Shown here piece by piece: positions 1 to 64,000 of a stretch of DNA of 64,000 bases (the stretch's first letter is position 1; each line of letters starts with the position of its first letter). Origin of the DNA: Simplicispira psychrophila DSM 11588 (lineage in GTDB: Bacteria; Pseudomonadota; Gammaproteobacteria; Burkholderiales; Burkholderiaceae_C); the NCBI RefSeq assembly GCF_000688255.1, contig NZ_JHYS01000006.1, positions 62,001-126,000 on the forward strand. The letters run 5' to 3'. The notes below the pieces were generated by a model. It was given only the letters and a program-made list of their open reading frames with translations, did no database searches and had not been told where the DNA came from. Position numbers and translations under genes: made by a program.

Positions 1-84
1 TTCGTTGATACCGATCAGCAAGATGGCCGTCAACACCGCCAATGGCAGGCTGAGTGTGATTTCTTTGAACTGAGACCAGCGCAT
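1..84 (-). CDS. Membrane protein N-terminus, probably sensor kinase (partial)
   Basis: Only the first 28 codons are in the window; the rest lies beyond the left edge. The start ATG has an AAGGAA ribosome site 5 nt upstream. The visible protein begins MRWSQFKEIT and continues into a hydrophobic segment (residues 12-25, LPLAVLTAILLIG) ending in INE, so it starts with a signal anchor or first membrane helix. It is divergent from a NarL-type response regulator 119 bp away. A helix followed by INE is what one often sees at the start of CHASE3-type histidine kinases, which would make it the cognate kinase; that is inference, because no kinase domain is visible. Confidence 0.5.
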   Translation of the reverse strand, partial: MRWSQFKEITLSLPLAVLTAILLIGINE

Positions 85-142
85 GATTTTTCCTTGTCGT
101 GGGATATGGTGGTTTCGTGATAATGCACACTAAGTCGCGTAC

Positions 143-174
143 ACCCCACAGCGGGGTAGTTGCCCAAAAAGGGC
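143..174. promoter_or_regulatory. Tandem inverted repeats, possible operator
   Basis: Two inverted repeats lie side by side between divergent genes: ACCCC-5 nt-GGGGT (143-157) and GCCC-AAAAA-GGGC (162-174). Their centres are about 18 bp apart. They lie 30-60 bp upstream of the response regulator start, where an autoregulatory site for a LuxR-type regulator would be expected. No promoter hexamers are convincing here. The role is inferred from position only. Confidence 0.3.
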
Positions 175-203
175 GTCAGACCTGTCTTTTGAAAGTAGAT
201 TCA

Positions 204-836
204 ATGATAAAAATCGGCATTGTGGATGACCACGCCATCGTTCGTTCCGGCCTGCGGCAGTTTCTCGCGGAACATGTGGACTTGCGCGTGGCGGGCGAAG
301 CATCGAACGGGCGCGAAGCGATTGACTTGGTGCGCAACACTGAGATTGACGTGTTGATCATGGATCTTTCGATGCCCGGACAAAGCGGGCTGGATGCCTT
401 GGCCATGTTGCGTGCCAAGGCGCCCGATATGGGTATTTTGATCTTGAGTGGCTACCCGGAAGAGCATTACGCCATGAACCTGATCCGCCAGGGTGCCAGC
501 GGCTATCTGAACAAGGAGTGCGAGCCCAAAGAGATCGTTGAGGCCATTCGCACCATTTCCCTGGGCCGGCGTTACATCACACCGGTAGTAGCCGAACTGC
601 TGGCGCAGCAACTCAACCGCAAAGACAACGCATTGCCGCATGAGCAACTGTCCGAGCGTGAATTCCAGGTTTTTCTGAAGCTCGCCAAAGGCGAAACCGC
701 CGGTGACATCGCCAAAACATTGTCTCTGAGCGTCAAGACCGTCAGTACCTATCGGACGCGGCTGATGGAAAAAATGGCGCTATCGTCTAATAGCGACCTG
801 ACCTATTACGCACTGAAAAACAGTTTGATTGATTAA
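204..836 (+). CDS. Response regulator, NarL/FixJ (LuxR-HTH) family
   Basis: A 210-aa DNA-binding response regulator. The receiver domain covers residues 1-120, with the acidic pair D8-D9, phospho-acceptor D54 in LIMDLSMPG and conserved K104. A LuxR-type helix-turn-helix covers about 148-207, starting with LSERE and containing the recognition-helix stretch LSVKTVSTYR. I chose the ATG at 204 because it gives the usual family length and begins directly with the receiver strand MIKIGIVDD; the frame stays open upstream to 99. The ribosome site is weak (GAAAG). It converges with a stand-alone receiver protein and diverges from a probable kinase, so these three probably form one signalling unit. The target genes are unknown. 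Confidence 0.85.
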   Translation: MIKIGIVDDHAIVRSGLRQFLAEHVDLRVAGEASNGREAIDLVRNTEIDVLIMDLSMPGQSGLDALAMLRAKAPDMGILILSGYPEEHYAMNLIRQGASGYLNKECEPKEIVEAIRTISLGRRYITPVVAELLAQQLNRKDNALPHEQLSEREFQVFLKLAKGETAGDIAKTLSLSVKTVSTYRTRLMEKMALSSNSDLTYYALKNSLID

Positions 837-850
837 GTGGCCGCTAACGC

Positions 851-1264
851 TCAGGCCGCTTCAGGAGGGACATCGACTGCAGCATTGCTGCGGTCAATGC
901 AGTAATCCACCAAGGCCTCGATTTCATTGGATTTGTCAAACACGGCGTCTACCCCCAGTTGCGCGCAGCGCATCCGTACATCGGGGGTGGCGTAATTGCT
1001 CAATACCACCATGCGCTGGTGCGGGTGGCGGGCACGGCAAGCGGCCAGCACCCCCAGGCCACTGCCTTGGCGCAAAAACAGATCCACGATGGCCAAGTCC
1101 CATTGGGTATTGTTGGTCGTGAGCCAGGATTTGCCGTCGTCTTCGGTTTCGGCTATGCCGACGGATTCAACGCTGGCCAATTCTTCGAGAGTGGCAATCA
1201 GATTCTCTCGAATGGTCGCGTTGTCTTCAACGATATAGGTTTTGAGTTTCACTCTGGAGTCCAT
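851..1264 (-). CDS. Stand-alone receiver-domain response regulator
   Basis: A 137-aa protein made of one receiver domain and no output domain. Visible landmarks are the acidic residues in IVEDN (positions 11-15), phospho-acceptor D61 in LAIVDLF, S89 and K111. The start at 1264 begins just before the first receiver strand; an upstream in-frame start at 1303 would add 13 unconvincing residues. It ends 14 bp from the convergent NarL-type regulator. CheY-like single receivers act as phosphorelay intermediates or through protein contact, so this could pass phosphate between a hybrid kinase and the neighbouring regulator. That is inference from adjacency. Confidence 0.75.
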   Translation of the reverse strand: MDSRVKLKTYIVEDNATIRENLIATLEELASVESVGIAETEDDGKSWLTTNNTQWDLAIVDLFLRQGSGLGVLAACRARHPHQRMVVLSNYATPDVRMRCAQLGVDAVFDKSNEIEALVDYCIDRSNAAVDVPPEAA

Positions 1265-1364
1265 TGCATGGCGGGCACAAGGGAGCGCCGACTTGACATT
1301 CAATGTAAGTGTAATTGTGTCTAAATTTTGCCAGTCAGTGCATGAGCTCAGCGTCAGTCAGTTC

Positions 1365-2111
1365 CTACGCTGCACAGACGGCACAATTTGTATCACGCCG
1401 CACCTGCAGCGCGCTCCACTCCATGTTGCGCGCATCCAGCATCAGCAAACGCCCGGCCAGCGACGGGCCTGCACCCGATACCAGTTTGAGGGCTTCTGCC
1501 GCCTGCATGGCGCCGACGATGCCCACCAGCGGCGCAAACACCCCCATGGTGGAGCACTGCACTTCTTCAAATTCGGCGTTCGGGGCAAAAATGCAGGCAT
1601 AGCACGGTGCATTTGCCTGGCGCGGGTCCACTACGGTGATCTGTCCGTCAAAGCGAATTGCTGCACCCACCACCAGCGGTTTGGCATGGCGCACGCAGGC
1701 GGCATTGATGGCGTGGCGCGTGGCGTAGTTGTCGGTGCAGTCCAGCACCACGGTGGCCGTGGCGACCAGGCCATCCAGCAAAGTCGCATCGGCACGCGCC
1801 TGGATGCAGGTGATAGCCGCGTCCGGGTTGATGGCGAGCACCGCTTCGGCTGCCGAAGTCACCTTGGGCTGACCGACGCGCGCGCTGGTGTGGGCAATCT
1901 GGCGCTGTAGATTGGTCAGATCGACGGCGTCATCATCGACCAGCGTGATGTGGCCGATGCCGGCAGAACCCAAGTACAGCGCCGCGGGTGAGCCCAGGCC
2001 ACCGGCGCCAATGATCAGCGCGTGCGCTGCCAGAATGCGTTCCTGCCCTTCAATGCCGATCTCGTCGAGCAGGATGTGGCGCGAGTAGCGCAAGAGCTGT
2101 TGGTCGTTCAT
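1365..2111 (-). CDS. moeB: MoeB/ThiF-type sulfur-carrier adenylyltransferase
   Basis: A 248-aa E1-like enzyme that adenylates the C-terminal glycine of a small sulfur-carrier protein (MoaD or ThiS) for molybdopterin or thiamine synthesis in the cytoplasm. The nucleotide-binding loop GAGGLGSP is at residues 35-42 and the DxDxxxxxNLQRQ region follows at 60-71. Two zinc-binding CxxC pairs are present, C170/C173 and C243/C246. The start at 2111 is the Met of MNDQQLLRYSR, the usual N-terminus of the family. It follows ctpA and gpmA on the same strand, an order common in Burkholderiales. Whether it serves MoaD, ThiS or both cannot be decided here, since neither carrier is in the window. Confidence 0.8.
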   Translation of the reverse strand: MNDQQLLRYSRHILLDEIGIEGQERILAAHALIIGAGGLGSPAALYLGSAGIGHITLVDDDAVDLTNLQRQIAHTSARVGQPKVTSAAEAVLAINPDAAITCIQARADATLLDGLVATATVVLDCTDNYATRHAINAACVRHAKPLVVGAAIRFDGQITVVDPRQANAPCYACIFAPNAEFEEVQCSTMGVFAPLVGIVGAMQAAEALKLVSGAGPSLAGRLLMLDARNMEWSALQVRRDTNCAVCAA

Positions 2112-2116
2112 GGGGA

Positions 2117-2158
2117 ATAAAAAATGGAAAAGGGCCGGGCTCCTGCGAGTCCGGCCCC
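2117..2158 (-). terminator. Rho-independent terminator after ctpA
   Basis: An 11-bp GC-rich stem (2132-2142 with 2147-2157) with a CTGC loop. On the minus strand it is followed by TTTTCC and then a second T run. It lies between the ctpA stop and the moeB start, so it would end ctpA transcription or attenuate read-through into moeB. Confidence 0.6.
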
Positions 2159-2197
2159 TGGGATGAAGGCGCTGGCGCCCTGCAGACACCGCGTGGC

Positions 2198-3640
2198 TTA
2201 CTGTGCGTCGTCTTTCTTTTCTTCCTTGCGCTCGGTCTGCGTCTTGCTGGCCAGCACCGTGGCGCCCTTGAGCTGGTTGATGGCCTGCGCCAACTGGAAG
2301 TCCTTGTCCGTGCCGAACTCGGGCAGTTTGCGTTCCGCCAGCGGTTTTTTCGATTCTTCTTCCAGGCGCTTGCGTGCGTCTTCGCGGGCCTTTTCGCGGA
2401 CTTCGTCCTTGACCTCTGCCCCTTGGCCGCTGCCCAGGTGCTTCTCCAGATCGGCCTCGCGCATCCGCAGGGCGGCAAACGGGCTGCCCTCCAAGGTTTC
2501 ATCGACCATTACGTCGGGCACGATGCCCTTGGCCTGGATCGACTTGCCGCTGGGGGTGTAGTAGCGCGCCGTGGTCAGCTTGATGCCGGTGTCTGGTCCC
2601 AGCGGGCGCACCGTCTGCACCGAGCCCTTGCCAAAGGTCTGGCTGCCCATGATGGTGGCGCGCTTGTGGTCTTGCAGTGCGCCAGCGACGATTTCGCTGG
2701 CCGAGGCCGAGCCTTCGTTCACCAGCACCACCAGTGGCACGGTTTTGAGGGCGGCGGGCAGGCGCTTGAGCGGGTCGCCGGCACCGCGTCGGGCATAAAA
2801 CTCGGGCGCCGCCTTGTAGGCTGCCTTGCTTTCGGCCAGTTGGCCGTTGGTGGTCACCACGGTGACGTTTTCGGGCAGGAAGGCAGCCGACACGGCGACA
2901 GCAGCGTCGAGCAGACCGCCCGGATCGTTGCGCAGGTCCAGTACCAGACCCTTGAGGCGCGGGTCGGCCTTGTACAGTTCTTCGGCCTTGCGCACAAAGT
3001 CGTCCACCGTGCGTTCCTGGAACTGCGACAGGCGAATCCAGCCGTAGCCCGGCTCGATGAGCTTGCCCTTGACCGACTGGGTCTTGATCTCTTCGCGCGT
3101 AATGGTCACCGGGAAGGTGCGGCTCTCGTCCTTGCGCAAAATGGTCAGCGTGACCTTGGTAGCGGGTTCACCGCGCATTTTCTTGACCGCATCGCTGAGC
3201 GACAGGCCTTTGACGGCGGTGTCGTCGATCTTGGTGATCAGATCGTTGGTTTTCAGGCCAGCCCGGAAGGCGGGTGAGCCTTCAATCGGCGAAACCACTT
3301 TGATCAGGCCGTCTTCCTGCGTGATCTCGATGCCCACGCCGACAAAGCGGCCGGTCGTGCCTTCCCGGAATTCGGCAAATGATTTTTTGTCGAAATACTG
3401 TGAGTGCGGATCCAGGCTCGCCACCATGCCGGTGATGGCATCGGTGATGAGTTTCTTGTCGTCCACCGGCTCGACGTAATCGGTCTTCACCAGCCCGAAC
3501 ACCGCCGAGAGTTGCTGAATTTCTTCCAGCGGCAAAGGCGCCATGGCGCCGCGTGCCATGGTTTGCAGGGACACCGTGGTCATGGCCCCAGCTAATACAC
3601 CGACGGATACCCAGCCTGCGATCTTCAATTTTTGGCCCAT
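2198..3640 (-). CDS. ctpA: C-terminal processing protease, S41 family
   Basis: A 480-aa periplasmic serine protease of the CtpA/Prc family, which degrades or trims envelope proteins from their C-termini. It has an N-terminal signal or anchor helix (about residues 7-28), a PDZ domain (about 95-180) and the S41 catalytic domain. The catalytic Ser-Lys dyad is S313 in GSASASE and K338 in FGKGSVQT, with the same 25-residue spacing as in E. coli Prc. I chose the ATG at 3640, which has AAGG 8 nt upstream, rather than one 9 codons further up. The C-terminal 60 residues are Lys/Glu-rich and probably helical. It lies between gpmA and moeB. Confidence 0.9.
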   Translation of the reverse strand: MGQKLKIAGWVSVGVLAGAMTTVSLQTMARGAMAPLPLEEIQQLSAVFGLVKTDYVEPVDDKKLITDAITGMVASLDPHSQYFDKKSFAEFREGTTGRFVGVGIEITQEDGLIKVVSPIEGSPAFRAGLKTNDLITKIDDTAVKGLSLSDAVKKMRGEPATKVTLTILRKDESRTFPVTITREEIKTQSVKGKLIEPGYGWIRLSQFQERTVDDFVRKAEELYKADPRLKGLVLDLRNDPGGLLDAAVAVSAAFLPENVTVVTTNGQLAESKAAYKAAPEFYARRGAGDPLKRLPAALKTVPLVVLVNEGSASASEIVAGALQDHKRATIMGSQTFGKGSVQTVRPLGPDTGIKLTTARYYTPSGKSIQAKGIVPDVMVDETLEGSPFAALRMREADLEKHLGSGQGAEVKDEVREKAREDARKRLEEESKKPLAERKLPEFGTDKDFQLAQAINQLKGATVLASKTQTERKEEKKDDAQ

Positions 3641-3772
3641 ACAAAATACCTTTACCGATTCATTCAATAGGCACCTTGGAAGGGTGCTGCCCGCCGCAGT
3701 TCCGCGGGGGTACTTAGTTATGTGCCAGTGCGGCGAATTGGAAGACCGCTTTACCGCAGCTTTACTGCAGTT

Positions 3773-4516
3773 TCAGGCTTTGCCCTGAGAAGCCACCGCG
3801 GCCGCCGCTGCTGCTGCGGCCGCTGCATCACCCAGATAGTAATGGCGCAGCGGTTTCAGATCGTCGTCCAGTTCATACACCAGTGGAATCCCGTTGGGAA
3901 TGTTCACGCCAACGATGTCTTCGTCAGAAATATTGTCCAGGTATTTGACCAGCGCACGGATCGAGTTGCCGTGCGCCGCCACCACCACGCGCTGGCCGCT
4001 GCGAATCGCCGGTGCCATGGTGTCGTTCCAGAACGGCATCACGCGCGCCACGGTGTCTTTCAGGCACTCGGTCAGCGGCACGCTCTCGGGCGCCAGGCCG
4101 GCATAACGCGGGTCGCTGCGTTCGCTGCGCGGATCATCGGCCTGCAGCAGCGGTGGTGGCGTGTCATAGCTGCGGCGCCACACCAGTACCTGCTCGTCGC
4201 CGTATTTTTGTGCCGTCTCGCCCTTGTTCAAGCCTTGTAGTCCGCCGTAATGGCGCTCGTTCAGGCGCCAGCTCTTGTGCACGGGCAGCCAGGTGCGCTC
4301 CATCTCATTCAGGCAAAACCACAGGGTATCGATGGCGCGCTTGAGCACGCTGGTGTAGGCGACGTCAAACTCGTAGCCTTCGGCCTTGAGCAGCTTGCCG
4401 GCCGACATGGCTTGCGATACGCCGGTGGGGGTCAAATCGACATCGGTCCAGCCCGTGAAACGGTTTTCAAGGTTCCAGGTGGATTCGCCGTGGCGGATCA
4501 GAACAAGTTTGTGCAT
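3773..4516 (-). CDS. gpmA: 2,3-bisphosphoglycerate-dependent phosphoglycerate mutase
   Basis: A 247-aa glycolytic enzyme interconverting 3- and 2-phosphoglycerate. The phosphohistidine motif LIRHGES has H9, with R8, E87 (in NERHYGG) and the second active-site His H182 (AAHGNS). The length fits the cofactor-dependent dPGM family. The C-terminus is odd: after YYLGD there are ten consecutive Ala codons, written with mixed GCN codons that create two GCGGCCGC sites, then VASQGKA. The tail follows the conserved core and is probably disordered. It is divergent from the rhodanese gene, 71 bp away, and upstream of ctpA. Confidence 0.95.
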
Positions 4517-4587
4517 GGTTTCACCAGAAAAAGCAGAGCAAATCTTGCCATTCTAAAATTGCTCTGTTTGCCAACCCAAGGAATAAC

Positions 4588-4995
4588 GTGAAATTCATTG
4601 TCGATAACTGGTATTTGATACTTCTGGCCCTGGTTGCGGGTGCCATGCTGCTGGTGCCCATGCTCAAGCCCGGGGCTATGGGCGGTCTGTCTGCGGCCAT
4701 GGCGGTGCAACTGATCAACCGCGAAAAAGCCGTGGTGATTGACGTCTGCGGCGCGGCCGAATACGCCGCCGGCCATGTGGTGGGCGCCAAGAATGTCCCG
4801 CTCGACGAGCTGGAAGCGCGCCTACCGGCCGTGGTCAAGAACAAGGCCTTGCCGTTGGTGATCGTCTGTGCCAGCGGCGCGCGGGCACAGCGCGCCACTG
4901 CTGTGGCCCAAAAATTGGGTTATGCCAACGCCCAGGCGCTCAACGGTGGCCTCAAGGCCTGGGCGGATGCCGGCATGCCGGTGGAAAAAGCCTGA
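4588..4995 (+). CDS. Membrane-anchored rhodanese-like protein
   Basis: A 135-aa single-domain rhodanese with one N-terminal membrane helix (residues 8-24), like E. coli YibN. The active-site loop is CASGAR with C94, so a sulfur-transfer role is plausible; the physiological acceptor is unknown. Translation starts with GTG at 4588, supported by AAGGAA 5 nt upstream. It heads a set rhodanese-grxC-secB-gpsA on one strand, an order seen in many beta- and gammaproteobacteria. Confidence 0.85.
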   Translation: MKFIVDNWYLILLALVAGAMLLVPMLKPGAMGGLSAAMAVQLINREKAVVIDVCGAAEYAAGHVVGAKNVPLDELEARLPAVVKNKALPLVIVCASGARAQRATAVAQKLGYANAQALNGGLKAWADAGMPVEKA

Positions 4996-5042
4996 AATTT
5001 GTCACCGATTCCCTGTCTTTTTTTTCTACTCCAAGGAGTCCC

Positions 5043-5303
5043 ATGCCAGCCGTAAAGATGTACACCACGGGCTATTGCCCTTACTGCACCCGCGCCAAGC
5101 AATTTTTGCAGGCCAAGGGCGTTCTGCAGATGGAAGAAATTCGCATTGATACCGACCCTGCTGCGCGCATCGCCATGATGGAAATCACCCAGCGGCGCAC
5201 GGTGCCGCAGATTTTTATCGGCAGCACCCATGTGGGCGGCTATGACGATCTGGTGGCGCTGGACAAGAGCGGTGCCCTGCAGCCGCTGCTGGATGCCGCC
5301 TGA
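5043..5303 (+). CDS. grxC: Glutaredoxin 3
   Basis: An 86-aa cytoplasmic dithiol glutaredoxin that reduces disulfides with glutathione. The CPYC active site is at residues 12-15, and the cis-proline motif TVPQIFI and the GG-D motif (VGGYDDL) needed for glutathione binding are present. A strong AAGGAG sits 5 nt before the ATG. It lies 47 bp after the rhodanese gene and before secB. Confidence 0.93.
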   Translation: MPAVKMYTTGYCPYCTRAKQFLQAKGVLQMEEIRIDTDPAARIAMMEITQRRTVPQIFIGSTHVGGYDDLVALDKSGALQPLLDAA

Positions 5304-5347
5304 CGCCTGACGCCTGAAATGCGCGCTGCATAATGCAGCCCCATGTG

Positions 5348-5385
5348 CCCGCTGCCGGATCACCCCCTTCAGCGGGTTTTGTTTT
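5348..5385 (+). terminator. Probable terminator after grxC
   Basis: A 7-bp stem CCCGCTG (5348-5354) pairs with CAGCGGG (5370-5376) across a 15-nt loop and is followed by TTTTGTTTT. It sits between grxC and secB, so secB may have its own promoter or depend on read-through. Confidence 0.5.
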
Positions 5386-5420
5386 GCAGAAACTGCGCTT
5401 CGCGTTGAAAGACCCTCACC

Positions 5421-5891
5421 ATGGCCGACCAAGAAAACTCCGCAAACCCCGTGTTCCAGATCCAGCGCGTCTACCTCAAAGACCTGTCGCTGGAGCAGCC
5501 CAACTCGCCCGGCATCCTGCTGGAGCAAGAGCAGCCCAATGTGGACATCCAGCTCAGCGTGGAAGCCACACCGGTGGCCGACGGTATTTTTGAAGTCGCC
5601 GTCACGGCCACCGTGCACACCAAGATCAAGGACAAGACCGTGTTTCTGGTCGAAGCCAAGCAGGCCGGCATCTTCGAGATCCGCAATATCCCGGAAGACC
5701 AGATGGGCCCCGTCATGGGCATTGCCTGCCCGCAAATCGTTTACCCCTACCTGCGCGGCAACGTGGCTGACTTGGTCAATCGCGCTGGCTTCCCGCCCGT
5801 GCACTTGGCCGAACTCAACTTCCAGGCGATGTACGAAGAGCAGCAAGCGCAAGCCGCCAACGCTGCACCTGCCTCCACGCTGCCGCAGTAA
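5421..5891 (+). CDS. secB: Protein-export chaperone SecB
   Basis: A 156-aa cytoplasmic chaperone that keeps preproteins unfolded and passes them to SecA. The sequence has the SecB core: [12 protein letters not shown] at the start, the central strand pattern [11 protein letters not shown], and the conserved Pro-rich loop [10 protein letters not shown] with [14 protein letters not shown]. The length is usual for the family. It stands directly upstream of gpsA, as in E. coli. Confidence 0.95.
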
Positions 5892-5893
5892 AC

Positions 5894-5953
5894 CCAGGTC
5901 TTTTAGGTCTCTAAGGCACATGGGGTAAGCGCTGATAGCTATGAAAATAATAG
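5894..5953 (-). repeat. Dispersed repeat copy 1, at gpsA start
   Basis: Read on the minus strand this copy runs CTATTATTTTCATAGCT, then ATCAGCGC, and ends in GAGACC plus A/T-rich sequence. It aligns closely with the copy at the recJ start. The gpsA ATG at 5941 and its first codons lie inside it. Confidence 0.75.
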
Positions 5954-6948
5954 TGATTGGTGCCGGTGCCTTTGGCACGGCGATGGCCGTCAGCGCGGCC
6001 GCCCATCCGGCCGGCCACGCGGTCACGCTGTGGGCGCGCGATGCGCAGCAACTGGACACCTTGCAGGCGACGCGCAGCAATGCGCGCTACCTGCCTGGGG
6101 TCGTCCTGCCGCCGGCATTGGCGCTGGTTGGCGGCGATATGGCGGCGCTGGTTGCCACGGCCGATCTGGTCATCGTCGCCACACCGATGGCGGCGCTGCG
6201 TACCGTGCTGGCGCAGTTGCGCCACTGCCGCGTACCGCTGGCTTGGCTGTGCAAAGGTTTTGAGACCACGCAGGGGCCGGATGCCGTCGGTTTGATGGCG
6301 CACGAGGTTTGCGCGCAAGCCGCGCCGGACTTGGCGGCTGGCGTGCTCAGTGGCCCCAGCTTTGCGCTGGAAGTGGCGCGGGCCCAGCCGACCGCGCTGG
6401 TCGCCGCCAGTGCCCACGCCCACGTGCGCAGCGCTCTGGTGCAAGCCTTTCACAGTTCCAGCCTGCGCATCTACGCCAACGACGACATCGTCGGCGTCGA
6501 AGCCGGGGGCGCCATCAAGAACGTGCTGGCGATTGCCACCGGCCTGTGCGATGGCCTGCAATTGGGACTGAACGCCCGCGCCGCGCTGATCACGCGCGGC
6601 TTGGCGGAAATGACCCGCCTGGGCCTGGCGCTGGGCGCGCGCACCGAGACTTTTATGGGTCTGTCGGGCGTTGGTGATCTGGTGTTGACGGCGACCGGCG
6701 ATCTGTCACGCAATCGCCGCGTCGGTCTGCTGCTGGCGCAGGGTCAGACGCTGGAGCAAGCCGTGGCCTCGCTGGGCCATGTGGCGGAGGGCGTGTACTG
6801 CGCGCGCACCGTGGTGCAGCGCGCGCGCCATCTGGGGGTGGACGTGCCCATCAGCGAAGCCGTGGTGGGGCTGCTCGATGGCCAGCTGCAACCGCTGGAG
6901 GCCCTAGCCGTGCTGATGGACCGAGGTCCCAAGGGCGAGGCCGATTGA
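5941..6948 (+). CDS. gpsA: Glycerol-3-phosphate dehydrogenase [NAD(P)+]
   Basis: A 335-aa cytoplasmic enzyme that reduces dihydroxyacetone phosphate to sn-glycerol-3-phosphate for phospholipid synthesis. The dinucleotide-binding loop GAGAFG is at residues 7-12, the second conserved block LSGPSFA is present, and the catalytic lysine is K193 in GGAIKNV. The start codon and the codons for MKII come from a dispersed repeat copy, and no good ribosome site is visible upstream (nearest purine run is GGGGTAAG, about 12 nt away). Translation may therefore be weak or coupled to secB. Confidence 0.94.
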
Positions 6949-6972
6949 GCCGCTGCCGGCCACGCCATTCAC

Positions 6973-7011
6973 AAAAAAGCCACTGGCACACGATAAGTGT
7001 GTACAGTGGCT
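6973..7011. terminator. Bidirectional terminator between gpsA and proX
   Basis: An 8-bp stem AGCCACTG/CAGTGGCT (6978-6985 with 7004-7011) is extended by an inner CACAC/GTGTG stem. On the minus strand it is followed by six T, making a good terminator for the proVWX operon. On the plus strand the tail is a weak TGTTTACT after gpsA. Confidence 0.7.
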
Positions 7012-7019
7012 GTTTACTA

Positions 7020-7068
7020 TGTTAATAGTAGCTGCAAGCGCTTTATAGATAAGGGCTAGAAGCCTATT
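7020..7068 (+). repeat. Dispersed repeat copy 2, gpsA/proX
   Basis: AATAGTAGCTGCAAGCGC, a variable spacer, then AAGGGCTAGAAGCC. It lies between the terminator hairpin and the proX stop; a second, inverted AATAATAGCT just to the right (7071-7080) carries the proX TAA. Confidence 0.75.
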
Positions 7069-7074
7069 TAGCTA

Positions 7075-8097
7075 TTATTTCGCAGCCGCCATGGCTTGGG
7101 CGATCCAGCGGTCAAAGGTCTGTTGGTGCGCCTTGATCCAGCCGTTCACATGGCGCTCGATATCTTTTGGCTTGTTCTCGCCGTTGTTCATGCGCAGATT
7201 TTGGGCATTGATGTCGCCCACCGGCAGCTGCATCACTTCAAACAGTTTGGTTGCGGCCGGGTTTTTTTCGGTAAACGCCTTGTTGGCGACGATGCGCTGC
7301 ACATTGGGGACAAAGCCATAGTCACGGCCATCGGGCATTTGTGTGCTGGTCTTGGAGGGATCGCCCTTTTGTGCCGAAAACGGCACTTGCAAAAAGACCA
7401 CGTCCTTGCCTGGGCGCAGCACGCTGCTGAGCCAGTAGGGCGTCCAGGTGTAATAAAAGATCGGCTGGCCCTGCTTGTAGCGCGCCAGGGTGTCGGCCAT
7501 CAGCGCGGAGTAGCTGCCCTGGTTGTGCGTGATGCGGTTGCGCAGCTGGTAGGTGTCGAGGTGGTATTCAATCGCCAGCTCGCAGCCCCAGCCGGGGTTG
7601 CAGCCGGTCAGGTCGGCCTTGCCATCCCCATTGGTGTCGAACAGTGCGGCAATTTTGGGATCGGCCATTTGGGACAGAGTGGTGATCTTGTATTGGTCCG
7701 CCGTCTTTTTGTCGATCAGATAGCCCTGTAGCGCGTTGCGGATGTAGGTGCTGTTGCGCCACATTTTGGCGTCGCCCCCGGCGTTGGTGAAGAAGGCGGC
7801 GTGCAGCGGATCCCAGTGGCTGGACAAGTAGGTGGCATCGCCGTTGGCAATCGCCAGGTGGCCTGTGGCGTATTCAATTTCTTGCGGTGGCTTGACGCTG
7901 TAGCCGAGCTTTTCCATGGCACGCGAGATCAGCAGTGTCTGGAACAATTCTTCGGCGACCGAGCCTTTGATGGGCTGCACGGTGATGCCTTTGCCGGGGA
8001 GGTCAGCGGCCGCAGCCGGGCTGGACAGGCCCAAGGCCAGCAGGCTGGTGGCCAAAAGAGTGCGTGTCATGTGGGTGAAGGTGAAAGTTTTCTTCAT
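7075..8097 (-). CDS. proX: Glycine betaine/proline ABC transporter substrate-binding protein
   Basis: A 340-aa periplasmic binding protein of the ProX/OpuAC type. It has a signal peptide (about residues 1-31, ending SSPAAAA) and a mature part typical of quaternary-amine binders, including [20 protein letters not shown] near the N-terminus and [10 protein letters not shown] mid-protein. I chose the ATG at 8097, which has AGGAG 9 nt upstream and starts the signal peptide; an open extension to 8217 lacks both. It is the last gene of proV-proW-proX. The stop codon TAA lies in repeat sequence. Choline or related betaines are also possible substrates. Confidence 0.9.
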
Positions 8098-8184
8098 CGT
8101 TGATGTCTCCTGAGTGGGTAAATCAATAAATCTGCACGCCAGTTGGGTTGAGTACAACCCAACCTGCGGGTGACGGATGATTTG

Positions 8185-8240
8185 TGCTATTTTTGGCCTA
8201 TAGCCCTTTAAATACATGCGCTACTAGCTATCATTTTTGA
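8185..8240 (-). repeat. Dispersed repeat copy 3, proW/proX
   Basis: On the minus strand: AAAAATGATAGCTAGTAGCGC, spacer, then AAAGGGCTATAGGCCAAAAA (read with a break at the spacer). It includes the proW stop TGA and fills much of the proW-proX gap. Confidence 0.75.
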
Positions 8241-9454
8241 TGGGCCATATTGGTGGATTGGGTTGTACCCAACCCAACATCTGCCCTAGAGCGCAGCAGT
8301 CGCAGCAAAAAGCCCGCCGGGCCGGTGTGCCACCAGTGGCGCACGCCCCGGCGTGGCTGGCCGAGCGACTGAGTGATGCGGTCGAGCGTGATGGCCAGCA
8401 GCACAATGCCCAGGCCGCCAACGGTAGCCAGACCCATGTCCAGACGGCCAATGCCGCGTAGCACCATCTGGCCCAGGCCACCGACGGCGATCATCGAAGC
8501 GATCACCACCATCGACAGCGACAGCATCAGTGACTGGTTGACGCCGGCCATGATCGACGGCATGGCCAGCGGCAATTGCACCTTGCGCAGCATTTGTAGC
8601 GGCGAGGCGCCGTAGGCGCGCCCGGCCTCGATCAGATCGGGGCGCACTTGGCGAATACCCAGGTTGGTCAGGCGCACCAGCGGCGGCAGGGCAAACACAA
8701 TGGTGACGATGACGCCGGGCACGTTGCCAATGCCAAACAGCATCACCACCGGCACCAAATAGACAAAGGCTGGCGTGGTCTGCATGGCGTCCAGGAAGGG
8801 ACGCATGAAGTTTTGCGCCCGGTCGCTCGATGCCAGCACAATCCCCAGCGGCAGCCCGATCAGCAGACAGAACGCCAGTGAGGTCAGCACCAGCGATAGC
8901 GTGACCATGGCCTCGGGCCAGACGCCCAGCACCGTCACCAGCAGCAGCGACACCACGGTGCCCAGTGCGATGGCGCGCCCGGCAAATTGCCAAGCCAGCA
9001 GTCCCATGAGGGCGATCATCGCCCACGATGGCGTGCTCAGCAGCAGGCTTTCAACACCGCGCAAGGTGCTGTCGATGGGCCCGCGCACGGTCTGGAAAAA
9101 GGGGCGGAAATGGGCTACCACCCATTCCAAGCCATGGTTGATCCACGACTCCATCGGCAGCGAGCCGTCCCACAACTGGTGCAGCTCAAAGCCGTTGCTG
9201 TGGGGCGTACTGAGGGCGGCTGCTGCACCATCGAGGCTGTCGGTGGGTGTGCTCAGCCAGTCGGCATCAGCAGCCGGGCCGTCGTCCGAGGGCGTCAGGG
9301 CGGCCCAGGGGTCGCTATGGCTGGCGGTGCTGGATGGCGGCTCGGCAGCTGTTTCAAACTGGCTGGCCAAAGGATTGGCGTCAGTAGGGAAAGGCAAAGG
9401 AGCGGCGCTAGTGCCGCTCAGTGCCAGATCGGCGCCAGGGAGGGGTTCGTTCAT
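8231..9454 (-). CDS. proW: Glycine betaine/proline ABC transporter permease
   Basis: A 407-aa inner-membrane permease of the ProW/OpuAB family. The first 100 or so residues are a Pro/Ala/Ser-rich cytoplasmic extension. Membrane helices follow from about residue 125, and the BPD-transport signature [12 protein letters not shown] occurs in the cytoplasmic loop that contacts the ATPase. The start is the ATG at 9454, 15 bp after the proV stop, with no clear ribosome site. The last codons before the TGA run into a dispersed repeat. Confidence 0.9.
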
Positions 9455-9469
9455 AGTCAAATTTTTGGG

Positions 9470-10735
9470 TCAGTGCGCCGGGGCGCTGGTGTATGGTGCG
9501 GCGGTGCCGCTGGGTTGCTGGGCTGCCGGGTCGATGTGCGGCGTGTCGCGGTCAAGAAATTTCAGCAGCGTGGTCTTGCTGATCACGCCACTCAGCTGGC
9601 CATCGGCCTGCACCACCGGCACCGCACAAGGCGCCTGGGCCACTTGGCCAAACAGACCGGCCACGGGGGCGTCAAAGGCAATTGGTTCCAGGCCGTTGAT
9701 AAATGCGTGTTGCAGACCCAGCGGCCCTTGGTGGCCATGGAGCGCGCTGCGCAGCGAGTCGGCCGAGACGGTGCCCAAGTAGCATTTGTTCGGGCTGACG
9801 ATGTAGGCAAAATCGCGATCGTCCTCTTCGATCAGCCGCAGTGCGGCGCGGCTGCCGCGGTCGGTGTGTTCGGAGACGATGGTCAGTGGCTTGCGCACAA
9901 TGTCGCCAGCCTTGAATACAGCGGCGGCATCGACGCCGCGCACAAAGCTGCGCACATAGTCGTTGGCCGGGTTGCGCAAAATCTCGTCGGGCGTGCCCAC
10001 CTGCACCACTTGACCGTCTTTCATGATGGCGATGTGGTCGCCAATGCGCATGGCCTCGTCCAGGTCGTGCGAGATGAAAACGATGGTGCGCCGTTTGACC
10101 TGCTGCAGGCGCATCAGCTCGCTTTGCATCTCGGTGCGGATGATCGGATCGAGCGCTGAAAACGCTTCGTCCATCAGCAAAATCGACGGGTCCGACGCCA
10201 GCGCCCGCGCCAAACCGACGCGCTGCTGCATCCCGCCCGATAGTTCATCGGGGTAGCGGGCGCCCCAGCCTTCGAGGCCCACCTGGGCCAGCGCTTGGGC
10301 GGCGCATTGCTGGCGCTCGGCGCGACCCACGCCGGCCAACTCCAGACCGAAGGCGGTGTTGTCCAGCACTGTCATGTGCGGCATCAGTGCAAACGACTGG
10401 AACACCATGCTGATGTCCTGGCGCCGCAGCACGCGCATTTGTGCATCCGACAGTTGGTTGATGTCCACGTCATCGACCAAGATGCGCCCGGCGGTGGGCT
10501 CGATCAGGCGGTTGAGCATCCGTACCAGTGTCGATTTGCCCGAGCCCGACAGCCCCATGACGACAAAAATCTCGCCGGGGGCGATGGTGAAACTGGCGTC
10601 GAATACGCCAATCGACTGGCCGGTGCGCGCCAGGATGTCTTGTTTGCTAATGCCTTGGCGCACCAGTTCCAGGGCAGTTTGCGGCGCGTCGCCGAACACC
10701 TTGAACACATTTTCAATAATGATTTGTTTGGCCAC
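9470..10735 (-). CDS. proV: Glycine betaine/proline ABC transporter ATP-binding protein
   Basis: A 421-aa ATPase that powers the ProVWX importer. It shows Walker A GLSGSGKST (61-69), signature LSGGMQQR (about 165-172) and Walker B ILLMDE (185-190). A C-terminal pair of CBS repeats (about 280-400), which in OpuA-type importers sense ionic strength, is present. Translation starts with GTG at 10735, with AGGAG 10 nt upstream. A good promoter lies about 350 bp upstream. The last 20 residues (Pro/Ala-rich) extend beyond the CBS region. Confidence 0.93.
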   Translation of the reverse strand: MAKQIIIENVFKVFGDAPQTALELVRQGISKQDILARTGQSIGVFDASFTIAPGEIFVVMGLSGSGKSTLVRMLNRLIEPTAGRILVDDVDINQLSDAQMRVLRRQDISMVFQSFALMPHMTVLDNTAFGLELAGVGRAERQQCAAQALAQVGLEGWGARYPDELSGGMQQRVGLARALASDPSILLMDEAFSALDPIIRTEMQSELMRLQQVKRRTIVFISHDLDEAMRIGDHIAIMKDGQVVQVGTPDEILRNPANDYVRSFVRGVDAAAVFKAGDIVRKPLTIVSEHTDRGSRAALRLIEEDDRDFAYIVSPNKCYLGTVSADSLRSALHGHQGPLGLQHAFINGLEPIAFDAPVAGLFGQVAQAPCAVPVVQADGQLSGVISKTTLLKFLDRDTPHIDPAAQQPSGTAAPYTSAPAH

Positions 10736-11087
10736 GGGGGCAAATCTCCTGGGTGGGGGAATAGCGTTGCCTCAGAAAAACCGATGCAGCGGCCACGCCC
10801 GGTGGTGCGGCTGCACGCGGGACGATAAAAGGTGGACACATCGGGGTGCCCAGGGGGTGCTGCCCGCTCAACAGGGGGGGCGATGCAGGACCGGGGGAGC
10901 GCTTCAAAAGAGGTCTGGACAGAGGACTCTTGATGCACGCTTCAATAAGGTCGGCATCAAGCAGAAACTGCAGCGGCGCCGGGTTCTATCCGTGCCGAAA
11001 ATTCGGCAGGGCGCAAGGCCCATTTGGCAATTCCCAAGCTCTGGGAAAGTTCGATTACCTTCATTGAAGGTTGTAAAACACCGGCAA
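10736..11087 (-). promoter_or_regulatory. Long untranslated leader of proV operon
   Basis: There is no convincing gene between proV and the promoter at 11088-11116. If that promoter is used, the proV mRNA has a leader of about 345 nt. It is GC-rich with several G runs (around 10850-10905). I recognise no riboswitch class in it. Osmotic or RNA-level control is possible, but this is inference. Confidence 0.35.
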
Positions 11088-11116
11088 AGTATAGAAATAC
11101 AAATTGTTTAAGTCAA
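11088..11116 (-). promoter_or_regulatory. Sigma-70 promoter for proVWX
   Basis: On the minus strand TTGACT (11116-11111) and TATACT (11093-11088) are separated by exactly 17 bp, inside an A/T-rich stretch. The downstream gene on that strand is proV. Confidence 0.6.
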
Positions 11117-11191
11117 AACACAGGTTTTTCAAATTGTGGTATTTAAAAAACCATCTGTTGGCGCCCAACTGCTGCAGGTCGCGGGGCGTTT

Positions 11192-11626
11192 TCAAGGGAT
11201 TTCTGGCGGAATGCTGCCTTTGCGCCGGTGGTCAATGAACCACGCCAAAAACGGCAGCAGCAGCATCGAGCCGGGGACCACCCAAATTAGCAAATACGGA
11301 CTGACGGAGGAGGCGCTGCGCATGACGCTGCGCAGGTGCGCGCGCTCGTGCGCTGTCCAGTGGCCTTGGCGGCGTTGGCGCAGCAGCCACACCACCGAGC
11401 CTTTGAGAGTGGCCATTTCGCGCTTGAGGCGGGTTTTTTCACGGCTGTTGCCGGCCAGAAAGGCGCTGAACCACTCGGGCGCGCGCTGCATGCGTTGCTC
11501 AAAGCGGCGTTTCAGGCGTGATGGGTGCGCTGCAGACGCAGGCGACCCCCCGGGGGCTGCAGGTTCGGGTTCAGGATCCTGTGCCACGGGGGACTGAGGC
11601 AGATCAGAAGACGGGGGCGTTGTCAT
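11192..11626 (-). CDS. Small membrane protein of unknown function
   Basis: A 144-aa protein I do not recognise firmly. The first 35 residues are Pro/Ala/Ser-rich and acidic, and the middle is strongly basic and probably helical. One hydrophobic helix lies near residues 108-130 (PYLLIWVVPGSMLLLPFLAWF) and the tail is basic (DHRRK). The Pro-Gly-rich helix weakly recalls the membrane segment of LETM1-related proteins, but this is a guess. The neighbour rnk, 70 bp upstream on the same strand, gives no functional hint. Confidence 0.6.
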   Translation of the reverse strand: MTTPPSSDLPQSPVAQDPEPEPAAPGGSPASAAHPSRLKRRFEQRMQRAPEWFSAFLAGNSREKTRLKREMATLKGSVVWLLRQRRQGHWTAHERAHLRSVMRSASSVSPYLLIWVVPGSMLLLPFLAWFIDHRRKGSIPPEIP

Positions 11627-11696
11627 GGCGCTTGGCAGACGGTGGCGCCCAGGAAGAAGGCGAAGCCCGGACCCGCAGACACCCGGGGCTGCGTCT

Positions 11697-12107
11697 TCAG
11701 CGGTGCAGTTCGCCAGCGCGTTCGGGTTGATAAACGATTTCTGTCACGCGCACCGTCATGGCTTTGCCGCCGGGACCTGGCCAGACCAGTTCGTCACCGA
11801 CAGACAGACCCAGCAGGGCGGCGCCCACCGGGGCGAAGATGGAGAGGCGATCGGCGCTGCCGTCGATGTCGCGTGGATAGACCAGCGTCAGGCAGAACTC
11901 TTTGCCGGTCTCCAGAATGGAGAACTTGACGGTGGAGTTCATCGTCACCACGGTGGCGGGCATTTCTTCGGGCGACAACACTTCAGCCCGATCCAGTTCG
12001 GCCTGCAACTCAGCTTTGCCGGCCAGGGCACTGGCCGGCAAAGCGGCCAATAGGGCTTCAATCCGATCCAGATCCTGGGACGACAAAATGATGGGGGGTT
12101 TGGACAC
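11697..12107 (-). CDS. rnk: Nucleoside diphosphate kinase regulator Rnk
   Basis: A 136-aa GreA/GreB-like protein with a short coiled N-terminal part (residues 1-50) and the FKBP-like C-terminal GreA/GreB domain. Conserved blocks include VTMNSTVKF, YPRDID and SIFAPVGAALLGLSVGD. Rnk proteins bind RNA polymerase but lack the long Gre coiled coil and do not stimulate cleavage. Translation starts with GTG, with GAGG 8 nt upstream. Confidence 0.88.
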   Translation of the reverse strand: MSKPPIILSSQDLDRIEALLAALPASALAGKAELQAELDRAEVLSPEEMPATVVTMNSTVKFSILETGKEFCLTLVYPRDIDGSADRLSIFAPVGAALLGLSVGDELVWPGPGGKAMTVRVTEIVYQPERAGELHR

Positions 12108-12183
12108 GGTAACTACCTCAAAGCTATTCTTGATCGCCTTGAATGTAGCCCATCGGTAATGTTGTAGCGTCTGGAGCGGTCAA

Positions 12184-13908
12184 TCAGGACGGTTGCGGCG
12201 GGTGGCGACAGGCGGCGTAGATGTCTTGTTCCGCTTGGTAGGCGCTGCTGTGCACGTCCAGCAGGCCGAGCACCGAGTGGAAGTACGCATCGTGCGTGAT
12301 GCGCCGCTCGCTCAGGTCTTTTTGCAGGCAGGTGGTGCTGACGCCGCTGCGCGCCTGCAGGCCGGGCGAGAGCCAGGTGATCCACGGCACCTGCTTTTGC
12401 ACGTCAGGGGCGATGGCGTAAGGCAGGCCGTGCAGGTAAATGTTGTTTTCGCCCAGCGATTCACCATGATCAGCTACATAAATCATAGCTGTTTGCGCTT
12501 TTGCTGATTGGGTTTCAAGCCACTTTATCGTCGATTGCAGTAGCTGGTCGGTGGCCAGAATGCTGTTGTCATAAGCGTTCACAACTTGCTGCTGCGAGCA
12601 TTCCTGCAATGCGCTGGAGGTGCATTCGGGCTGAAACTGCTTCAAGTCCGGGGCCGAGCGTTTGTAGTAGGCCGGCCCGTGGCTGCCCATCTGGTGCAGC
12701 ACCACGACGGTGCCGCGTGCGCGCTGCTCGGGTGGCAGGGCGGCAATGCGCTGGTCCAGGTCTTGCAGCAAGATCGGGTCGAGGCACTCGCCACCAGAGC
12801 AGAGCGCGGGGTCTTTTTGCGCGCTGGTGCTGGCGTAGTGCACCCGGTCGCAAATGCCTTTGCAGCCGGACTGGTTGTCCACCCACAGTACGGCCAAGCC
12901 GGCGTGTTGCAGCACGTCGAGCAGGTTTTCATCGTTGCCACTGCGGCTCTCGAATCTGGATTTGCCGAGGTGCGAGAACATGCAGGGCAGCGAGGCGGCC
13001 GTGCTGGTGCCACACGACCAGGCGTTGCGCGCACTGCTCAGATCAGTGCGTGCCGACAGCCGTGGCGTGGTCTGGCGGGTGTAGCCGTTGAGACCAAAGT
13101 TGCCGCTGCGCCCAGTTTCGCCCAGCACCAGCACCAGCAGCGGCGCCTGGGTCTGTCCGGTGTAGCTGGCGCCCAGCTGGGCGTCGCGTCCCAAGGGATG
13201 CAGGGTGTGGTTTTCCGGGTTCAGGGTCCGGGTGGCGACCAGGCTCAGCGCATACACGCTGTTGAGCGGATTGATCAGGTAGCGCAGCTGGGTGTGGTTG
13301 CGCATGGTGGAAGAAAAATCCTGGAACACCAGCAGCAGACTGGCGACGATGACGCCGATGGTCACGACCAGCAGCAGGGCGTTGTGCCCCAGCTGGCGCA
13401 GCACGCCCAAGCGCCGCAGCGGGCGCGAGTAGAGCCAAAGCAGGGGCGGCGCGGCCAAGACCAGCACCGTCACTGGCAAGCGCCAGTTCAGCAGGTCAGC
13501 GGCTTCGCGCGGGTCGGTTTGCAGTACGTTGGTCAACATGCTGGCGTCGATGACGATGCCGTAGGCCATCATGAAATAGGCGCCAAACGCTGCCATGAGC
13601 AGCAGCACCGTCACCGCCGGTTTGAGGGTCAAGCGCCAGCTCAGCAGGCTGAGCAGCGCTGCATTGCCCGCCGCCACGATCAGCGCAAAGGCCAAGGCAA
13701 AGCCCCAGCCGCGCAGGCTGCCCTGCCCCGGCAGTGCGGCCACCGCGCGCCATAGCGGCACATTGCACACCGTGGCCAGCCAAGTGCTGATCAGCAGGAC
13801 CACCCAAGCCGGGTGCAGGACGCTGGCGGCGGGAGTGAGCACAGGGGCGGACAAGGGGGCGGACAAAGAGGTGGCCGAGGGCCGCAGACGTCGAAGGAGC
13901 AAAGACAT
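12184..13908 (-). CDS. eptA: Lipid A phosphoethanolamine transferase, EptA/MCR-like
   Basis: A 574-aa inner-membrane enzyme with five N-terminal helices (within residues 35-195) and a periplasmic alkaline-phosphatase-fold domain. Catalytic landmarks: E264 (metal, in LGETGRS), nucleophile T303 in SCGTSTA with flanking Cys C299 and C309, and the metal motif ADHGESLGE. It is expected to add phosphoethanolamine to lipid A, which in this family lowers polymyxin susceptibility. I chose the ATG at 13908, with GAGGAA about 10 nt upstream; the frame extends to 13968, overlapping fghA. A dispersed repeat encodes about residues 460-477, just before the DHGE motif, apparently without damage. Confidence 0.88.
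   Translation of the reverse strand: MSLLLRRLRPSATSLSAPLSAPVLTPAASVLHPAWVVLLISTWLATVCNVPLWRAVAALPGQGSLRGWGFALAFALIVAAGNAALLSLLSWRLTLKPAVTVLLLMAAFGAYFMMAYGIVIDASMLTNVLQTDPREAADLLNWRLPVTVLVLAAPPLLWLYSRPLRRLGVLRQLGHNALLLVVTIGVIVASLLLVFQDFSSTMRNHTQLRYLINPLNSVYALSLVATRTLNPENHTLHPLGRDAQLGASYTGQTQAPLLVLVLGETGRSGNFGLNGYTRQTTPRLSARTDLSSARNAWSCGTSTAASLPCMFSHLGKSRFESRSGNDENLLDVLQHAGLAVLWVDNQSGCKGICDRVHYASTSAQKDPALCSGGECLDPILLQDLDQRIAALPPEQRARGTVVVLHQMGSHGPAYYKRSAPDLKQFQPECTSSALQECSQQQVVNAYDNSILATDQLLQSTIKWLETQSAKAQTAMIYVADHGESLGENNIYLHGLPYAIAPDVQKQVPWITWLSPGLQARSGVSTTCLQKDLSERRITHDAYFHSVLGLLDVHSSAYQAEQDIYAACRHPPQPS
12479..12530 (+). repeat. Dispersed repeat copy 4, inside eptA-like gene
   Basis: ATCATAGCTGTTTGCGC, spacer, then ATTGGGTTTCAAGCC. 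It is read in frame on the opposite strand as KWLETQSAKAQTAMIY. It is a degenerate but recognisable copy. Confidence 0.55.
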
Positions 13909-13964
13909 GGCGCCATTGTTCCTCATTGCACTGAAGCCAGCATTAAACGCAGTGCAAATGCGAC

Positions 13965-14837
13965 TCACGCTTCCAGTTGGCTGGCGTGGTGGCGCAGGTG
14001 GACTTCTATGAAGCTTTGGATGAAGTAATAGCCGTGGTCGTAGCCGGAGTGGCGGCGCAGCGTGAGCGGCTGCCCGATTTTTTTGCAGGCAGCCTCGAAG
14101 ACCTCGGGCAGCAGCTGTTGTTCGATAAGAAATTTGTCGGCCAGACCCTGGTCGATGAGGATGCCGCCGGGGTAGGGCGCGGTTTTCTGCGCCGCCATCA
14201 ATGCACTGGCGTCATGGTTCAGCCAGTCGGCCTCGTCGTTGCCCAGGTAGCCAGCGAATGCCTTGCGCCCCCACGGGCACTGCGTCGGCGCGGCAATCGG
14301 CGCGAAGGCCGACAGGCTCTTGAACAGACCGGGGTGGCGCAGCGCCAGCGTCAACGCGCCATGGCCGCCCATCGAGTGGCCAAAAAGGCCAACGCGCTCC
14401 AGGTCGATTGGCAGTTTCTGGCCCAAGAGCGGCAGCAACTCGCGCGTCAGGTAGCTCTCCATGCGCCAGTGCGACTCCCACGGCGCCTGCGTGGCGTCGA
14501 GGTAGAAACCGGCGCCGACGCCAAAGTCCCAGCTCTCGGCCTCACCGGGCGCGTTGGCACCGCGTGGGCTGGTGTCCGGGGCGATCAGCGCCAAGCCCAA
14601 TTCCGCCGCCAGGCGCTGGGCGCCGGCCTTGGTCATGAAGGTTTCTTCATTGCAGGTCAGACCGGCCAGATAGACCAGCGCCGGCACCTTGGCGCCGTGC
14701 AGCGCTTGCGGCGGCAGATACACCGAGAACTTCATCGGCAGGCCGATTTCGCGCGCATGGTGCTGGTAAAAGCGCTGCGCGCCGCCAAAGCAGGCGTGGG
14801 CGTTTTGCAGTTCTAAGGTGGTGTTGACCATAACCAT
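13965..14837 (-). CDS. fghA: S-formylglutathione hydrolase
   Basis: A 290-aa esterase of the alpha/beta-hydrolase fold that hydrolyses S-formylglutathione to formate and glutathione. The nucleophile elbow GHSMGGHG has S155; the Asp of IDQGLADKFL and the His of SGYDHGYYF complete the triad. The family blocks YLAGLTCNEE and SPRGAN are present. The start at 14837 has AGGAG 11 nt upstream. It follows adhC on the same strand, forming the glutathione-dependent formaldehyde oxidation pair, separated by a dispersed repeat. Confidence 0.93.
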   Translation of the reverse strand: MVMVNTTLELQNAHACFGGAQRFYQHHAREIGLPMKFSVYLPPQALHGAKVPALVYLAGLTCNEETFMTKAGAQRLAAELGLALIAPDTSPRGANAPGEAESWDFGVGAGFYLDATQAPWESHWRMESYLTRELLPLLGQKLPIDLERVGLFGHSMGGHGALTLALRHPGLFKSLSAFAPIAAPTQCPWGRKAFAGYLGNDEADWLNHDASALMAAQKTAPYPGGILIDQGLADKFLIEQQLLPEVFEAACKKIGQPLTLRRHSGYDHGYYFIQSFIEVHLRHHASQLEA

Positions 14838-14850
14838 GGTAATTAAAACT

Positions 14851-14906
14851 CCTAAAAAAATAGCTGCAAGCGCATGTATATAAAGCGTTTGCAGCTGTTT
14901 TGATAC
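14851..14906 (+). repeat. Dispersed repeat copy 5, adhC/fghA
   Basis: AAAAAAATAGCTGCAAGCGC, spacer, then AAAGCGTTTGCAGCTGTTTTGA. It fills about half of the 115-bp gap. The internal GCTGCAAGCGC / GCGTTTGCAGC complementarity could form a hairpin. Confidence 0.75.
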
Positions 14907-14952
14907 GCAAATCTTTGTGGCGATTGCGCTATGTGCTCATCTTTTATTTAAC

Positions 14953-17453
<2,501 letters not shown>

Positions 17454-17467
<14 letters not shown>

Positions 17468-17837
17468 TGCTACTTTCCTTGGGTAGGTTTCCGATGATCG
17501 ATGGGGTGGCTGCTTCTGCAAGTGAACTGCGTGGCCGGGCAACCTCTGGACGCAGCATAGTGAGCATTTCGCGCACGTCTTCGGTGTCCAGCGCGTCTTG
17601 CGGCTCCTTGCGCCGCAGCAGCAAGTCCATCAAGTCGTGATCGCCGAGGTCCATCAACACCATCAGGGCGTCGGCATGGCGCTCGGTCAGCTGGTGCTCG
17701 TAGCGCGCGAAGAAGTCTTTAATAAAAAGATCGTTTTCCAGCAGGCCGCGCCGGCAGCGCCAGTGCAGCTTGCTCCGTGCGCGCTCATCGAGCAGCGGCG
17801 AGGCCGCTGCATCGGCAGGGTGCGGGGTGTGGCCCAT
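17454..17837 (-). CDS. sdhE: Succinate dehydrogenase assembly factor SdhE
   Basis: A 127-aa flavinylation factor that helps attach FAD covalently to SdhA. The diagnostic RGxxE motif is in [11 protein letters not shown], followed by the helical DUF339 core ending near residue 92. It is longer than usual: about 20 residues precede the core and about 30 follow it ([13 protein letters not shown] onward), and the tail overlaps the gltA start region. It lies between sdhB and gltA. Confidence 0.9.
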
Positions 17838-17860
17838 GGTGGTACGTGCGCTTCTGGGGT

Positions 17861-18565
17861 CTAGATAGTGCGACGCACCATCAGCTCTTTGATCTTGCCA
17901 ATGGCGCGGGTTGGGTTCAGACCCTTAGGGCACACGTCCACGCAGTTCATGATCGAGTGGCAGCGGAACAGGCGGTACGGGTCTTCCAGGTTGTCCAGAC
18001 GCTCGCCAGTGGCTTCGTCGCGGCTGTCCGCCAAGAAACGATACGCCTGCAGCAGGCCCGCCGGGCCGACGAATTTATCGGGGTTCCACCAAAAGCTGGG
18101 GCAAGAGGTGGAGCAGCTGGCGCACAAGATGCACTCGTACAAGCCGTCCAGCTCTTCGCGCTGTTCAGGCGACTGCAGGCGTTCTTTTTCAGGTGGCAGG
18201 TTGTCGTTGATCAGGTAAGGCTTGATCGAGTTGTACTGCTTGAAGAACTGCGTCATATCGACGATCAGGTCGCGGATCACCGGCAGGCCGGGCAGCGGCT
18301 TGAGCACGATGGTGCCGGGCAGCGTGTTCATGTTGGTCAAGCAGGCCAGACCGTTTTTGCCGTTGATGTTCATGGCGTCGGAGCCGCAAACACCTTCGCG
18401 ACACGAACGGCGGAACGACAGCGCCGGGTCTTGCTCCTTGAGCTTGATCAGTGCATCCAGCAACATGCGTTCGTGGCCGTCGAGTTCGATCTCGATGGTC
18501 TGCATGTAGGGCTTGGTGTCTTTGTCCGGATCGTAACGGTAGATTTGGAATGTGCGTTTTTGCAT
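17861..18565 (-). CDS. sdhB: Succinate dehydrogenase iron-sulfur subunit
   Basis: A 234-aa electron-transfer subunit of complex II. The [2Fe-2S] ligands lie in CREGVCGSDAM and the later Cys of NGLAC; the [4Fe-4S] and [3Fe-4S] ligands lie in CILCASCSTSCP and CHSIMNCVDVCPKG. It follows sdhA by 26 bp and precedes sdhE by 23 bp. Confidence 0.96.
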   Translation of the reverse strand: MQKRTFQIYRYDPDKDTKPYMQTIEIELDGHERMLLDALIKLKEQDPALSFRRSCREGVCGSDAMNINGKNGLACLTNMNTLPGTIVLKPLPGLPVIRDLIVDMTQFFKQYNSIKPYLINDNLPPEKERLQSPEQREELDGLYECILCASCSTSCPSFWWNPDKFVGPAGLLQAYRFLADSRDEATGERLDNLEDPYRLFRCHSIMNCVDVCPKGLNPTRAIGKIKELMVRRTI

Positions 18566-18591
18566 GGGGCTTCTCTCGTGGGGCGACCTGA

Positions 18592-20397
18592 TTAGAACGT
18601 CCGGACCTTGGGCGGGATGCTGTCCACAGTCAGTGGCTTGAGGGTCACTGGCTTGTAGGTGAGGCTGTTGTTGGCGCTATGCCACAACGTATGCTTGAGC
18701 CAGTTCACATCGTCACGGCCCAGCGGTGCGGTGGGGTGATCGGCGGGGTGCTCATAGTCGTACACCGTGTGCGCACCGCGGCATTCGCGGCGGGCGGCGG
18801 CCGAGACCATGGTGGCCTGCGCCACTTCGATCAGGTTATCCACTTCCAGCGCTTCAATGCGTGCGGTGTTGAACACCTTGGACTTGTCTTGCAGCGTGAC
18901 GCTGGCGACGCGCTCACGCAAGGCGGCAATCTTGGTGACGCCTTCGTCCATGCTGGCCTGGGTGCGGAACACGCCGGCGTGTTGCTGCATGGTGGCACGG
19001 ATGTCGCCGGCCAATGCCTGCGAATAGGTGCCGGAAGTGGAGTTTTCGAGTTGGTTCAAGCGCTCCAGCGTGCGGTCGGCTGCATCCTTGGGTAGCGGCT
19101 TGTGCACCTTGTTCTGGTTGTTGAACTCGACGATATGGCGACCTGCGGCCTTGCCAAACACCAGCAAGTCCAGCAGCGAGTTGGTGCCCAGGCGGTTGGC
19201 GCCGTGCACGCTGACGGCGGAGCATTCGCCCACGGCATACAGACCATTGACCACCTTGTTGCTGGTGCCATCGTGAGTGACGACTTGGCCGTGGATATTG
19301 GTTGGCACGCCGCCCATCTGGTAATGGATGGTAGGAACGACGGGAATCGGCTCGCGCGTGATATCGACGTTAGCGAAGTTGACGCCAATTTCATACACCG
19401 AGGGCAGGCGTTTGTGGATAGTCTCGGCGCCCAAGTGGTCGAGCTTGAGCAGCACGTAGTCTTTGTTCGGGCCGCAACCACGGCCTTCCTTGATTTCTTG
19501 GTCCATCGAGCGCGAGACGAAGTCGCGTGGTGCCAAGTCTTTCAAGGTGGGCGCGTAGCGCTCCATGAAGCGTTCGCCATTGCTGTTGAGCAAAATCGCG
19601 CCTTCGCCGCGACAGCCTTCGGTCAGCAGCACGCCCGCGCCGGCCACGCCGGTCGGATGGAATTGCCAGAATTCCATGTCTTGCAGCGGAATGCCAGCGC
19701 GCGCGGCCATGCCCAAACCGTCACCGGTGTTGATGAAGGCGTTGGTCGAGGCAGCAAAAATGCGGCCGGCACCACCGGTGGCCAGCAGCACGGTTTTGGC
19801 TTCGAGGATGTACAGGTCGCCGGTTTCCATTTCCAGCGCCGTCACGCCGACGACATCGCCGTCTTCGTCACGGATCAGGTCGAGTGCCATCCATTCGACG
19901 AAAAAGTTGGTCTTGGCCTTGACGTTTTGCTGGTACAGCGTGTGCAGCATGGCGTGGCCGGTACGGTCAGCCGCAGCGCAGGCGCGTTGCACGGCTTTTT
20001 CGCCGTAGTTGGCGGTGTGGCCGCCAAACGGGCGCTGGTAAATGGTGCCGTCGGCGTTGCGGTCGAACGGCATACCGAAGTGTTCCAGCTCATACACCAC
20101 CTTGGGTGCTTCGCGGCACATGAATTCGACCGCGTCTTGGTCGCTCAGCCAGTCGCCCCCTTTGATGGTGTCGTAGAAGTGGAAGTGCCAGTTGTCTTCG
20201 CTCATGTTGCCCAGCGAAGCGCTCACGCCGCCCTGCGCAGCCACGGTGTGCGAGCGGGTGGGGAAGACTTTGGACAGCGAGGCCACGTTCAGGCCGGCGC
20301 GCGACAGTTCGAGGGCGGCGCGCATGCCGGAGCCACCGGCACCGATGATGACGACGTCGAACTTGCGCTTGGAAATATTGGCGTTGGTATAGCTCAT
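18592..20397 (-). CDS. sdhA: Succinate dehydrogenase flavoprotein subunit
   Basis: A 601-aa catalytic subunit oxidising succinate to fumarate. The FAD loop is GAGGSGMR (residues 19-26) and the covalent FAD site is H50 in RSHTVAAQGG. The substrate-site signature FWQFHPTGVAGAG and the C-terminal RRECRGAHTVYDYEHPAD are intact. I chose the ATG at 20397, with AAGG 8 nt upstream. Confidence 0.96.
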   Translation of the reverse strand: MSYTNANISKRKFDVVIIGAGGSGMRAALELSRAGLNVASLSKVFPTRSHTVAAQGGVSASLGNMSEDNWHFHFYDTIKGGDWLSDQDAVEFMCREAPKVVYELEHFGMPFDRNADGTIYQRPFGGHTANYGEKAVQRACAAADRTGHAMLHTLYQQNVKAKTNFFVEWMALDLIRDEDGDVVGVTALEMETGDLYILEAKTVLLATGGAGRIFAASTNAFINTGDGLGMAARAGIPLQDMEFWQFHPTGVAGAGVLLTEGCRGEGAILLNSNGERFMERYAPTLKDLAPRDFVSRSMDQEIKEGRGCGPNKDYVLLKLDHLGAETIHKRLPSVYEIGVNFANVDITREPIPVVPTIHYQMGGVPTNIHGQVVTHDGTSNKVVNGLYAVGECSAVSVHGANRLGTNSLLDLLVFGKAAGRHIVEFNNQNKVHKPLPKDAADRTLERLNQLENSTSGTYSQALAGDIRATMQQHAGVFRTQASMDEGVTKIAALRERVASVTLQDKSKVFNTARIEALEVDNLIEVAQATMVSAAARRECRGAHTVYDYEHPADHPTAPLGRDDVNWLKHTLWHSANNSLTYKPVTLKPLTVDSIPPKVRTF

Positions 20398-20433
20398 GGA
20401 TTTAGCCTTTGTTCGCAAAATAGGAAGCAGGAA

Positions 20434-20799
20434 TTACAGGCGCCACAAGACCTGTACCGCCCAGCCAGCGCAGCCGACCAACCAGACGATGGTGAAAATT
20501 TGCAGCAGCAGACGCGTGCCCACGGGCTGGATGTAGTCCATCCACACGTTGCGCATACCGACCCAGGCGTGGTAGGCCAGCGACAGGACCACGGCGAAGG
20601 CCAGTGCCTTCATCCACTGCGGTGCAAACAGTCCGGCCCACGAGTCGTAGCCAATCGGACCACTGGAAAGCAGCAGACGCGCCAGTACCAGCAGGGTAAA
20701 GAGAGCCATCAGAGCGGCGGTGATGCGCTGGCTGAGCCAATCGCGCACGCCATAGTGCGCGCCTACGACAAGGCGTGCGGAGCCATAATTTTGAGCCAT
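20434..20799 (-). CDS. sdhD: Succinate dehydrogenase membrane anchor subunit
   Basis: A 121-aa subunit with three membrane helices (about 25-48, 62-85, 95-118) that helps bind heme b and ubiquinone. The likely heme-ligand His is in LAYHAWVGMRNVWMDY, the typical SdhD signature. AGGAAG lies 7 nt before the ATG. It sits between sdhC and sdhA. Confidence 0.92.
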   Translation of the reverse strand: MAQNYGSARLVVGAHYGVRDWLSQRITAALMALFTLLVLARLLLSSGPIGYDSWAGLFAPQWMKALAFAVVLSLAYHAWVGMRNVWMDYIQPVGTRLLLQIFTIVWLVGCAGWAVQVLWRL

Positions 20800-20863
20800 G
20801 GTATTTCTTCCTAATCAGTAAAAATTGCGCTGCAGGCCGGTGACGGCCAGGATGGTCAAAATC

Positions 20864-21298
20864 TTAATAAGCGCCGAAAAGCTTCAGCCCCAGCACGAAG
20901 GTGAGGGTCAGGCTCAGGACGAGCACAGTCGCAGCCGACTTGCGGCCAAAGTCCTTGTTCACAGCGGCGTGGTTGATATCCATGATCAGGTGGCGAATGC
21001 CGGCAATGAAGTGGTGCAGATAAGCCCAGATCAGCACCAGGGTCATCAGCTTGACCAGCCAGCCGGGCGCAAAGCCCAGGTGGCTGTTGAAGGCGGCCTT
21101 GAATTGCCCAAACGATATTTCGGACGACAGCGAGGTGTCGAGCATCCAGACAATGAAAGGCAGCAATAAAAACAGAATCACGCCACTGGCCCGGTGCATA
21201 CCTGAGACCAGGGCGGCCAACGGCCATCGGTAGGTGGGCAGGTCGGACAATGCGTTGATATTGCGAAATTCAGGCCTTTTTTTGGCTATCTCGGTCAT
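20864..21298 (-). CDS. sdhC: Succinate dehydrogenase cytochrome b556 subunit
   Basis: A 144-aa membrane subunit with three helices. The N-terminal RPEFRNINAL is followed by the quinone-site block SGMHRASGVILF, and the heme-ligand His is in HHFIAGIRHLIMD. First gene of the sdh-gltA operon. The upstream 155 bp hold no promoter I would defend. Confidence 0.93.
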   Translation of the reverse strand: MTEIAKKRPEFRNINALSDLPTYRWPLAALVSGMHRASGVILFLLLPFIVWMLDTSLSSEISFGQFKAAFNSHLGFAPGWLVKLMTLVLIWAYLHHFIAGIRHLIMDINHAAVNKDFGRKSAATVLVLSLTLTFVLGLKLFGAY

Positions 21299-21453
21299 GG
21301 CAAGGGCTTTCGTGGAGGTAACTGCTTTGTAATTCGAGCGTCGATGCAGGGCAAAATTTTATTGCACTGCAGCAAGTCGGCGCGCGGCTCGGGGGACATT
21401 CTCGTTTTTTTGTGCCCGCTAGGCCAGCGGAATGTCAGGGTTTGTGGCTATTT

Positions 21454-22293
21454 TCAATTCAATTCGTTGCGGTAGTAGTGCGTATCGGTGCGGTAGAGGC
21501 CACGTCGTAACTCCATGGGAACATCGTTATATGTGTAAGCAAGGCGTTCGACGCTGAGCAAAGGCGTGGCAGGCGTCACCTGTAGCAGGGTCGCCTGCGC
21601 CTGGTCGGGCAGCACGGCCCTGATTTTTTCTTCGGCTCGCACCATGCGCACGCCAAAATCCAACTCAAGCATGGCATAGGTCGGCCCCGGGTAGTTGGCC
21701 ATGTGGGCTGCGTTGAGGCCTTTGAAGGCCTGGCCAGGCAGCCAGATGTCTTCCAAGATGGTGGGAATACCCTGAAACGAAAGCACGCGGCGCGCCTGGA
21801 TGACCGATTCACCGGTGCGCAGGCCGAGGGTGCGGGCCACATCGGCCGGGGCGCGCACCAGCTTGCAGTCAATGATGTGGCGTTCGGCCGGTCCTTCCAC
21901 GCTGGCGTCGCCGCTATCGGGCAACAAACGCAAAAAACGGTATTGCACTTGGTGTTCGGCATGGGTGGCGACAAAGGTGCCTTTGCCCTGGCGCCGTATC
22001 ACTAGGTTTTCTGCGGCCAAGTCGTCAATCGCCTTGCGTACCGTGCCCTGGCTGACGCGAAAGCGCGCCGCCAGTTCAATCTCGCTCGGAATGGCTTCGC
22101 CTGGTTTCCATTCGCCCGATTGCAGGCTTTGCAGGATCAAGCCCTTGATCTGCTGGTACAGCGGACTGAATGCGGGAACTGACAAGCCTACCGTGCCGGT
22201 GGGCGAGGCGGGAGTGTCAGCGGCAGAAGAAGGCGTGGAGGGCATGGTGTGCAACGGAATGCGAGCGTTTGTTTTGCAGCGCACAAACGGCAT
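21454..22293 (-). CDS. GntR-family regulator with UTRA domain
   Basis: A 279-aa repressor-type regulator of the HutC subfamily. The winged helix-turn-helix covers about 42-110 (IPSEIELAARFRVSQGTVRKAI) and the UTRA ligand-binding domain the rest (IQARRVLSFQG, then LLSVERLAYTYNDVPMELRRGLY). Start choice is uncertain: 22293 has AAGAGG 6 nt upstream, but promoter hexamers close upstream would give a very short leader, and 22245 is also possible. It lies between sdhC and the divergent mdh, next to a perfect palindrome, so it probably controls TCA-cycle genes in response to a small metabolite. That role is inferred from position. Confidence 0.85.
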   Translation of the reverse strand: MPFVRCKTNARIPLHTMPSTPSSAADTPASPTGTVGLSVPAFSPLYQQIKGLILQSLQSGEWKPGEAIPSEIELAARFRVSQGTVRKAIDDLAAENLVIRRQGKGTFVATHAEHQVQYRFLRLLPDSGDASVEGPAERHIIDCKLVRAPADVARTLGLRTGESVIQARRVLSFQGIPTILEDIWLPGQAFKGLNAAHMANYPGPTYAMLELDFGVRMVRAEEKIRAVLPDQAQATLLQVTPATPLLSVERLAYTYNDVPMELRRGLYRTDTHYYRNELN

Positions 22294-22312
22294 CGTGAAC
22301 CTCTTCATCATA

Positions 22313-22324
22313 TCTTATATAAGA
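22313..22324. promoter_or_regulatory. Palindromic operator between gntR and mdh
   Basis: TCTTATATAAGA is a perfect 12-bp palindrome, 11 bp upstream of the mdh -35 element and overlapping the probable gntR promoter. A second half-like ATAAGAC follows at 22326-22332. Its length and symmetry suit a GntR dimer. Confidence 0.55.
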
Positions 22325-22335
22325 CATAAGACAAA

Positions 22336-22365
22336 TTGACGTAGCGCGGATTTCGGCAGTAAAAT
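22336..22365 (+). promoter_or_regulatory. Sigma-70 promoter for mdh
   Basis: TTGACG (22336-22341) and TAAAAT (22360-22365) with an 18-bp spacer, about 100 bp upstream of the mdh ATG. The gntR-mdh palindrome lies immediately upstream. Confidence 0.5.
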
Positions 22366-22469
22366 TGAAAGCTGCTGGCGGAGCACATGTAGCTGATGAC
22401 AGGTGCAGGTGGTAGCCGCTGTATTCGCACTTGTTTTCCTTTTTTCCTTCACTGTCTGGAGTTTTCTAC

Positions 22470-23456
22470 ATGAGCAAAAAACCCGTCCGCGTAGCTGTTA
22501 CTGGCGCTGCAGGTCAAATTGGTTACGCCCTGCTGTTTCGTATTGCCTCTGGCGAAATGCTGGGCAAAGACCAGCCGGTCATTCTTCAGCTGCTCGAAGT
22601 GCCTGTCGAAGGCCCACAGAAAGCGCTCAAGGGCGTGATGATGGAACTGGACGACTGCGCTTTCCCGCTGCTCGTCGAAATGACGGCCCACGACGACCCG
22701 ATGACCGCCTTCAAAGACGCCGACTACGCCCTGCTGGTCGGTTCGCGTCCCCGCGGTCCTGGCATGGAACGTGCTGAGTTGCTGGCCGTCAATGGCGCCA
22801 TCTTCACGGCCCAAGGCAAGGCACTCAACGCCGTCGCCAGCCGCGACGTGCGTGTGTTGGTGGTGGGTAACCCCGCCAACACCAACGCCTACATCGCCAT
22901 GAAGTCGGCGCCTGACCTGCCACGCAAAAACTTCACCGCCATGTTGCGCCTGGACCACAACCGCGCTGCCAGCCAAATCGCTGCCAAAACTGGCAAGGCT
23001 GTGGCTGACATCGAAAAATTGACGGTGTGGGGCAACCACTCGCCAACGATGTACGCCGACTACCGCTTTGCCACCATCAACGGCGAAAGCGTGGCCCAAA
23101 TGATCAACGACCAAGAATGGAACGCCAACACGTTCTTGCCTACGGTTGGCAAACGCGGCGCGGCCATCATCGAGGCACGTGGTTCTTCGTCGGCTGCTTC
23201 GGCTGCCAACGCTGCCATCGACCATATGCGCGACTGGGCGTTGGGCACCAACGGCCAATGGGTCACCATGGGTATTCCTTCGGACGGCCAATACGGCATT
23301 CCCAAGGACGTGATGTTCGGCTTCCCCGTCACCTGCGAAAACGGCGAATACAAAATCGTTGAAGGTCTGGAAATCGATGCCTTCTCGCAAGAGCGCATCA
23401 ACAAGACGCTGGAAGAGCTGCAAGGCGAGCAAGACGGCGTCAAGCACCTGCTGTAA
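22470..23456 (+). CDS. mdh: Malate dehydrogenase
   Basis: A 328-aa NAD-dependent enzyme interconverting malate and oxaloacetate. The NAD loop TGAAGQIG spans residues 11-18. The substrate-binding and catalytic region shows [11 protein letters not shown] and the catalytic His in [11 protein letters not shown]. The start at 22470 has GGAG 8 nt upstream. The length is that of the cytosolic-type MDH common in Burkholderiales. It heads mdh-citE-like-secreted protein-acnB. Confidence 0.95.
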
Positions 23457-23461
23457 GCGCC

Positions 23462-24451
23462 ATGAAGCATCCGCGCGACATTTTGCTCGGGGCGCAAGCG
23501 GCTAGCGCTGCTTTGCCGGTCTGCGACCACTACAGTGGCGCGCCGGCGCGGATGCTGAAAAGCCTGCAATTGCAGGCTGAAATGACGCAGGAGTTGGGTG
23601 CCTGCGTGTTTGACGTCACCCTAGATTGCGAAGACGGCGCCCCGGTGGGCGGCGAAGCCCAGCACGCCCAGCTGGTGGCGCAACTGGCCCGTGACGCCGC
23701 TCCCGGCGCGCGCGTTGCCGCTCGCGTCCACCCGGTCGATCACCCCGCCTTTGCCAACGACATGGCCACCATTGCCGGTCAAGCCGGCCATCGCCTGTGC
23801 CACATCATGCTGCCCAAGGTCGAGTCGGTGGACGATGTTTTGCGGGCTGAAAAAGCCCTGGAGCGCGCTGGTGCTGGGCATTTGCCGCTGCATGTATTGA
23901 TTGAATCTGCCGCTGCAGTACAGCGCGCCTTTGACATCGCTGCGCACCCGCGCGTGCAAAGCCTGAGTTTTGGGCTGATGGACTTTGTCTCGGCCCACGG
24001 CGGCGCCATTCCGGCCAGCGCCATGGGTTCTGCCGGACAGTTTTCGCACCCGCTGGTGGTGCGCGCCAAACTAGAAATATCCGCCGCCTGCCACGCCCAT
24101 GGCAAAGTGCCATCGCACTGCGTCGTCACCGAATTCAATGACAGCGCCGCTTTACAGGCGTCTGCCACTCGGGCCGCGCGTGAGTTTGGCTACACGCGCA
24201 TGTGGAGCATCCACCCGGCCCAGATCCGTCCCCTTTTGGCCGCGTTTGCGCCGACCCGGGACGATATTGAAATTGCTTCTAAAATAATAGCTAATGCCGC
24301 TTTAGCTGATTGGGCTCCGATCAGTTTTGAGGGTGCATTGCACGACCGTGCCAGCTACCGCTACTTCTGGCAGGTGCTGGAGCGCGCACACCACACCGGC
24401 CAGGCCTTGCCGAGTGCCGTGCAACCCTGGTTCTCTTCCTCCTGTTCCTGA
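23462..24451 (+). CDS. CitE-like CoA-ester lyase (HpcH/HpaI family)
   Basis: A 329-aa TIM-barrel protein of the citrate lyase beta / malyl-CoA lyase family. Metal-site features are visible: DCEDGAP near residue 60, LPKVES near 120, and SFGLMDF near 165. It starts 5 bp after mdh, so it is certainly co-transcribed. Its substrate is unknown; malyl-CoA or citramalyl-CoA cleavage would fit the context. Residues about 272-286 ([12 protein letters not shown]) are encoded by a dispersed repeat. Confidence 0.8.
24276..24318 (+). repeat. Dispersed repeat copy 6, inside CitE-like gene
   Basis: AAAATAATAGCTAATGCCGC, spacer, then TGATTGGGCTCC. It is read in frame near the 3' end of the gene. The left half fits the family well, the right half is degenerate. 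Confidence 0.5.
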
Positions 24452-24475
24452 CCGTATTTCACCGCTGGAGCTCCT

Positions 24476-25102
24476 ATGAAAACACTGTTTGTTTCTGCCC
24501 TGATGGCACTGGTTCCCGGTTTGGTGATGGCCCAGGCCACACCGGCTGCAGCCAAGACGTCTACTAAAAAAACCGCCAAAAATGCTGTCAAGGCGCCTGT
24601 GGCCAAAGCCAAGGCGCCTCACAAGGTGCTGGTTGCCAAGGCCCAGCCCACCAGCCGCCGCGCGCGTATTTCCAGTGCCGCACCCGTGGTGGCTGTGGGC
24701 GCAATGGCTTCGGGCGCTGCAGGCGCAGCCGGTCAGGGTGGGCTCTCCCCGGCTGAAATGGCGATTGCCGAGCGTGTGCATGTCGGCCGCATCGCCTGCG
24801 AATTGGGCGCGCATGTGACGGTGGCCGCCGATGCCAGCGCGCCAGGTCATTTCCATGTGGAAGGCAAAGGCTTCAAGTACTACATGACCCCGGTGGCCAC
24901 CAGCACTGGTGTGGTGCGCCTCGAAGACGCCAAAGCCGGCGCAGTCTGGCTGCAGATTGCCAACAAATCCATGCTGATGAACCAAAAAATGGGCCAGCGC
25001 CTGGCCGACGACTGCATGAGCTCCGAGCAGGTGGTGGTGGCCGAGTCCATCAAGCACAACCCGCCAGCCAGCGTGTTTGAGCCCTTGCCTGCTGCCAAAT
25101 AA
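24476..25102 (+). CDS. Secreted protein of unknown function
   Basis: A 208-aa protein with a clear signal peptide (residues 1-20, ending VMAQA). A Lys/Ala-rich low-complexity stretch (about 21-60) follows, then a small Ala/Gly-rich hydrophobic stretch, and a folded-looking domain from about 90 with IACELGAHVTV and FHVEGKGFKYYMTPV. GGAG lies 5 nt before the ATG. I do not recognise the family. It lies between the CitE-like gene and acnB, so it is probably co-expressed with TCA enzymes although it is exported. Confidence 0.75.
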   Translation: MKTLFVSALMALVPGLVMAQATPAAAKTSTKKTAKNAVKAPVAKAKAPHKVLVAKAQPTSRRARISSAAPVVAVGAMASGAAGAAGQGGLSPAEMAIAERVHVGRIACELGAHVTVAADASAPGHFHVEGKGFKYYMTPVATSTGVVRLEDAKAGAVWLQIANKSMLMNQKMGQRLADDCMSSEQVVVAESIKHNPPASVFEPLPAAK

Positions 25103-25172
25103 ATACAACGATCAGGGATGCCCTGTCGGTCCCTCTGCCCCACTTTAGAACGTAACCCTGGAAAGAGAATTC

Positions 25173-27758
25173 ATGTTGAAAGCCTACCGCGACCATGTGG
25201 CCGAGCGCGCCGCCTTGGGTATTCCTCCGCTGCCACTCACGGCTAAGCAAACTGGTGAACTGATCGAGCTGCTGAAAAATCCACCGGCTGGTGAAGAAAC
25301 CACCCTGGTCGAGCTGATCACCCACCGCGTGCCTGCTGGTGTGGATGACGCTGCCAAGGTCAAGGCCAGCTACTTGGCCGCTGTGGCCCACGGCACGGAA
25401 AAATGCACACTTATCGGCCGCGAGCGGGCGACCGAATTGCTGGGCACCATGCTCGGCGGCTACAACCTGACACCGCTGATTGACCTGCTCGACGACGCCG
25501 CTGTGGCCTCCGTTGCCGCTGAAGCGCTGAAAAAGACGCTGTTGATGTTCGATCAGTTTCACGACGTCAAGGAAAAAGCCGACAAGGGCAACACCTTTGC
25601 CAAGGATGTGGTGCAAAGCTGGGCCGATGCCGAGTGGTTCACCAGCCGCCCTGAAGTGCCGCAGAGCATCACCCTGACCGTGCTCAAGGTCACCGGCGAA
25701 ACCAATACCGACGATCTCTCACCCGCACCCGACGCCTGGAGCCGGCCGGACATTCCGCTGCACGCCCTGGCGATGCTGAAAAACAAGCGCGACGGCATCA
25801 CACCTGAAGACGACGGCAGGCGCGGCCCCATCAAGTTCATTGAAGACCTGCGCGCCAAGGGCAACTTGGTGGCCTATGTCGGTGACGTGGTCGGCACTGG
25901 CTCTAGCCGTAAGTCGGCTACCAACAGCGTGCTGTGGTTCACCGGCGAAGACATTCCCTTCGTGCCGAACAAGCGCTTTGGCGGTGTCTGCCTGGGTAGC
26001 AAAATTGCTCCGATCTTCTACAACACCATGGAAGACGCCGGCGCGCTGCCGATCGAGCTGGACGTGAGCCAGATGAACATGGGCGACACCATCGAATTGC
26101 TGCCCTACGCCGGCAAGGCGCTCAAGGACGGTCAGGTGATTGCCGAGTTCGAGGTCAAGAGCGACGTGCTGTTCGACGAAGTGCGTGCCGGTGGCCGTAT
26201 TCCGTTGATCATTGGCCGTGGTCTGACCGCTAAGGCACGCGAAGCGCTGGGTCTGGCTCCTTCCACCCTGTTCCGCCTGCCCCAAGTGCCTCAAAGCCAT
26301 GGCAAGGGCTTCACTCTGGCACAAAAAATGGTCGGCCGCGCCTGTGGTCTGCCGGAAGGCCAAGGGGTGCTGCCCGGTACCTACTGCGAACCCAAGATGA
26401 CCTCGGTCGGCTCGCAGGACACCACCGGCCCGATGACGCGCGATGAACTGAAAGACCTGGCTTGCCTGGGTTTCAGCGCTGATCTGGTGATGCAATCGTT
26501 CTGCCACACGGCGGCTTACCCCAAGCCGGTGGATGTGAAGATGCACCACGAGCTGCCTAACTTCATCAGTACCCGTGGCGGTATTGCGCTGAAGCCCGGC
26601 GATGGCATCATCCACAGCTGGCTCAACCGCATGTTGCTCCCTGACACCGTCGGTACCGGCGGCGACAGCCATACGCGTTTCCCTGTGGGTATCAGCTTCC
26701 CTGCTGGCTCCGGTCTGGTAGCGTTCGCTGCTGCCACCGGCGTGATGCCGCTGGACATGCCTGAATCTGTGCTGGTGCGCTTCAAGGGCCAGATGCAGCC
26801 CGGCGTGACGTTGCGCGATCTGGTGCACGCGATTCCGCTGTATGCCATCAAGGCCGGTTTGCTGACCGTGGCCAAGCAAGGCAAGAAGAACATTTTCTCG
26901 GGCCGCATCCTCGAAATCGAAGGACTGCCCGACCTGAAGGTCGAGCAAGCATTTGAGCTGTCGGATGCCTCCGCAGAGCGTTCGGCTGCCGGTTGCACCG
27001 TGCACCTGAACAAGGCCCCGGTCATCGAGTACCTGCAGTCCAACATCGTGTTGCTGAAGAACATGATTGCCCAGGGTTATGCCGACGCGCGCACTATTGG
27101 CCGCCGTATCCAGGCCATGGAGGACTGGCTGGCCAATCCCCAGTTGCTGGCGCCTGACGCTGACGCTGAATACGCTGTCGTGATCGAGATCGACCTGGCC
27201 GAAATCACCGAACCGATTGTGTGCTGCCCCAATGACCCTGACGACGCCAAGACGCTGTCGGACGTGGCTGGTACCGCGATCGACGAAGTGTTCATCGGTT
27301 CGTGCATGACCAATATCGGTCACTTCCGTGCTGCTTCCAAGCTGCTCGAAGGCAAAAAAGACATCCCCGTCAAACTGTGGATGGCACCACCGACCAAAAT
27401 GGACGCGCAGCAACTGACCGAAGAAGGCCACTACGGTGTCTTCGGTGCAGCTGGCGCACGCATGGAAATGCCCGGCTGCTCGCTGTGCATGGGCAACCAG
27501 GCGCAAGTGCGCGAAGGCGCGACCGTCATGTCCACCAGCACGCGCAACTTCCCCAACCGTTTGGGCAAGAACACCAACGTGTACCTGGGCTCGGCTGAGC
27601 TGTCGGCCATCGCTTCCAAGATCGGCCGCATCCCTACCAAGGCTGAGTACCTGGCTGATATTGGTGTCGTCAACCAGAACGGCAACAAGATCTATCAATA
27701 CTTGAACTTTGACCAGATCGAAGAGTACGCTGACGTAGCCAAGGGCCTAGCCGCTTGA
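25173..27758 (+). CDS. acnB: Aconitate hydratase B
   Basis: An 861-aa [4Fe-4S] enzyme isomerising citrate to isocitrate. The cluster ligands are C711 (GSCMTNIG), C769 and C772 (CSLCMGN), at almost the same positions as in E. coli AcnB. The N-terminal HEAT-like domain, swivel domain and catalytic domains follow the AcnB order. A ribosome site GAAAGAGAA precedes the ATG. It ends the mdh operon at a strong terminator. Confidence 0.96.
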
Positions 27759-27776
27759 AGCGCTGCTTCCTGACAT

Positions 27777-27806
27777 GAAAAAACCCGCTTCGGCGGGTTT
27801 TTTCAT
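27777..27806 (+). terminator. Terminator after acnB
   Basis: AAAAAACCCGC and GCGGGTTTTTT form a stem of 11-12 bp around a short TTCG-type loop, immediately followed by the T run. It is a textbook intrinsic terminator 18 bp after the acnB stop. Confidence 0.9.
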
Positions 27807-27955
27807 GGGCTGGCGACAAAGGGTTGCTCCGACACCATCTGATATGCCCCAGATTGCAGCATCTGCTGCTGTTATTGCAGTCCCAGGGGTTCCATAGTCA
27901 AGGTCTTGGCACAGGGGCGCTGCGTGCGCCCGCTGGCTGTTGTTTTGCTCCTTCC

Positions 27956-29401
27956 ATGTCCCACATCCCCCTCGCACCGCACGGAAAATCGCCGCGCAAA
28001 GTCATTCCCATCGCCCCGGTGCCCGCCGCAGGGTCGCTATATGAGGCCCAGGTCAAGATCCAGGCGCGCTCCATGCGCGGTGTGTTCGCCAACTGGCGCT
28101 GGGCCCTGGTGTGGGCCACGCAGCTGTTCTTCTACGTGATTCCCTGGCTGCAGTGGAACGGGCGGCAAATGCTCCTGTTTGACTTGGAGCAGCGGCGCTT
28201 TTACCTATTCGAGCTGCTGCTCTTCCCGCAGGATTTCATCTACCTCACGGCACTGTTGATCATTGCGGCGTTGTCGCTGTTTTTGTTTACGGCGGTGGCG
28301 GGGCGGCTGTGGTGCGGCTTTGCCTGCCCGCAGACGGTCTATACCGAAATTTTCATGTGGATAGAGCACCGGGTGGAGGGCGACCGCAGTGCGCGCTTGC
28401 GCCTCGATGCTTCGCCCTGGTCGAAAGAAAAGCTGCGCAAGAAATTCCTCAAGCAGCTGTTGTGGCTGGCCGTGGCGCTGTGGACCGGCTTCACTTTTGT
28501 CGGCTACTTTGTGCCGATTCGCACCCTGGCTGTGGAGGTGATGGCGCTGCAAGGCGGCTGGCAGATTTTCTGGGTGCTGTTTTATGGTTTTGCCACCTAT
28601 GGCAACGCCGGTTTTTTGCGCGAACAAATCTGCAAATACATGTGCCCGTATGCGCGCTTTCAGAGTGCGATGTTCGACCAGGACACGCTCATCGTCACCT
28701 ATGACGCCGTGCGCGGCGAGATGCGCGGGCCACGCACCAAGGCGGTGGATGCCAAGGTGCAGGGCCTGGGCGACTGCATTGACTGCACCCTGTGCGTGCA
28801 GGTCTGCCCGGTGGGCATCGATATCCGTGAGGGCCTGCAGTACGAGTGCATTGGCTGCGGCCTGTGCGTGGACGCCTGCAACTCCGTCATGGACAAGATG
28901 CAGTACCCGCGCGGCCTGATCCGCTACACCACGCCCAACGCCCTGGCCCAGCGTTGGAGCCTGCGCCAGGTGCTGCGCCGCGTGGCCCGCCCGCGCGTGC
29001 TGCTCTACAGCGCCGCGTTGCTGGCGCTGACAGGGGCCATGGTGAGCAGTCTGGTGCTGCGCACGCCCCTCAAGGTGGACGTGATCCGCGACCGTAGCGT
29101 GCTGGCGCGCCTGGTAGAAGGTGGGCAGATCGAGAACGTGTACCGCCTGCAAATCGCCAACGCCACCGAAACACCGCAGCGCTACCGTTTGGTAGCCAGC
29201 GGGCTGGAGGGGCTGCACGTGGCCTCGGACACCGAAGTGGACGTGGCCGCTGCCGAGTCGCGTTGGGTGGTGGTGCGCCTGCGCGTGCCTGCCGGTGTGG
29301 TGGCTGCCGTTGGCTCGCACCCTGTGGGGCTGGAGATCTCTGCCACGGGCGATACGGCGGTGCAACTGCGTGAAAAAACCACCTTTCTGATGCCGCGCTG
29401 A
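27956..29401 (+). CDS. ccoG: Cytochrome c oxidase accessory protein CcoG (RdxA/FixG)
   Basis: A 481-aa inner-membrane protein with 4-5 helices and two [4Fe-4S] ferredoxin-type clusters: CIDCTLCVQVCP and CIGCGLCVDAC. The membrane CxxxCP motif is WCGFACPQTVY. The C-terminal Ig-like periplasmic domain starts near residue 370. CcoG helps reduce copper for assembly of cbb3-type oxidase. The start at 27956 is the most plausible Met, but no ribosome site is visible. It is unusual that no ccoNOPQ or ccoHIS genes lie next to it. It converges with the MocR-type gene 6 bp away. Confidence 0.9.
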   Translation: MSHIPLAPHGKSPRKVIPIAPVPAAGSLYEAQVKIQARSMRGVFANWRWALVWATQLFFYVIPWLQWNGRQMLLFDLEQRRFYLFELLLFPQDFIYLTALLIIAALSLFLFTAVAGRLWCGFACPQTVYTEIFMWIEHRVEGDRSARLRLDASPWSKEKLRKKFLKQLLWLAVALWTGFTFVGYFVPIRTLAVEVMALQGGWQIFWVLFYGFATYGNAGFLREQICKYMCPYARFQSAMFDQDTLIVTYDAVRGEMRGPRTKAVDAKVQGLGDCIDCTLCVQVCPVGIDIREGLQYECIGCGLCVDACNSVMDKMQYPRGLIRYTTPNALAQRWSLRQVLRRVARPRVLLYSAALLALTGAMVSSLVLRTPLKVDVIRDRSVLARLVEGGQIENVYRLQIANATETPQRYRLVASGLEGLHVASDTEVDVAAAESRWVVVRLRVPAGVVAAVGSHPVGLEISATGDTAVQLREKTTFLMPR

Positions 29402-29407
29402 AGCGGC

Positions 29408-30823
29408 TTACCCCGACGCTGCAACGATCTGGCCCAGCGTGGCCAGCGCCTGCTCGGTGCGGGTATTCCAAGCGTGGCCATAGTTCAGGCGCAGGCAGTG
29501 GCTGAAGGCGTGCGAGGCGGAAAAAATCGGCCCTGGCGCCACGCTGATGCCCTGCGCCAGCGCTTGGCGGTGGATGTGCAGCGCGTCACAGCCTGCGGGC
29601 AGCTCGACCCATAAAAAGTAGCCGCCCTCGGGCCGCGTCGCTCGCGTGCCGGGGGGAAAATAATGGCCCACCGCCTGGGCAAAGGCCGTTTGCTGCATGG
29701 CCAGCGCCGCGCGCAGTTTGCGCAGGTGCTTGTCAAAACCGCCGCGCTCCAGGTACAGCGCCAGTGCTGCCTGTGCCGGTACCGAGGCGCTCAGCGTACT
29801 GGTCAGCTTGTGCCGTGCCACGGCCTGGGTAAAGCGCCCCGGCGTGGCCCAGCCAATGCGGTAGCCTGGCGCCAAGGATTTGGAGAACGAGCTGCAGTGC
29901 AGCACCAGCCCTTCGGTGTCAAAGGCCTTGGCGGGGGGTGGGCGCTGCTCGCCCAGGTACAGCTCGGCGTACACGTCGTCCTCGATCAGCGGCAGGCCGT
30001 GGCGGGTGATCAGCGCCACCAGCGCTTTTTTCTTGGCTTCGGGCATCAAACTGCCCAGCGGGTTTTGGAAGGTGGTCATCAGCCAGCAGGCCTGGGGACG
30101 GTGGCGCACGATGGCGGACTCCAGCGCGGCCAGATCAATGCCCTCGCGCGGATGGGTGGGCACCTCGATGGCGTGCAGCCCCATGCGCTCCAGCGCCTGC
30201 AAGGCGGCGTAGAACGTGGGCGATTCGACCACCACCGCACCGCCCGGGCGCGTCACGGCGGCCAGGCACAGGTTCAGCGCTTCGAGTGCGCCGTTGGTGA
30301 TGACGATGTCCTCGGCCGACACCGGTATACCTGCCGCCAAGTAGCGCAGCGCAATCTGGCGGCGCAGGCCGGCATGGCCGGGGGTGAGGTCGTCCACCGT
30401 GCTCCAGGGGTCGAGCGACTTGGCGCTGGTGGCCAGGCACTGGCCCAAACGTGCCAGCGGGTACAGCAGCGGGCTAGGGAAAGCTGAGCCCAGCGGCACC
30501 ACCTCGCGTGCCATGCTCGATTCCAGCACCTCGAAGACGCGCTCACTCACATCAACGGCAATCGACTGGCCTGCGGGCTGCGAGGCTTGCTCGGGCTCGG
30601 GCGGCGCACTGCGCAGGCCTGCGCGCACAAAGTAGCCCGAGCGCTCGCGCGCCTGCACCAAGCCGCGCGCTTCCAGCAGGTAATAGGCTTGGAACACGGT
30701 GGACGCGCTGACGCCCCGGCTGGCGCAGGTGTGGCGTACCGAGGGCAGCTTGTCCCCCGGGCGCAGCACGCCAGCGCGGATGGATATCTCGATGTCGGTG
30801 GCAAGGATGTCATAGCGCTTCAT
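29408..30823 (-). CDS. MocR-type regulator (GntR HTH + aminotransferase-like domain)
   Basis: A 471-aa fusion of a GntR winged helix (residues 1-70, with LPSVRHTCASRGVSASTVFQAY) and a fold-type I aminotransferase domain. The PLP lysine is in SSFSKSLAPGYRIGW and the Asp of the PLP N1 contact is in LIEDDVYAELY. MocR proteins use bound PLP to sense a metabolite and control vitamin B6, GABA or taurine genes. No target gene is adjacent, so its role here is unknown. The start at 30823 begins exactly at the HTH. Confidence 0.85.
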   Translation of the reverse strand: MKRYDILATDIEISIRAGVLRPGDKLPSVRHTCASRGVSASTVFQAYYLLEARGLVQARERSGYFVRAGLRSAPPEPEQASQPAGQSIAVDVSERVFEVLESSMAREVVPLGSAFPSPLLYPLARLGQCLATSAKSLDPWSTVDDLTPGHAGLRRQIALRYLAAGIPVSAEDIVITNGALEALNLCLAAVTRPGGAVVVESPTFYAALQALERMGLHAIEVPTHPREGIDLAALESAIVRHRPQACWLMTTFQNPLGSLMPEAKKKALVALITRHGLPLIEDDVYAELYLGEQRPPPAKAFDTEGLVLHCSSFSKSLAPGYRIGWATPGRFTQAVARHKLTSTLSASVPAQAALALYLERGGFDKHLRKLRAALAMQQTAFAQAVGHYFPPGTRATRPEGGYFLWVELPAGCDALHIHRQALAQGISVAPGPIFSASHAFSHCLRLNYGHAWNTRTEQALATLGQIVAASG

Positions 30824-30927
30824 GGAGCTAAAAACAGGCAGTGTCACGGATCTACTGGCGTACTTGTGCTGCGCAGAAGGCGGCAACACCAGCGCGGGAT
30901 TCGGTAGCGCTGTTGGGGCCGTGGTGC

Positions 30928-31566
30928 TCAGGCGGCGCTGGTGTCTTTGGGCGCTTCGTTGGCAGTTGCCTTGGTGCCTAGTTTGCTGGCCAGAAAATCG
31001 TCAAACCCTTGCATTACCAAGGCATAGGTTTTGCTGATGCCTTGCTCAATCGGACTGTCCTTGCCCATGACACCCAAGCCGGTGAGGATGTCTTTGGCTT
31101 CGCCAAAACCCTGCTCAAAACCGCCCCGAATTAGATCGACAAAATTGCGCGCCACGGTTTCTGCATCTTTGTCTTTGTTCTGACTTTGTGCGGCGTAGGC
31201 ATCGTAGAAGGCAGTGGACAGCGACAGGATGCGACCTGCAGTGGCCTCGGGTGTTTGCACCGGGGCAGCGGTGTCGCCAATGGCGTTGGGCCCCAGCTCT
31301 GGCTCTAGCAGCGTGTTGATGCGGTCAATGGCCGTGCGGTACAGCAAGGCCAGCGAGGTGTTGGCCGATTTGATGGATACGTCCATCGAGGCTTGCAGAA
31401 TTTGCGAATTTTGCTCCGCGCGTCGGGTGCTGGCCGAAGTGCTGATTGACGCCGAGGTTTTAGCTTCTTCCGTAGATTCAGCAGTTTTTACGGGCTGAAC
31501 GGTACGCGTCGAATCAGGAGCTGCCGGTGTGGCAGAGCGGGGGAAGCCGATGGAAGGGGTAGCCAT
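30928..31566 (-). CDS. DUF5610-like protein of unknown function
   Basis: A 212-aa protein with a Ser/Thr/Pro-rich N-terminal third (about 1-60) and a helical core. The block LALLYRTAIDRINTLLEPELG resembles DUF5610 proteins, followed by ATAGRILSLSTAFYDAYA and a C-terminal helix VMQGFDDFLASKLG. GGAG lies 6 nt before the ATG at 31566. No signal peptide or membrane helix is visible. Its N-terminal style resembles the 567-aa orphan at 55750-57453. The function is unknown. Confidence 0.6.
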   Translation of the reverse strand: MATPSIGFPRSATPAAPDSTRTVQPVKTAESTEEAKTSASISTSASTRRAEQNSQILQASMDVSIKSANTSLALLYRTAIDRINTLLEPELGPNAIGDTAAPVQTPEATAGRILSLSTAFYDAYAAQSQNKDKDAETVARNFVDLIRGGFEQGFGEAKDILTGLGVMGKDSPIEQGISKTYALVMQGFDDFLASKLGTKATANEAPKDTSAA

Positions 31567-31720
31567 GTTGTTCTCCGGTAGATGTTGTAGGGGGGTCTCT
31601 TCAATCATCGACCAATTCAACTGAAAGTTAAATTAAGCTGGTAATAGTGGCTCTATTTAAGCTTTAGAAAAATGTTTAGCTGCCGACCCGAGCGTTATTT
31701 GTTAACCAAGAGGCCCCGAA

Positions 31721-32347
31721 ATGTATTCGCCCCCATCATTTGCCGAGACCGAAACGAGTGCACTGCACCACCTGATTCAGACGTGTCCGTTCGGCGCGCT
31801 GGTGACCCACTCGCCCCAAGGCTTGAACGCGAACCACATTCCGTTTGAGCTGGATGCACAGCGCGGTGAGTACGGCACGCTGGTGGCGCATATCGCCCGC
31901 GCCAATCCGCTGTGGTCTGACCTCTCCCGCGAGGCGGAAGTCATGGTAATTTTTCAGGGCGCGCAGGGCTACATTTCGCCCAATTGGTACCCGAGCAAGC
32001 AGGAGACGCACCGCCATGTGCCGACTTGGAACTACGAAGTCGTGCACGCCCATGGCCTGCTGCGGGTGATCGAGGACGAAAAATTCTTGCGCGCCATCGT
32101 CGGTCGTCTGACACAGCGCCATGAGGCCACGCAAGCACGCCCTTGGAAAATGGCCGATGCGCCGCGCGACTACCTAGACCAGATGCTGAAGATGATTGTC
32201 GGCATCGAGATCGAGGTGACCCGTTTGGAAGGCAAACGCAAACTCGGACAAAACCGCGAGCTGCGTGACCGTGATGGAGCGATTCACGCTCTAAAGGAGC
32301 GCGGTGACTTGGCGTTGTCGGCCGCTATGGAACGGGTGAAATATTAA
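31721..32347 (+). CDS. PaiB-family FMN-binding protein
   Basis: A 208-aa protein of the FMN-binding split-barrel PaiB family. Diagnostic blocks are YISPNWYPSK, HVPTWNYEVVHAHG and GKRKLGQNR. In Bacillus PaiB was described as a negative regulator of degradative enzymes, but no DNA-binding domain is visible, so an oxidoreductase role is equally possible. AGAGG lies 7-8 nt before the ATG. Its stop lies at the edge of a dispersed repeat that also ends the convergent U32 gene. Confidence 0.82.
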   Translation: MYSPPSFAETETSALHHLIQTCPFGALVTHSPQGLNANHIPFELDAQRGEYGTLVAHIARANPLWSDLSREAEVMVIFQGAQGYISPNWYPSKQETHRHVPTWNYEVVHAHGLLRVIEDEKFLRAIVGRLTQRHEATQARPWKMADAPRDYLDQMLKMIVGIEIEVTRLEGKRKLGQNRELRDRDGAIHALKERGDLALSAAMERVKY

Positions 32348-32402
32348 AAATGATAGCTGTTAGTGCACGTATCTAAATGGCTACAGCCATATTTTATTCA
32401 AA
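32343..32402 (+). repeat. Dispersed repeat copy 7, between convergent genes
   Basis: AAAAATGATAGCTGTTAGTGC, spacer, then AAATGGCTACAGCCATATTTT (read with a break at the spacer). It fills the whole 46-bp gap between two convergent genes and carries the stop codon of the U32 gene; the TAA of the PaiB-like gene is at its left edge. Confidence 0.75.
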
Positions 32403-33764
32403 AATACGCGCCAGCAATGCCCCTTCGGCCGGGGCGCCCAAAGGAATGCGCACGCGCAGCGGACTGCCCAGCGCTTCGGTGACGGGCTGGTTGTCGAGGT
32501 TGTGCATCTCGGTCAGGCGCAGCGTGCGGTTGCCGCTGGGGTGGATGACTTCGATCAGGTCTCCGACGGCAAAGCGGTTCTTGGTTTCGACCTCGGCCCA
32601 GCCGTTGTCCAGCAGGGTTTTGACTTCGGCGACGAACTGACTGCGCCGCGCGATGGAGCTGCCGGTTTCGTAGTTTTGGTAGTCGTTGGCCGGGCGGCGC
32701 TCTAAGAAGCCGGCGGTGTAGCCACGGTTGGACAAGCCTTCCAGCTCGGTGATCAGCTCGGGGTTGAATGGGCGGCCGGCGACCGCGTCGTCGATGGCGC
32801 GGCGGTAAACCTGCGCGGTGCGCGAGACGTAGTACGCGCTCTTGGTGCGGCCTTCGATCTTCAGCGAATCGACGCCGATCTCGACCAAGCGCTGCACATG
32901 CTCGACCGCGCGCAGATCCTTGCTGTTCATGATGTAGGTGCCGTGCTCATCTTCCATGATGGGCATCAGCTGGCCGGGGCGCTCTTTTTCTTCCAGCAGA
33001 TAGATGTGGTCGGCTTTGGGGTGGCGCGCGCCGTCACCGCAGGCAGCAAAAGCAGAGTTTTCGTCCTCTTGCGCTTGGTTGAAGTGGAAGTCACCTTCCA
33101 TGCGCACCGCCATCGCTTCGCCGGTGTTGGGATCGACCGCCGCCTCTTGCGTGGCGTAGTTCCAGCGGCAGGCGTTGGTGCAGGCGCCCTGGTTAGAGTC
33201 GCGCCGGTTGAAGTAGCCCGACAGCAGGCAGCGACCCGAGTAGGCAATGCACAGCGCGCCGTGCACGAACACTTCGATCTCCATGTCCGGGCATTCTTGG
33301 CGGATCTTGGCGATCTCGTCTAGGCTCAGTTCGCGCGACAAGATGATGCGCTGTACCCCCATCTTTTGCCAGAATTTCACCGCCATAAAGTTGGTGGTGT
33401 TGGCCTGTACCGAGAGGTGAATGGCCACCTCGGGCCACTTCTCGCGCACCATCATGATCAGGCCAGGGTCGGCCATGATCAGCGCGTCCGGACGCATGGC
33501 AATGATGGGTTCGATGTCACGCAAATAGGTGCGCACCTTGTCGTTGTGCGGCAGCAGGTTGCTGGTCAAAAAGAATTTTTTACCGCGCGCGTGGGCCTCT
33601 TGTATGCCTTGTTGGATTTGCTCGACGCGGAATTCGTTGTTGCGCGCGCGCAGCGAGTAGCGCGGCTGGCCGGCGTAGACGGCGTCGGCACCAAAGTCGT
33701 AGGCGGCGCGCATCTTGTCGAGTGAGCCGGCGGGCAGCAGCAGTTCGGGGCTTTTGTGTGTCAT
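32394..33764 (-). CDS. U32 family tRNA hydroxylation protein TrhP/YegQ-like
   Basis: A 456-aa peptidase-U32-fold protein. The N-terminal PELLLPAGSLDKMRAAYDFGADAVY and the Cys-rich segment (FVHGALCIAYSGRCLLSGYF, then CTNACRW) are diagnostic; these cysteines bind an iron-sulfur cluster. YegQ/TrhP adds a hydroxyl to U34 of some tRNAs using prephenate. RlhA, a close relative, acts on 23S rRNA and is longer, so TrhP fits better by length. The start at 33764 begins the conserved N-terminus. Its stop TAA comes from a dispersed repeat. Confidence 0.82.
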   Translation of the reverse strand: MTHKSPELLLPAGSLDKMRAAYDFGADAVYAGQPRYSLRARNNEFRVEQIQQGIQEAHARGKKFFLTSNLLPHNDKVRTYLRDIEPIIAMRPDALIMADPGLIMMVREKWPEVAIHLSVQANTTNFMAVKFWQKMGVQRIILSRELSLDEIAKIRQECPDMEIEVFVHGALCIAYSGRCLLSGYFNRRDSNQGACTNACRWNYATQEAAVDPNTGEAMAVRMEGDFHFNQAQEDENSAFAACGDGARHPKADHIYLLEEKERPGQLMPIMEDEHGTYIMNSKDLRAVEHVQRLVEIGVDSLKIEGRTKSAYYVSRTAQVYRRAIDDAVAGRPFNPELITELEGLSNRGYTAGFLERRPANDYQNYETGSSIARRSQFVAEVKTLLDNGWAEVETKNRFAVGDLIEVIHPSGNRTLRLTEMHNLDNQPVTEALGSPLRVRIPLGAPAEGALLARIFE

Positions 33765-33825
33765 GGGGGGCTTTGCCAGCGGTCTGGCGGTGCGGGGAAA
33801 AGAGGTGGCGGCGCGTCGGAGTGGG

Positions 33826-35004
33826 TCAGCCGTTGGGTCGGAAGCCGATTTCAATCATTGGTGGCACCCGGCCATCGACGTCGCGCGGCAGGGTGTCGGT
33901 TTTTTCCAGGGCGCGCAGCACGGCGTCGTCCCATGCTTTGTTGCCACTGGACTGGATCAGTTTGGTGCCAATAATGGTGCCGTCGGGTGCGGCGCGCACC
34001 TGCACCACGGCGTGCGGGTTGCCGCTCACTGCGTCGGGATAGACGATGTTGGGCTTGACCTTGGCCGCCACTTTGCCGCCATAGGCGCCCGATGGGCCGG
34101 CGGTCGTTTTGTCTTTGCCAGTAGCGTGTTCGCCACCGGTAGCGTTGGCCAAGCCTTGCATGCGGCGCAGGGCTTCTTCGCGGCGTGCATCGGCGGCTTT
34201 GGCGCTGGCTTTTTCTAGCGATTCTTGCTTGCGTTTGGCTTCGGCAGCTTCAGCGGCCTCGGCGGCCTGCTTCTTTTTATTTTCCGCAGCCTGCTGTTTT
34301 TTGTCTTCGACCGCTTGTTGCTTTTTCTCTTCAGCGGCCTGTTTTTGTTTTTCCAGTTTCGCCAGACGTTCTTTTTCGCGCTCGGCCTTATCGGCTTTCT
34401 CGCGTTCGGCTTTTTGCTGCTCTGCCTTGTCGTGCTGGGCGCGTTTTTCTTTCTCCAGCCGCTCTTTTTTCTCCTGCTCCACGCGCTCTTTCTTTTCTTC
34501 TGCCTTGCGCTCTTTCTCGCGTTTTTCACGTTCCAGCTGTTGCTGGTGCTCTTTTTTTTCTTTTTCCAGGCGCTTTTTCTCGCGCTCGATGGCGATATCC
34601 GCTTCGCGCGTGTCTGGCTCGGCCTGACGGGGAGGTGGTGGCGGTGGTTTAGGTGCTGGGGGAGCCGGTGCTCGAACGGGCCGTGGTGGCGGTGGCTGCA
34701 CTGGCTGCGGCTTCACTGGCGGTGGTGGCTTCACTGGCACCGGCGGCACCGGCGCTGGTGGCGGTTGTATGGCAGGTGTCGACGCTGTAGGCGCAGCGGC
34801 GCGCGGTGCGGCCTGCTGTGGCACGGCGGCCCACAGTTCGGCTTCGACGGCCGGCGTGTCGCTGCTGCTCTTCCAGTTCACGCCCCAGGTTAGAGCTACG
34901 ATCAGCAGCACATGCGCCAGCACCGCCAGCACCACCGCGCGCAGGCGTGCCGGCTGCTCGGGTGGAGAAAACTGGTCGCGATCTGGGGGCGTGGTGGTGT
35001 GCAT
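33826..35004 (-). CDS. tolA: Cell-envelope integrity protein TolA
   Basis: A 392-aa protein of the Tol-Pal system. It has one N-terminal membrane helix (about residues 23-43), then a Pro-rich segment (about 70-130) and a long Lys/Glu/Ala-rich helix (about 130-285, built of EKER/KQQA-type runs). The C-terminal TonB-like domain contains VKPNIVYPDAVSGNP. It spans the periplasm and links the TolQR motor to TolB-Pal. It follows ybgC, tolQ and tolR, but tolB and pal are not downstream. Confidence 0.9.
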   Translation of the reverse strand: MHTTTPPDRDQFSPPEQPARLRAVVLAVLAHVLLIVALTWGVNWKSSSDTPAVEAELWAAVPQQAAPRAAAPTASTPAIQPPPAPVPPVPVKPPPPVKPQPVQPPPPRPVRAPAPPAPKPPPPPPRQAEPDTREADIAIEREKKRLEKEKKEHQQQLEREKREKERKAEEKKERVEQEKKERLEKEKRAQHDKAEQQKAEREKADKAEREKERLAKLEKQKQAAEEKKQQAVEDKKQQAAENKKKQAAEAAEAAEAKRKQESLEKASAKAADARREEALRRMQGLANATGGEHATGKDKTTAGPSGAYGGKVAAKVKPNIVYPDAVSGNPHAVVQVRAAPDGTIIGTKLIQSSGNKAWDDAVLRALEKTDTLPRDVDGRVPPMIEIGFRPNG

Positions 35005-35028
35005 GAAGGCGGGCAGGGGTGCAGCGGT

Positions 35029-35454
35029 TTAACCGCCTTGCTTGACGGACAGGCCGACACGCTGGACGCCGGCTTTTTGCAGGGCGCTCATGGCCTTGAC
35101 GACGGACTCGTAGGCCACCGATTTTTCAGCGGCAAGGATGACGGCTGCCGTGCCGTCGGGCTGGTTTTTTTGCCAGCGCAGCGCGGCTTCAGCGGCTTCT
35201 TTTTCGGAAACAGTGCGGGTGTTGCCATCGGTCTGGATCTGCAACTGCCCATCCTTGCCGACCGTGATGGTGGCGAACTTGGCTGGTTGCTTGCTGGCTT
35301 TGCCCACCGAGGGCACATTGATCACTCCGGGGGTCAGCATGGGGGCGGTCACCATGAAGATGATCAGCAGCACCAGCATCACGTCGATGAAGGGCACCAT
35401 GTTGATTTCGTTGATGGTGCGGCGGCCGCGGCCGCGCGATCCCATGGCAGGCAT
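35029..35454 (-). CDS. tolR: Proton-channel protein TolR
   Basis: A 141-aa ExbD/TolR protein with one helix (about residues 18-38). The channel Asp is in NMVPFIDVMLVLLIIFM and the periplasmic domain follows. The start at 35454 lies 16 bp after the tolQ stop and begins MPAMGSRGR. It works with TolQ to use the proton gradient and energise TolA. Confidence 0.92.
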   Translation of the reverse strand: MPAMGSRGRGRRTINEINMVPFIDVMLVLLIIFMVTAPMLTPGVINVPSVGKASKQPAKFATITVGKDGQLQIQTDGNTRTVSEKEAAEAALRWQKNQPDGTAAVILAAEKSVAYESVVKAMSALQKAGVQRVGLSVKQGG

Positions 35455-35470
35455 AGCGTGGTCCTTGGGG

Positions 35471-36175
35471 TCAGTGGCCGGAGGCCGAGGCGCCGGGCTG
35501 GGCGCCCAGGTTGCGCTGCAGGATGTTGGAGAACTCTTCGATGAAAGTCTCCTGGTGGATAGCGACGCGGTCGATGTCGCGGGCAAAGCGGTTGTAGGCG
35601 ATGACGGCAGGAATGGCCGAGAACAGACCCAGGGCCGTAGCCACCAACGCTTCGGCAATGCCGGGCGCCACAGTGGCCAGAGTGACCTGCTCCATGCCGG
35701 CAAAGCCGGTGAAGGCGTGCATGATGCCCCACACCGTGCCAAACAGACCGACGTAGGGCGAAACCGAACCGACCGAAGCGAGGAAGGACAGACTGGATTC
35801 GATCACGTCCATCTCGCGCTGAAAGCTGGCGCGCATGGCGCGTCGGGCACCGTCGAGCAAGGTGCCGGGGTCGCTGATACGGCGTTCGCGCAGCTTTTGG
35901 TGCTCGCGCATGCCGCTGGCAAAAATGCGTTCCATCGGGCCGCAGTGCTTGGCGTTTTGCGCGGCGCTGGCATACAGGTCGTTCAAGCTGGTGCCCGACC
36001 AGAATTCGTGCTCAAAGTCGTCGTTCAGCGACTTCACCTGTTTCAGTGCAAACAGCTTGCGGAAGATCGCTGCCCAGCTGGCGATGGACACGCCCAGCAG
36101 CATCAGCATGACGAGTTGCACCACCCAGCTGGCGTGCAGCACCAGGGTCAGAATGGACATGTCTTGGGAGTTCAT
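35471..36175 (-). CDS. tolQ: Proton-channel protein TolQ
   Basis: A 234-aa MotA/TolQ/ExbB protein with three helices (about 15-38, 140-165 and 175-200). The conserved region LASVGSVSPYVGLFGTVWGIMHAF marks the second helix, and GIAEALVATALGLFSAIPAVIAYN the third. Its ATG overlaps the ybgC stop (ATGA), implying coupled translation. Confidence 0.93.
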   Translation of the reverse strand: MNSQDMSILTLVLHASWVVQLVMLMLLGVSIASWAAIFRKLFALKQVKSLNDDFEHEFWSGTSLNDLYASAAQNAKHCGPMERIFASGMREHQKLRERRISDPGTLLDGARRAMRASFQREMDVIESSLSFLASVGSVSPYVGLFGTVWGIMHAFTGFAGMEQVTLATVAPGIAEALVATALGLFSAIPAVIAYNRFARDIDRVAIHQETFIEEFSNILQRNLGAQPGASASGH

Positions 36176-36588
36176 GAGAGTTTTTCTAGAAGAGAACTTG
36201 GAATGCGTGTTGGGGCCAGGGTGGCCGCATCGACCCAGCCGATGCGGATACTGCCTTCGCTGAGCAGGGTGCCCGGTGCGGTAGCAGTGTTTGCTGGCTT
36301 GAGGAAGGCTTGCTGGGCGATGGTCAAAGAGGCGCGGCCCGCTTGTTCGAGTTGGGCGGTGACGATGAGTTCATCGTCTAGGCGCGCGGGGCGCAGGTAG
36401 CGCAGGCGCGCATCGGTGACGACAAACATGCCACCGGCCTGCTCGCGCAGCGCCTGTTGGCCAATGCCCAGCGAACGCAGCCATTCGCTGCGGGCGCGCT
36501 CAAAAAATTTCAGGTAATTGGCATAGAACACGATGCCGCCGGCATCGGTGTCTTCCCAGTAAATACGCAGGGGGAAAGCAAAGGCCAT
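36172..36588 (-). CDS. ybgC: Acyl-CoA thioesterase YbgC (Tol-Pal associated)
   Basis: A 138-aa hot-dog-fold thioesterase. The catalytic Asp is in YWEDTDAGGIVFYANYLKFFERARSE (split here as YWEDTDAGG then FYANYLKFFERARSE), the 4HBT class signature. I chose the ATG at 36588; a TTG at 36609 that overlaps the aminotransferase stop is also possible. Overlap with tolQ is 4 bp. ybgC leads the tol operon in most proteobacteria. Confidence 0.88.
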   Translation of the reverse strand: MAFAFPLRIYWEDTDAGGIVFYANYLKFFERARSEWLRSLGIGQQALREQAGGMFVVTDARLRYLRPARLDDELIVTAQLEQAGRASLTIAQQAFLKPANTATAPGTLLSEGSIRIGWVDAATLAPTRIPSSLLEKLS

Positions 36589-36605
36589 GGGCGTGCGCAC
36601 GCTTG

Positions 36606-37790
36606 TCAAGCCAACAATTGGCGCAGCCGGGCGATGGCTTCTTGCAGCTGTTCCATCGAGTTGGCGGTGGAAAAACGCACAAAGTGGCCCGTCTCAAAGC
36701 TGCCGAAATCGCGTCCCGGCGTGATGGCGATATGCGCGCGTTGCATCACCGCCAGCGCAAAGTCCCAGCTCCCCTGCACGCCGAGCTTGTCGCACAATTG
36801 GCTGCAATCGGCCCAAGCGTAAAAAGCGCCATCGGGCTGCACCGGAATGTCAAAACCCAGCACTTGCAGTGCGGGAATGAAGTAGTCGCGCCGGGCCTTG
36901 AATTCAGCACGGCGGCGTTCGTATTCGGCCAGGCTGTCTGGGTCAAAGCAGGCCAGCGCGGCGTGTTGTGACACGGTGCTGGCGCAGATGAACAGGTTTT
37001 GCGCCAGGCGCTCGACCACCGGCACCAAGGCTTCGGGCACCACCATCCAGCCCAGGCGCCAGCCGGTCATGTTGAAGTATTTGCTGAAGCTGTTGATGCT
37101 GATGATCTGGTCATCGATGGCCAGCGCGGTGTGGCCAAAGGTTTCGTCGTAGCTCAGGCCCAGATAGATTTCATCGATGATGGTCACGCCGCCATGCTCT
37201 TGCACCACTTGGTGGATGCGGCGCAGCTCGTCCGGCGCGATGGAGGTGCCGGTCGGATTCGATGGTGAGGCCAGCAACACGCCGCGCGTTTTGTCCGTCC
37301 AGGCGGCGCGCACCTTGTCGGCGCTCAGTTGGTAGCGCTCGGCGGCGGTGGTCGGGATCAGCACGGCGGTGCCTTCGGCGGCGCTGACGAAGTGGCGGTT
37401 GCACGGGTAGCTCGGGTCGGGCATCAGCACTTCGTCACCCGCGTCGATCAGCGCTAGGCAGGCCAGTTGCAGCGCGGCGGAGGCACCTGCGGTGATGACG
37501 ATGCGCTGCGCCGGCACCTGCACGCCAAAGCGCTGCGCATACCAGCCGCTGATGCGCTCACGCAGTGCATCCAGGCCGAGCGACGGCGTGTACTGCGTGG
37601 CACCGCTGTGCACGGCGCGTGCGGCGGCGTCTTGCACCCGTGGCGGCGCGGTGAAGTCCGGCTCGCCAATGTTCAGGAAAATCATCGGCGTGCTGCCATG
37701 CGCCACTTCGCGCGCCAGTTCTTGGGCGGCTTTGGCCACTTCCATGACATAGAACGGTTCAATGCGCTCGGCGCGGCGGGATATTTTCAT
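36606..37790 (-). CDS. Class I/II PLP-dependent aminotransferase
   Basis: A 394-aa fold-type I aminotransferase of the AspC/AlaT-like group. The PLP lysine is in NSFSKYFNMTGWRLGW, and the Asp and Tyr contacts are in TIIDEIYLGLSYD. The C-terminal Arg for the substrate carboxylate is in GHFVRFSTANS. The N-terminus lacks a transit or signal sequence. The substrate cannot be told from sequence alone; alanine, aspartate or aromatic amino acids are candidates. It lies between nusB and ybgC on the same strand. Confidence 0.85.
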   Translation of the reverse strand: MKISRRAERIEPFYVMEVAKAAQELAREVAHGSTPMIFLNIGEPDFTAPPRVQDAAARAVHSGATQYTPSLGLDALRERISGWYAQRFGVQVPAQRIVITAGASAALQLACLALIDAGDEVLMPDPSYPCNRHFVSAAEGTAVLIPTTAAERYQLSADKVRAAWTDKTRGVLLASPSNPTGTSIAPDELRRIHQVVQEHGGVTIIDEIYLGLSYDETFGHTALAIDDQIISINSFSKYFNMTGWRLGWMVVPEALVPVVERLAQNLFICASTVSQHAALACFDPDSLAEYERRRAEFKARRDYFIPALQVLGFDIPVQPDGAFYAWADCSQLCDKLGVQGSWDFALAVMQRAHIAITPGRDFGSFETGHFVRFSTANSMEQLQEAIARLRQLLA

Positions 37791-37871
37791 GCAGTGGTCT
37801 GGGCCGCACGCGGCGGCAGAAGGTCAGGGGCGCGCCATGCCATTTGGTTCCAGCACAGCGCAGGGTTTACT

Positions 37872-38483
37872 TCAGGCGGCGGGGGTGTCCAGCGCGTCCG
37901 CCTCGCCTGTGTCGCTGGCTGGGGGAGGCGCTGCACGGCTGGAGGCTGACGGCACGCCCGGCCGGCCTTTGTCGGCCGCTACTTCCGTGGCGCGCAATTG
38001 GGGCGCCAGGCCACCCAGCACGGCGTTGACGTATTTGTGGCCGTCGGTGCCGCCAAAGTCCTTGGTCAGTTCGATGCACTCGTTCAGCACCACGCGCCAG
38101 GGCACGTCGGGGCAATGCTGAAATTCAAACACGCCCATCCACATGGCGGCGTGCTCCACCGGCGAGATTTCCTCCATCTTGCGGTCGAGCAGCGGTGTGA
38201 TCAGCGCGTCCATATAAGCGCCGGTTTCGATGCAGCCGTGCAATACGGTGTTGTAGTGCGCCGCATCGGCCTTGTGAAAGCCCGACAGGTCGCGCGTGAA
38301 GGCGTCAATGGCCTCGGCGCTGTTGCGACCCACCAGATGCTGATAGAGCGCTTGCAGCACAAATTCGCGGGCGCGGCTGCGGCTGGATTTGGACGCTGTC
38401 TTGCGCGCGCCGGCGCTGGCGGGGACGCGGCGCTGGGGGCCGGAGGCCGACGGGGTAGGGGCGGAGGGGGCGTTGTCGCTCAC
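37872..38483 (-). CDS. nusB: Transcription antitermination protein NusB
   Basis: A 203-aa RNA-binding protein that with NusE starts assembly of antitermination complexes on rRNA transcripts. The NusB core covers about 35-165, with [28 protein letters not shown] and [22 protein letters not shown] followed by KYVNAVL. It is longer than usual because of a basic Ser/Pro-rich start and an Ala/Pro-rich tail of about 40 residues. Translation starts with GTG at 38483, overlapping the ribH stop by 4 bp, the classic ribH-nusB coupling. Confidence 0.93.
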
Positions 38484-38944
38484 GAAAGTTCTTTCAGCAG
38501 GTTGGCCATCTCGACCGCCACATAGGCCGCGTCGCGGCCTTTTTCGGTTTGCCGCTCGACCGCTTGGTCGAGGTCTTCGGTGGTCAGAATGGCATTGGCC
38601 ACCGGGATGCGGTAGTCCAGCGCAATGCGCGAGACGCCGGCGCCCGATTCATTGGCCACCAATTCAAAGTGGTAGGTTTCGCCGCGAATGATGCAGCCTA
38701 GCGCAATCAGCGCATCAAACTCGTCGCGCTCGGCCAGGGCTTGCAGGGCGGTGGGTATTTCCAGTGCGCCGGGCACCACCACATGGGTGATGTGCTCTTC
38801 GCGCACGCCCAACTCCAGCAGCTGGCTGCGGCAGGCGTCGGCCAGAGCGTCGGTGATGCTTTCGTTGAAACGCGCCTGCACCAGGCCGATATGCAAGTCG
38901 CTGCCATCGCAGCGCTCAGCGCTGCCTTTTTCTGCATCAAACAT
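38480..38944 (-). CDS. ribH: 6,7-dimethyl-8-ribityllumazine synthase
   Basis: A 154-aa penultimate enzyme of riboflavin synthesis. Conserved blocks include [22 protein letters not shown] and the active-site His region [12 protein letters not shown]. The ribosome site AAGGAA is made from the last sense codons and stop of ribBA, 8 nt upstream, so the two are coupled. It is followed by nusB. Confidence 0.95.
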
Positions 38945-38949
38945 TTTTA

Positions 38950-40071
38950 TTATTCCTTCGGGATATAGCCAGTGATTTCAAGTCCGTAACCCGCCATGCT
39001 GGGCATGCGTCGGGGCTGGCCCATGAGCTGCATTTTTTGCACGCCGCAGTCGCGCAGGATTTGCGCGCCGACGCCGTAGGTGCGCAGATCCATGCGGCCG
39101 CGTTCGGGCGCCTGGGCGGCGCGTGCCTTGCCTTCAAATTGTTCTAACAGCTGGGCTGCGCTTTCGCCGCAGTTGAGTAGCACGGCTACGCCGCGCCCTT
39201 GCTCGGCGATGTATTGCAGGCTGGTGTCCAGCCCCCAGGAATGCATGGCGCGGTTGACTTCGAGGGCGTCGAGTACCGACAGCGGCTCGTGGACGCGCAC
39301 CGGAATGGATTCGTCTGCTTGCCATGCGCCCTTGACCAGCGCGATGTGCACGGCTTGGCTAGGGCCGTCGCGGAAAGCATGGGCCATGAATTCGCCAAAA
39401 GCCGTGTGCAGCGGGCGCGAGCCGACCTTTTCGACCAGCGATTCGGTGCGGATGCGGTGCTCGATCAGGTCGGCAATGGTGCCAATCTTCAGGCCGTGCT
39501 CTGCAGCAAACAGCTGTAAGTCAGGCAGACGGGCCATGGTGCCGTCGTCTTTCATGATCTCGCAGATCACCGAGGCGGGGCTGCAGCCGGCCAGTGCCGA
39601 CAGGTCGCAGCCCGCTTCGGTGTGGCCGGCGCGCATCAGCACGCCGCCGTCCACGGCTTGCAGGGGAAAAATATGCCCTGGTTGCACCAAGTCGGTAGCT
39701 TGGCTGCCTGCCGCCACGGCCGCCTGCACGGTGCGCGCGCGGTCGGCGGCCGAGATGCCGGTGGTTACGCCCTCGGCCGCTTCAATCGAGACGGTGAACG
39801 CGGTGCTGTAGACGGTGCCGTTGCGCGCTGCCATCGGCGGCAGCTTTAAAAATTCGCAGCGCTCACGCGTCAGCGTCAGGCAGATCAGGCCACGGCCAAA
39901 ACGGGCCATGAAGTTGATGGCCTCGGGCGTGACATGGTCGGCGGCCAGTACGAGGTCGCCTTCGTTTTCGCGGTCTTCTTCATCGATGAGGATGACCATG
40001 CGCCCGGCGCGCATTTCGGCCACGATGTCTTGCACCGGCGAGATGGGTGCGGGGGTAAGGGGGGAGGTCAT
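38950..40071 (-). CDS. ribB: DHBP synthase with degenerate RibA domain (RibBX type)
   Basis: A 373-aa protein. The N-terminal domain (1-205) is a complete 3,4-dihydroxy-2-butanone-4-phosphate synthase: [11 protein letters not shown], the [12 protein letters not shown] block and [11 protein letters not shown] are intact. The C-terminal domain (about 206-373) has the fold signature of GTP cyclohydrolase II ([15 protein letters not shown]) but lacks the zinc cysteines and SECLTGD motif. It should therefore not make the pyrimidine intermediate. This matches the RibBX variant known in proteobacteria, so a separate RibA is needed elsewhere. I see no FMN riboswitch upstream. The start is the ATG at 40071. 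Confidence 0.88.
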
Positions 40072-40546
40072 GGACGCTTTCTTGGGTAAACCACAGTGGG
40101 CCGCAGTGGTGCGCAGCGTGTCATGCAAGCTCCCCGGTGCTGGCGCCAGACGGCAAGACCGGCTGTCGCCAACGCCCCAAAGAACATGCGATGCGGCGCT
40201 GCCGCACGGTGAACCGGTGTGCTGCACAGCACGTCGATGCAAAAAGGCACAATTTTAGTGCAGCAGGGCACGGTGTGTATCCAAGGCCCTGCGGCCAGCC
40301 ACGCTGACGGTGTCAGAGGCGCCCGCTTGAGCCCCGGCGGGCCAGATCTCTCTGGAGGGTATGCAGGGATATGAAATACAGGTCAAAATGGCCTCTAGAC
40401 CAATGAATATAAGCGCTTTTAGCTATATATTTTAATGTCCTGTGGCGCCAGCGCTGCAGCCGCTGCCAGTCGCGCTATGCTGGCACCAGACGCCCAACTG
40501 CGGCCTGGCAGGCCCCCCGAGTACGGGTGCCCTACGAAAGGAAGCC
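40072..40546. other. Intergenic region, ribB / response regulator
   Basis: These 475 bp separate divergent genes and hold no convincing gene. The part next to ribB is GC-rich. A dispersed repeat lies at 40379-40439, and the stretch 40370-40440 is the only A/T-rich part. I find no FMN riboswitch element and no promoter hexamers I would defend. Confidence 0.6.
40379..40439 (-). repeat. Dispersed repeat copy 8, upstream of response regulator
   Basis: On the minus strand: TTAAAATATATAGCT, AAAAGCGC, spacer, then GGTCTAGAGGCCATTTTGACC. It is one of the better-preserved copies and lies free between divergent genes. Confidence 0.75.
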
Positions 40547-41206
40547 ATGCGATTGCTGCTGGTCGAAGACGACACCATGATCGGTGAGACCGTGCAGGAC
40601 TTGCTGCGCGCCGAGCACTACGCCGTGGACTGGGTGCGCGACGGTGACGCCGCTGATACGGCGCTGCGCACGCAGACCTACGACCTGGTGCTGCTCGATT
40701 TGGGGCTGCCCCGGCGCGACGGTCTGGAGGTGCTGCGCGCCTTGCGTGCGCGCAAGAACCGCACGCCGGTGCTGGTGGCGACGGCGCGCGATGGCGTGGC
40801 GCAGCGCATCGCCGGGCTGGACGCCGGGGCGGACGATTACGTGCTCAAGCCGTATGACCTGGATGAACTGCTGGCGCGCATCCGCGCCCTGCTGCGCCGC
40901 GCCGCCGGGCGCGCCGAGCCGGTGTACGAGCACCGCGGTGTGAGCATTGCACCGGCCACGCGCGAGGCCAGCGTCAATGGCTCGCCGGTGCAGCTGTCGT
41001 CACGCGAATGGGCGGTGCTCGAACCTTTGCTGGCACGCCCCGGCAGTGTGCTGTCGCGCGCTCAGCTGGAAGAAAAGCTCTACGGTTGGGGCGAGGAAAT
41101 CAACAGCAACGCGGTTGAGGTCTATATCCACGGCCTGCGCAAAAAGCTGGGTGCCGAGCTGCTGCTGAACGTGCGCGGTGTCGGCTACATGGTGCCCAGG
41201 CAATGA
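40547..41206 (+). CDS. Response regulator, OmpR/QseB family
   Basis: A 219-aa regulator with a receiver domain (1-115; acidic E7-D8-D9, phospho-acceptor D51, K101) and a winged-helix output domain (about 125-217, ending NVRGVGYMV). The start at 40547 has GAAAGGAAG 2-5 nt upstream. It overlaps the kinase gene by ATGA. QseB-like regulators respond to varied signals, so the stimulus is not predictable. Confidence 0.9.
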   Translation: MRLLLVEDDTMIGETVQDLLRAEHYAVDWVRDGDAADTALRTQTYDLVLLDLGLPRRDGLEVLRALRARKNRTPVLVATARDGVAQRIAGLDAGADDYVLKPYDLDELLARIRALLRRAAGRAEPVYEHRGVSIAPATREASVNGSPVQLSSREWAVLEPLLARPGSVLSRAQLEEKLYGWGEEINSNAVEVYIHGLRKKLGAELLLNVRGVGYMVPRQ

Positions 41207-42594
41207 CGGCGCGGCGGCCCTGGCTGCCCCGTGCGCCGCGCTCGCTGCGTGTGCGTCTATTGTTGTTTCTGCTGGGTACGGTGCTGCTGTCGGCGCTGTT
41301 GCAGGGCGCTCTGGCGTATCGCAGCGCGCTGGCCGAGGCCGATGTGCTGTTTGACTACCAGATGCAGCAAATGGCCTTGGCCCTGCGTGCCGGCCTGCCA
41401 GTCAACGCCACCGGGCTGGCTGCCGAAGGGCGCGGCGAAGAGGGGGACCCGGAGTTTGTGGTGCAGGTCTGGAGCAACGAGGGGCTGCGGATTTTTGAAT
41501 CGGCGTTTGGCACCACGCTGCCGCAGGTGGCGGTGCTGGGTTTTACCAAGGTGCATACGCACGGTCAGGACTACCGCGTTTTCTCCTTGCAGACCCGTGC
41601 GCAGGTGATCCAGGTAGCGCAGGCCATGGTGGTGCGCCAAGCCATGGCGCGCACGCTGGCCTGGCGCACCATGGCCCCGGTGGCGCTGATGGTGCCGCTG
41701 CTGGTACTGGCGGTGTGGTGGGTGGTCGGGTCTTCGCTGGCGCCGGTCGAACGCGTGCGCCGCCAGCTGGCGCAGCGGCGTGCGCCCGACCTCGGGCCGG
41801 TGATGGCAGAAGACCTGCCTGACGAAGTGCAGCCGCTGGTGCAAGAGCTCAATCTGCTGTTCTTGCGCGTGCAGCAGGCCTTTGTGGCACAGCAGAATTT
41901 TGTTGCCGACGCCGCACACGAACTGCGTTCGCCGCTGGCGGCGCTCAAGCTGCAAGTGCAAGGCCTGCAGCGCGCCGCCGATGCCGACACGCGCCACGTC
42001 GCTGTGGCGCGCCTGTCGGCCGGCATTGACCGCGCCGCCCGTCTGGTCGAACAACTGCTGGAGCTGGCGCGCCACGAAGCCAGTGCGGCGGCGGGCGCGC
42101 CGCTGCACGCCGTGCCGCTGTTGGAGGTAGTGCAGTGGGCACTGGCCGATGCGGCGCCGGCCGCCCAGGCGCGCCAGATCGACTTGGGCCTGGGCACGGC
42201 AGACGCAGCGAGCGTGCCGGGTCAGCCTGAGGCGCTGCGCATTTTGCTGCGCAACCTGCTGGACAACGCCCTCAAATACACGCCGCCGGGAGGCCGTGTC
42301 GATGTGCACCTTGACGCAGCGCCAGACGCGGTGACGCTGGCGGTCGAGGACAGCGGCCCGGGCATTGCGCCCTCAGAGCGCACGCGCGTGCTGGATCGTT
42401 TTTACCGCGTGCCCGACGCTCCAGCCGCTGCTGGCAGCGGCCTGGGGCTGGCCATCGTGCGCTCGATTGCGCAGCAGCATGGCGCCGCGTTGTTGCTGGA
42501 TGCCTCGCCACAGCTGGGCGGCTTGCGCGTGCGCCTGCAGTTTGCGCCGCCCTCGCAGCCGGTACCGGCACTGCCGGCTGCGGGGGCGGCATGA
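41203..42594 (+). CDS. Sensor histidine kinase, QseC-like
   Basis: A 463-aa inner-membrane kinase with two helices (about 18-38 and 160-185) around a periplasmic sensor domain. A HAMP-like linker and dimerisation domain follow, with the phospho-His in FVADAAHELRSPL, then the ATPase domain with N box NLLDNALKYTPPGG, G1 box DSGPGI and G2 box GSGLGLAIV. It overlaps its regulator (ATGA) and the downstream cls gene (ATGA), so the three are translationally linked. Confidence 0.9.
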   Translation: MTARRPWLPRAPRSLRVRLLLFLLGTVLLSALLQGALAYRSALAEADVLFDYQMQQMALALRAGLPVNATGLAAEGRGEEGDPEFVVQVWSNEGLRIFESAFGTTLPQVAVLGFTKVHTHGQDYRVFSLQTRAQVIQVAQAMVVRQAMARTLAWRTMAPVALMVPLLVLAVWWVVGSSLAPVERVRRQLAQRRAPDLGPVMAEDLPDEVQPLVQELNLLFLRVQQAFVAQQNFVADAAHELRSPLAALKLQVQGLQRAADADTRHVAVARLSAGIDRAARLVEQLLELARHEASAAAGAPLHAVPLLEVVQWALADAAPAAQARQIDLGLGTADAASVPGQPEALRILLRNLLDNALKYTPPGGRVDVHLDAAPDAVTLAVEDSGPGIAPSERTRVLDRFYRVPDAPAAAGSGLGLAIVRSIAQQHGAALLLDASPQLGGLRVRLQFAPPSQPVPALPAAGAA

Positions 42595-43991
42595 CGCGGC
42601 TGGCGCTGCTCTCGGGCCTGGGCCATGCACTGCTGGTGGCGGCCAGTTTGCTGGTGTATGTGCTGGCCACGCGCATTGGCCACCAATACCGCCATCCGTC
42701 GGCGGCACTGGCCTGGGTGTTGGGCATGGTGGCCTTTCCGTATGTCACGCTGCCGTTGTTTCTGTTCTTTGGCACGCGCAAATACGCCCGTCCGCCGCGC
42801 CACCGTTTTGCGTCCGAGCCTTTGTCCGCCGCGGTGCCGACCGGTGCGCCGCCCTGGGCTACGCGCTTGCTTGCCGGCATGGAGTTGGCGCCGGCCGAGC
42901 GCAATGGCCCGATCACCTTCCAGGAGGACGGCGTTGCCTCGTTGCAGGCGCTGCTGGATTTGATCGATTCGGCCGAGCACACGCTGGAGTTGGGCACTTT
43001 CCTGTATGGCAACGACGCCGTCGGTCGCACCATCACAGCGGCGTTAGTGCGTTGCGTGCAACGCGGTGTCACCACCCGGCTGCTGCTGGATGCGGTGGGC
43101 AGCTTCCAGACGCCCCGGCGCCAATTGCACCAGTGGCTGCGCGCGGGGGTGCGGGTGCGCCGCTTCATGCCGCTGCTGCGCAACCCCCTGCGCGGGCGCA
43201 CCAATCTGCGCAACCACCGCAAGGTGGCGGTGGCCGATGGCGTGCGGCTGTGGAGCGGCGGGCGCAACCTGGCGGTGGAGTATTTCACCGGGGATACGGG
43301 CCAGAGCGCCTGGATTGATTTGAGTTTTGTCGTGCATGGACCGCTGGCAGCGCAGGCGCAGGCGCAGTTCCGTGCCGACTGGCACACCGCCGGCGGGCGC
43401 CCTTTGCGTTTCAACCGTGTGCCGCTGTTGCCCGATGCTGGCGCACCGGCGCAGGGCGCGCTGGTGCAGTGGGTGCCCAGCGGCCCTGACCATGCCGACG
43501 ACACGGTGCACGCCTTGCTGATGTCGGGCGCCTACCAGGCGCAGCAGCGCATCCGCGCCGTGACGCCGTACTTTGTCCCGGACGACGCTCTGCTCGACGC
43601 CTGGTGTCTGGCGTGTCGGCGCGGTGTGCAGGTCAGCGTGCTGCTGCCAGCACGCTCCAACCACCGCCTGGCCGATTGGGCGCGTGAGCGGGCGCTGCGC
43701 CAACTGGTCGCTGCCGGTGTGCAGGTGTGGCTGGCGCCCGGCATGTTGCACGCCAAGGCGGTAGTGATGGACGAGGAGCTGGCGCTGTGCGGCTCACTGA
43801 ACCTGGATGGACGCAGTCTGTTTTTGAACTACGAATCGATGGCGGCGTTTTATGGCGCCACCGAAGTGCAATGGCTGAGCGATTGGTTTGATCGCCAGAT
43901 GGCGCAGGCTGTGCCCTATCACGCGCGCCGGCCTTCGTGGCTGCGCGATATTTTTGAAGGCGTGGTGCGGGCGGTGGCGTTTCAGTTGTGA
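42591..43991 (+). CDS. cls: Cardiolipin synthase / phospholipase D family
   Basis: A 466-aa membrane enzyme with two N-terminal helices (about 5-27 and 38-60) and two PLD domains. The HKD motifs are complete: NHRKVAVAD and LHAKAVVMD. It joins two phosphatidylglycerols into cardiolipin, or uses phosphatidylethanolamine as in some Cls classes. The 4-bp overlap with the kinase suggests the two-component system may sense or control membrane lipid state; that link is inference. Confidence 0.88.
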   Translation: MTRLALLSGLGHALLVAASLLVYVLATRIGHQYRHPSAALAWVLGMVAFPYVTLPLFLFFGTRKYARPPRHRFASEPLSAAVPTGAPPWATRLLAGMELAPAERNGPITFQEDGVASLQALLDLIDSAEHTLELGTFLYGNDAVGRTITAALVRCVQRGVTTRLLLDAVGSFQTPRRQLHQWLRAGVRVRRFMPLLRNPLRGRTNLRNHRKVAVADGVRLWSGGRNLAVEYFTGDTGQSAWIDLSFVVHGPLAAQAQAQFRADWHTAGGRPLRFNRVPLLPDAGAPAQGALVQWVPSGPDHADDTVHALLMSGAYQAQQRIRAVTPYFVPDDALLDAWCLACRRGVQVSVLLPARSNHRLADWARERALRQLVAAGVQVWLAPGMLHAKAVVMDEELALCGSLNLDGRSLFLNYESMAAFYGATEVQWLSDWFDRQMAQAVPYHARRPSWLRDIFEGVVRAVAFQL

Positions 43992-44030
43992 CGAGATTTT
44001 CCCCGCCGGTGCACCGGCCATAAATAGCAG

Positions 44031-44080
44031 TGTTTTATGGCTCAAGCCCTTATCCAGTCAGCGCTTACAGCTATAAAAAA
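44031..44080 (-). repeat. Dispersed repeat copy 9, cls/trpS
   Basis: On the minus strand: TTTTTTATAGCTGTAAGCGC, spacer, then AAGGGCTTGAGCC. The T run at its start serves as the tail of the trpS terminator. Confidence 0.7.
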
Positions 44081-44098
44081 GAGCGCCTGGGCGCTCTT
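44075..44098 (-). terminator. Terminator after trpS
   Basis: AAGAGCGCC (44079-44087) pairs with GGCGCTCTT (44090-44098) and is followed on the minus strand by TTTTTT, which belongs to a dispersed repeat. The same stem lies about 90 bp downstream of cls on the other strand, but there without a T run. Confidence 0.75.
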
Positions 44099-44119
44099 GT
44101 CAGGGCGGCTGCAGTGCGC

Positions 44120-45421
44120 TCAGGTGGCCGCTGCGTCGGCCAGGATTTGCAGTGCGTCGCTGACATCGCTGGCGGACACGCCTTCGGTTAGCTGCAGGTG
44201 GGCGGCGCTGTCTTGCCATGCCGCCGGTGCGGCTTGTTGCAGTTGGGCAATGGCTTGGCCTGCGGCCTTGGGGGCGTCAAAGCCGGTACTTTGCAGCAGC
44301 AGACGGCCTTCGGCTGAGACCAGCTTGAAGTAGAACTTGCCGTCTTGCTCGCGGTACTGCTTGAATGCGGGCAGGGCGGTTTTGCTGGTTTTGGCCGCTT
44401 TGGGGGTGGCCACCTGTACCAGACTGCGCAGGCCGACGGCAGTGCGCAACTCGCGCAAAAACGGTGTGGCCAGGGCACGCGCACGCTCGGCGCCGGCCAG
44501 CAGGGTCTGCTCGATGTGCGCCGGGTTCTGGATCAGTTCCTGGTATTGCGCACGCATCGGGGCGATCACCCCATCGACACGCTCCAGCAGCAACTGTTTG
44601 GCATCGCCCCAGGCCATGCCGTCGGCGTATTGCTGGCGCAGGGCGGCAGTTTCGTCGCTGCTGGCAAAGGCCTGGTAGATCTGGAACAGCGCTGAGCCTT
44701 CGGTGTCTTTGGGCTCGCCCGGCGCGCGCGAGTCGGTGACGATGCCGCCAATCAGCTTGCGCAATTGTTCGCGGCTGCTGAACAACGGGATGGTGTTGTC
44801 GTAGCTCTTGCTCATCTTGCGCCCGTCTAGGCCGGGCAGCGTGGCCACATGCTCGTCCACCGCCGCTTCGGGCAGCACGAAGTGCTCGCCATACAGGTGG
44901 TTGAAGCTGGCGCCCATGTCGCGCGCCATTTCAATGTGCTGGATCTGGTCGCGCCCCACGGGCACTTGGTGCGCCTTGAACAGCAAGATGTCGGCGGCCA
45001 TCAGTACCGGGTACATGAACAACCCAGCGGTCACGCCGTCGTCGCCATCGCGACCAGCGGCTTGATTTTTGTCTTGCGAGGCCTTGTAGGCGTGCGCGCG
45101 GTTGAGCAGGCCCTTGCCGGTGACGCAGGTCAGCAGCCAGGTCAGCTCCGGGATTTCAGGAATGTCGGACTGGCGGTAAAACGCTACCCGCTCCGGGTCC
45201 AGACCGGCGGCCAGCCAGCTGGCCGCAATCTCCAGTGTCGAGCGCTGGATGCGCGCCGGGTCTTCGCACTTGATCAGGGCGTGGTAGTCGGCCAGAAAAT
45301 AAAAACTCTCCACCCCCGGCGTTTGGCTGGCGGCGACAGAGGGGCGAATGGAGCCGACAAAATTGCCCAGATGGGGCGTGCCGGTGGTGGTGATGCCGGT
45401 GAGGTAGCGCGTGGTGCTCAT
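44120..45421 (-). CDS. trpS: Tryptophanyl-tRNA synthetase with C-terminal extension
   Basis: A 433-aa class I synthetase. The ATP-site motif GTPHLGN lies at 14-20 (HIGH equivalent) and KMSKS at 202-206. The catalytic and anticodon-binding parts end near residue 335, the normal length of bacterial TrpRS. Residues 336-433 are extra: a Lys/Ala linker, then a compact domain with GKFYFKLVSAEGRLLLQSTGF that resembles the YegP/DUF1508 repeat, then a helical tail. The start at 45421 begins the conserved N-terminus; a 9-codon longer frame lacks support. Confidence 0.93.
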   Translation of the reverse strand: MSTTRYLTGITTTGTPHLGNFVGSIRPSVAASQTPGVESFYFLADYHALIKCEDPARIQRSTLEIAASWLAAGLDPERVAFYRQSDIPEIPELTWLLTCVTGKGLLNRAHAYKASQDKNQAAGRDGDDGVTAGLFMYPVLMAADILLFKAHQVPVGRDQIQHIEMARDMGASFNHLYGEHFVLPEAAVDEHVATLPGLDGRKMSKSYDNTIPLFSSREQLRKLIGGIVTDSRAPGEPKDTEGSALFQIYQAFASSDETAALRQQYADGMAWGDAKQLLLERVDGVIAPMRAQYQELIQNPAHIEQTLLAGAERARALATPFLRELRTAVGLRSLVQVATPKAAKTSKTALPAFKQYREQDGKFYFKLVSAEGRLLLQSTGFDAPKAAGQAIAQLQQAAPAAWQDSAAHLQLTEGVSASDVSDALQILADAAAT

Positions 45422-45497
45422 GAAAACAGGATCTGAAGGGGTCTGCAAAAAAAATCAGCAAGAACGGCCAGGGGCCAGCGTCAAGCCAGCGTAAAAA

Positions 45498-46175
45498 CTA
45501 GCGCAACAAGGTGGCCAGCGGGCTCATCAGCAGGCTCAGTGCGCCGTAGCCCAGCGACATCAGCGGGCGCAGCCACAGTGTGCTGACGACGCCGGCCAGC
45601 ACCAGCGCCATGACGATGAAAAAGCCCCAGGGCTCGATGCGCGACACCAGTTGTGCCTGCTTCCACGGCAGCAGGCCGACCAGAATACGCCCACCGTCCA
45701 GCGGTGGCAGCGGAAACAGGTTGAACGCCCACATCACCAGATTGACCAGCACACCGCCCTGCGCCATCTTGATGAAAAACGGCTCCTGCACGCCCATGCC
45801 GATCAGCAACACCAGCATCAGCGCCCAAAAAACAGCCTGGGCAAAGTTCGATGCCGGCCCGGCCAGGGCGACCCAGACCATGTCGCGCTTGGGATTGCGC
45901 AGGTTGTCAAAATTGACTGGCACCGGCTTGGCGTAGCCAAACAGAAAGGCGCCCGAAGTGGCGAAGTACAGAATCAGCGGCATCAAGATGGTGCCGACCG
46001 GGTCAATGTGCTTGAGCGGGTTGAGGGTGACACGACCGAGCCGGTAGGCCGTGTTGTCGCCATAGTGGCGCGCAGCATAGCCATGGGCGGCTTCATGCAC
46101 GGTAATGGCAAACAACACCGGCAAGGTGTAGATCAGAACGGTTTGGATGAGATGAGAGATGTCCACCGGCGGCAT
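45498..46175 (-). CDS. Site-2-protease family M50 metalloprotease
   Basis: A 225-aa membrane protease with about six helices. The zinc motif HEAAH is at 27-31 (in ITVHEAAHGY) and the third ligand Asp is in NLFPLPPLDGGRI. It lacks a PDZ domain, as in the short FtsH-unrelated SREBP-type M50 group. Substrates are unknown. It lies 46 bp after the yciO-like gene on the same strand and before trpS. Confidence 0.85.
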   Translation of the reverse strand: MPPVDISHLIQTVLIYTLPVLFAITVHEAAHGYAARHYGDNTAYRLGRVTLNPLKHIDPVGTILMPLILYFATSGAFLFGYAKPVPVNFDNLRNPKRDMVWVALAGPASNFAQAVFWALMLVLLIGMGVQEPFFIKMAQGGVLVNLVMWAFNLFPLPPLDGGRILVGLLPWKQAQLVSRIEPWGFFIVMALVLAGVVSTLWLRPLMSLGYGALSLLMSPLATLLR

Positions 46176-46221
46176 TGTCGCATTGCCTTTGGCGCTGCGC
46201 TGACACTGTCTTCAAACGTGT

Positions 46222-46857
46222 TTACAGACCCAGCGCCGACAGGCTGCCGCCCCCTTCGCGCAACACCAGCGGATCGCCACCGTTGTCCATGGGCGTCAGA
46301 TCAATGACAGTGGTGGGTTGGAGCGGGCAGGCGCCGGCATCAAGGATGCCGTCAATCAGGCGTTCGTAGCGGCTGCGGATGTCCTGCGCGTCGTTCAGCG
46401 GCTCGGTCTCGCCGGCCGGAATCAGCGTCGTCGCCAGCAGCGGGCCGCCGTGCAGCTCCAGCAGCATTTGCAGACCCTTGCGGTCGGGCACGCGCAGGCC
46501 GATGGTTTTGCGCGACGGATGGCTCAGGCGCCGCGGCACTTCCTTGGAGGCTTCCAGAATGAAGGTGTACGGCCCCGGCGTGGCCAGTTTCAGCAGACGA
46601 AACTGCCGGTTATCGACACGTGCGTAGTTGGCCAGCTCCGACAGGTCGCGGCACAACAGTGTCAGGTGGTGTTTTTCGTCCACCTGGCGGATGCGGCGCA
46701 GCCGGTCCACGGCGGCCTTGTTATCCAACTGGCACACCAGGGCGTAGCTGGAGTCGGTGGGTACGGCCAGGATGGCGCCCTTTTGCAGCAGCGCAGCAGC
46801 TTGCTTGAGCAGGCGCGGCTGTGGGTTATCAGGGTAGATTTCAAAAAGCTGTGCCAT
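46222..46857 (-). CDS. Sua5/YciO/YrdC family protein (YciO type)
   Basis: A 211-aa YrdC-domain protein. Nucleotide-binding blocks are AVPTDSSYALVCQLDNKAAV (start), KHHLTLLCRDLSEL, and ATPGPYTFILEASKEVPRRL (start). YrdC/Sua5 proteins make threonylcarbamoyl-AMP for tRNA t6A; the YciO branch is related, but its role is less certain, and the sequence fits YciO better. It lies in a run PHP phosphatase-yciO-M50-trpS on one strand. Confidence 0.85.
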   Translation of the reverse strand: MAQLFEIYPDNPQPRLLKQAAALLQKGAILAVPTDSSYALVCQLDNKAAVDRLRRIRQVDEKHHLTLLCRDLSELANYARVDNRQFRLLKLATPGPYTFILEASKEVPRRLSHPSRKTIGLRVPDRKGLQMLLELHGGPLLATTLIPAGETEPLNDAQDIRSRYERLIDGILDAGACPLQPTTVIDLTPMDNGGDPLVLREGGGSLSALGL

Positions 46858-46882
46858 GGCCTGCAGTCGTCAGATGTTGTTG

Positions 46883-47746
46883 TTAAGGTGCGTGTTGGAT
46901 GCGCTCGGCCAGCAACTCCCACACTGGCGTGACCCCACTGGGCAGGGGCGGCAGGCTACCCAGATCGGTGTGCGATTCATCCGGGCTGTGAAAGTCGCTG
47001 CCGCGCGATGCGGCCAGGCCAAATTCGCGCGCCATGTCGGCGTACTCGGCATATTCCGCCACTGAGTGGCTGCCGGTCACCACTTCCACCCCCTGACCAC
47101 CGTGCTGTTTGAACTCCGAGAACAGGGCAAATTCTTCGTTCGCTGTCAGCCGGTAGCGCGCCGGGTGCGCAATTACCGCCATGCCGCCGGCCTGCGTGAT
47201 CCAGCGCACTGTATCGCCCAGAGCCGCCCAGCGGTGCGGCACAAAGCCAGGTTTGCCCTCGATAAGGTACTTGCGAAATACCTCGCCGGTGTCTTTGCAC
47301 ACCTTGGCGTCGATCAGGAAACGGGCAAAGTGCGTGCGCGAGATCAATTCTGGGTTACTGACATATTTCAGTGCGCCTTCATAGGCGCCGCCGATACCGA
47401 CGCGGGCCAGGTCTTGCGCCATCTCTTGTGCGCGGGTGTCGCGCCCGCCCCGGGTGGCGGCCAGGCCTTGCGCCAAGGCGGCGTTGTTGGCATCAAACCC
47501 CAGCCCGACGATATGGACAGTGGTGTTGGCAAATGAGACAGAAATTTCGGTGCCGGTCAAGTAGTCCATGGCGTGCGCTTGCGCCGCCGCCGCCGCACGC
47601 TGCTGGCCGCCAATTTCGTCGTGGTCGGTCAAGGCCCACAGCTGCACGCCATTGCGCTGGGCGCGGGCCGCCAGTGCTTCGGGCGTCAAGGTGCCGTCTG
47701 ACACGACAGAGTGGCAGTGCAGGTCGGCGTTGAGAGAGGTAGGCAC
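46883..47746 (-). CDS. PHP-domain phosphatase / RNase AM (YciV-like)
   Basis: A 287-aa PHP-fold metal-dependent phosphoesterase. The metal motifs are DLHCHSVVSDG (residues 8-18), LTDHDE, the internal AHP of VIAHPARY, and GSDFHSPDE near the C-terminus. The E. coli homologue YciV acts on 3',5'-bisphosphonucleotides and matures rRNA 5' ends. Translation starts with GTG. It is divergent from the chemoreceptor gene and upstream of the yciO-like gene, matching the yciV-yciO linkage in E. coli. Confidence 0.88.
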   Translation of the reverse strand: MPTSLNADLHCHSVVSDGTLTPEALAARAQRNGVQLWALTDHDEIGGQQRAAAAAQAHAMDYLTGTEISVSFANTTVHIVGLGFDANNAALAQGLAATRGGRDTRAQEMAQDLARVGIGGAYEGALKYVSNPELISRTHFARFLIDAKVCKDTGEVFRKYLIEGKPGFVPHRWAALGDTVRWITQAGGMAVIAHPARYRLTANEEFALFSEFKQHGGQGVEVVTGSHSVAEYAEYADMAREFGLAASRGSDFHSPDESHTDLGSLPPLPSGVTPVWELLAERIQHAP

Positions 47747-47923
47747 GCCTGGATTGTAGGTCGCAGGGGCAGGGTTTGCCGCGCCACGATGACACGGGGG
47801 TGGGTCTCTACCAACAAGAAAATAAGTGTTTTATGTGTAAGATAAATGTAATTAAAAGTTCTGCGCACGCATAAGCTCACCTGAAAAAAGCAGGCGTTGG
47901 CAGTTTATTTTTTGAAAGCAACC

Positions 47924-49792
47924 ATGAATTTCAACAACATCCCTGTCGCGCACAAGCTGTGGGCGATCATTCTGGGTCTGATGCTGACCTTGCTGGGTTT
48001 GGGATCGGGCCTTTTCTATTTCGTTGAAAAAACCGGCGATGACGTCGCTCAAACCATCCAGTTCAACGAAGACCGCATCTCTTTGGCACTGCGCTGGAAG
48101 GGTCTGAGCCAGCTGAACATCGAGCGCGCCTACGTCATTGCAGTCTCCAGCGATGATGAATTGATCTTGCATACCCAGACGCTGGTCGAAGCCAGCCAGA
48201 AAGATGTCGCTGCGCTGCAAAAGCAACTCGAAGCGGCGGCTTTTTCCGAGCAGGACAAGGAGCTGCTGGCGCGCATGAATGGGCAGCGCCAGCAGATGCG
48301 CGAATTCAGCCTCAAGGCCCAGGACGCGCGGCAGGCCGGCGGCATGGAAGGTGCGGTGCAAATCATTCAAGAAAAATTCAAACCCGTGGCGGTGCAATAC
48401 GCAGCGTCCCAGGACACTTTCGTGCAATTGCAGGAAGGTCAGCGCGACCAAGCCAAGCTCGCTGGTGATCGCCAGCGCACCCTGGCCCACTGGATAGGTG
48501 CGGGGTTGGCATCGGTGCTGCTGATACTTGGTATGTTGCTGGCCACGCTGTTGGTGCGTTCCATCACGCGGCCGCTGCAGCGCGCGGTTGAGCTGACCGA
48601 TCACATTGCCGCGGGCGACCTGACCGCCAGCGCCCACGACGACCGCAAGGACGAGCTGGGCCATCTGCTGCGCTCGCTGTCGGCCATGGCGGCGCGCCTG
48701 CGCGGCGTAGTGGGAGAGGTGCGCTCGGGGGTGGAATCAGTGTCCACCGCCTCGACGCAAATTGCCATGGGCAACCAAGACTTGTCGGCACGCACTGAGC
48801 AAACGGCCGCCAATCTACAAGAAACCGCTGCCAGCATGGAGCAACTCACTGCGACCGTGACCCAGTCTGCCGACACCGCACGCCAGGCCAATCAGCTCGC
48901 CGGTACTGCTGCGCAAGCCGCCACGCGCGGCGGCGAGGTGGTCGGGCAAGTGGTGGCCAGCATGGAGCAGATCACCAGCAGCTCGCGCAAGATCGCCGAC
49001 ATCATCAGCGTCATTGACTCGATTGCCTTTCAGACCAACATCTTGGCCTTGAACGCCGCTGTTGAAGCAGCACGCGCGGGCGAGCAGGGACGCGGTTTCG
49101 CCGTCGTTGCCAGCGAAGTGCGCAGTCTGGCTGGGCGCTCGGCCGATGCGGCCAAAGAGATCAAGGCGCTCATCAACGCCTCAGTGCAGAACGTCGAATC
49201 AGGCTCGCAGCAGGTGGCGCAGGCCGGCGCCAGCATGACCGAGATCGTCAGCAGTGTGCAGCGCGTCAGCGATCTGATCGGCGAGATCACCGCTGCTGCC
49301 ACCGAGCAGCGCGACGGCATTTCGCAGGTCAACCAGGCGGTGACCAACCTCGATCAGATGACCCAGCAAAACGCCGCGCTGGTGGAGGAGTCCACCGCCG
49401 CTGCCACCGCCATGCGCGACCAGGCCCAGCATCTGGCGCAGGTGGTGTCGGTCTTCAATGTCGGTGCCGGCACAGTGACAGCTCCTGTGACCGATGCCGC
49501 CCTAGCGCGCACGCGGCTCACTTCAGCCAAAGCCGCATCGTCCTCAGCTTCCCCAGCGCCGCGCGCACTGCAGTCCAGGCCCCAAGTTGCTGTCCCCGCC
49601 CCTCCTGCAGGCACCTTGGTTGCGCCGCCCCGGACGGTACCCAGCCGCCCCGCCGTTGCCGCGCCGAGCACCCAACGTGCGACTGCGGCGCCCGTCGCCC
49701 ACCGCACCGCCGCTGTACCGCGCTTGCCGTCAGCGACATCATCCCGGCCCTCGGTGGTGGCGGCGGCGGACGACGACTGGGAAAGCTTTTGA
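47924..49792 (+). CDS. Methyl-accepting chemotaxis protein
   Basis: A 622-aa chemoreceptor. It has TM1 (about 12-34), a four-helix-bundle periplasmic sensor (about 36-188), TM2 (about 190-212), a HAMP domain (about 213-265) and a signalling domain whose tip reads [22 protein letters not shown] long Ala/Pro/Ser-rich linker (about 515-610) leads to a C-terminal DDWESF, which matches the CheR/CheB-docking pentapeptide pattern xWxxF. GAAAG lies 5 nt before the ATG at 47924. No che genes are nearby. The ligand is unknown. Confidence 0.93.
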
Positions 49793-49804
49793 TTCCGTAG
49801 CCAT

Positions 49805-51520
49805 TCAGGTCTGCGCGCCTTCAATCAAAAACTGCACCTTGCGCTCGCCGCGCCATTCATTCACGTCCAGCCGAAAGGCCAGCAGCACTTTGCTCGGTAG
49901 CTGGTCGGTGTGCCCAAACCAGACGCCATCGACTGGCTGGCCGTGGTGCAGCAACTTCAGCGACAGGTGATTTTTGTCGGCACCGACCAGGCGCTGGCTG
50001 AGCACCTGCACTTCTTCGCTGAAGGTCGGCGGCGCAAAGCCTTGGCCCCAGACCTCGCGGTGCAGCGTATCGACCACATCGGCACGGCAGTATTGCGGCG
50101 CCAGCGGGCCATCGGTGGCGATGCGCTCGGTCAGGGTGGCGGCGTCCAGCCACTCGCTGGCGATGCGCGCCAGCGCCTGCTCAAACACCTCGAACTGACC
50201 CGCCGCAAGGGTGCAGCCCGCCGCCATGGCGTGGCCGCCAAATTGCAGCAGCACGCCGGGGTGGCGCTTGGACACCAAATCAATCGCATCGCGCAGATGA
50301 AAGCCCGGAATCGAGCGGCCCGAGCCTTTGAGTTCGCCTTCATGGCCGGGCGCGCTGCTGGCGGCAAAGACAAACGTCGGCCGGTGCAGCTTGTCTTTGA
50401 TACGCGAGGCCACGATGCCGACCACGCCTTGATGAAAATCCGCGTCAAACACGCTGATGGCAGGCGGCGGGTTGTCGTCCTCGTTGAACAAGTTTTCCGC
50501 CAGCAGCAGTGCTTGATCGCGCATTCCGCCCTCAATATCGCGCCGTTCGCGGTTGATGCGGTCCAGCGTGCGCGCCAGTGCGTCGGCGCGCCCGGCGTCG
50601 TCGGTCAGCAGGCATTCGATGCCAATCGTCATATCCGCCAAGCGTCCGGCAGCGTTGATGCGTGGGCCCAAGGCAAAGCCAAAGTCGAAGGTGGTAGCCA
50701 CCGCCGCTTTGCGCCCGGCGACGTTGAACAGCGCCGCCATACCGGCGGGCATATGACCGGCACGGATACGTTTCAGACCCTGCGCCACCAAACGGCGGTT
50801 ATTGGCGTCCAACACTACCACGTCGGCCACGGTGCCTAAGGCGACCAGCGGCAGCAGCGCGTCGAGTTTCGGCTGCGAGGCCGTATCAAAAAAACCCCGC
50901 GCGCGCAGTTCGGAGCGCAGCGCCAGCAGCACATAAAACACCACGCCAACCCCCGCCAAATGCTTGCTGGCAAAACTGCAGCCGGGCTGGTTGGGGTTGA
51001 CGATGGCGTCCGCAAAGGGCAGTTGCGCAGCGGCCAGGTGGTGGTCGGTGACGACGACGCGCATCCCCAGCGTTTGGCCCTGCGCTACGCCTTCGACGCT
51101 GCTGATGCCGTTGTCCACAGTCATCAATACATCCGCGCCGCGCTGTTTCACGCGCTCGGCAATCGGTGCGGTCAAACCATAGCCGTCGATCACCCGGTCG
51201 GGCACCAAATAATCGACATGGCGTGCGCCCAGCAAGCGCAGACCACGCACCGCTACGGCGCAGGCGGTCGCGCCGTCGCAGTCGTAGTCGGCCACGATGC
51301 ACAAGTGCTGGTCTTGAGCGATAGCGTCGGCCAGCAGCGCGGCGGCAGTTTGAATGCCGTGCAGACCAGTCGGCGGCAGCAGACGTGCCAGACCATCGTC
51401 CAACTCGGCGGCGCTGCCCACGCCGCGCGCGGCATACAGCTGCGCCAACAGCGGGTGGACGCCCGCTTGCTCCAGCGCCCAAGCGGCGCGGGGAGGAATG
51501 TCTCGTGCTATTATTTTCAT
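49805..51520 (-). CDS. recJ: Single-stranded-DNA-specific exonuclease RecJ
   Basis: A 571-aa 5'-3' exonuclease of recombination and mismatch repair. DHH-family motifs: ADYDCDG (77-83), TVDNGIS (134-140) and TDHH (158-161); the DHHA1 block is GGHAMAAG. The start ATG and MKII codons lie in a dispersed repeat, and the ATG overlaps the upstream gene's TGA (ATGA). No ribosome site is visible, so it probably depends on coupling. It converges with the chemoreceptor gene 13 bp away. Confidence 0.94.
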   Translation of the reverse strand: MKIIARDIPPRAAWALEQAGVHPLLAQLYAARGVGSAAELDDGLARLLPPTGLHGIQTAAALLADAIAQDQHLCIVADYDCDGATACAVAVRGLRLLGARHVDYLVPDRVIDGYGLTAPIAERVKQRGADVLMTVDNGISSVEGVAQGQTLGMRVVVTDHHLAAAQLPFADAIVNPNQPGCSFASKHLAGVGVVFYVLLALRSELRARGFFDTASQPKLDALLPLVALGTVADVVVLDANNRRLVAQGLKRIRAGHMPAGMAALFNVAGRKAAVATTFDFGFALGPRINAAGRLADMTIGIECLLTDDAGRADALARTLDRINRERRDIEGGMRDQALLLAENLFNEDDNPPPAISVFDADFHQGVVGIVASRIKDKLHRPTFVFAASSAPGHEGELKGSGRSIPGFHLRDAIDLVSKRHPGVLLQFGGHAMAAGCTLAAGQFEVFEQALARIASEWLDAATLTERIATDGPLAPQYCRADVVDTLHREVWGQGFAPPTFSEEVQVLSQRLVGADKNHLSLKLLHHGQPVDGVWFGHTDQLPSKVLLAFRLDVNEWRGERKVQFLIEGAQT

Positions 51521-51571
51521 AGCTTATAGCGCACGTCTTTAAATGGCTGGAGGCCAAAAAGGCTTGAAATA
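51507..51571 (+). repeat. Dispersed repeat copy 10, RpfE-like/recJ junction
   Basis: CTATTATTTTCATAGCT, TATAGCGC, spacer, then AAATGGCTGGAGGCCAAAAA and GGCTTGAAAT. It contains the recJ start codon and, on the same strand, the last 13 codons and the stop of the RpfE-like gene. Confidence 0.8.
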
Positions 51572-52488
51572 CGCTGGCGCAGGCTGCGCGGTGCGGTGTG
51601 CCAACTGAAGGCGCTGCATTCGCCGCACAGCGTCAGTTGCGCTGTGCTGCCACGGGCGACCTGCGCGGCCAGATCGGCCACGGGGCCGGCGTCCAACTGC
51701 TGCCAGGCGCTGGCCCAAGCAGCCCAGTCTTCACGCAAAGCGGCGTCGCGCAGGCTCAGCGGCATCTGCGGTGCGGGTGATTTTGGCGTGGCTGTTGCTG
51801 GTAAGCGCCCTGCGCCGTGTACCCAAAAAGCGTTGACGGTCGGCTGGCGCAGCGCCTCGCGTGCCTCGTTCCACGGGTGGGTGTAGAGCAGCATTTGCAT
51901 TTCGCTGTGCAGGCGGCGCAGCACCGGGTGCTGCTCGGCGGCTTGCAGCCAAGCGCGCACATCGCGGTGCAGCACGCGCTCCAGCGAGGTGCTGACCAGG
52001 TCGGCAAACACCTCGCCGTGCGCCAGCCAGCGGGTGGGCTGGTCATAGAGCAGCGTGATACCGTCTTGCTCAAACCACGGTGCCATCACTGCCAGCAGCG
52101 CGCGTGAACTGGCCTCGTCCAACCCCAGTGCCAGCGGGTCGTGCAGCGTGATGTGGTCGGTGCTGACCTGCCAATGGCAGGGGGTGATGAAGGCCCAGGC
52201 GGCGTTGTCCGGGGCCGAAGGAGCGATAGTGGCTGCGGTGTCGCTGTGGCGCACATGCCACGCTGCCCACGCCAGATGGCCGTCGGCGCCAGGCAAACCC
52301 AGCGCGCGCGCCAGGGCGCGTTCGTGTGGCGGCGAGGGGCTTTCTTCGTCACCGACATCGCCGGCCAGCGGCGACAGGCGCGCCAGCAGGCGCTCTAAGT
52401 GGGGCAGGGCGAGGCTGGCGAGCGCCTGTTGGCCACCGGCAGACTGCACGGCGGCATAAGGAATCAACAAATGGGGGGTGTCCGACAT
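51517..52488 (-). CDS. RpfE-like protein
   Basis: A 323-aa soluble protein. It resembles the RpfE-type regulatory proteins / predicted phosphoglycerate-mutase-like family described next to recJ in Xanthomonas. Recognisable features are HLLIPYA at the start, a central block HWQVSTDHITLHDP, and LYTHPWNEAREALRQPTVNAFWVHG (the first part shown). No signal peptide or membrane helix. The last 13 residues, ending KDVRYKL, are encoded by a dispersed repeat, and the stop overlaps recJ. Molecular function unknown. Confidence 0.65.
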   Translation of the reverse strand: MSDTPHLLIPYAAVQSAGGQQALASLALPHLERLLARLSPLAGDVGDEESPSPPHERALARALGLPGADGHLAWAAWHVRHSDTAATIAPSAPDNAAWAFITPCHWQVSTDHITLHDPLALGLDEASSRALLAVMAPWFEQDGITLLYDQPTRWLAHGEVFADLVSTSLERVLHRDVRAWLQAAEQHPVLRRLHSEMQMLLYTHPWNEAREALRQPTVNAFWVHGAGRLPATATPKSPAPQMPLSLRDAALREDWAAWASAWQQLDAGPVADLAAQVARGSTAQLTLCGECSAFSWHTAPRSLRQRISSLFGLQPFKDVRYKL

Positions 52489-52523
52489 GGCGGCATTTTG
52501 CGGGATGCCACAATCGCCGGCTC

Positions 52524-53777
52524 ATGCAAATTCCCTACGAACTGGCCTTGGGCTGGCGCTACACCCGCGCCGGCCGCGCTACGCGGCGCAACGGCTTTAT
52601 CTCTTTTATTTCGGGTGTCTCCATGCTGGGCATTGCGCTCGGGGTGGCGGCGCTGATCATCGTGCTCAGTGTGATGAACGGCTTTCAAAAAGAAGTGCGC
52701 GACCGCATGCTCAGTGTCGTCTCGCACATCGAAATTTTTGCCCCCGGCGGTGCGGCGCTGCCTGACCCACAGCGCACCCTGGCGGAGGCGCGCAGTAATC
52801 CACAAGTGGTCGGTGCGGCGCCGTTTGTCGCGGCGCAGGCGCTGCTGGCGCGCGGCGAGGACATGAAAGGCGCGCTGGTGCGCGGCATCGACCCGGCGCA
52901 CGAGGGCGAAGTCACTGACTTGGCCGCTGCCAATGCCGCCGCCATTGCGCAACTGGTGCCGGGTGAATTTCGCGTGGTGCTGGGGGCGGAACTAGCGCGC
53001 TCGCTGGGAGTGATCACCGGCGATGTCGTCACGCTGATTGCGCCCTCCGGCCAAGTGACACCGGCCGGGGTGGTGCCGCGCCTCAAGCAGATGACGGTGG
53101 CCGGCACCTTTGATTCGGGCCACTATGAATACGACTCGGCGCTGGTGCTGCTGCACCACCAGGATGCCGAGCGTATTTTTCGCCTCGAAGGGCCGACCGG
53201 CATCCGCCTCAAATTGAAGGACTTGCACCAGGCGCGTGCCGTCGCCTACGAGCTGGCTGGCAGCCTCAGCGGCGACCTGCTGATCCGCGACTGGACGCAG
53301 CAGAACAAAACCTGGTTTGCCGCTGTCGAGCTGGAGAAACGCATGATGTTCATCATCCTGACGCTGATCGTCGCCGTGGCGGCGTTCAACCTGGTGTCCA
53401 CGTTGGTGATGACGGTGACCGACAAGCGCGCCGACATCGCCATCCTGCGCACGCTGGGCGCCAGTCCGCGCAGCATCATGGGCATTTTTGTGGTGCAGGG
53501 CGCCATGGTCGGCGTGATTGGCACGCTCAGCGGCTTGCTGTTGGGGCTGCTGATTGCGGTCAACATTGACGTCATCGTGCCGGCGCTGGAGTCGCTGTTA
53601 CAGGCCAACTTCTTGCCCAAAGACATCTACCTGATCAGCAAAATGCCCAGCGACCCGCAAAGCAGCGACATCCTACCGATTGCCATCATCTCGCTGGTGC
53701 TGTCGTTTTTAGCGACGCTGTACCCTAGCTGGCGCGCCAGCCGTGTCAATCCTGCGGAGGCATTGCGCTATGAATAA
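52524..53777 (+). CDS. lolC: Lipoprotein-releasing system permease LolC/LolE
   Basis: A 417-aa inner-membrane permease with one N-terminal helix (about 25-48), a large periplasmic domain and three C-terminal helices (from about 275). The FtsX/MacB-type blocks [18 protein letters not shown] and [19 protein letters not shown] are present. With LolD it extracts outer-membrane lipoproteins. Only one permease gene is present, so it probably acts as a homodimer (LolF-like), as in organisms without separate LolC and LolE. It is divergent from the RpfE-like gene. Confidence 0.9.
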
Positions 53778-53832
53778 CGAAGCTAGAACCGCACTCCCTA
53801 TAAGCGTTGCAGCCCAAAACGACTTAAAAAAA
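53770..53832 (+). repeat. Dispersed repeat copy 11, at lolD start
   Basis: The right half (TATAAGCGTTGCAGCCCAAA, then ACGACTTAAA) fits the family; the left half (AATAACGAAGCTAGAACCGC) is degenerate. The whole stretch is read as the N-terminal extension of LolD. Confidence 0.45.
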
Positions 53833-54513
53833 GTCGTATTGCAAGTGCGCGGCCTGACCAAGCGCTTTACCGAAGGGCGCCTGGACGTCACCGTGCTGCA
53901 AGGTGTCGATCTGGATGTGTATGCCGGCGAGACGCTGGCCATCGTTGGCGCCTCGGGATCGGGCAAGAGCACGCTGCTGCACTTGATGGGTGCGCTCGAT
54001 GCGCCTACCGCCGGCAGCGTGCAACTGCTGGGCCAAGATTTGGCGCAGAAATCCGCCGCGCAGCAGGGCGTGCTGCGCAACCAGTACCTGGGCTTTGTCT
54101 ACCAGTTTCACCACCTGCTACCGGAATTTAGCGCGCTGGACAACGTCGCCATGCCGCTGCGCATCCGCCGCCTGCCGTACGCCGAATGCACGCGCCAGGC
54201 CGCGCAAATGCTGGCCCACGTCGGCCTGACCGAGCGTGTGCAGCACCGCCCGGCGGAGCTGTCCGGCGGTGAACGCCAGCGCGTCGCCATTGCGCGCGCG
54301 CTGGTCACGCGCCCGGCCTGCGTGCTGGCCGACGAGCCCACCGGCAACCTCGACCGCAGCACGGCTGAGGGCGTGTTCCAACACATGCTGCAACTGGCGC
54401 GCGACCAAGGCACCGCCTTTGTGATGGTGACGCACGACGAAACCTTGGCCGCGCGCTGCGACCGCCAATTGCGTTTGGTCGCCGGCAAGCTGGTGCAGGC
54501 CGACGAAGTCTGA
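53770..54513 (+). CDS. lolD: Lipoprotein-releasing system ATPase LolD
   Basis: A 247-aa ABC ATPase: Walker [10 protein letters not shown] (60-68), signature LSGGERQR, Walker [12 protein letters not shown] and the LolD-type [16 protein letters not shown]-loop. The start at 53770 has GGAGG 9 nt upstream and overlaps lolC by 8 bp. The first 20 or so residues ([20 protein letters not shown]) precede the normal LolD start and appear to be encoded by a dispersed repeat. Confidence 0.94.
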
Positions 54514-54518
54514 GAACC

Positions 54519-54845
54519 ATGCAAGCCATCACCACCCCACAAGAGCTGCAACCGCTGCGCACCCACCCCGCTCTGTTGGTGCTGTGGGGCGGCGCCCACT
54601 GCGGCGTCTGCCAAACCATCCGCCCGCGCCTAGAAGCGCTGATGGCCGAGCACTTCGCCGCCGTCACGCTGGCCTATGTCGATTGCGCCGATGCGCCCGC
54701 TTTGTGCGCGCAAGAGGGGGTATTCAGCCTGCCGGTGCTGCGCTTGTACGTGCATGGCCAGCTGGCACTGGAATACGCGCGCAGTTTTAGCTTGCAGCAG
54801 GTGCTGGCCGATGTGGAGCGCGTGCTGGCGCTGGCGGCGGATTAG
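54519..54845 (+). CDS. Thioredoxin-like protein with CGVC site
   Basis: A 108-aa thioredoxin-fold protein. The dithiol motif is C28-G-V-C31 in HCGVCQTI, and the cis-Pro is in FSLPVLRLYVHG. The fold order matches thioredoxin, but the N-terminal helix is short and the CGPC of true thioredoxin is replaced. No signal peptide, so it is cytoplasmic. It starts 5 bp after lolD and ends 6 bp before tatD, so it is part of that operon. Its partner is unknown. Confidence 0.75.
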   Translation: MQAITTPQELQPLRTHPALLVLWGGAHCGVCQTIRPRLEALMAEHFAAVTLAYVDCADAPALCAQEGVFSLPVLRLYVHGQLALEYARSFSLQQVLADVERVLALAAD

Positions 54846-54851
54846 TGCGCC

Positions 54852-55694
54852 ATGCCCGCTTGGATAGACACCCACTGCCACCTCGACGCGGCTGAATTTG
54901 CGCCTGACGTGGATGCGGTGCGTGCAGCAGCGCGGGCAGCGGGCGTGCAGCATTTGGTGATTCCCGGGGTCGAGCTGGCCCACTGCGACGCGGTGCAGGC
55001 ACTGGCGCAGCGCCACGGCGACAGCTACGCGCTGGGCATCCACCCGCTCTATACCGGCTGCGCGGGCGATAGTGATGTGGCGGCGCTGGCGCAATTCTTG
55101 GAGCGTGTGCGCCATGACCCGCACTTGGTCGCGGTCGGCGAAATCGGCCTAGATTACTTCGTCCCCGGACTGGACGCCGCGCGGCAAGAGCAGTTTTACC
55201 GCGCGCAATTGCAACTGGCGCGGCGCTTCGATTTGCCGGTGATCCTGCACGTGCGCCGCTCTGCCGACCGACTGCTCAAAGGCTTGCGCGAGTTGCCGGT
55301 GCCGGGCGGCATCGCCCACGCTTTTAACGGCAGCTTGCAGCAGGCACGTGCTTTCATCGCGCTGGGCTTTAAGCTGGGATTTGGCGGCGCGCTGACCTTT
55401 GAGCGCGCGCTGCAACTGCGCCGTTTGGCGACCGAACTGCCGCCCGAAGCGCTGGTGCTAGAAACCGACGCCCCCGATATGCCGCCGCATTGGATTTACC
55501 GCACCGCCTTTGAGCGCGCCGCTGGCACGCCCCAAGGGCGCAACAGCCCGGCTGAGTTGCCGCGCATCGCCCAAGTGCTGGCGGATGTGCGTGGCGTGAC
55601 GTTGGCGGCGCTGGCCGAGCAGACGTCAGCCAATGCGCTACAGGCGCTGCCGCGTTTGCACGGGCGGGTAAATATAAGTCAAAAGTGCCTCTAG
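54852..55694 (+). CDS. tatD: TatD family metal-dependent DNase
   Basis: A 280-aa TIM-barrel metallohydrolase. The metal residues are H8 and H10 in DTHCHLD, the Glu of VAVGEIGLDY, the His in VILHVRRS, the His in IAHAFNGS and the Asp in LETDAPDMPP. TatD proteins have 3'-5' exonuclease activity and occur near lol or dnaX genes. The last residues ISQKCL and the stop TAG are encoded by a dispersed repeat, so the natural C-terminus may have been altered. Confidence 0.88.
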   Translation: MPAWIDTHCHLDAAEFAPDVDAVRAAARAAGVQHLVIPGVELAHCDAVQALAQRHGDSYALGIHPLYTGCAGDSDVAALAQFLERVRHDPHLVAVGEIGLDYFVPGLDAARQEQFYRAQLQLARRFDLPVILHVRRSADRLLKGLRELPVPGGIAHAFNGSLQQARAFIALGFKLGFGGALTFERALQLRRLATELPPEALVLETDAPDMPPHWIYRTAFERAAGTPQGRNSPAELPRIAQVLADVRGVTLAALAEQTSANALQALPRLHGRVNISQKCL

Positions 55695-55735
55695 CCCTTT
55701 AGATACGGGCGCTAGCAGCTATTTTTTTAATAGTG
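55675..55735 (-). repeat. Dispersed repeat copy 12, tatD end
   Basis: On the minus strand: CTATTAAAAAAATAGCT, GCTAGCGC, spacer, then AAAGGGCTAGAGGCACTTTT. It is the copy closest to the apparent consensus and contains the tatD stop codon. Confidence 0.85.
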
Positions 55736-55749
55736 CAAATGCCCGTTTT

Positions 55750-57453
55750 TTAAGATGCGGTCAACCCCGAAAAAACCATATCGTTCCAGCTTTCCAGCAG
55801 CGATTGCTTCTCTTCGTCCGTGATCTTCTGCTCTTTCTCGCGCTCGCGCAGTTGGGTCAGCAGGGGCAGCAAATCCACCACGCTCGATTGCTGGTCAGGA
55901 ATCACCTGCTCTTGCACGAGTTGGTTGTGCTCAAATTTTTGAATCCGCAGGGATTGCGTCAGGGTCTTGGTCAGGGTGGCGGCGACCGGTTCATCCTTTT
56001 CGTAACCGAGGTGAACCTGTGTGCTGGCGCTGTCCTCCACTTGCTTGAACAAATAGTTTTGCGACGCAGTGGTGGTGTCGAGCATCGGTTTATTGGTAGA
56101 CACGAGAGACTGGTGGTATGCGGCCACCAGACGCGATTCTTGGGTTTGCGTCACGCCGCGCTGGCTCTTGTCTGCGCCAGTGATGGCGGTCGATTGGCTC
56201 AAGGTGTAGTGAAATTGGTCTACTTCTTGGCTGTGCCGTGGATTGGAGGCTTTTGGCGTGGCTGCCAGCACCGTCTTGAAGTCGGCCAGACCGGTCAACC
56301 AGCTTTTGTCCTCATCATTCCAAGCGCCGGAATCCATGGCCAACCCTTGCAGGCCGCCATCGGTGCTTTGCGCGCCGTAGGTGCTGTTCAGGGCTGAAAA
56401 CGTGGACTTGAACATTTTGACCAAGCCCTCATCGGCCTTGCCACGCTCGGCCGCGCGGTCTATGCCGTCCAAGTAATGGCGCACCGCTTTGGCTTTTTGT
56501 GTGGCATCGCCCCACAAGGCCGGTTGGCGCAAGTCCGCTGACATGCGAATTTCGCCCTCTGCGCTGTTGATCTGAATATCGCGCGTATCGGCATCTGCCG
56601 TGAACTGGGCCCCCAGTTTTTCGTAGCGCAGGCCGTATTCGTTGCGGCCATAAATACTGGTTTTGAATTCAACGCTGGCAATGGCGCTTTTATCGAATTG
56701 CGCCAACGCTTCCAAGTCAATCTCTGTTTCACCGGCTGCCAGCCCTTGGATCGCTTTTTCAAATCCGCCGGCCATCGCGGCCAGCGCTTTGCGCTCTGGC
56801 GCAGTCAGGTCGCCGTCCACCTGAACATCTATGGAGATGCCTGTGCCGTTCAAGCTCGCTTCACGCTGATCCGAGATGGTCAGGGTGACGGTCGCGCCCG
56901 ATTGGGTCTGGATGCGCAGTTCCACTCTTTCCGTGGGTGCGCCTTGAATGGAATACAGCGCATCGGTCGCGCGGGCCTGAATTTTTTCTTTGCTGCCGGG
57001 TGCGCCGACATTGGCTACGGTTTGACGGTAGCTTGATCCGGTGTTGCCAACGTGCTCCAGCAAAGCGGCACCCAGACCAGCCAGCCGGCTCTGCGCCGTG
57101 TGGCCGCTGGCGTTGCGGGCCATCACATTGCTGATGGCGTTGTTGGAGGACTGCTCCCACACCTGCAAGTTGCCGGGCTTGACGTGAATCATCCCCAGTG
57201 CCCCGTAAGTCAGGTCGTAACTCTGCTCTAGGGCTGCTGGCATTTGCTGCGTGACGACCAAAAAGGGCGCATCCGGCGTATTGCCTGCGGTTTGCGTCCG
57301 CGCCGTCAGGGTGACTGGGGTCGTTAGCGGAGCCAGTGCCTGCTGGACTGGCGGCGATTGCACTCGTGGCGGCGGCCGTGCCGCGATGGATAGGCTCCCC
57401 TCACTGCTTCCGGTACGGGGACTGATGGGAATAATGGAGATATTCATATCCAT
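55750..57453 (-). CDS. Large protein of unknown function
   Basis: A 567-aa protein I cannot assign. The first 60 residues are Ser/Pro/Thr-rich without signal peptide or membrane helix. A beta-rich part (about 165-195, VELRIQTQSGATVTLTIS) is followed by helices with LTAPERKALAAMAGGFEKAI. The last 100 residues are Gln/Leu/Glu-rich and probably coiled. Several repeated helical stretches contain LTKTLTQSLRI and LLPLLTQLRERE. No ribosome site is clear at 57453; the Met two codons in is an alternative. It stands alone between tatD and the spermidine-synthase-like gene. Confidence 0.55.
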   Translation of the reverse strand: MDMNISIIPISPRTGSSEGSLSIAARPPPRVQSPPVQQALAPLTTPVTLTARTQTAGNTPDAPFLVVTQQMPAALEQSYDLTYGALGMIHVKPGNLQVWEQSSNNAISNVMARNASGHTAQSRLAGLGAALLEHVGNTGSSYRQTVANVGAPGSKEKIQARATDALYSIQGAPTERVELRIQTQSGATVTLTISDQREASLNGTGISIDVQVDGDLTAPERKALAAMAGGFEKAIQGLAAGETEIDLEALAQFDKSAIASVEFKTSIYGRNEYGLRYEKLGAQFTADADTRDIQINSAEGEIRMSADLRQPALWGDATQKAKAVRHYLDGIDRAAERGKADEGLVKMFKSTFSALNSTYGAQSTDGGLQGLAMDSGAWNDEDKSWLTGLADFKTVLAATPKASNPRHSQEVDQFHYTLSQSTAITGADKSQRGVTQTQESRLVAAYHQSLVSTNKPMLDTTTASQNYLFKQVEDSASTQVHLGYEKDEPVAATLTKTLTQSLRIQKFEHNQLVQEQVIPDQQSSVVDLLPLLTQLREREKEQKITDEEKQSLLESWNDMVFSGLTAS

Positions 57454-57668
57454 GATATTAATAGGGATTTATGGGGTATCAACTTTCTACCGCAGAACTG
57501 AAGCCTGAGGGTCAACGCCAAGCCCGCTGAATATCAAGGCTTGGTTCGCCACAAGTCGTGTCAAAACACATTGTGGAGCGCTTCTGCGCCATCGCACACA
57601 ATGGCGGGCTGCGTCGCTTGGGGGATTGGCCCCCGCCCGCCGCCTGATTGTTTTGAATTTGACACCGC

Positions 57669-58442
57669 ATGATCCGCAGCAAAAAACCCACCCCGCCTGT
57701 TCTTGAATACCCTGAAGTCAACGTCTCAGAAGAGGGCGATGTGCGCCATTTACATTTGGGCACGCCGTGGATTCAAGGGTCGATGCGGATGAAGGAGCCG
57801 TTTGAGATTGAGCTGGAATATGTGCAGCGGATGATGGCTTGGCTGTTGTTTGTCGATGCGGCCAGCGTGTCTGGTCGCCATGCGATGCAGCTCGGTTTAG
57901 GGGCCGGGGCGATCACCAAGTTTTGCTACAAAAAGCTGGGTATGTGCAGCACCGCGATTGAGCTGAACCCGCAGGTGCTGGCCGTGTGCCGTTCGTGGTT
58001 CAAGCTGCCGCCGGATAGCGAGATGCTGCGCGTGGTGTTGGCCGATGCCGGGGTGGAGATTCGCAGCCCCGAGTGGCGCGGTACGGTGGATGCGCTGGCG
58101 GTGGATTTGTACGACGACAACGCGGCGGCGCCGGTGCTCGACAGCGCTGATTTTTATGCCGATTGCCGCGCGCTGTTGACCGACGATGGCGCCATGACGG
58201 TGAACCTGTTTGGCCGCGCTGCCAGCTATGGCGAGAGCCTGGAAAAAATCGCCACGGTGTTTGGCGAACAGGCGGTGTGGACTTTCAAGCCGACGCGCGA
58301 GGGCAATGCCATCGTGTTGGCGCTGCGCACGCCCAAGGCCCTCAAGCGCACCGAGTTGCAAGAGCGTGGTGAGGCGATTCAGGCGCGCTGGGACTTGCCG
58401 GCGGCCAAGTGGTGGCGGGTGTTCAAGCCTTTGGCGGGTTGA
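57669..58442 (+). CDS. Spermidine synthase-like protein
   Basis: A 257-aa Rossmann-fold protein of the SpeE/methyltransferase superfamily. The nucleotide-site motif is LGLGAGAITKF (about 77-87), followed by AIELNP and the DxYDD region VDLYDDN. The key polyamine-site residues of true spermidine synthase are not clearly present, so the substrate is unknown. Length is near that of SpeE. It precedes the GspE-like gene by 3 bp and is likely co-transcribed with it. Confidence 0.7.
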   Translation: MIRSKKPTPPVLEYPEVNVSEEGDVRHLHLGTPWIQGSMRMKEPFEIELEYVQRMMAWLLFVDAASVSGRHAMQLGLGAGAITKFCYKKLGMCSTAIELNPQVLAVCRSWFKLPPDSEMLRVVLADAGVEIRSPEWRGTVDALAVDLYDDNAAAPVLDSADFYADCRALLTDDGAMTVNLFGRAASYGESLEKIATVFGEQAVWTFKPTREGNAIVLALRTPKALKRTELQERGEAIQARWDLPAAKWWRVFKPLAG

Positions 58443-58445
58443 TCT

Positions 58446-60233
58446 ATGGCCCTTTCCTCTGTGGGTGCGCCGACTGCACCGTCTTTTGTGGGTGCGCTGG
58501 ATTGGCGGCGCATTGTCGATTGGCTGCGCGAGGACGGCGTGATTGCCCTGGAGGAAGCGCAGCGCACCGTGGCGCGCTGCTCGCAGGCTGAAAGCCGGCA
58601 GAACCCGCTGGTGCGGCTGGCCAGCGTGGCCATGGCGCGCGCCAGCGATGGCAAGCCGCTCGATATTGAGGCCCTGACCGAATACTTGGCCGCACGCGTG
58701 GGTTTGGGTTACTTGCGTATCGATCCGCTCAAGGTCGATGTCGGCAAGGTGGCCGACACCATGAGCGCCAGCTACGCCGAGCGCCACAAGGTGCTGCCGG
58801 TGCTGGTGACGGCGCAGGAGGTGGTGGTGGCCACGGCCGAGCCGTTCATCACCGACTGGGTGGCTGAAGTGGAGCGCCAGGCGCGCCGCCCGGTGCGCCG
58901 CGTGCTGGTCAATCCGCTGGATATCCAGCGCTACACGGTGGAGTTTTTTGCCCTGGCCAAGTCGGTGCGCAATGCGCAAAAGACCTCGGGCAGCCTGAGC
59001 GCCAGCAGTTTTGAGCAGCTGGTGGAGCTGGGCAAGACCAGCAAGCAGCTCGATGCCAACGACCAAGGTGTCGTCAAGGTGGTGGACTGGTTGTGGCAAT
59101 ACGCCTTTGACCAGCGCGCCAGCGATATTCACCTGGAACCTCGGCGCGAGCAGGGCGTGATCCGCTTTCGCATTGACGGCGTGTTGCACCCGGTCTACCA
59201 GATGCCGATGGGCGTGATGGCGGCGATGGTGGCGCGCATCAAGCTGCTCGGGCGGATGGATGTGATGGAGCGCCGGCGCCCGCAGGATGGGCGCATCAAG
59301 ACGCGCAACCAGCGTGGTGATGAAGTCGAAATGCGCCTGTCCACCTTGCCGACGGCGTTTGGCGAGAAGATGGTGATGCGTATTTTTGACCCCGATACGG
59401 CGCTGAAAGACCTGGATGCGCTGGGGTTTTCGCAGCACGACTCGGAGCGCTGGGAGCAGCTGATTGCCCGCCCGCACGGCATCATTTTGGTCACCGGGCC
59501 GACCGGCTCGGGCAAGACCTCCACGCTGTATTCGACACTCAAGCGCGTGGCGACGGAAGCGGTCAACGTCAGCACCATCGAAGACCCGATTGAAATGATC
59601 GAGGCCAGCTTCAACCAGACCCAGGTGCAGCCGCAGATCGATTTTGGTTTCCCTGAGGGCGTGCGCGCGCTGATGCGGCAAGACCCGGACATCATCATGG
59701 TGGGCGAAATCCGCGATCTGCAAACCGCTGAAATGGCGGTGCAGGCGGCGCTGACGGGCCACTTGGTGTTCAGCACGCTGCATACCAACGATGCACCCAG
59801 CGCCGTCACGCGCCTGATGGAGCTGGGCATTCCCAACTACCTGCTCAATGCCACGCTGATCGGCGTGCTGGCGCAGCGCCTGGTGCGCACGCTGTGCAAG
59901 CTGTGCAAACAACCCGAGGAGGGCGCCACGCAGGATGCGCTGATCGAGGCGGTCAAACCCTGGAAGCTCAGTGGCGGCTACCACCCCTACCAGCCGGTGG
60001 GCTGCGTCGATTGCCGCATGACCGGGTTTCGCGGGCGTATTGGCCTGTATGAGCTGCTGACAGTGAGTGAGGCGCTGAAAGACGGTATCACGCACGAGCC
60101 GTCCATCGATTCGCTGCGCCGCCAGGCGGTGCAAGACGGCATGCGCCCGCTGCGACTGGCTGGCGCGCTGCATGTGGCGCAGGGTGTGACGACGCTGGAC
60201 GAGGTGATGGCCAGCACGCCGCCGCCGCGTTAA
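58446..60233 (+). CDS. GspE/PulE-type secretion or pilus ATPase
   Basis: A 595-aa hexameric ATPase of the type II secretion/type IV pilus class. An N-terminal T2SSE-like domain lies at about 20-160 and the ATPase at about 215-580. Walker A is GPTGSGKT (351-358), Walker B IIMVGEIRD (416-424), followed by the His box LVFSTLHTNDAPSAV. The zinc tetracysteine is CKLC and, later, CVDC. No other secretion or pilus gene is near. It could be a PilB- or GspE-type motor or serve a separate pseudopilus. Confidence 0.85.
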   Translation: MALSSVGAPTAPSFVGALDWRRIVDWLREDGVIALEEAQRTVARCSQAESRQNPLVRLASVAMARASDGKPLDIEALTEYLAARVGLGYLRIDPLKVDVGKVADTMSASYAERHKVLPVLVTAQEVVVATAEPFITDWVAEVERQARRPVRRVLVNPLDIQRYTVEFFALAKSVRNAQKTSGSLSASSFEQLVELGKTSKQLDANDQGVVKVVDWLWQYAFDQRASDIHLEPRREQGVIRFRIDGVLHPVYQMPMGVMAAMVARIKLLGRMDVMERRRPQDGRIKTRNQRGDEVEMRLSTLPTAFGEKMVMRIFDPDTALKDLDALGFSQHDSERWEQLIARPHGIILVTGPTGSGKTSTLYSTLKRVATEAVNVSTIEDPIEMIEASFNQTQVQPQIDFGFPEGVRALMRQDPDIIMVGEIRDLQTAEMAVQAALTGHLVFSTLHTNDAPSAVTRLMELGIPNYLLNATLIGVLAQRLVRTLCKLCKQPEEGATQDALIEAVKPWKLSGGYHPYQPVGCVDCRMTGFRGRIGLYELLTVSEALKDGITHEPSIDSLRRQAVQDGMRPLRLAGALHVAQGVTTLDEVMASTPPPR

Positions 60234-60288
60234 CGGCGTGTCATGGTGTAACGTCTCACAATACCGCCTCTACCACCCCGCAGCGCGC

Positions 60289-61581
60289 ATGACCCTCGCA
60301 TCCCACCTCGCACAGCACCCGCAACGGGCGCTGCTGCACAACGAAATCCACGCCCGTCCACCCGAACCGTTGACCGCGCCGATGGCCATCTCGCACATCG
60401 TCATGTGGGCTGACGCCGCCGGGCGCGAGGCCAGTCGGGCGCACTTGGCGGCGCTGCTGCGCGAGCGCCACCAGCCGCTGCCGGATGCGCAGACCACGCA
60501 CCTGCGCATGGATCTGGGCGCGTTTCGCATCCGCTGGGAGCTGCACACCGAATTTGTCACCTGGACCTTCATGGTGCCCTGCCAGAGCGAGGGCTTTGGC
60601 CAACGTGAGCCGACGGGCGCCACTGCCGCCGTGCCGCGCGATTGGCTGGCGGCGCTGCCGGGGCAGAACCTGTGCAGCCTGCACCTGTGGGTGTTGCCGA
60701 CGCAGGCGTTTGGCTCGGGCTCGCTGGTGCCGCATGTGCTGCAAGAAGATTCGCTGGTGGCCTCCACCGTGGCCGACGGCCATGGTGAGGTGTACACCGA
60801 CTTTGCCATCCACGCCGATGGCTATTCGCGCATGGTGCTGTTGGTTGGCAGCATGACGCCGCGCCGCTTGGGGCGTCTGGTGCAGCACCTGCAGGAAATT
60901 GAAACCTACCGCATGGCCGCCCTGCTGGGCTTGCCGGCGGCGCGCGATGCCGCCAGCGTCCTGGGGCAGGCCGAGCGTGAACTGGCCGAGCTGGCCGACG
61001 CCATCCGCACCGCCAATCGCCATGCCGAGCCGATGCTGCTGGACCGCCTGACACGCTTGGCGGGGCAGGTGGAGAGCGAGTACGCGGCCACGCACTCGCG
61101 CTTTTCTGCCAGCAGTGCCTACTTTGAGTTGGTCGATCGGCGCATCCAGGACATTGCCGAGTCGCGCTTGGCCGGGATGCAGACGATTGGCGAATTTATG
61201 GACCGGCGCCTGAGTCCGGCGCGCAGTACCTGTGATTGGGCGGCGCGGCGGCAAGAATCCTTGTCGCGGCGCGTCTCGCGTATCAGCCACCTGCTGCGCA
61301 CGCGTGTCGAGATTGAGCAGCAGGAAAACAGCCAGGCACTGTTGGCCACCATGAACCAGCGCCAGGGCTTGCAGCTGAAGTTGCAGTCCACGGTGGAGGG
61401 GTTGTCGGTGGCGGCCATCACTTATTACATCGTGGGTCTGGTCAGCTACCTGGCCAAGGGCGGGCAAAAGATGGGCTGGCCGCTGAGTGCCGAGACCACG
61501 GCGGCGGCTGCCATTCCGGTGGTGGCGTTGGCGGTGTGGCTGTCGCTGCGCCGGATGCACCACAGAATGTTCCACGAGTGA
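60289..61581 (+). CDS. DUF3422 family membrane protein
   Basis: A 430-aa protein. The N-terminal HNEIHARPPEPL and the block VTWTFMVPCQ are typical of DUF3422. The C-terminus has two helices (about 370-392 and 400-420). Between them the protein is mainly helical and Arg/Leu-rich. Function unknown. I chose the ATG at 60289, 17 codons inside the open frame, because the conserved part begins there. It lies 55 bp after the GspE-type gene. Confidence 0.75.
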   Translation: MTLASHLAQHPQRALLHNEIHARPPEPLTAPMAISHIVMWADAAGREASRAHLAALLRERHQPLPDAQTTHLRMDLGAFRIRWELHTEFVTWTFMVPCQSEGFGQREPTGATAAVPRDWLAALPGQNLCSLHLWVLPTQAFGSGSLVPHVLQEDSLVASTVADGHGEVYTDFAIHADGYSRMVLLVGSMTPRRLGRLVQHLQEIETYRMAALLGLPAARDAASVLGQAERELAELADAIRTANRHAEPMLLDRLTRLAGQVESEYAATHSRFSASSAYFELVDRRIQDIAESRLAGMQTIGEFMDRRLSPARSTCDWAARRQESLSRRVSRISHLLRTRVEIEQQENSQALLATMNQRQGLQLKLQSTVEGLSVAAITYYIVGLVSYLAKGGQKMGWPLSAETTAAAAIPVVALAVWLSLRRMHHRMFHE

Positions 61582-61661
61582 GAGAGGCCTGCTGCTTTAT
61601 CCACTGTTTTGCTGTCCGTTGTCTTACCCCTTCACTGTATTTTTGACTGCACCCTTTTGCC

Positions 61662-62099
61662 ATGCCCCGTATCCAATTCCCCCTGCCTGAGCATTTCATC
61701 TTTTCGACCGAAATGCAGATCTACACCAGCCACATCAACTGGGGCGGCCACCTGGACAATGCGCAGCTGCTGACGCTGGTGTCGGAAGCGCGTTCGCGAT
61801 TTTTTCGCTGGCTGGATTACCGCGAAGCGCAGGTTGAGCACTGCTCCATCGTCGTCGGTGATGTGGTGGCGCAGTACAAATCCGAAGCCTTTCATGGTGA
61901 AACCATGGTGGTGCAGATGGTGCCGACCGACTTCAATCGCTACGGTTTCGACCTCGCCTTTCAGATGAGCGATAAAGCCTCGGGCCGTGAAGTGGCGCGC
62001 GGCAAGCAGGGCATTGTGTTCATTGATTTGGCAGAGAAAAAAGTGACCGCGCTGCCGGAAGCCTTCTGCGCGCGCTTGGCGGCCCGCAGCACGCTGTGA
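61662..62099 (+). CDS. Hot-dog fold thioesterase
   Basis: A 145-aa 4HBT-like protein. The signature YTSHINWGGHLDNAQLL with an Asp, and the HGETM and YGFDLAFQM strands, fit acyl-CoA thioesterases. Substrate unknown. The ribosome site is not clear. It stands alone on the same strand as the flanking genes. Confidence 0.75.
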   Translation: MPRIQFPLPEHFIFSTEMQIYTSHINWGGHLDNAQLLTLVSEARSRFFRWLDYREAQVEHCSIVVGDVVAQYKSEAFHGETMVVQMVPTDFNRYGFDLAFQMSDKASGREVARGKQGIVFIDLAEKKVTALPEAFCARLAARSTL

Positions 62100-62128
62100 G
62101 AGGAAGCCCCACTGCCGTGCTGAAAAAT

Positions 62129-62185
62129 ATATATAAAAAGTGTCTGTAACGCAGGTACAGCAAGCGCAGCTAGCTCACAAAAAAA
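62129..62185 (-). repeat. Dispersed repeat copy 13, DMT transporter start
   Basis: On the minus strand: TTTTTTTGTGAGCTAGCTGC, GCTTGC, spacer, then GTTACAGACACTTTTTATAT. It is degenerate but has the family layout. It includes the probable GTG start of the transporter. Confidence 0.45.
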
Positions 62186-63060
62186 GAGCGACCGGCATGC
62201 TGCTGGCGCTGCTGGGCGCGATGGCTTTTAGCGGCAAGGCGATCATCGTCAAACTGGCGTATCGCCATGGCGTGGATGCCGTCACGCTGATCATGTATCG
62301 CATGTTGTTTGCGCTGCCCATTTTTGCCACCATGGCCTGGTGGGCCAGCCGCAGCCAGCCGCCGCTCATGCGGCGCGATGCGCTGGGTGTGCTCGGCCTG
62401 GGCGTGTCCGGCTACTACTTGGCGAGTTTTTTGGACTTTGCCGGTCTGGCCTACATCAGCGCCAGCCTGGAGCGCCTGATCCTGTACCTGAACCCGACCA
62501 TCGTGCTGCTGCTGGGCTGGGCGGTGTATGGGCGTGCCATGCGCTGGGGGCAGGCGCTGGGCATGGCGATCAGTTACTGCGGGGTGGTGCTGGTGTTTGG
62601 TCAAGAGGCGCAGCTACCAGGGGGGCAGGGTGCGAATGCCGCCTGGGGCGCTTTGTTGGTGTTTTTGAGTGCGCTCAGTTACGCCATCTACCTGGTCTAC
62701 AGCGGCGAGATGGTGCAGCGCTTGGGCGCATTGCGCCTGGTCGGGCTGGCCACCACCGTCGCCTGTGGGCTGTGCCTGCTGCAATTTGTGCTGCTGCGCC
62801 CGCTCTCGGCGGCGCTGGTGGCGCCCGAGGTGGTCTGGCTGTCGGTGCTGAATGCCACGCTGTGCACCGCCGCGCCGGTGGTGATGGTGATGATGGCGGT
62901 CGAGCGCATTGGTGCCAGTGCTGCGGCGCAAGCCGGGATGATCGGCCCGCTCTCGACCATCCTGATGGGCGTGTGGCTGCTGGGGGAGCCGTTCACGCTG
63001 GCGGTGGCGGCCGGCACGGGATTGGTGCTGTTGGGGATTTTTGTTTTTACGCGCCGGTGA
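62140..63060 (+). CDS. DMT-superfamily EamA transporter
   Basis: A 306-aa inner-membrane protein with ten helices in two EamA repeats (first about 20-145, second about 165-300). Typical blocks are FSGKAIIVKLAYR and ASLERLILYLNPTIVLLLG. The substrate is unknown. The start is uncertain: GTG at 62140 (inside a repeat copy) or ATG at 62197, which begins just before helix 1; no ribosome site decides. Confidence 0.82.
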   Translation: MSVTQVQQAQLAHKKRATGMLLALLGAMAFSGKAIIVKLAYRHGVDAVTLIMYRMLFALPIFATMAWWASRSQPPLMRRDALGVLGLGVSGYYLASFLDFAGLAYISASLERLILYLNPTIVLLLGWAVYGRAMRWGQALGMAISYCGVVLVFGQEAQLPGGQGANAAWGALLVFLSALSYAIYLVYSGEMVQRLGALRLVGLATTVACGLCLLQFVLLRPLSAALVAPEVVWLSVLNATLCTAAPVVMVMMAVERIGASAAAQAGMIGPLSTILMGVWLLGEPFTLAVAAGTGLVLLGIFVFTRR

Positions 63061-63107
63061 GGGGTGATGGCACCGGCCGCATTGTTTTTGTTTTCTAGGA
63101 GCCATCG

Positions 63108-63938
63108 ATGGACTTAGGGATTTCAGGCAAATGGGCGTTGGTATGCGGCGCCAGCAAGGGTTTGGGCGCTGGCTGCGCGCAGGCATTGGTGCGTGAAGGC
63201 GTGAACGTGCTGATCAATGCACGCGGCAGCGAGGTCTTGGCCTTGGCTGCTACTGATTTAAGAGCTTTTGGCGCTGATGCAACAAGGGCTGGAGGCTCAA
63301 AATGGTCTCAACCCACTGTGCTGGCCGTCGCCGCGGATATCACCACTGCCGAAGGCCGCGCCGCAGTGTTCAGCGCAGCCGGTGGCCCAGGGCACGACTT
63401 TGACATCGTCGTCACTAACGCCGGTGGGCCGCCCACGGGCGATTTTCGTACCTGGGAGCGCGAGACCTGGATCAAAGCGGTGGATGCCAATATGTTGACG
63501 CCGATCGAGCTGATCCGTGCCACCGTGGACGGCATGGCGGCGCGTGGTTTTGGCCGCATCGTCAACATCACCTCCAGTGCCGTCAAGGCGCCGATTGACA
63601 TCCTGGGCTTGTCCAACGGCGCGCGCAGCGGTTTGACCGGCTTTGTCGCTGGCGTTGCACGCAGCCCGTTGGCACGGCATGGCGTGACGATCAACAACTT
63701 GCTGCCCGGACGCTTTGACACCGACCGCCTGGCCACTACCCTGATGGCTACCGCCGAAAAAATGGGCACCACGCTGGACGCCGTGCGCAAGGCCCAAGTG
63801 GCCAGCATTCCAGCTGGCCGCTTTGGTCGGGCACAAGAATTCGGTGCCATTTGTGCCTTTTTGTGCAGCGTACATGCGGGTTACATGACGGGGCAAAACA
63901 TGCTTGCAGATGGTGGGGTTTACCCGGGTACTTTCTAA
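63108..63938 (+). CDS. Atypical short-chain dehydrogenase/reductase
   Basis: A 276-aa SDR. The NAD(P) loop is CGASKGLG (13-20), the NAG motif NAGGPPTG is present, and the Ser of NITSSAVKAP aligns with the catalytic Ser. The usual YxxxK is missing: the place reads GLSNGARSGL. This occurs in a known divergent FabG-like subfamily, so it may lack ordinary SDR chemistry. AGGAG lies 6 nt before the ATG. A repeat copy encodes about residues 50-68, an insert before the VAADIT strand. Confidence 0.8.
   Translation: MDLGISGKWALVCGASKGLGAGCAQALVREGVNVLINARGSEVLALAATDLRAFGADATRAGGSKWSQPTVLAVAADITTAEGRAAVFSAAGGPGHDFDIVVTNAGGPPTGDFRTWERETWIKAVDANMLTPIELIRATVDGMAARGFGRIVNITSSAVKAPIDILGLSNGARSGLTGFVAGVARSPLARHGVTINNLLPGRFDTDRLATTLMATAEKMGTTLDAVRKAQVASIPAGRFGRAQEFGAICAFLCSVHAGYMTGQNMLADGGVYPGTF
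63255..63312 (+). repeat. Dispersed repeat copy 14, inside SDR gene
   Basis: AAGAGCTTTTGGCGC, spacer, then AAGGGCTGGAGGCTCAAAAT. The right half is very close to the family. It is read in frame as DATRAGGSKWSQ and neighbours. Confidence 0.65.
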
Positions 63939-64000
63939 TCACGCAGGCACAATCACAGCAATAACAGCTTGTGACGCAAAAGTGATTTTGAATATTTCTG

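Follow-up and report, generated by a model that had tools for sequence, protein, structure and literature searches.

REPs are usually regarded as repeats that spread by themselves or are of some loose use; whether selection takes part in their upkeep is an open question. Among the closest described systems to the repeat family analysed here, found in a 64-kb stretch of Simplicispira psychrophila DNA (the window), are REP/BIME sequences with TnpA-REP (RAYT), the 'REPtrons' of the group 2 E. coli type. The sequence-only reading had likened the family to these and to MITEs, and the first comparison proved apt in part. As in REPtrons, there are hundreds of mostly extragenic copies (some 600 here by extrapolation), rare between divergent genes, forming an imperfect palindrome whose consensus stem contains mismatches, with a few inverted close pairs and a RAYT, mostly one per genome, that shares an end with the repeat; the consensus also has CT near both ends, the dinucleotide at which cutting by E. 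coli TnpA-REP has been reported (PMC8266576, introduction). The likeness fails in length (about 64 bp against 20–50 nt), in the foot (ATAG against GTAG, with no GTAG/GGAG head), in pair-level covariation, of which there is almost none, in a RAYT that is bounded by a GGGGTCAGA-type motif instead of two flanking inverted copies, and in the constraint on orthologous copies, some of which lie within genes. The repeat appears REP-like but is not a textbook REP. MITEs, one of which is cited for Polaromonas (from the JS666 genome paper) in PMC10969869, are alike by description in being short, dispersed, intergenic and without a gene of their own; present movement as a MITE found no support, the four sites compared across species being old and constrained.

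No published name for the family turned up in the literature searched, as the earlier reading had supposed, but pieces of it had appeared in 2017 as motif pairs without a name (PMC5217627). Section 13 of that paper gives GCTTAT(N)5AAGCG, with 114 copies in Acidovorax ebreus, and ATAGCT(N)22CAAAAG, with 125 copies in Polaromonas naphthalenivorans. All 19 occurrences of the first pair in an 825-kb sample of our genome overlap profile matches: four share the strand of the match and all start from column 23, whereas the other 15 fall on the palindrome's opposite strand. The second pair has no exact match in that sample, differs from every copy by at least two mismatches and fits by geometry only. 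Gene context is similar as well (44 convergent, 4 divergent, 59 co-oriented). That section describes the pair alone and says nothing of how long the element is, of a tie to RAYT or of a function. The Beta-proteobacterial repeat element of Bordetella (BRE), as described in section 14 of PMC3110155, is likewise dispersed, mostly intergenic, sometimes within genes and also present in Comamonadaceae. Identity with BRE was rejected from its description, not its sequence, on length (75–91 bp), base composition (69% GC, against 40% in our repeat) and its often tandem layout. Comamonadaceae genera, sought in passages of PMC3733652 and PMC6006769, were not found there.

The repeat family is real beyond chance. 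A sequence-only model built from nine copies in the window scores those nine at 36–51 bits by construction and finds four further places there at 12–22 bits; an iterated profile returns 14 places at 13.5 bits or more, nine of them strong, spanning 5898 to 63299, which recovers both the number and the span first proposed (Table 1). Profile search of 825 kb of the same genome gave 136 copies at 20 bits or more and 170 matches at E<0.05, whereas the reversed sequence yielded none even at E<1. Copies occur on both strands in the window and in this sample, as had been claimed. The whole genome holds at least 150 matches, all those listed at E<=2e-6, and extrapolation suggests a genome-wide copy number of roughly 600. 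Rfam had no match in the window at gathering score, and a plasmid search with one repeat copy as query returned a single weak match. Copy numbers of relatives are to be read as lower bounds, with stricter filters applied in searches spanning 40 genomes.

Table 1. Copies of the repeat in the 64-kb window (bits from the nine-copy model unless the iterated profile is named)
Feature	Position	Strand	Score and context
Repeat copy, moderate	5898–5952	-	25.9 bits with iterated profile (18.3 with nine-copy model); occupies whole gap between tandem genes
Repeat copy, strong	7017–7073	+	39.7 bits; convergent genes either side
Repeat copy, strong	8187–8241	-	46.1 bits; tandem genes either side
Repeat copy, moderate	12474–12525	+	21.5 bits with nine-copy model, 24.5 iterated; within predicted gene
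Repeat copy, strong	14850–14903	+	37.9 bits; near-perfect hairpin, fold z -6.17; tandem genes either side
Repeat copy, weak, partial	24276–24316	+	12.2 bits with nine-copy model, 18.0 iterated; within predicted gene
Repeat copy, strong	32344–32398	+	42.3 bits; abuts both ends of convergent pair
Repeat copy, strong	40381–40436	-	40 bits; divergent genes either side
Repeat copy, strong	44029–44082	-	38.5 bits; convergent genes either side
Repeat copy, strong	51508–51565	+	45.3 bits; covers end of predicted gene 51517–52488(-); orthologous copies in 9/11 mapped congeners
Repeat copy, weak here	53769–53824	+	13.3 bits; reaches 36 bits in congeners; found in 7/13 mapped congeners
Repeat copy, window's best	55676–55733	-	50.7 bits; convergent genes, overlaps end of left one
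Repeat-like match, weakest	62135–62176	-	14.5 bits, E 0.024 (iterated profile); tandem genes either side
Repeat copy, strong	63250–63306	+	36.3 bits; within short-chain dehydrogenase-like gene 63108–63938

The element is ungapped in 135 of the 136 matches of the 825-kb sample, so that the variable gap of about 10 nt first read into it was mistaken. Paralogous copies are on average 55% alike, yet some positions never vary: AGC at columns 13–15 and G23 are present in 135/135 copies. Columns 11–14 read ATAG in 103 of these, GTAG in 10 and GGAG in one, and GTAG, GGAG or GTGG stands near the foot in just 11/135. The proposed partial palindrome survives as an imperfect hairpin in the consensus core, with eight of the nine window copies folded giving z scores of only -0.28 to -1.21 and one (14840–14915) giving -6.17. 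Strong column dependences are confined to bases at most 7 apart, and pair-level covariation between the hairpin arms is almost absent, the pairs not being kept by compensation (1280/1890 arm-to-arm pairings in real copies versus 1277/1890 with arms swapped). The hairpin may still have some role, because folding energies are lower for real copies than with the arms swapped (-13.70 versus -12.86 kcal/mol, with 0/40 swaps as low) or the columns shuffled (-13.40 versus about -12.15 kcal/mol). A reading as RNA structure was set aside, the covariation, column-shuffle and arm-swap tests yielding just this modest excess of folding, as was a pairing-coordinated swap of A-tract and T-tract suggested by three window copies: across 135 copies the tracts vary independently.

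With genes called by a home-made codon model, 116/136 copies have their midpoint outside predicted genes, which fill 89–91% of the DNA, and 20/136 lie within them. Copies avoid promoters and are rare in divergent gaps, and of 107 copies in convergent or tandem gaps 84 are no further than 50 bp from the 3' end of a gene, so that the suggested preference for gene borders is borne out. This position, the imperfect hairpin, TTT at columns 50–52 in 99/135 copies and the slight folding excess would suit an intrinsic transcription terminator, perhaps one working in both directions, or a hairpin at mRNA ends. We nevertheless consider this very unlikely, since copies in tandem gaps do not keep one orientation to the gene (39 same, 32 opposite), which, with the stem and T-run, is what intrinsic terminators call for; since AAA replaces TTT in 17/135 copies, only three of which have TTT on the other side; and since some copies are inside genes and most window copies fold much like shuffles. 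No tandem arrays were seen. Six close pairs occur, all inverted (12/158 copies paired, with about 4.5 pairs expected by chance), and in one genome copies are spaced more regularly than under a weighted null (P 0.009; 0.001 after merging pairs). A chromosome-wide strand bias was rejected: in a complete congener, the 150 top-scoring copies divide into 87 plus and 63 minus, in local runs with no clean two-arm pattern.

A RAYT had been named as something to look for in the same genomes, and one was found in our own and a relative of it in 23 of 26 congeners. The own genome encodes one full-length RAYT, above the cut-off for PF01797 and, at 75.7 bits, just below the cut-off of 80 for the NCBI REP-associated model. 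Three of the congeneric relatives are at 55–56% identity, and the three remaining genomes are less than 70% complete. Across the family, PF01797 is present in 112/150 genomes. A search with PF01797, the sole transposase family used, found nothing on the contig that carries the window, in line with the remark that no transposase lies nearby.

The 3' flanks of RAYT genes end in GGGGACAYATCAAAWTTGATAGC-like sequence, which is the repeat's own 5' end, and do so with greater frequency in genomes rich in the repeat. Among repeat-bearing genomes that could be read, 34 of 50 (14/17 in the genus, 20/33 elsewhere) have this motif at a level above the 99th percentile for other gene ends, against 2/20 repeat-poor genomes (0/3 in the genus, 2/17 elsewhere). 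For the repeat-poor side, 20 loci had been chosen from 97 matchless family genomes; loci without a usable frame were omitted, namely three of those 20 and 3/23 in the genus, the latter all from repeat-bearing genomes with RAYTs at 55–56% identity. In a second, named and partly overlapping set, in which 67/80 loci had sufficient flank, the motif was found in 10/18 repeat-bearing and 8/49 repeat-poor genomes, where repeat-poor means no 20-bit copy in the available flanks and is wrong for at least one genome (Rhodoferax BP02). Joint decay of all copies would likewise tie the RAYT end to repeat abundance.

Of 36 RAYT loci, our own and 35 chosen from genomes that have a listed RAYT and five or more repeat matches, 34 gave an open frame. 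A copy-like match of at least 12 bits adjoins the RAYT stop in 10 of these 34 (at least 20 bits in five), with the best strand opposite to the gene in 10/10 and offsets of -21 to +13 bp. Match density within 300 bp of RAYT is 7.7 times that beyond 1 kb (14 in 20.4 kb versus 46 in 516 kb, hits on opposite strands of a single site being counted separately). Two inverted copies flanking RAYT were not found, a 3' match occurring in 10/34 loci and a 5' match in 2/34; only our own genome has copies on both sides, there in one direction. A copy next to RAYT is no rarity as such, because 141/722 gene 3' flanks (20%) of the own genome hold one, and this, with the retention of RAYT where copies are gone, could mean that the sites have no causal relation to RAYT, its 3' copy being one gene-end copy among many and simply carried along. 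We think this unlikely, given the uniform orientation and distance in all ten cases and the fact that most RAYT flanks keep just the repeat's 5' part, with GGGAC at most 14 bases before it in 42/50 repeat-bearing genomes, unlike the ordinary copies displayed, from which GGGAC is absent.

The few sites followed across species are kept in place, two of them within genes, and this retention suggests a function for the DNA sequence itself. In four orthologous sets, agreement is 0.83–0.94 at family-conserved columns versus 0.56–0.69 at variable ones, although these copies were found by profile, a choice favouring conserved columns, and at least three of the 22 aroE rows look like another nearby copy. 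Since copies lie inside conserved genes, third codon positions directly test selection on DNA; made without the profile, this comparison gave 0.88 at family-conserved columns versus 0.66 elsewhere in aroE (24/5000 random draws as high) and 0.77 versus 0.59 in thiL (21/5000). Whole-codon identity is 0.76 versus 0.68 in aroE (14/240 windows as high) and 0.80 versus 0.61 in thiL (0/281). Palindromic elements of the Rickettsia type insert in frame into proteins, and the existence of coding copies, many sharing one phase, recalls them; this reading is extremely improbable, as aroE and thiL are nearly equal in length with and without the element, which rules out a lengthening insertion in both.

One congener clade (G151/G153/G155), nested within the genus tree (SH-aLRT support only, midpoint root) and also within a RAYT tree that includes other genera, holds 0–5 copies and keeps its RAYT. 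In G151, 11/13 non-coding sites are shorter by 37–104 bp, or about 60 bp, and the sites within aroE and thiL are altered by substitution in this clade. The roughly 60 bp missing at intergenic sites would fit an ordinary, functionless, non-autonomous REP-type mobile repeat, maintained by ongoing RAYT copying or conversion and avoiding genes and promoters because insertion there is harmful; the likeness to the RAYT end and the inverted close pairs agree with it, and known REPs are thought to spread in this way (PMC8266576, introduction). We regard it as a somewhat doubtful alternative, since paralogues are so diverged around invariant positions, since orthologous copies are more alike (0.67–0.79 versus 0.55 for paralogues), a difference that conversion would blur, and in view of the third-position constraint and the regular spacing.

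The explanation that we favour, and hold to be about evenly poised between right and wrong, is a REP-like element that was probably spread by RAYT long ago and today persists as a double-stranded DNA site under sequence constraint. RAYT, an HUH transposase, would have dispersed the element through the genome; the dispersed copies would then have been kept under constraint and read by a putative protein, which may act on the organisation of the chromosome or of gene ends rather than on transcription, and G151/G153/G155 would have lost their copies once that constraint was lifted. Against it stand that RAYT persists in the clade without copies, and that gene conversion could also maintain sequences.

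A bolder and decidedly tentative version holds that the roughly 600 copies per chromosome, taken over from DNA once spread by RAYT, are binding sites for one putative chromosome-organising protein, with a spacing more even than chance would give and under selection even inside conserved genes, and that one clade lost the reader, its sites then decaying by deletion between genes and by substitution within them. The nested clade nearly without copies offers a before-and-after comparison and, if this version is true, G151/G153/G155 would amount to a natural knock-out of a system for chromosome architecture in bacteria.

The repeat is a real family, dispersed well beyond the fourteen copies first noticed in the window. 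In an 825-kb sample of the 3.6-Mb draft source genome, the profile gave 158 non-overlapping matches, of which 136 score at least 20 bits (about one per 6 kb, or some 600 copies genome-wide by extrapolation), and reversed sequence, used as a control, gave no match at E<1. The conserved span is about 64 bp, with a consensus of approximately ACTATTAAATTAATAGCTGCTAGCGCTTGTCTCATAAGGGCTAGAGGCCGATTTGACTCTAAAT; 135 of the 136 matches align without gaps, some being partial. Across these 135 copies AGC (profile columns 13-15) and G23 are invariant, and columns 29-31, in the middle of the repeat, are almost unconstrained.

The midpoints of 116/136 copies fall outside predicted genes, though genes make up 89-91% of the sample. 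Convergent gaps hold 36 copies in 13.0 kb, tandem gaps 71 in 54.4 kb and divergent gaps 9 in 20.6 kb, and 84 of the 107 convergent or tandem copies lie no more than 50 bp from the 3' end of a gene; in tandem gaps, 39 copies are co-directional with the genes and 32 opposed. All six close pairs have their 5' ends outward, with about 4.5 pairs expected by chance. In this one genome, with a home-made gene caller, spacing is more even than under a null model that weights gap types (CV 0.77 versus 0.93, P 0.009; with close pairs merged, 0.74 versus 0.925, P 0.001). Matches occur in 53/150 genomes of the source family (just 1-3 in 12 of them), and an order-wide draw at a stricter limit found the repeat in 2/150 genomes, both from that same family.

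Among congeners, matches number 0 in G151, 2 in G155 and 5 in G153, and from 120 to at least 150 in the remaining 22. In an AroE and ThiL tree with the element columns removed, these three repeat-poor genomes group together (SH-aLRT 100) beside repeat-bearing G150 (95) and G157 (92), so copies were probably lost in that clade. In 400 kb of G151, both flanks could be mapped for 15 of the 136 sites. Among the 13 non-coding sites, 11 are 37-104 bp shorter in G151 (median 62) and two are longer; the two coding sites differ in length by -9 and 0. The clade retains its REP-associated tyrosine transposase (RAYT), so the copies are not maintained by RAYT alone. G157 has 120 matches, against up to at least 150 in other repeat-bearing congeners, and is perhaps a lineage in mid-loss.

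Positions in the window of repeat copies and of one other observation
Feature	Position	Observation
Profile matches	5898 to 63299	14 matches, nine strong
Repeat copy	14849-14903	near-perfect hairpin (z -6.17); eight other folded copies differ
Near-repeats of 33 nt with GCGCTCTTTTT	34437-34580	spacing 24-63 bp; perhaps a coding charged repeat
Repeat copy	51508	kept in 9/11 mapped congeners; missing in repeat-poor G151 and G155
Repeat copy	53769	kept in 7/13 mapped congeners; the repeat-poor genomes are three of the six without it

Two intragenic copies were also traced, in aroE and thiL (both above NCBI model cut-offs). The aroE copy scores at least 20 bits in 21 of 26 rows (one further row 10.8, one a fragment), and 10.1, 9.7 and none in the repeat-poor congeners; the thiL copy scores at least 16 bits in 22 of 26 (one 8.3), with no match at the site in the repeat-poor three. 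The protein alignments show no length change comparable to the element. With bases taken from the protein-guided alignment instead of profile matches, third-position agreement among repeat-bearing species is 0.88 at family-conserved columns versus 0.66 elsewhere in aroE (24/5000 random draws as high), and 0.77 versus 0.59 in thiL (21/5000). The family base occupies 0.89 of cells at conserved columns in both genes, against 0.58 (aroE) and 0.32 (thiL) in the repeat-poor clade. By whole-codon identity, the signal is strong in thiL (0.80 versus 0.61; 0/281 windows as high) and weak in aroE (0.76 versus 0.68; 14/240). At the four orthologous sites to which this comparison was applied, agreement is 0.83-0.94 at family-conserved columns versus 0.56-0.69 at variable ones, a comparison biased by its profile-found copies and in which at least 3 of 22 aroE rows probably belong to another nearby copy.

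The conserved bases could act as a DNA site or as an RNA hairpin. The consensus core can be folded, mismatches included; across the 135 copies, 1280 of 1890 cross-arm pairs are standard, versus 1277 with arms swapped between copies. Strong dependences between columns are only short-range, within 7 bases (TTT or AAA at columns 50-52; columns 29/32). Since covariation is impossible where the 5' base is invariant, the test depends on variable pairs; among these, 19-41 gives some signal (86 versus 73.5) and 24-36 an excess of about one copy. Real copies fold 0.8 kcal/mol better than arm-swapped and about 1.2 kcal/mol better than column-shuffled ones. Read-out as double-stranded DNA fits these patterns best, though the copies may also have a hairpin role.

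The source genome has five matches to PF01797, a transposase family. The sole full-length gene, a RAYT on contig C1, is above the PF01797 cut-off and just below that of the NCBI REP-associated transposase model (75.7 bits versus 80), and is flanked on both sides by repeat copies in the same direction. The four partial matches (L001-L004; three at contig ends, one 0.8 kb from an end) form the pattern that multi-copy IS200-type elements would give; another genome, G015, carries 20 PF01797 matches. RAYT relatives occur in Acidovorax, Polaromonas, Variovorax, Rhodoferax, Curvibacter, Ottowia and others, and RAYT loci with repeat copies in Polaromonas, Curvibacter, Rhodoferax, Ottowia, Comamonas and Xenophilus.

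In repeat-bearing genomes, 10 of 34 readable loci have a copy-like match at the RAYT stop codon, all opposite to the gene and five of at least 20 bits, and most RAYT 3' flanks resemble, on the reverse strand, GGGGACAYATCAAAWTTGATAGC, the second half of which is the 5' part of the repeat. Compared with other gene ends, this motif exceeds the 99th percentile in 34/50 repeat-bearing versus 2/20 repeat-poor genomes, with GGGAC within 14 bases of it in 42/50 versus 5/20; in a partly overlapping named set it passes that threshold in 10/18 versus 8/49. The shared end suggests that RAYT and repeat may be recognised in common, but a copy next to RAYT merely carried along, and decaying together with all the others, would produce the same pattern, and 141/722 gene 3' flanks of the source genome have a copy. 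Many RAYTs are additionally bordered by a GGGGTCAGA-type motif, and many (loci L105-L139, in several genomic settings) are preceded by a GGGGTCAGATTCCAATTA-like motif whose inverse follows about 100 bp downstream. In the repeat consensus, a CT stands close to each end (columns 0-1, 55-56); for E. coli TnpA-REP, cleavage is reported at CT adjoining its REPs (PMC8266576).

A 2017 statistical scan (PMC5217627) gives two unnamed potential motifs in a gene context like that of the repeat: GCTTAT(N)5AAGCG, from Acidovorax ebreus, matches its core, and ATAGCT(N)22CAAAAG, from Polaromonas naphthalenivorans, agrees by position only; the highest number of pairs is reported there for Rhodoferax ferrireducens. 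REPs as described in PMC2817692 and PMC8266576 have a GTAG-type head and flank RAYT as inverted copies. The repeat has neither feature and, by these two tests, is not a REP member, although it is REP-like in placing and probably so in origin. The family is real, old and dispersed through one bacterial family, and the constraint on its DNA at the sites examined calls for a putative reader, a protein that would recognise the repeat.
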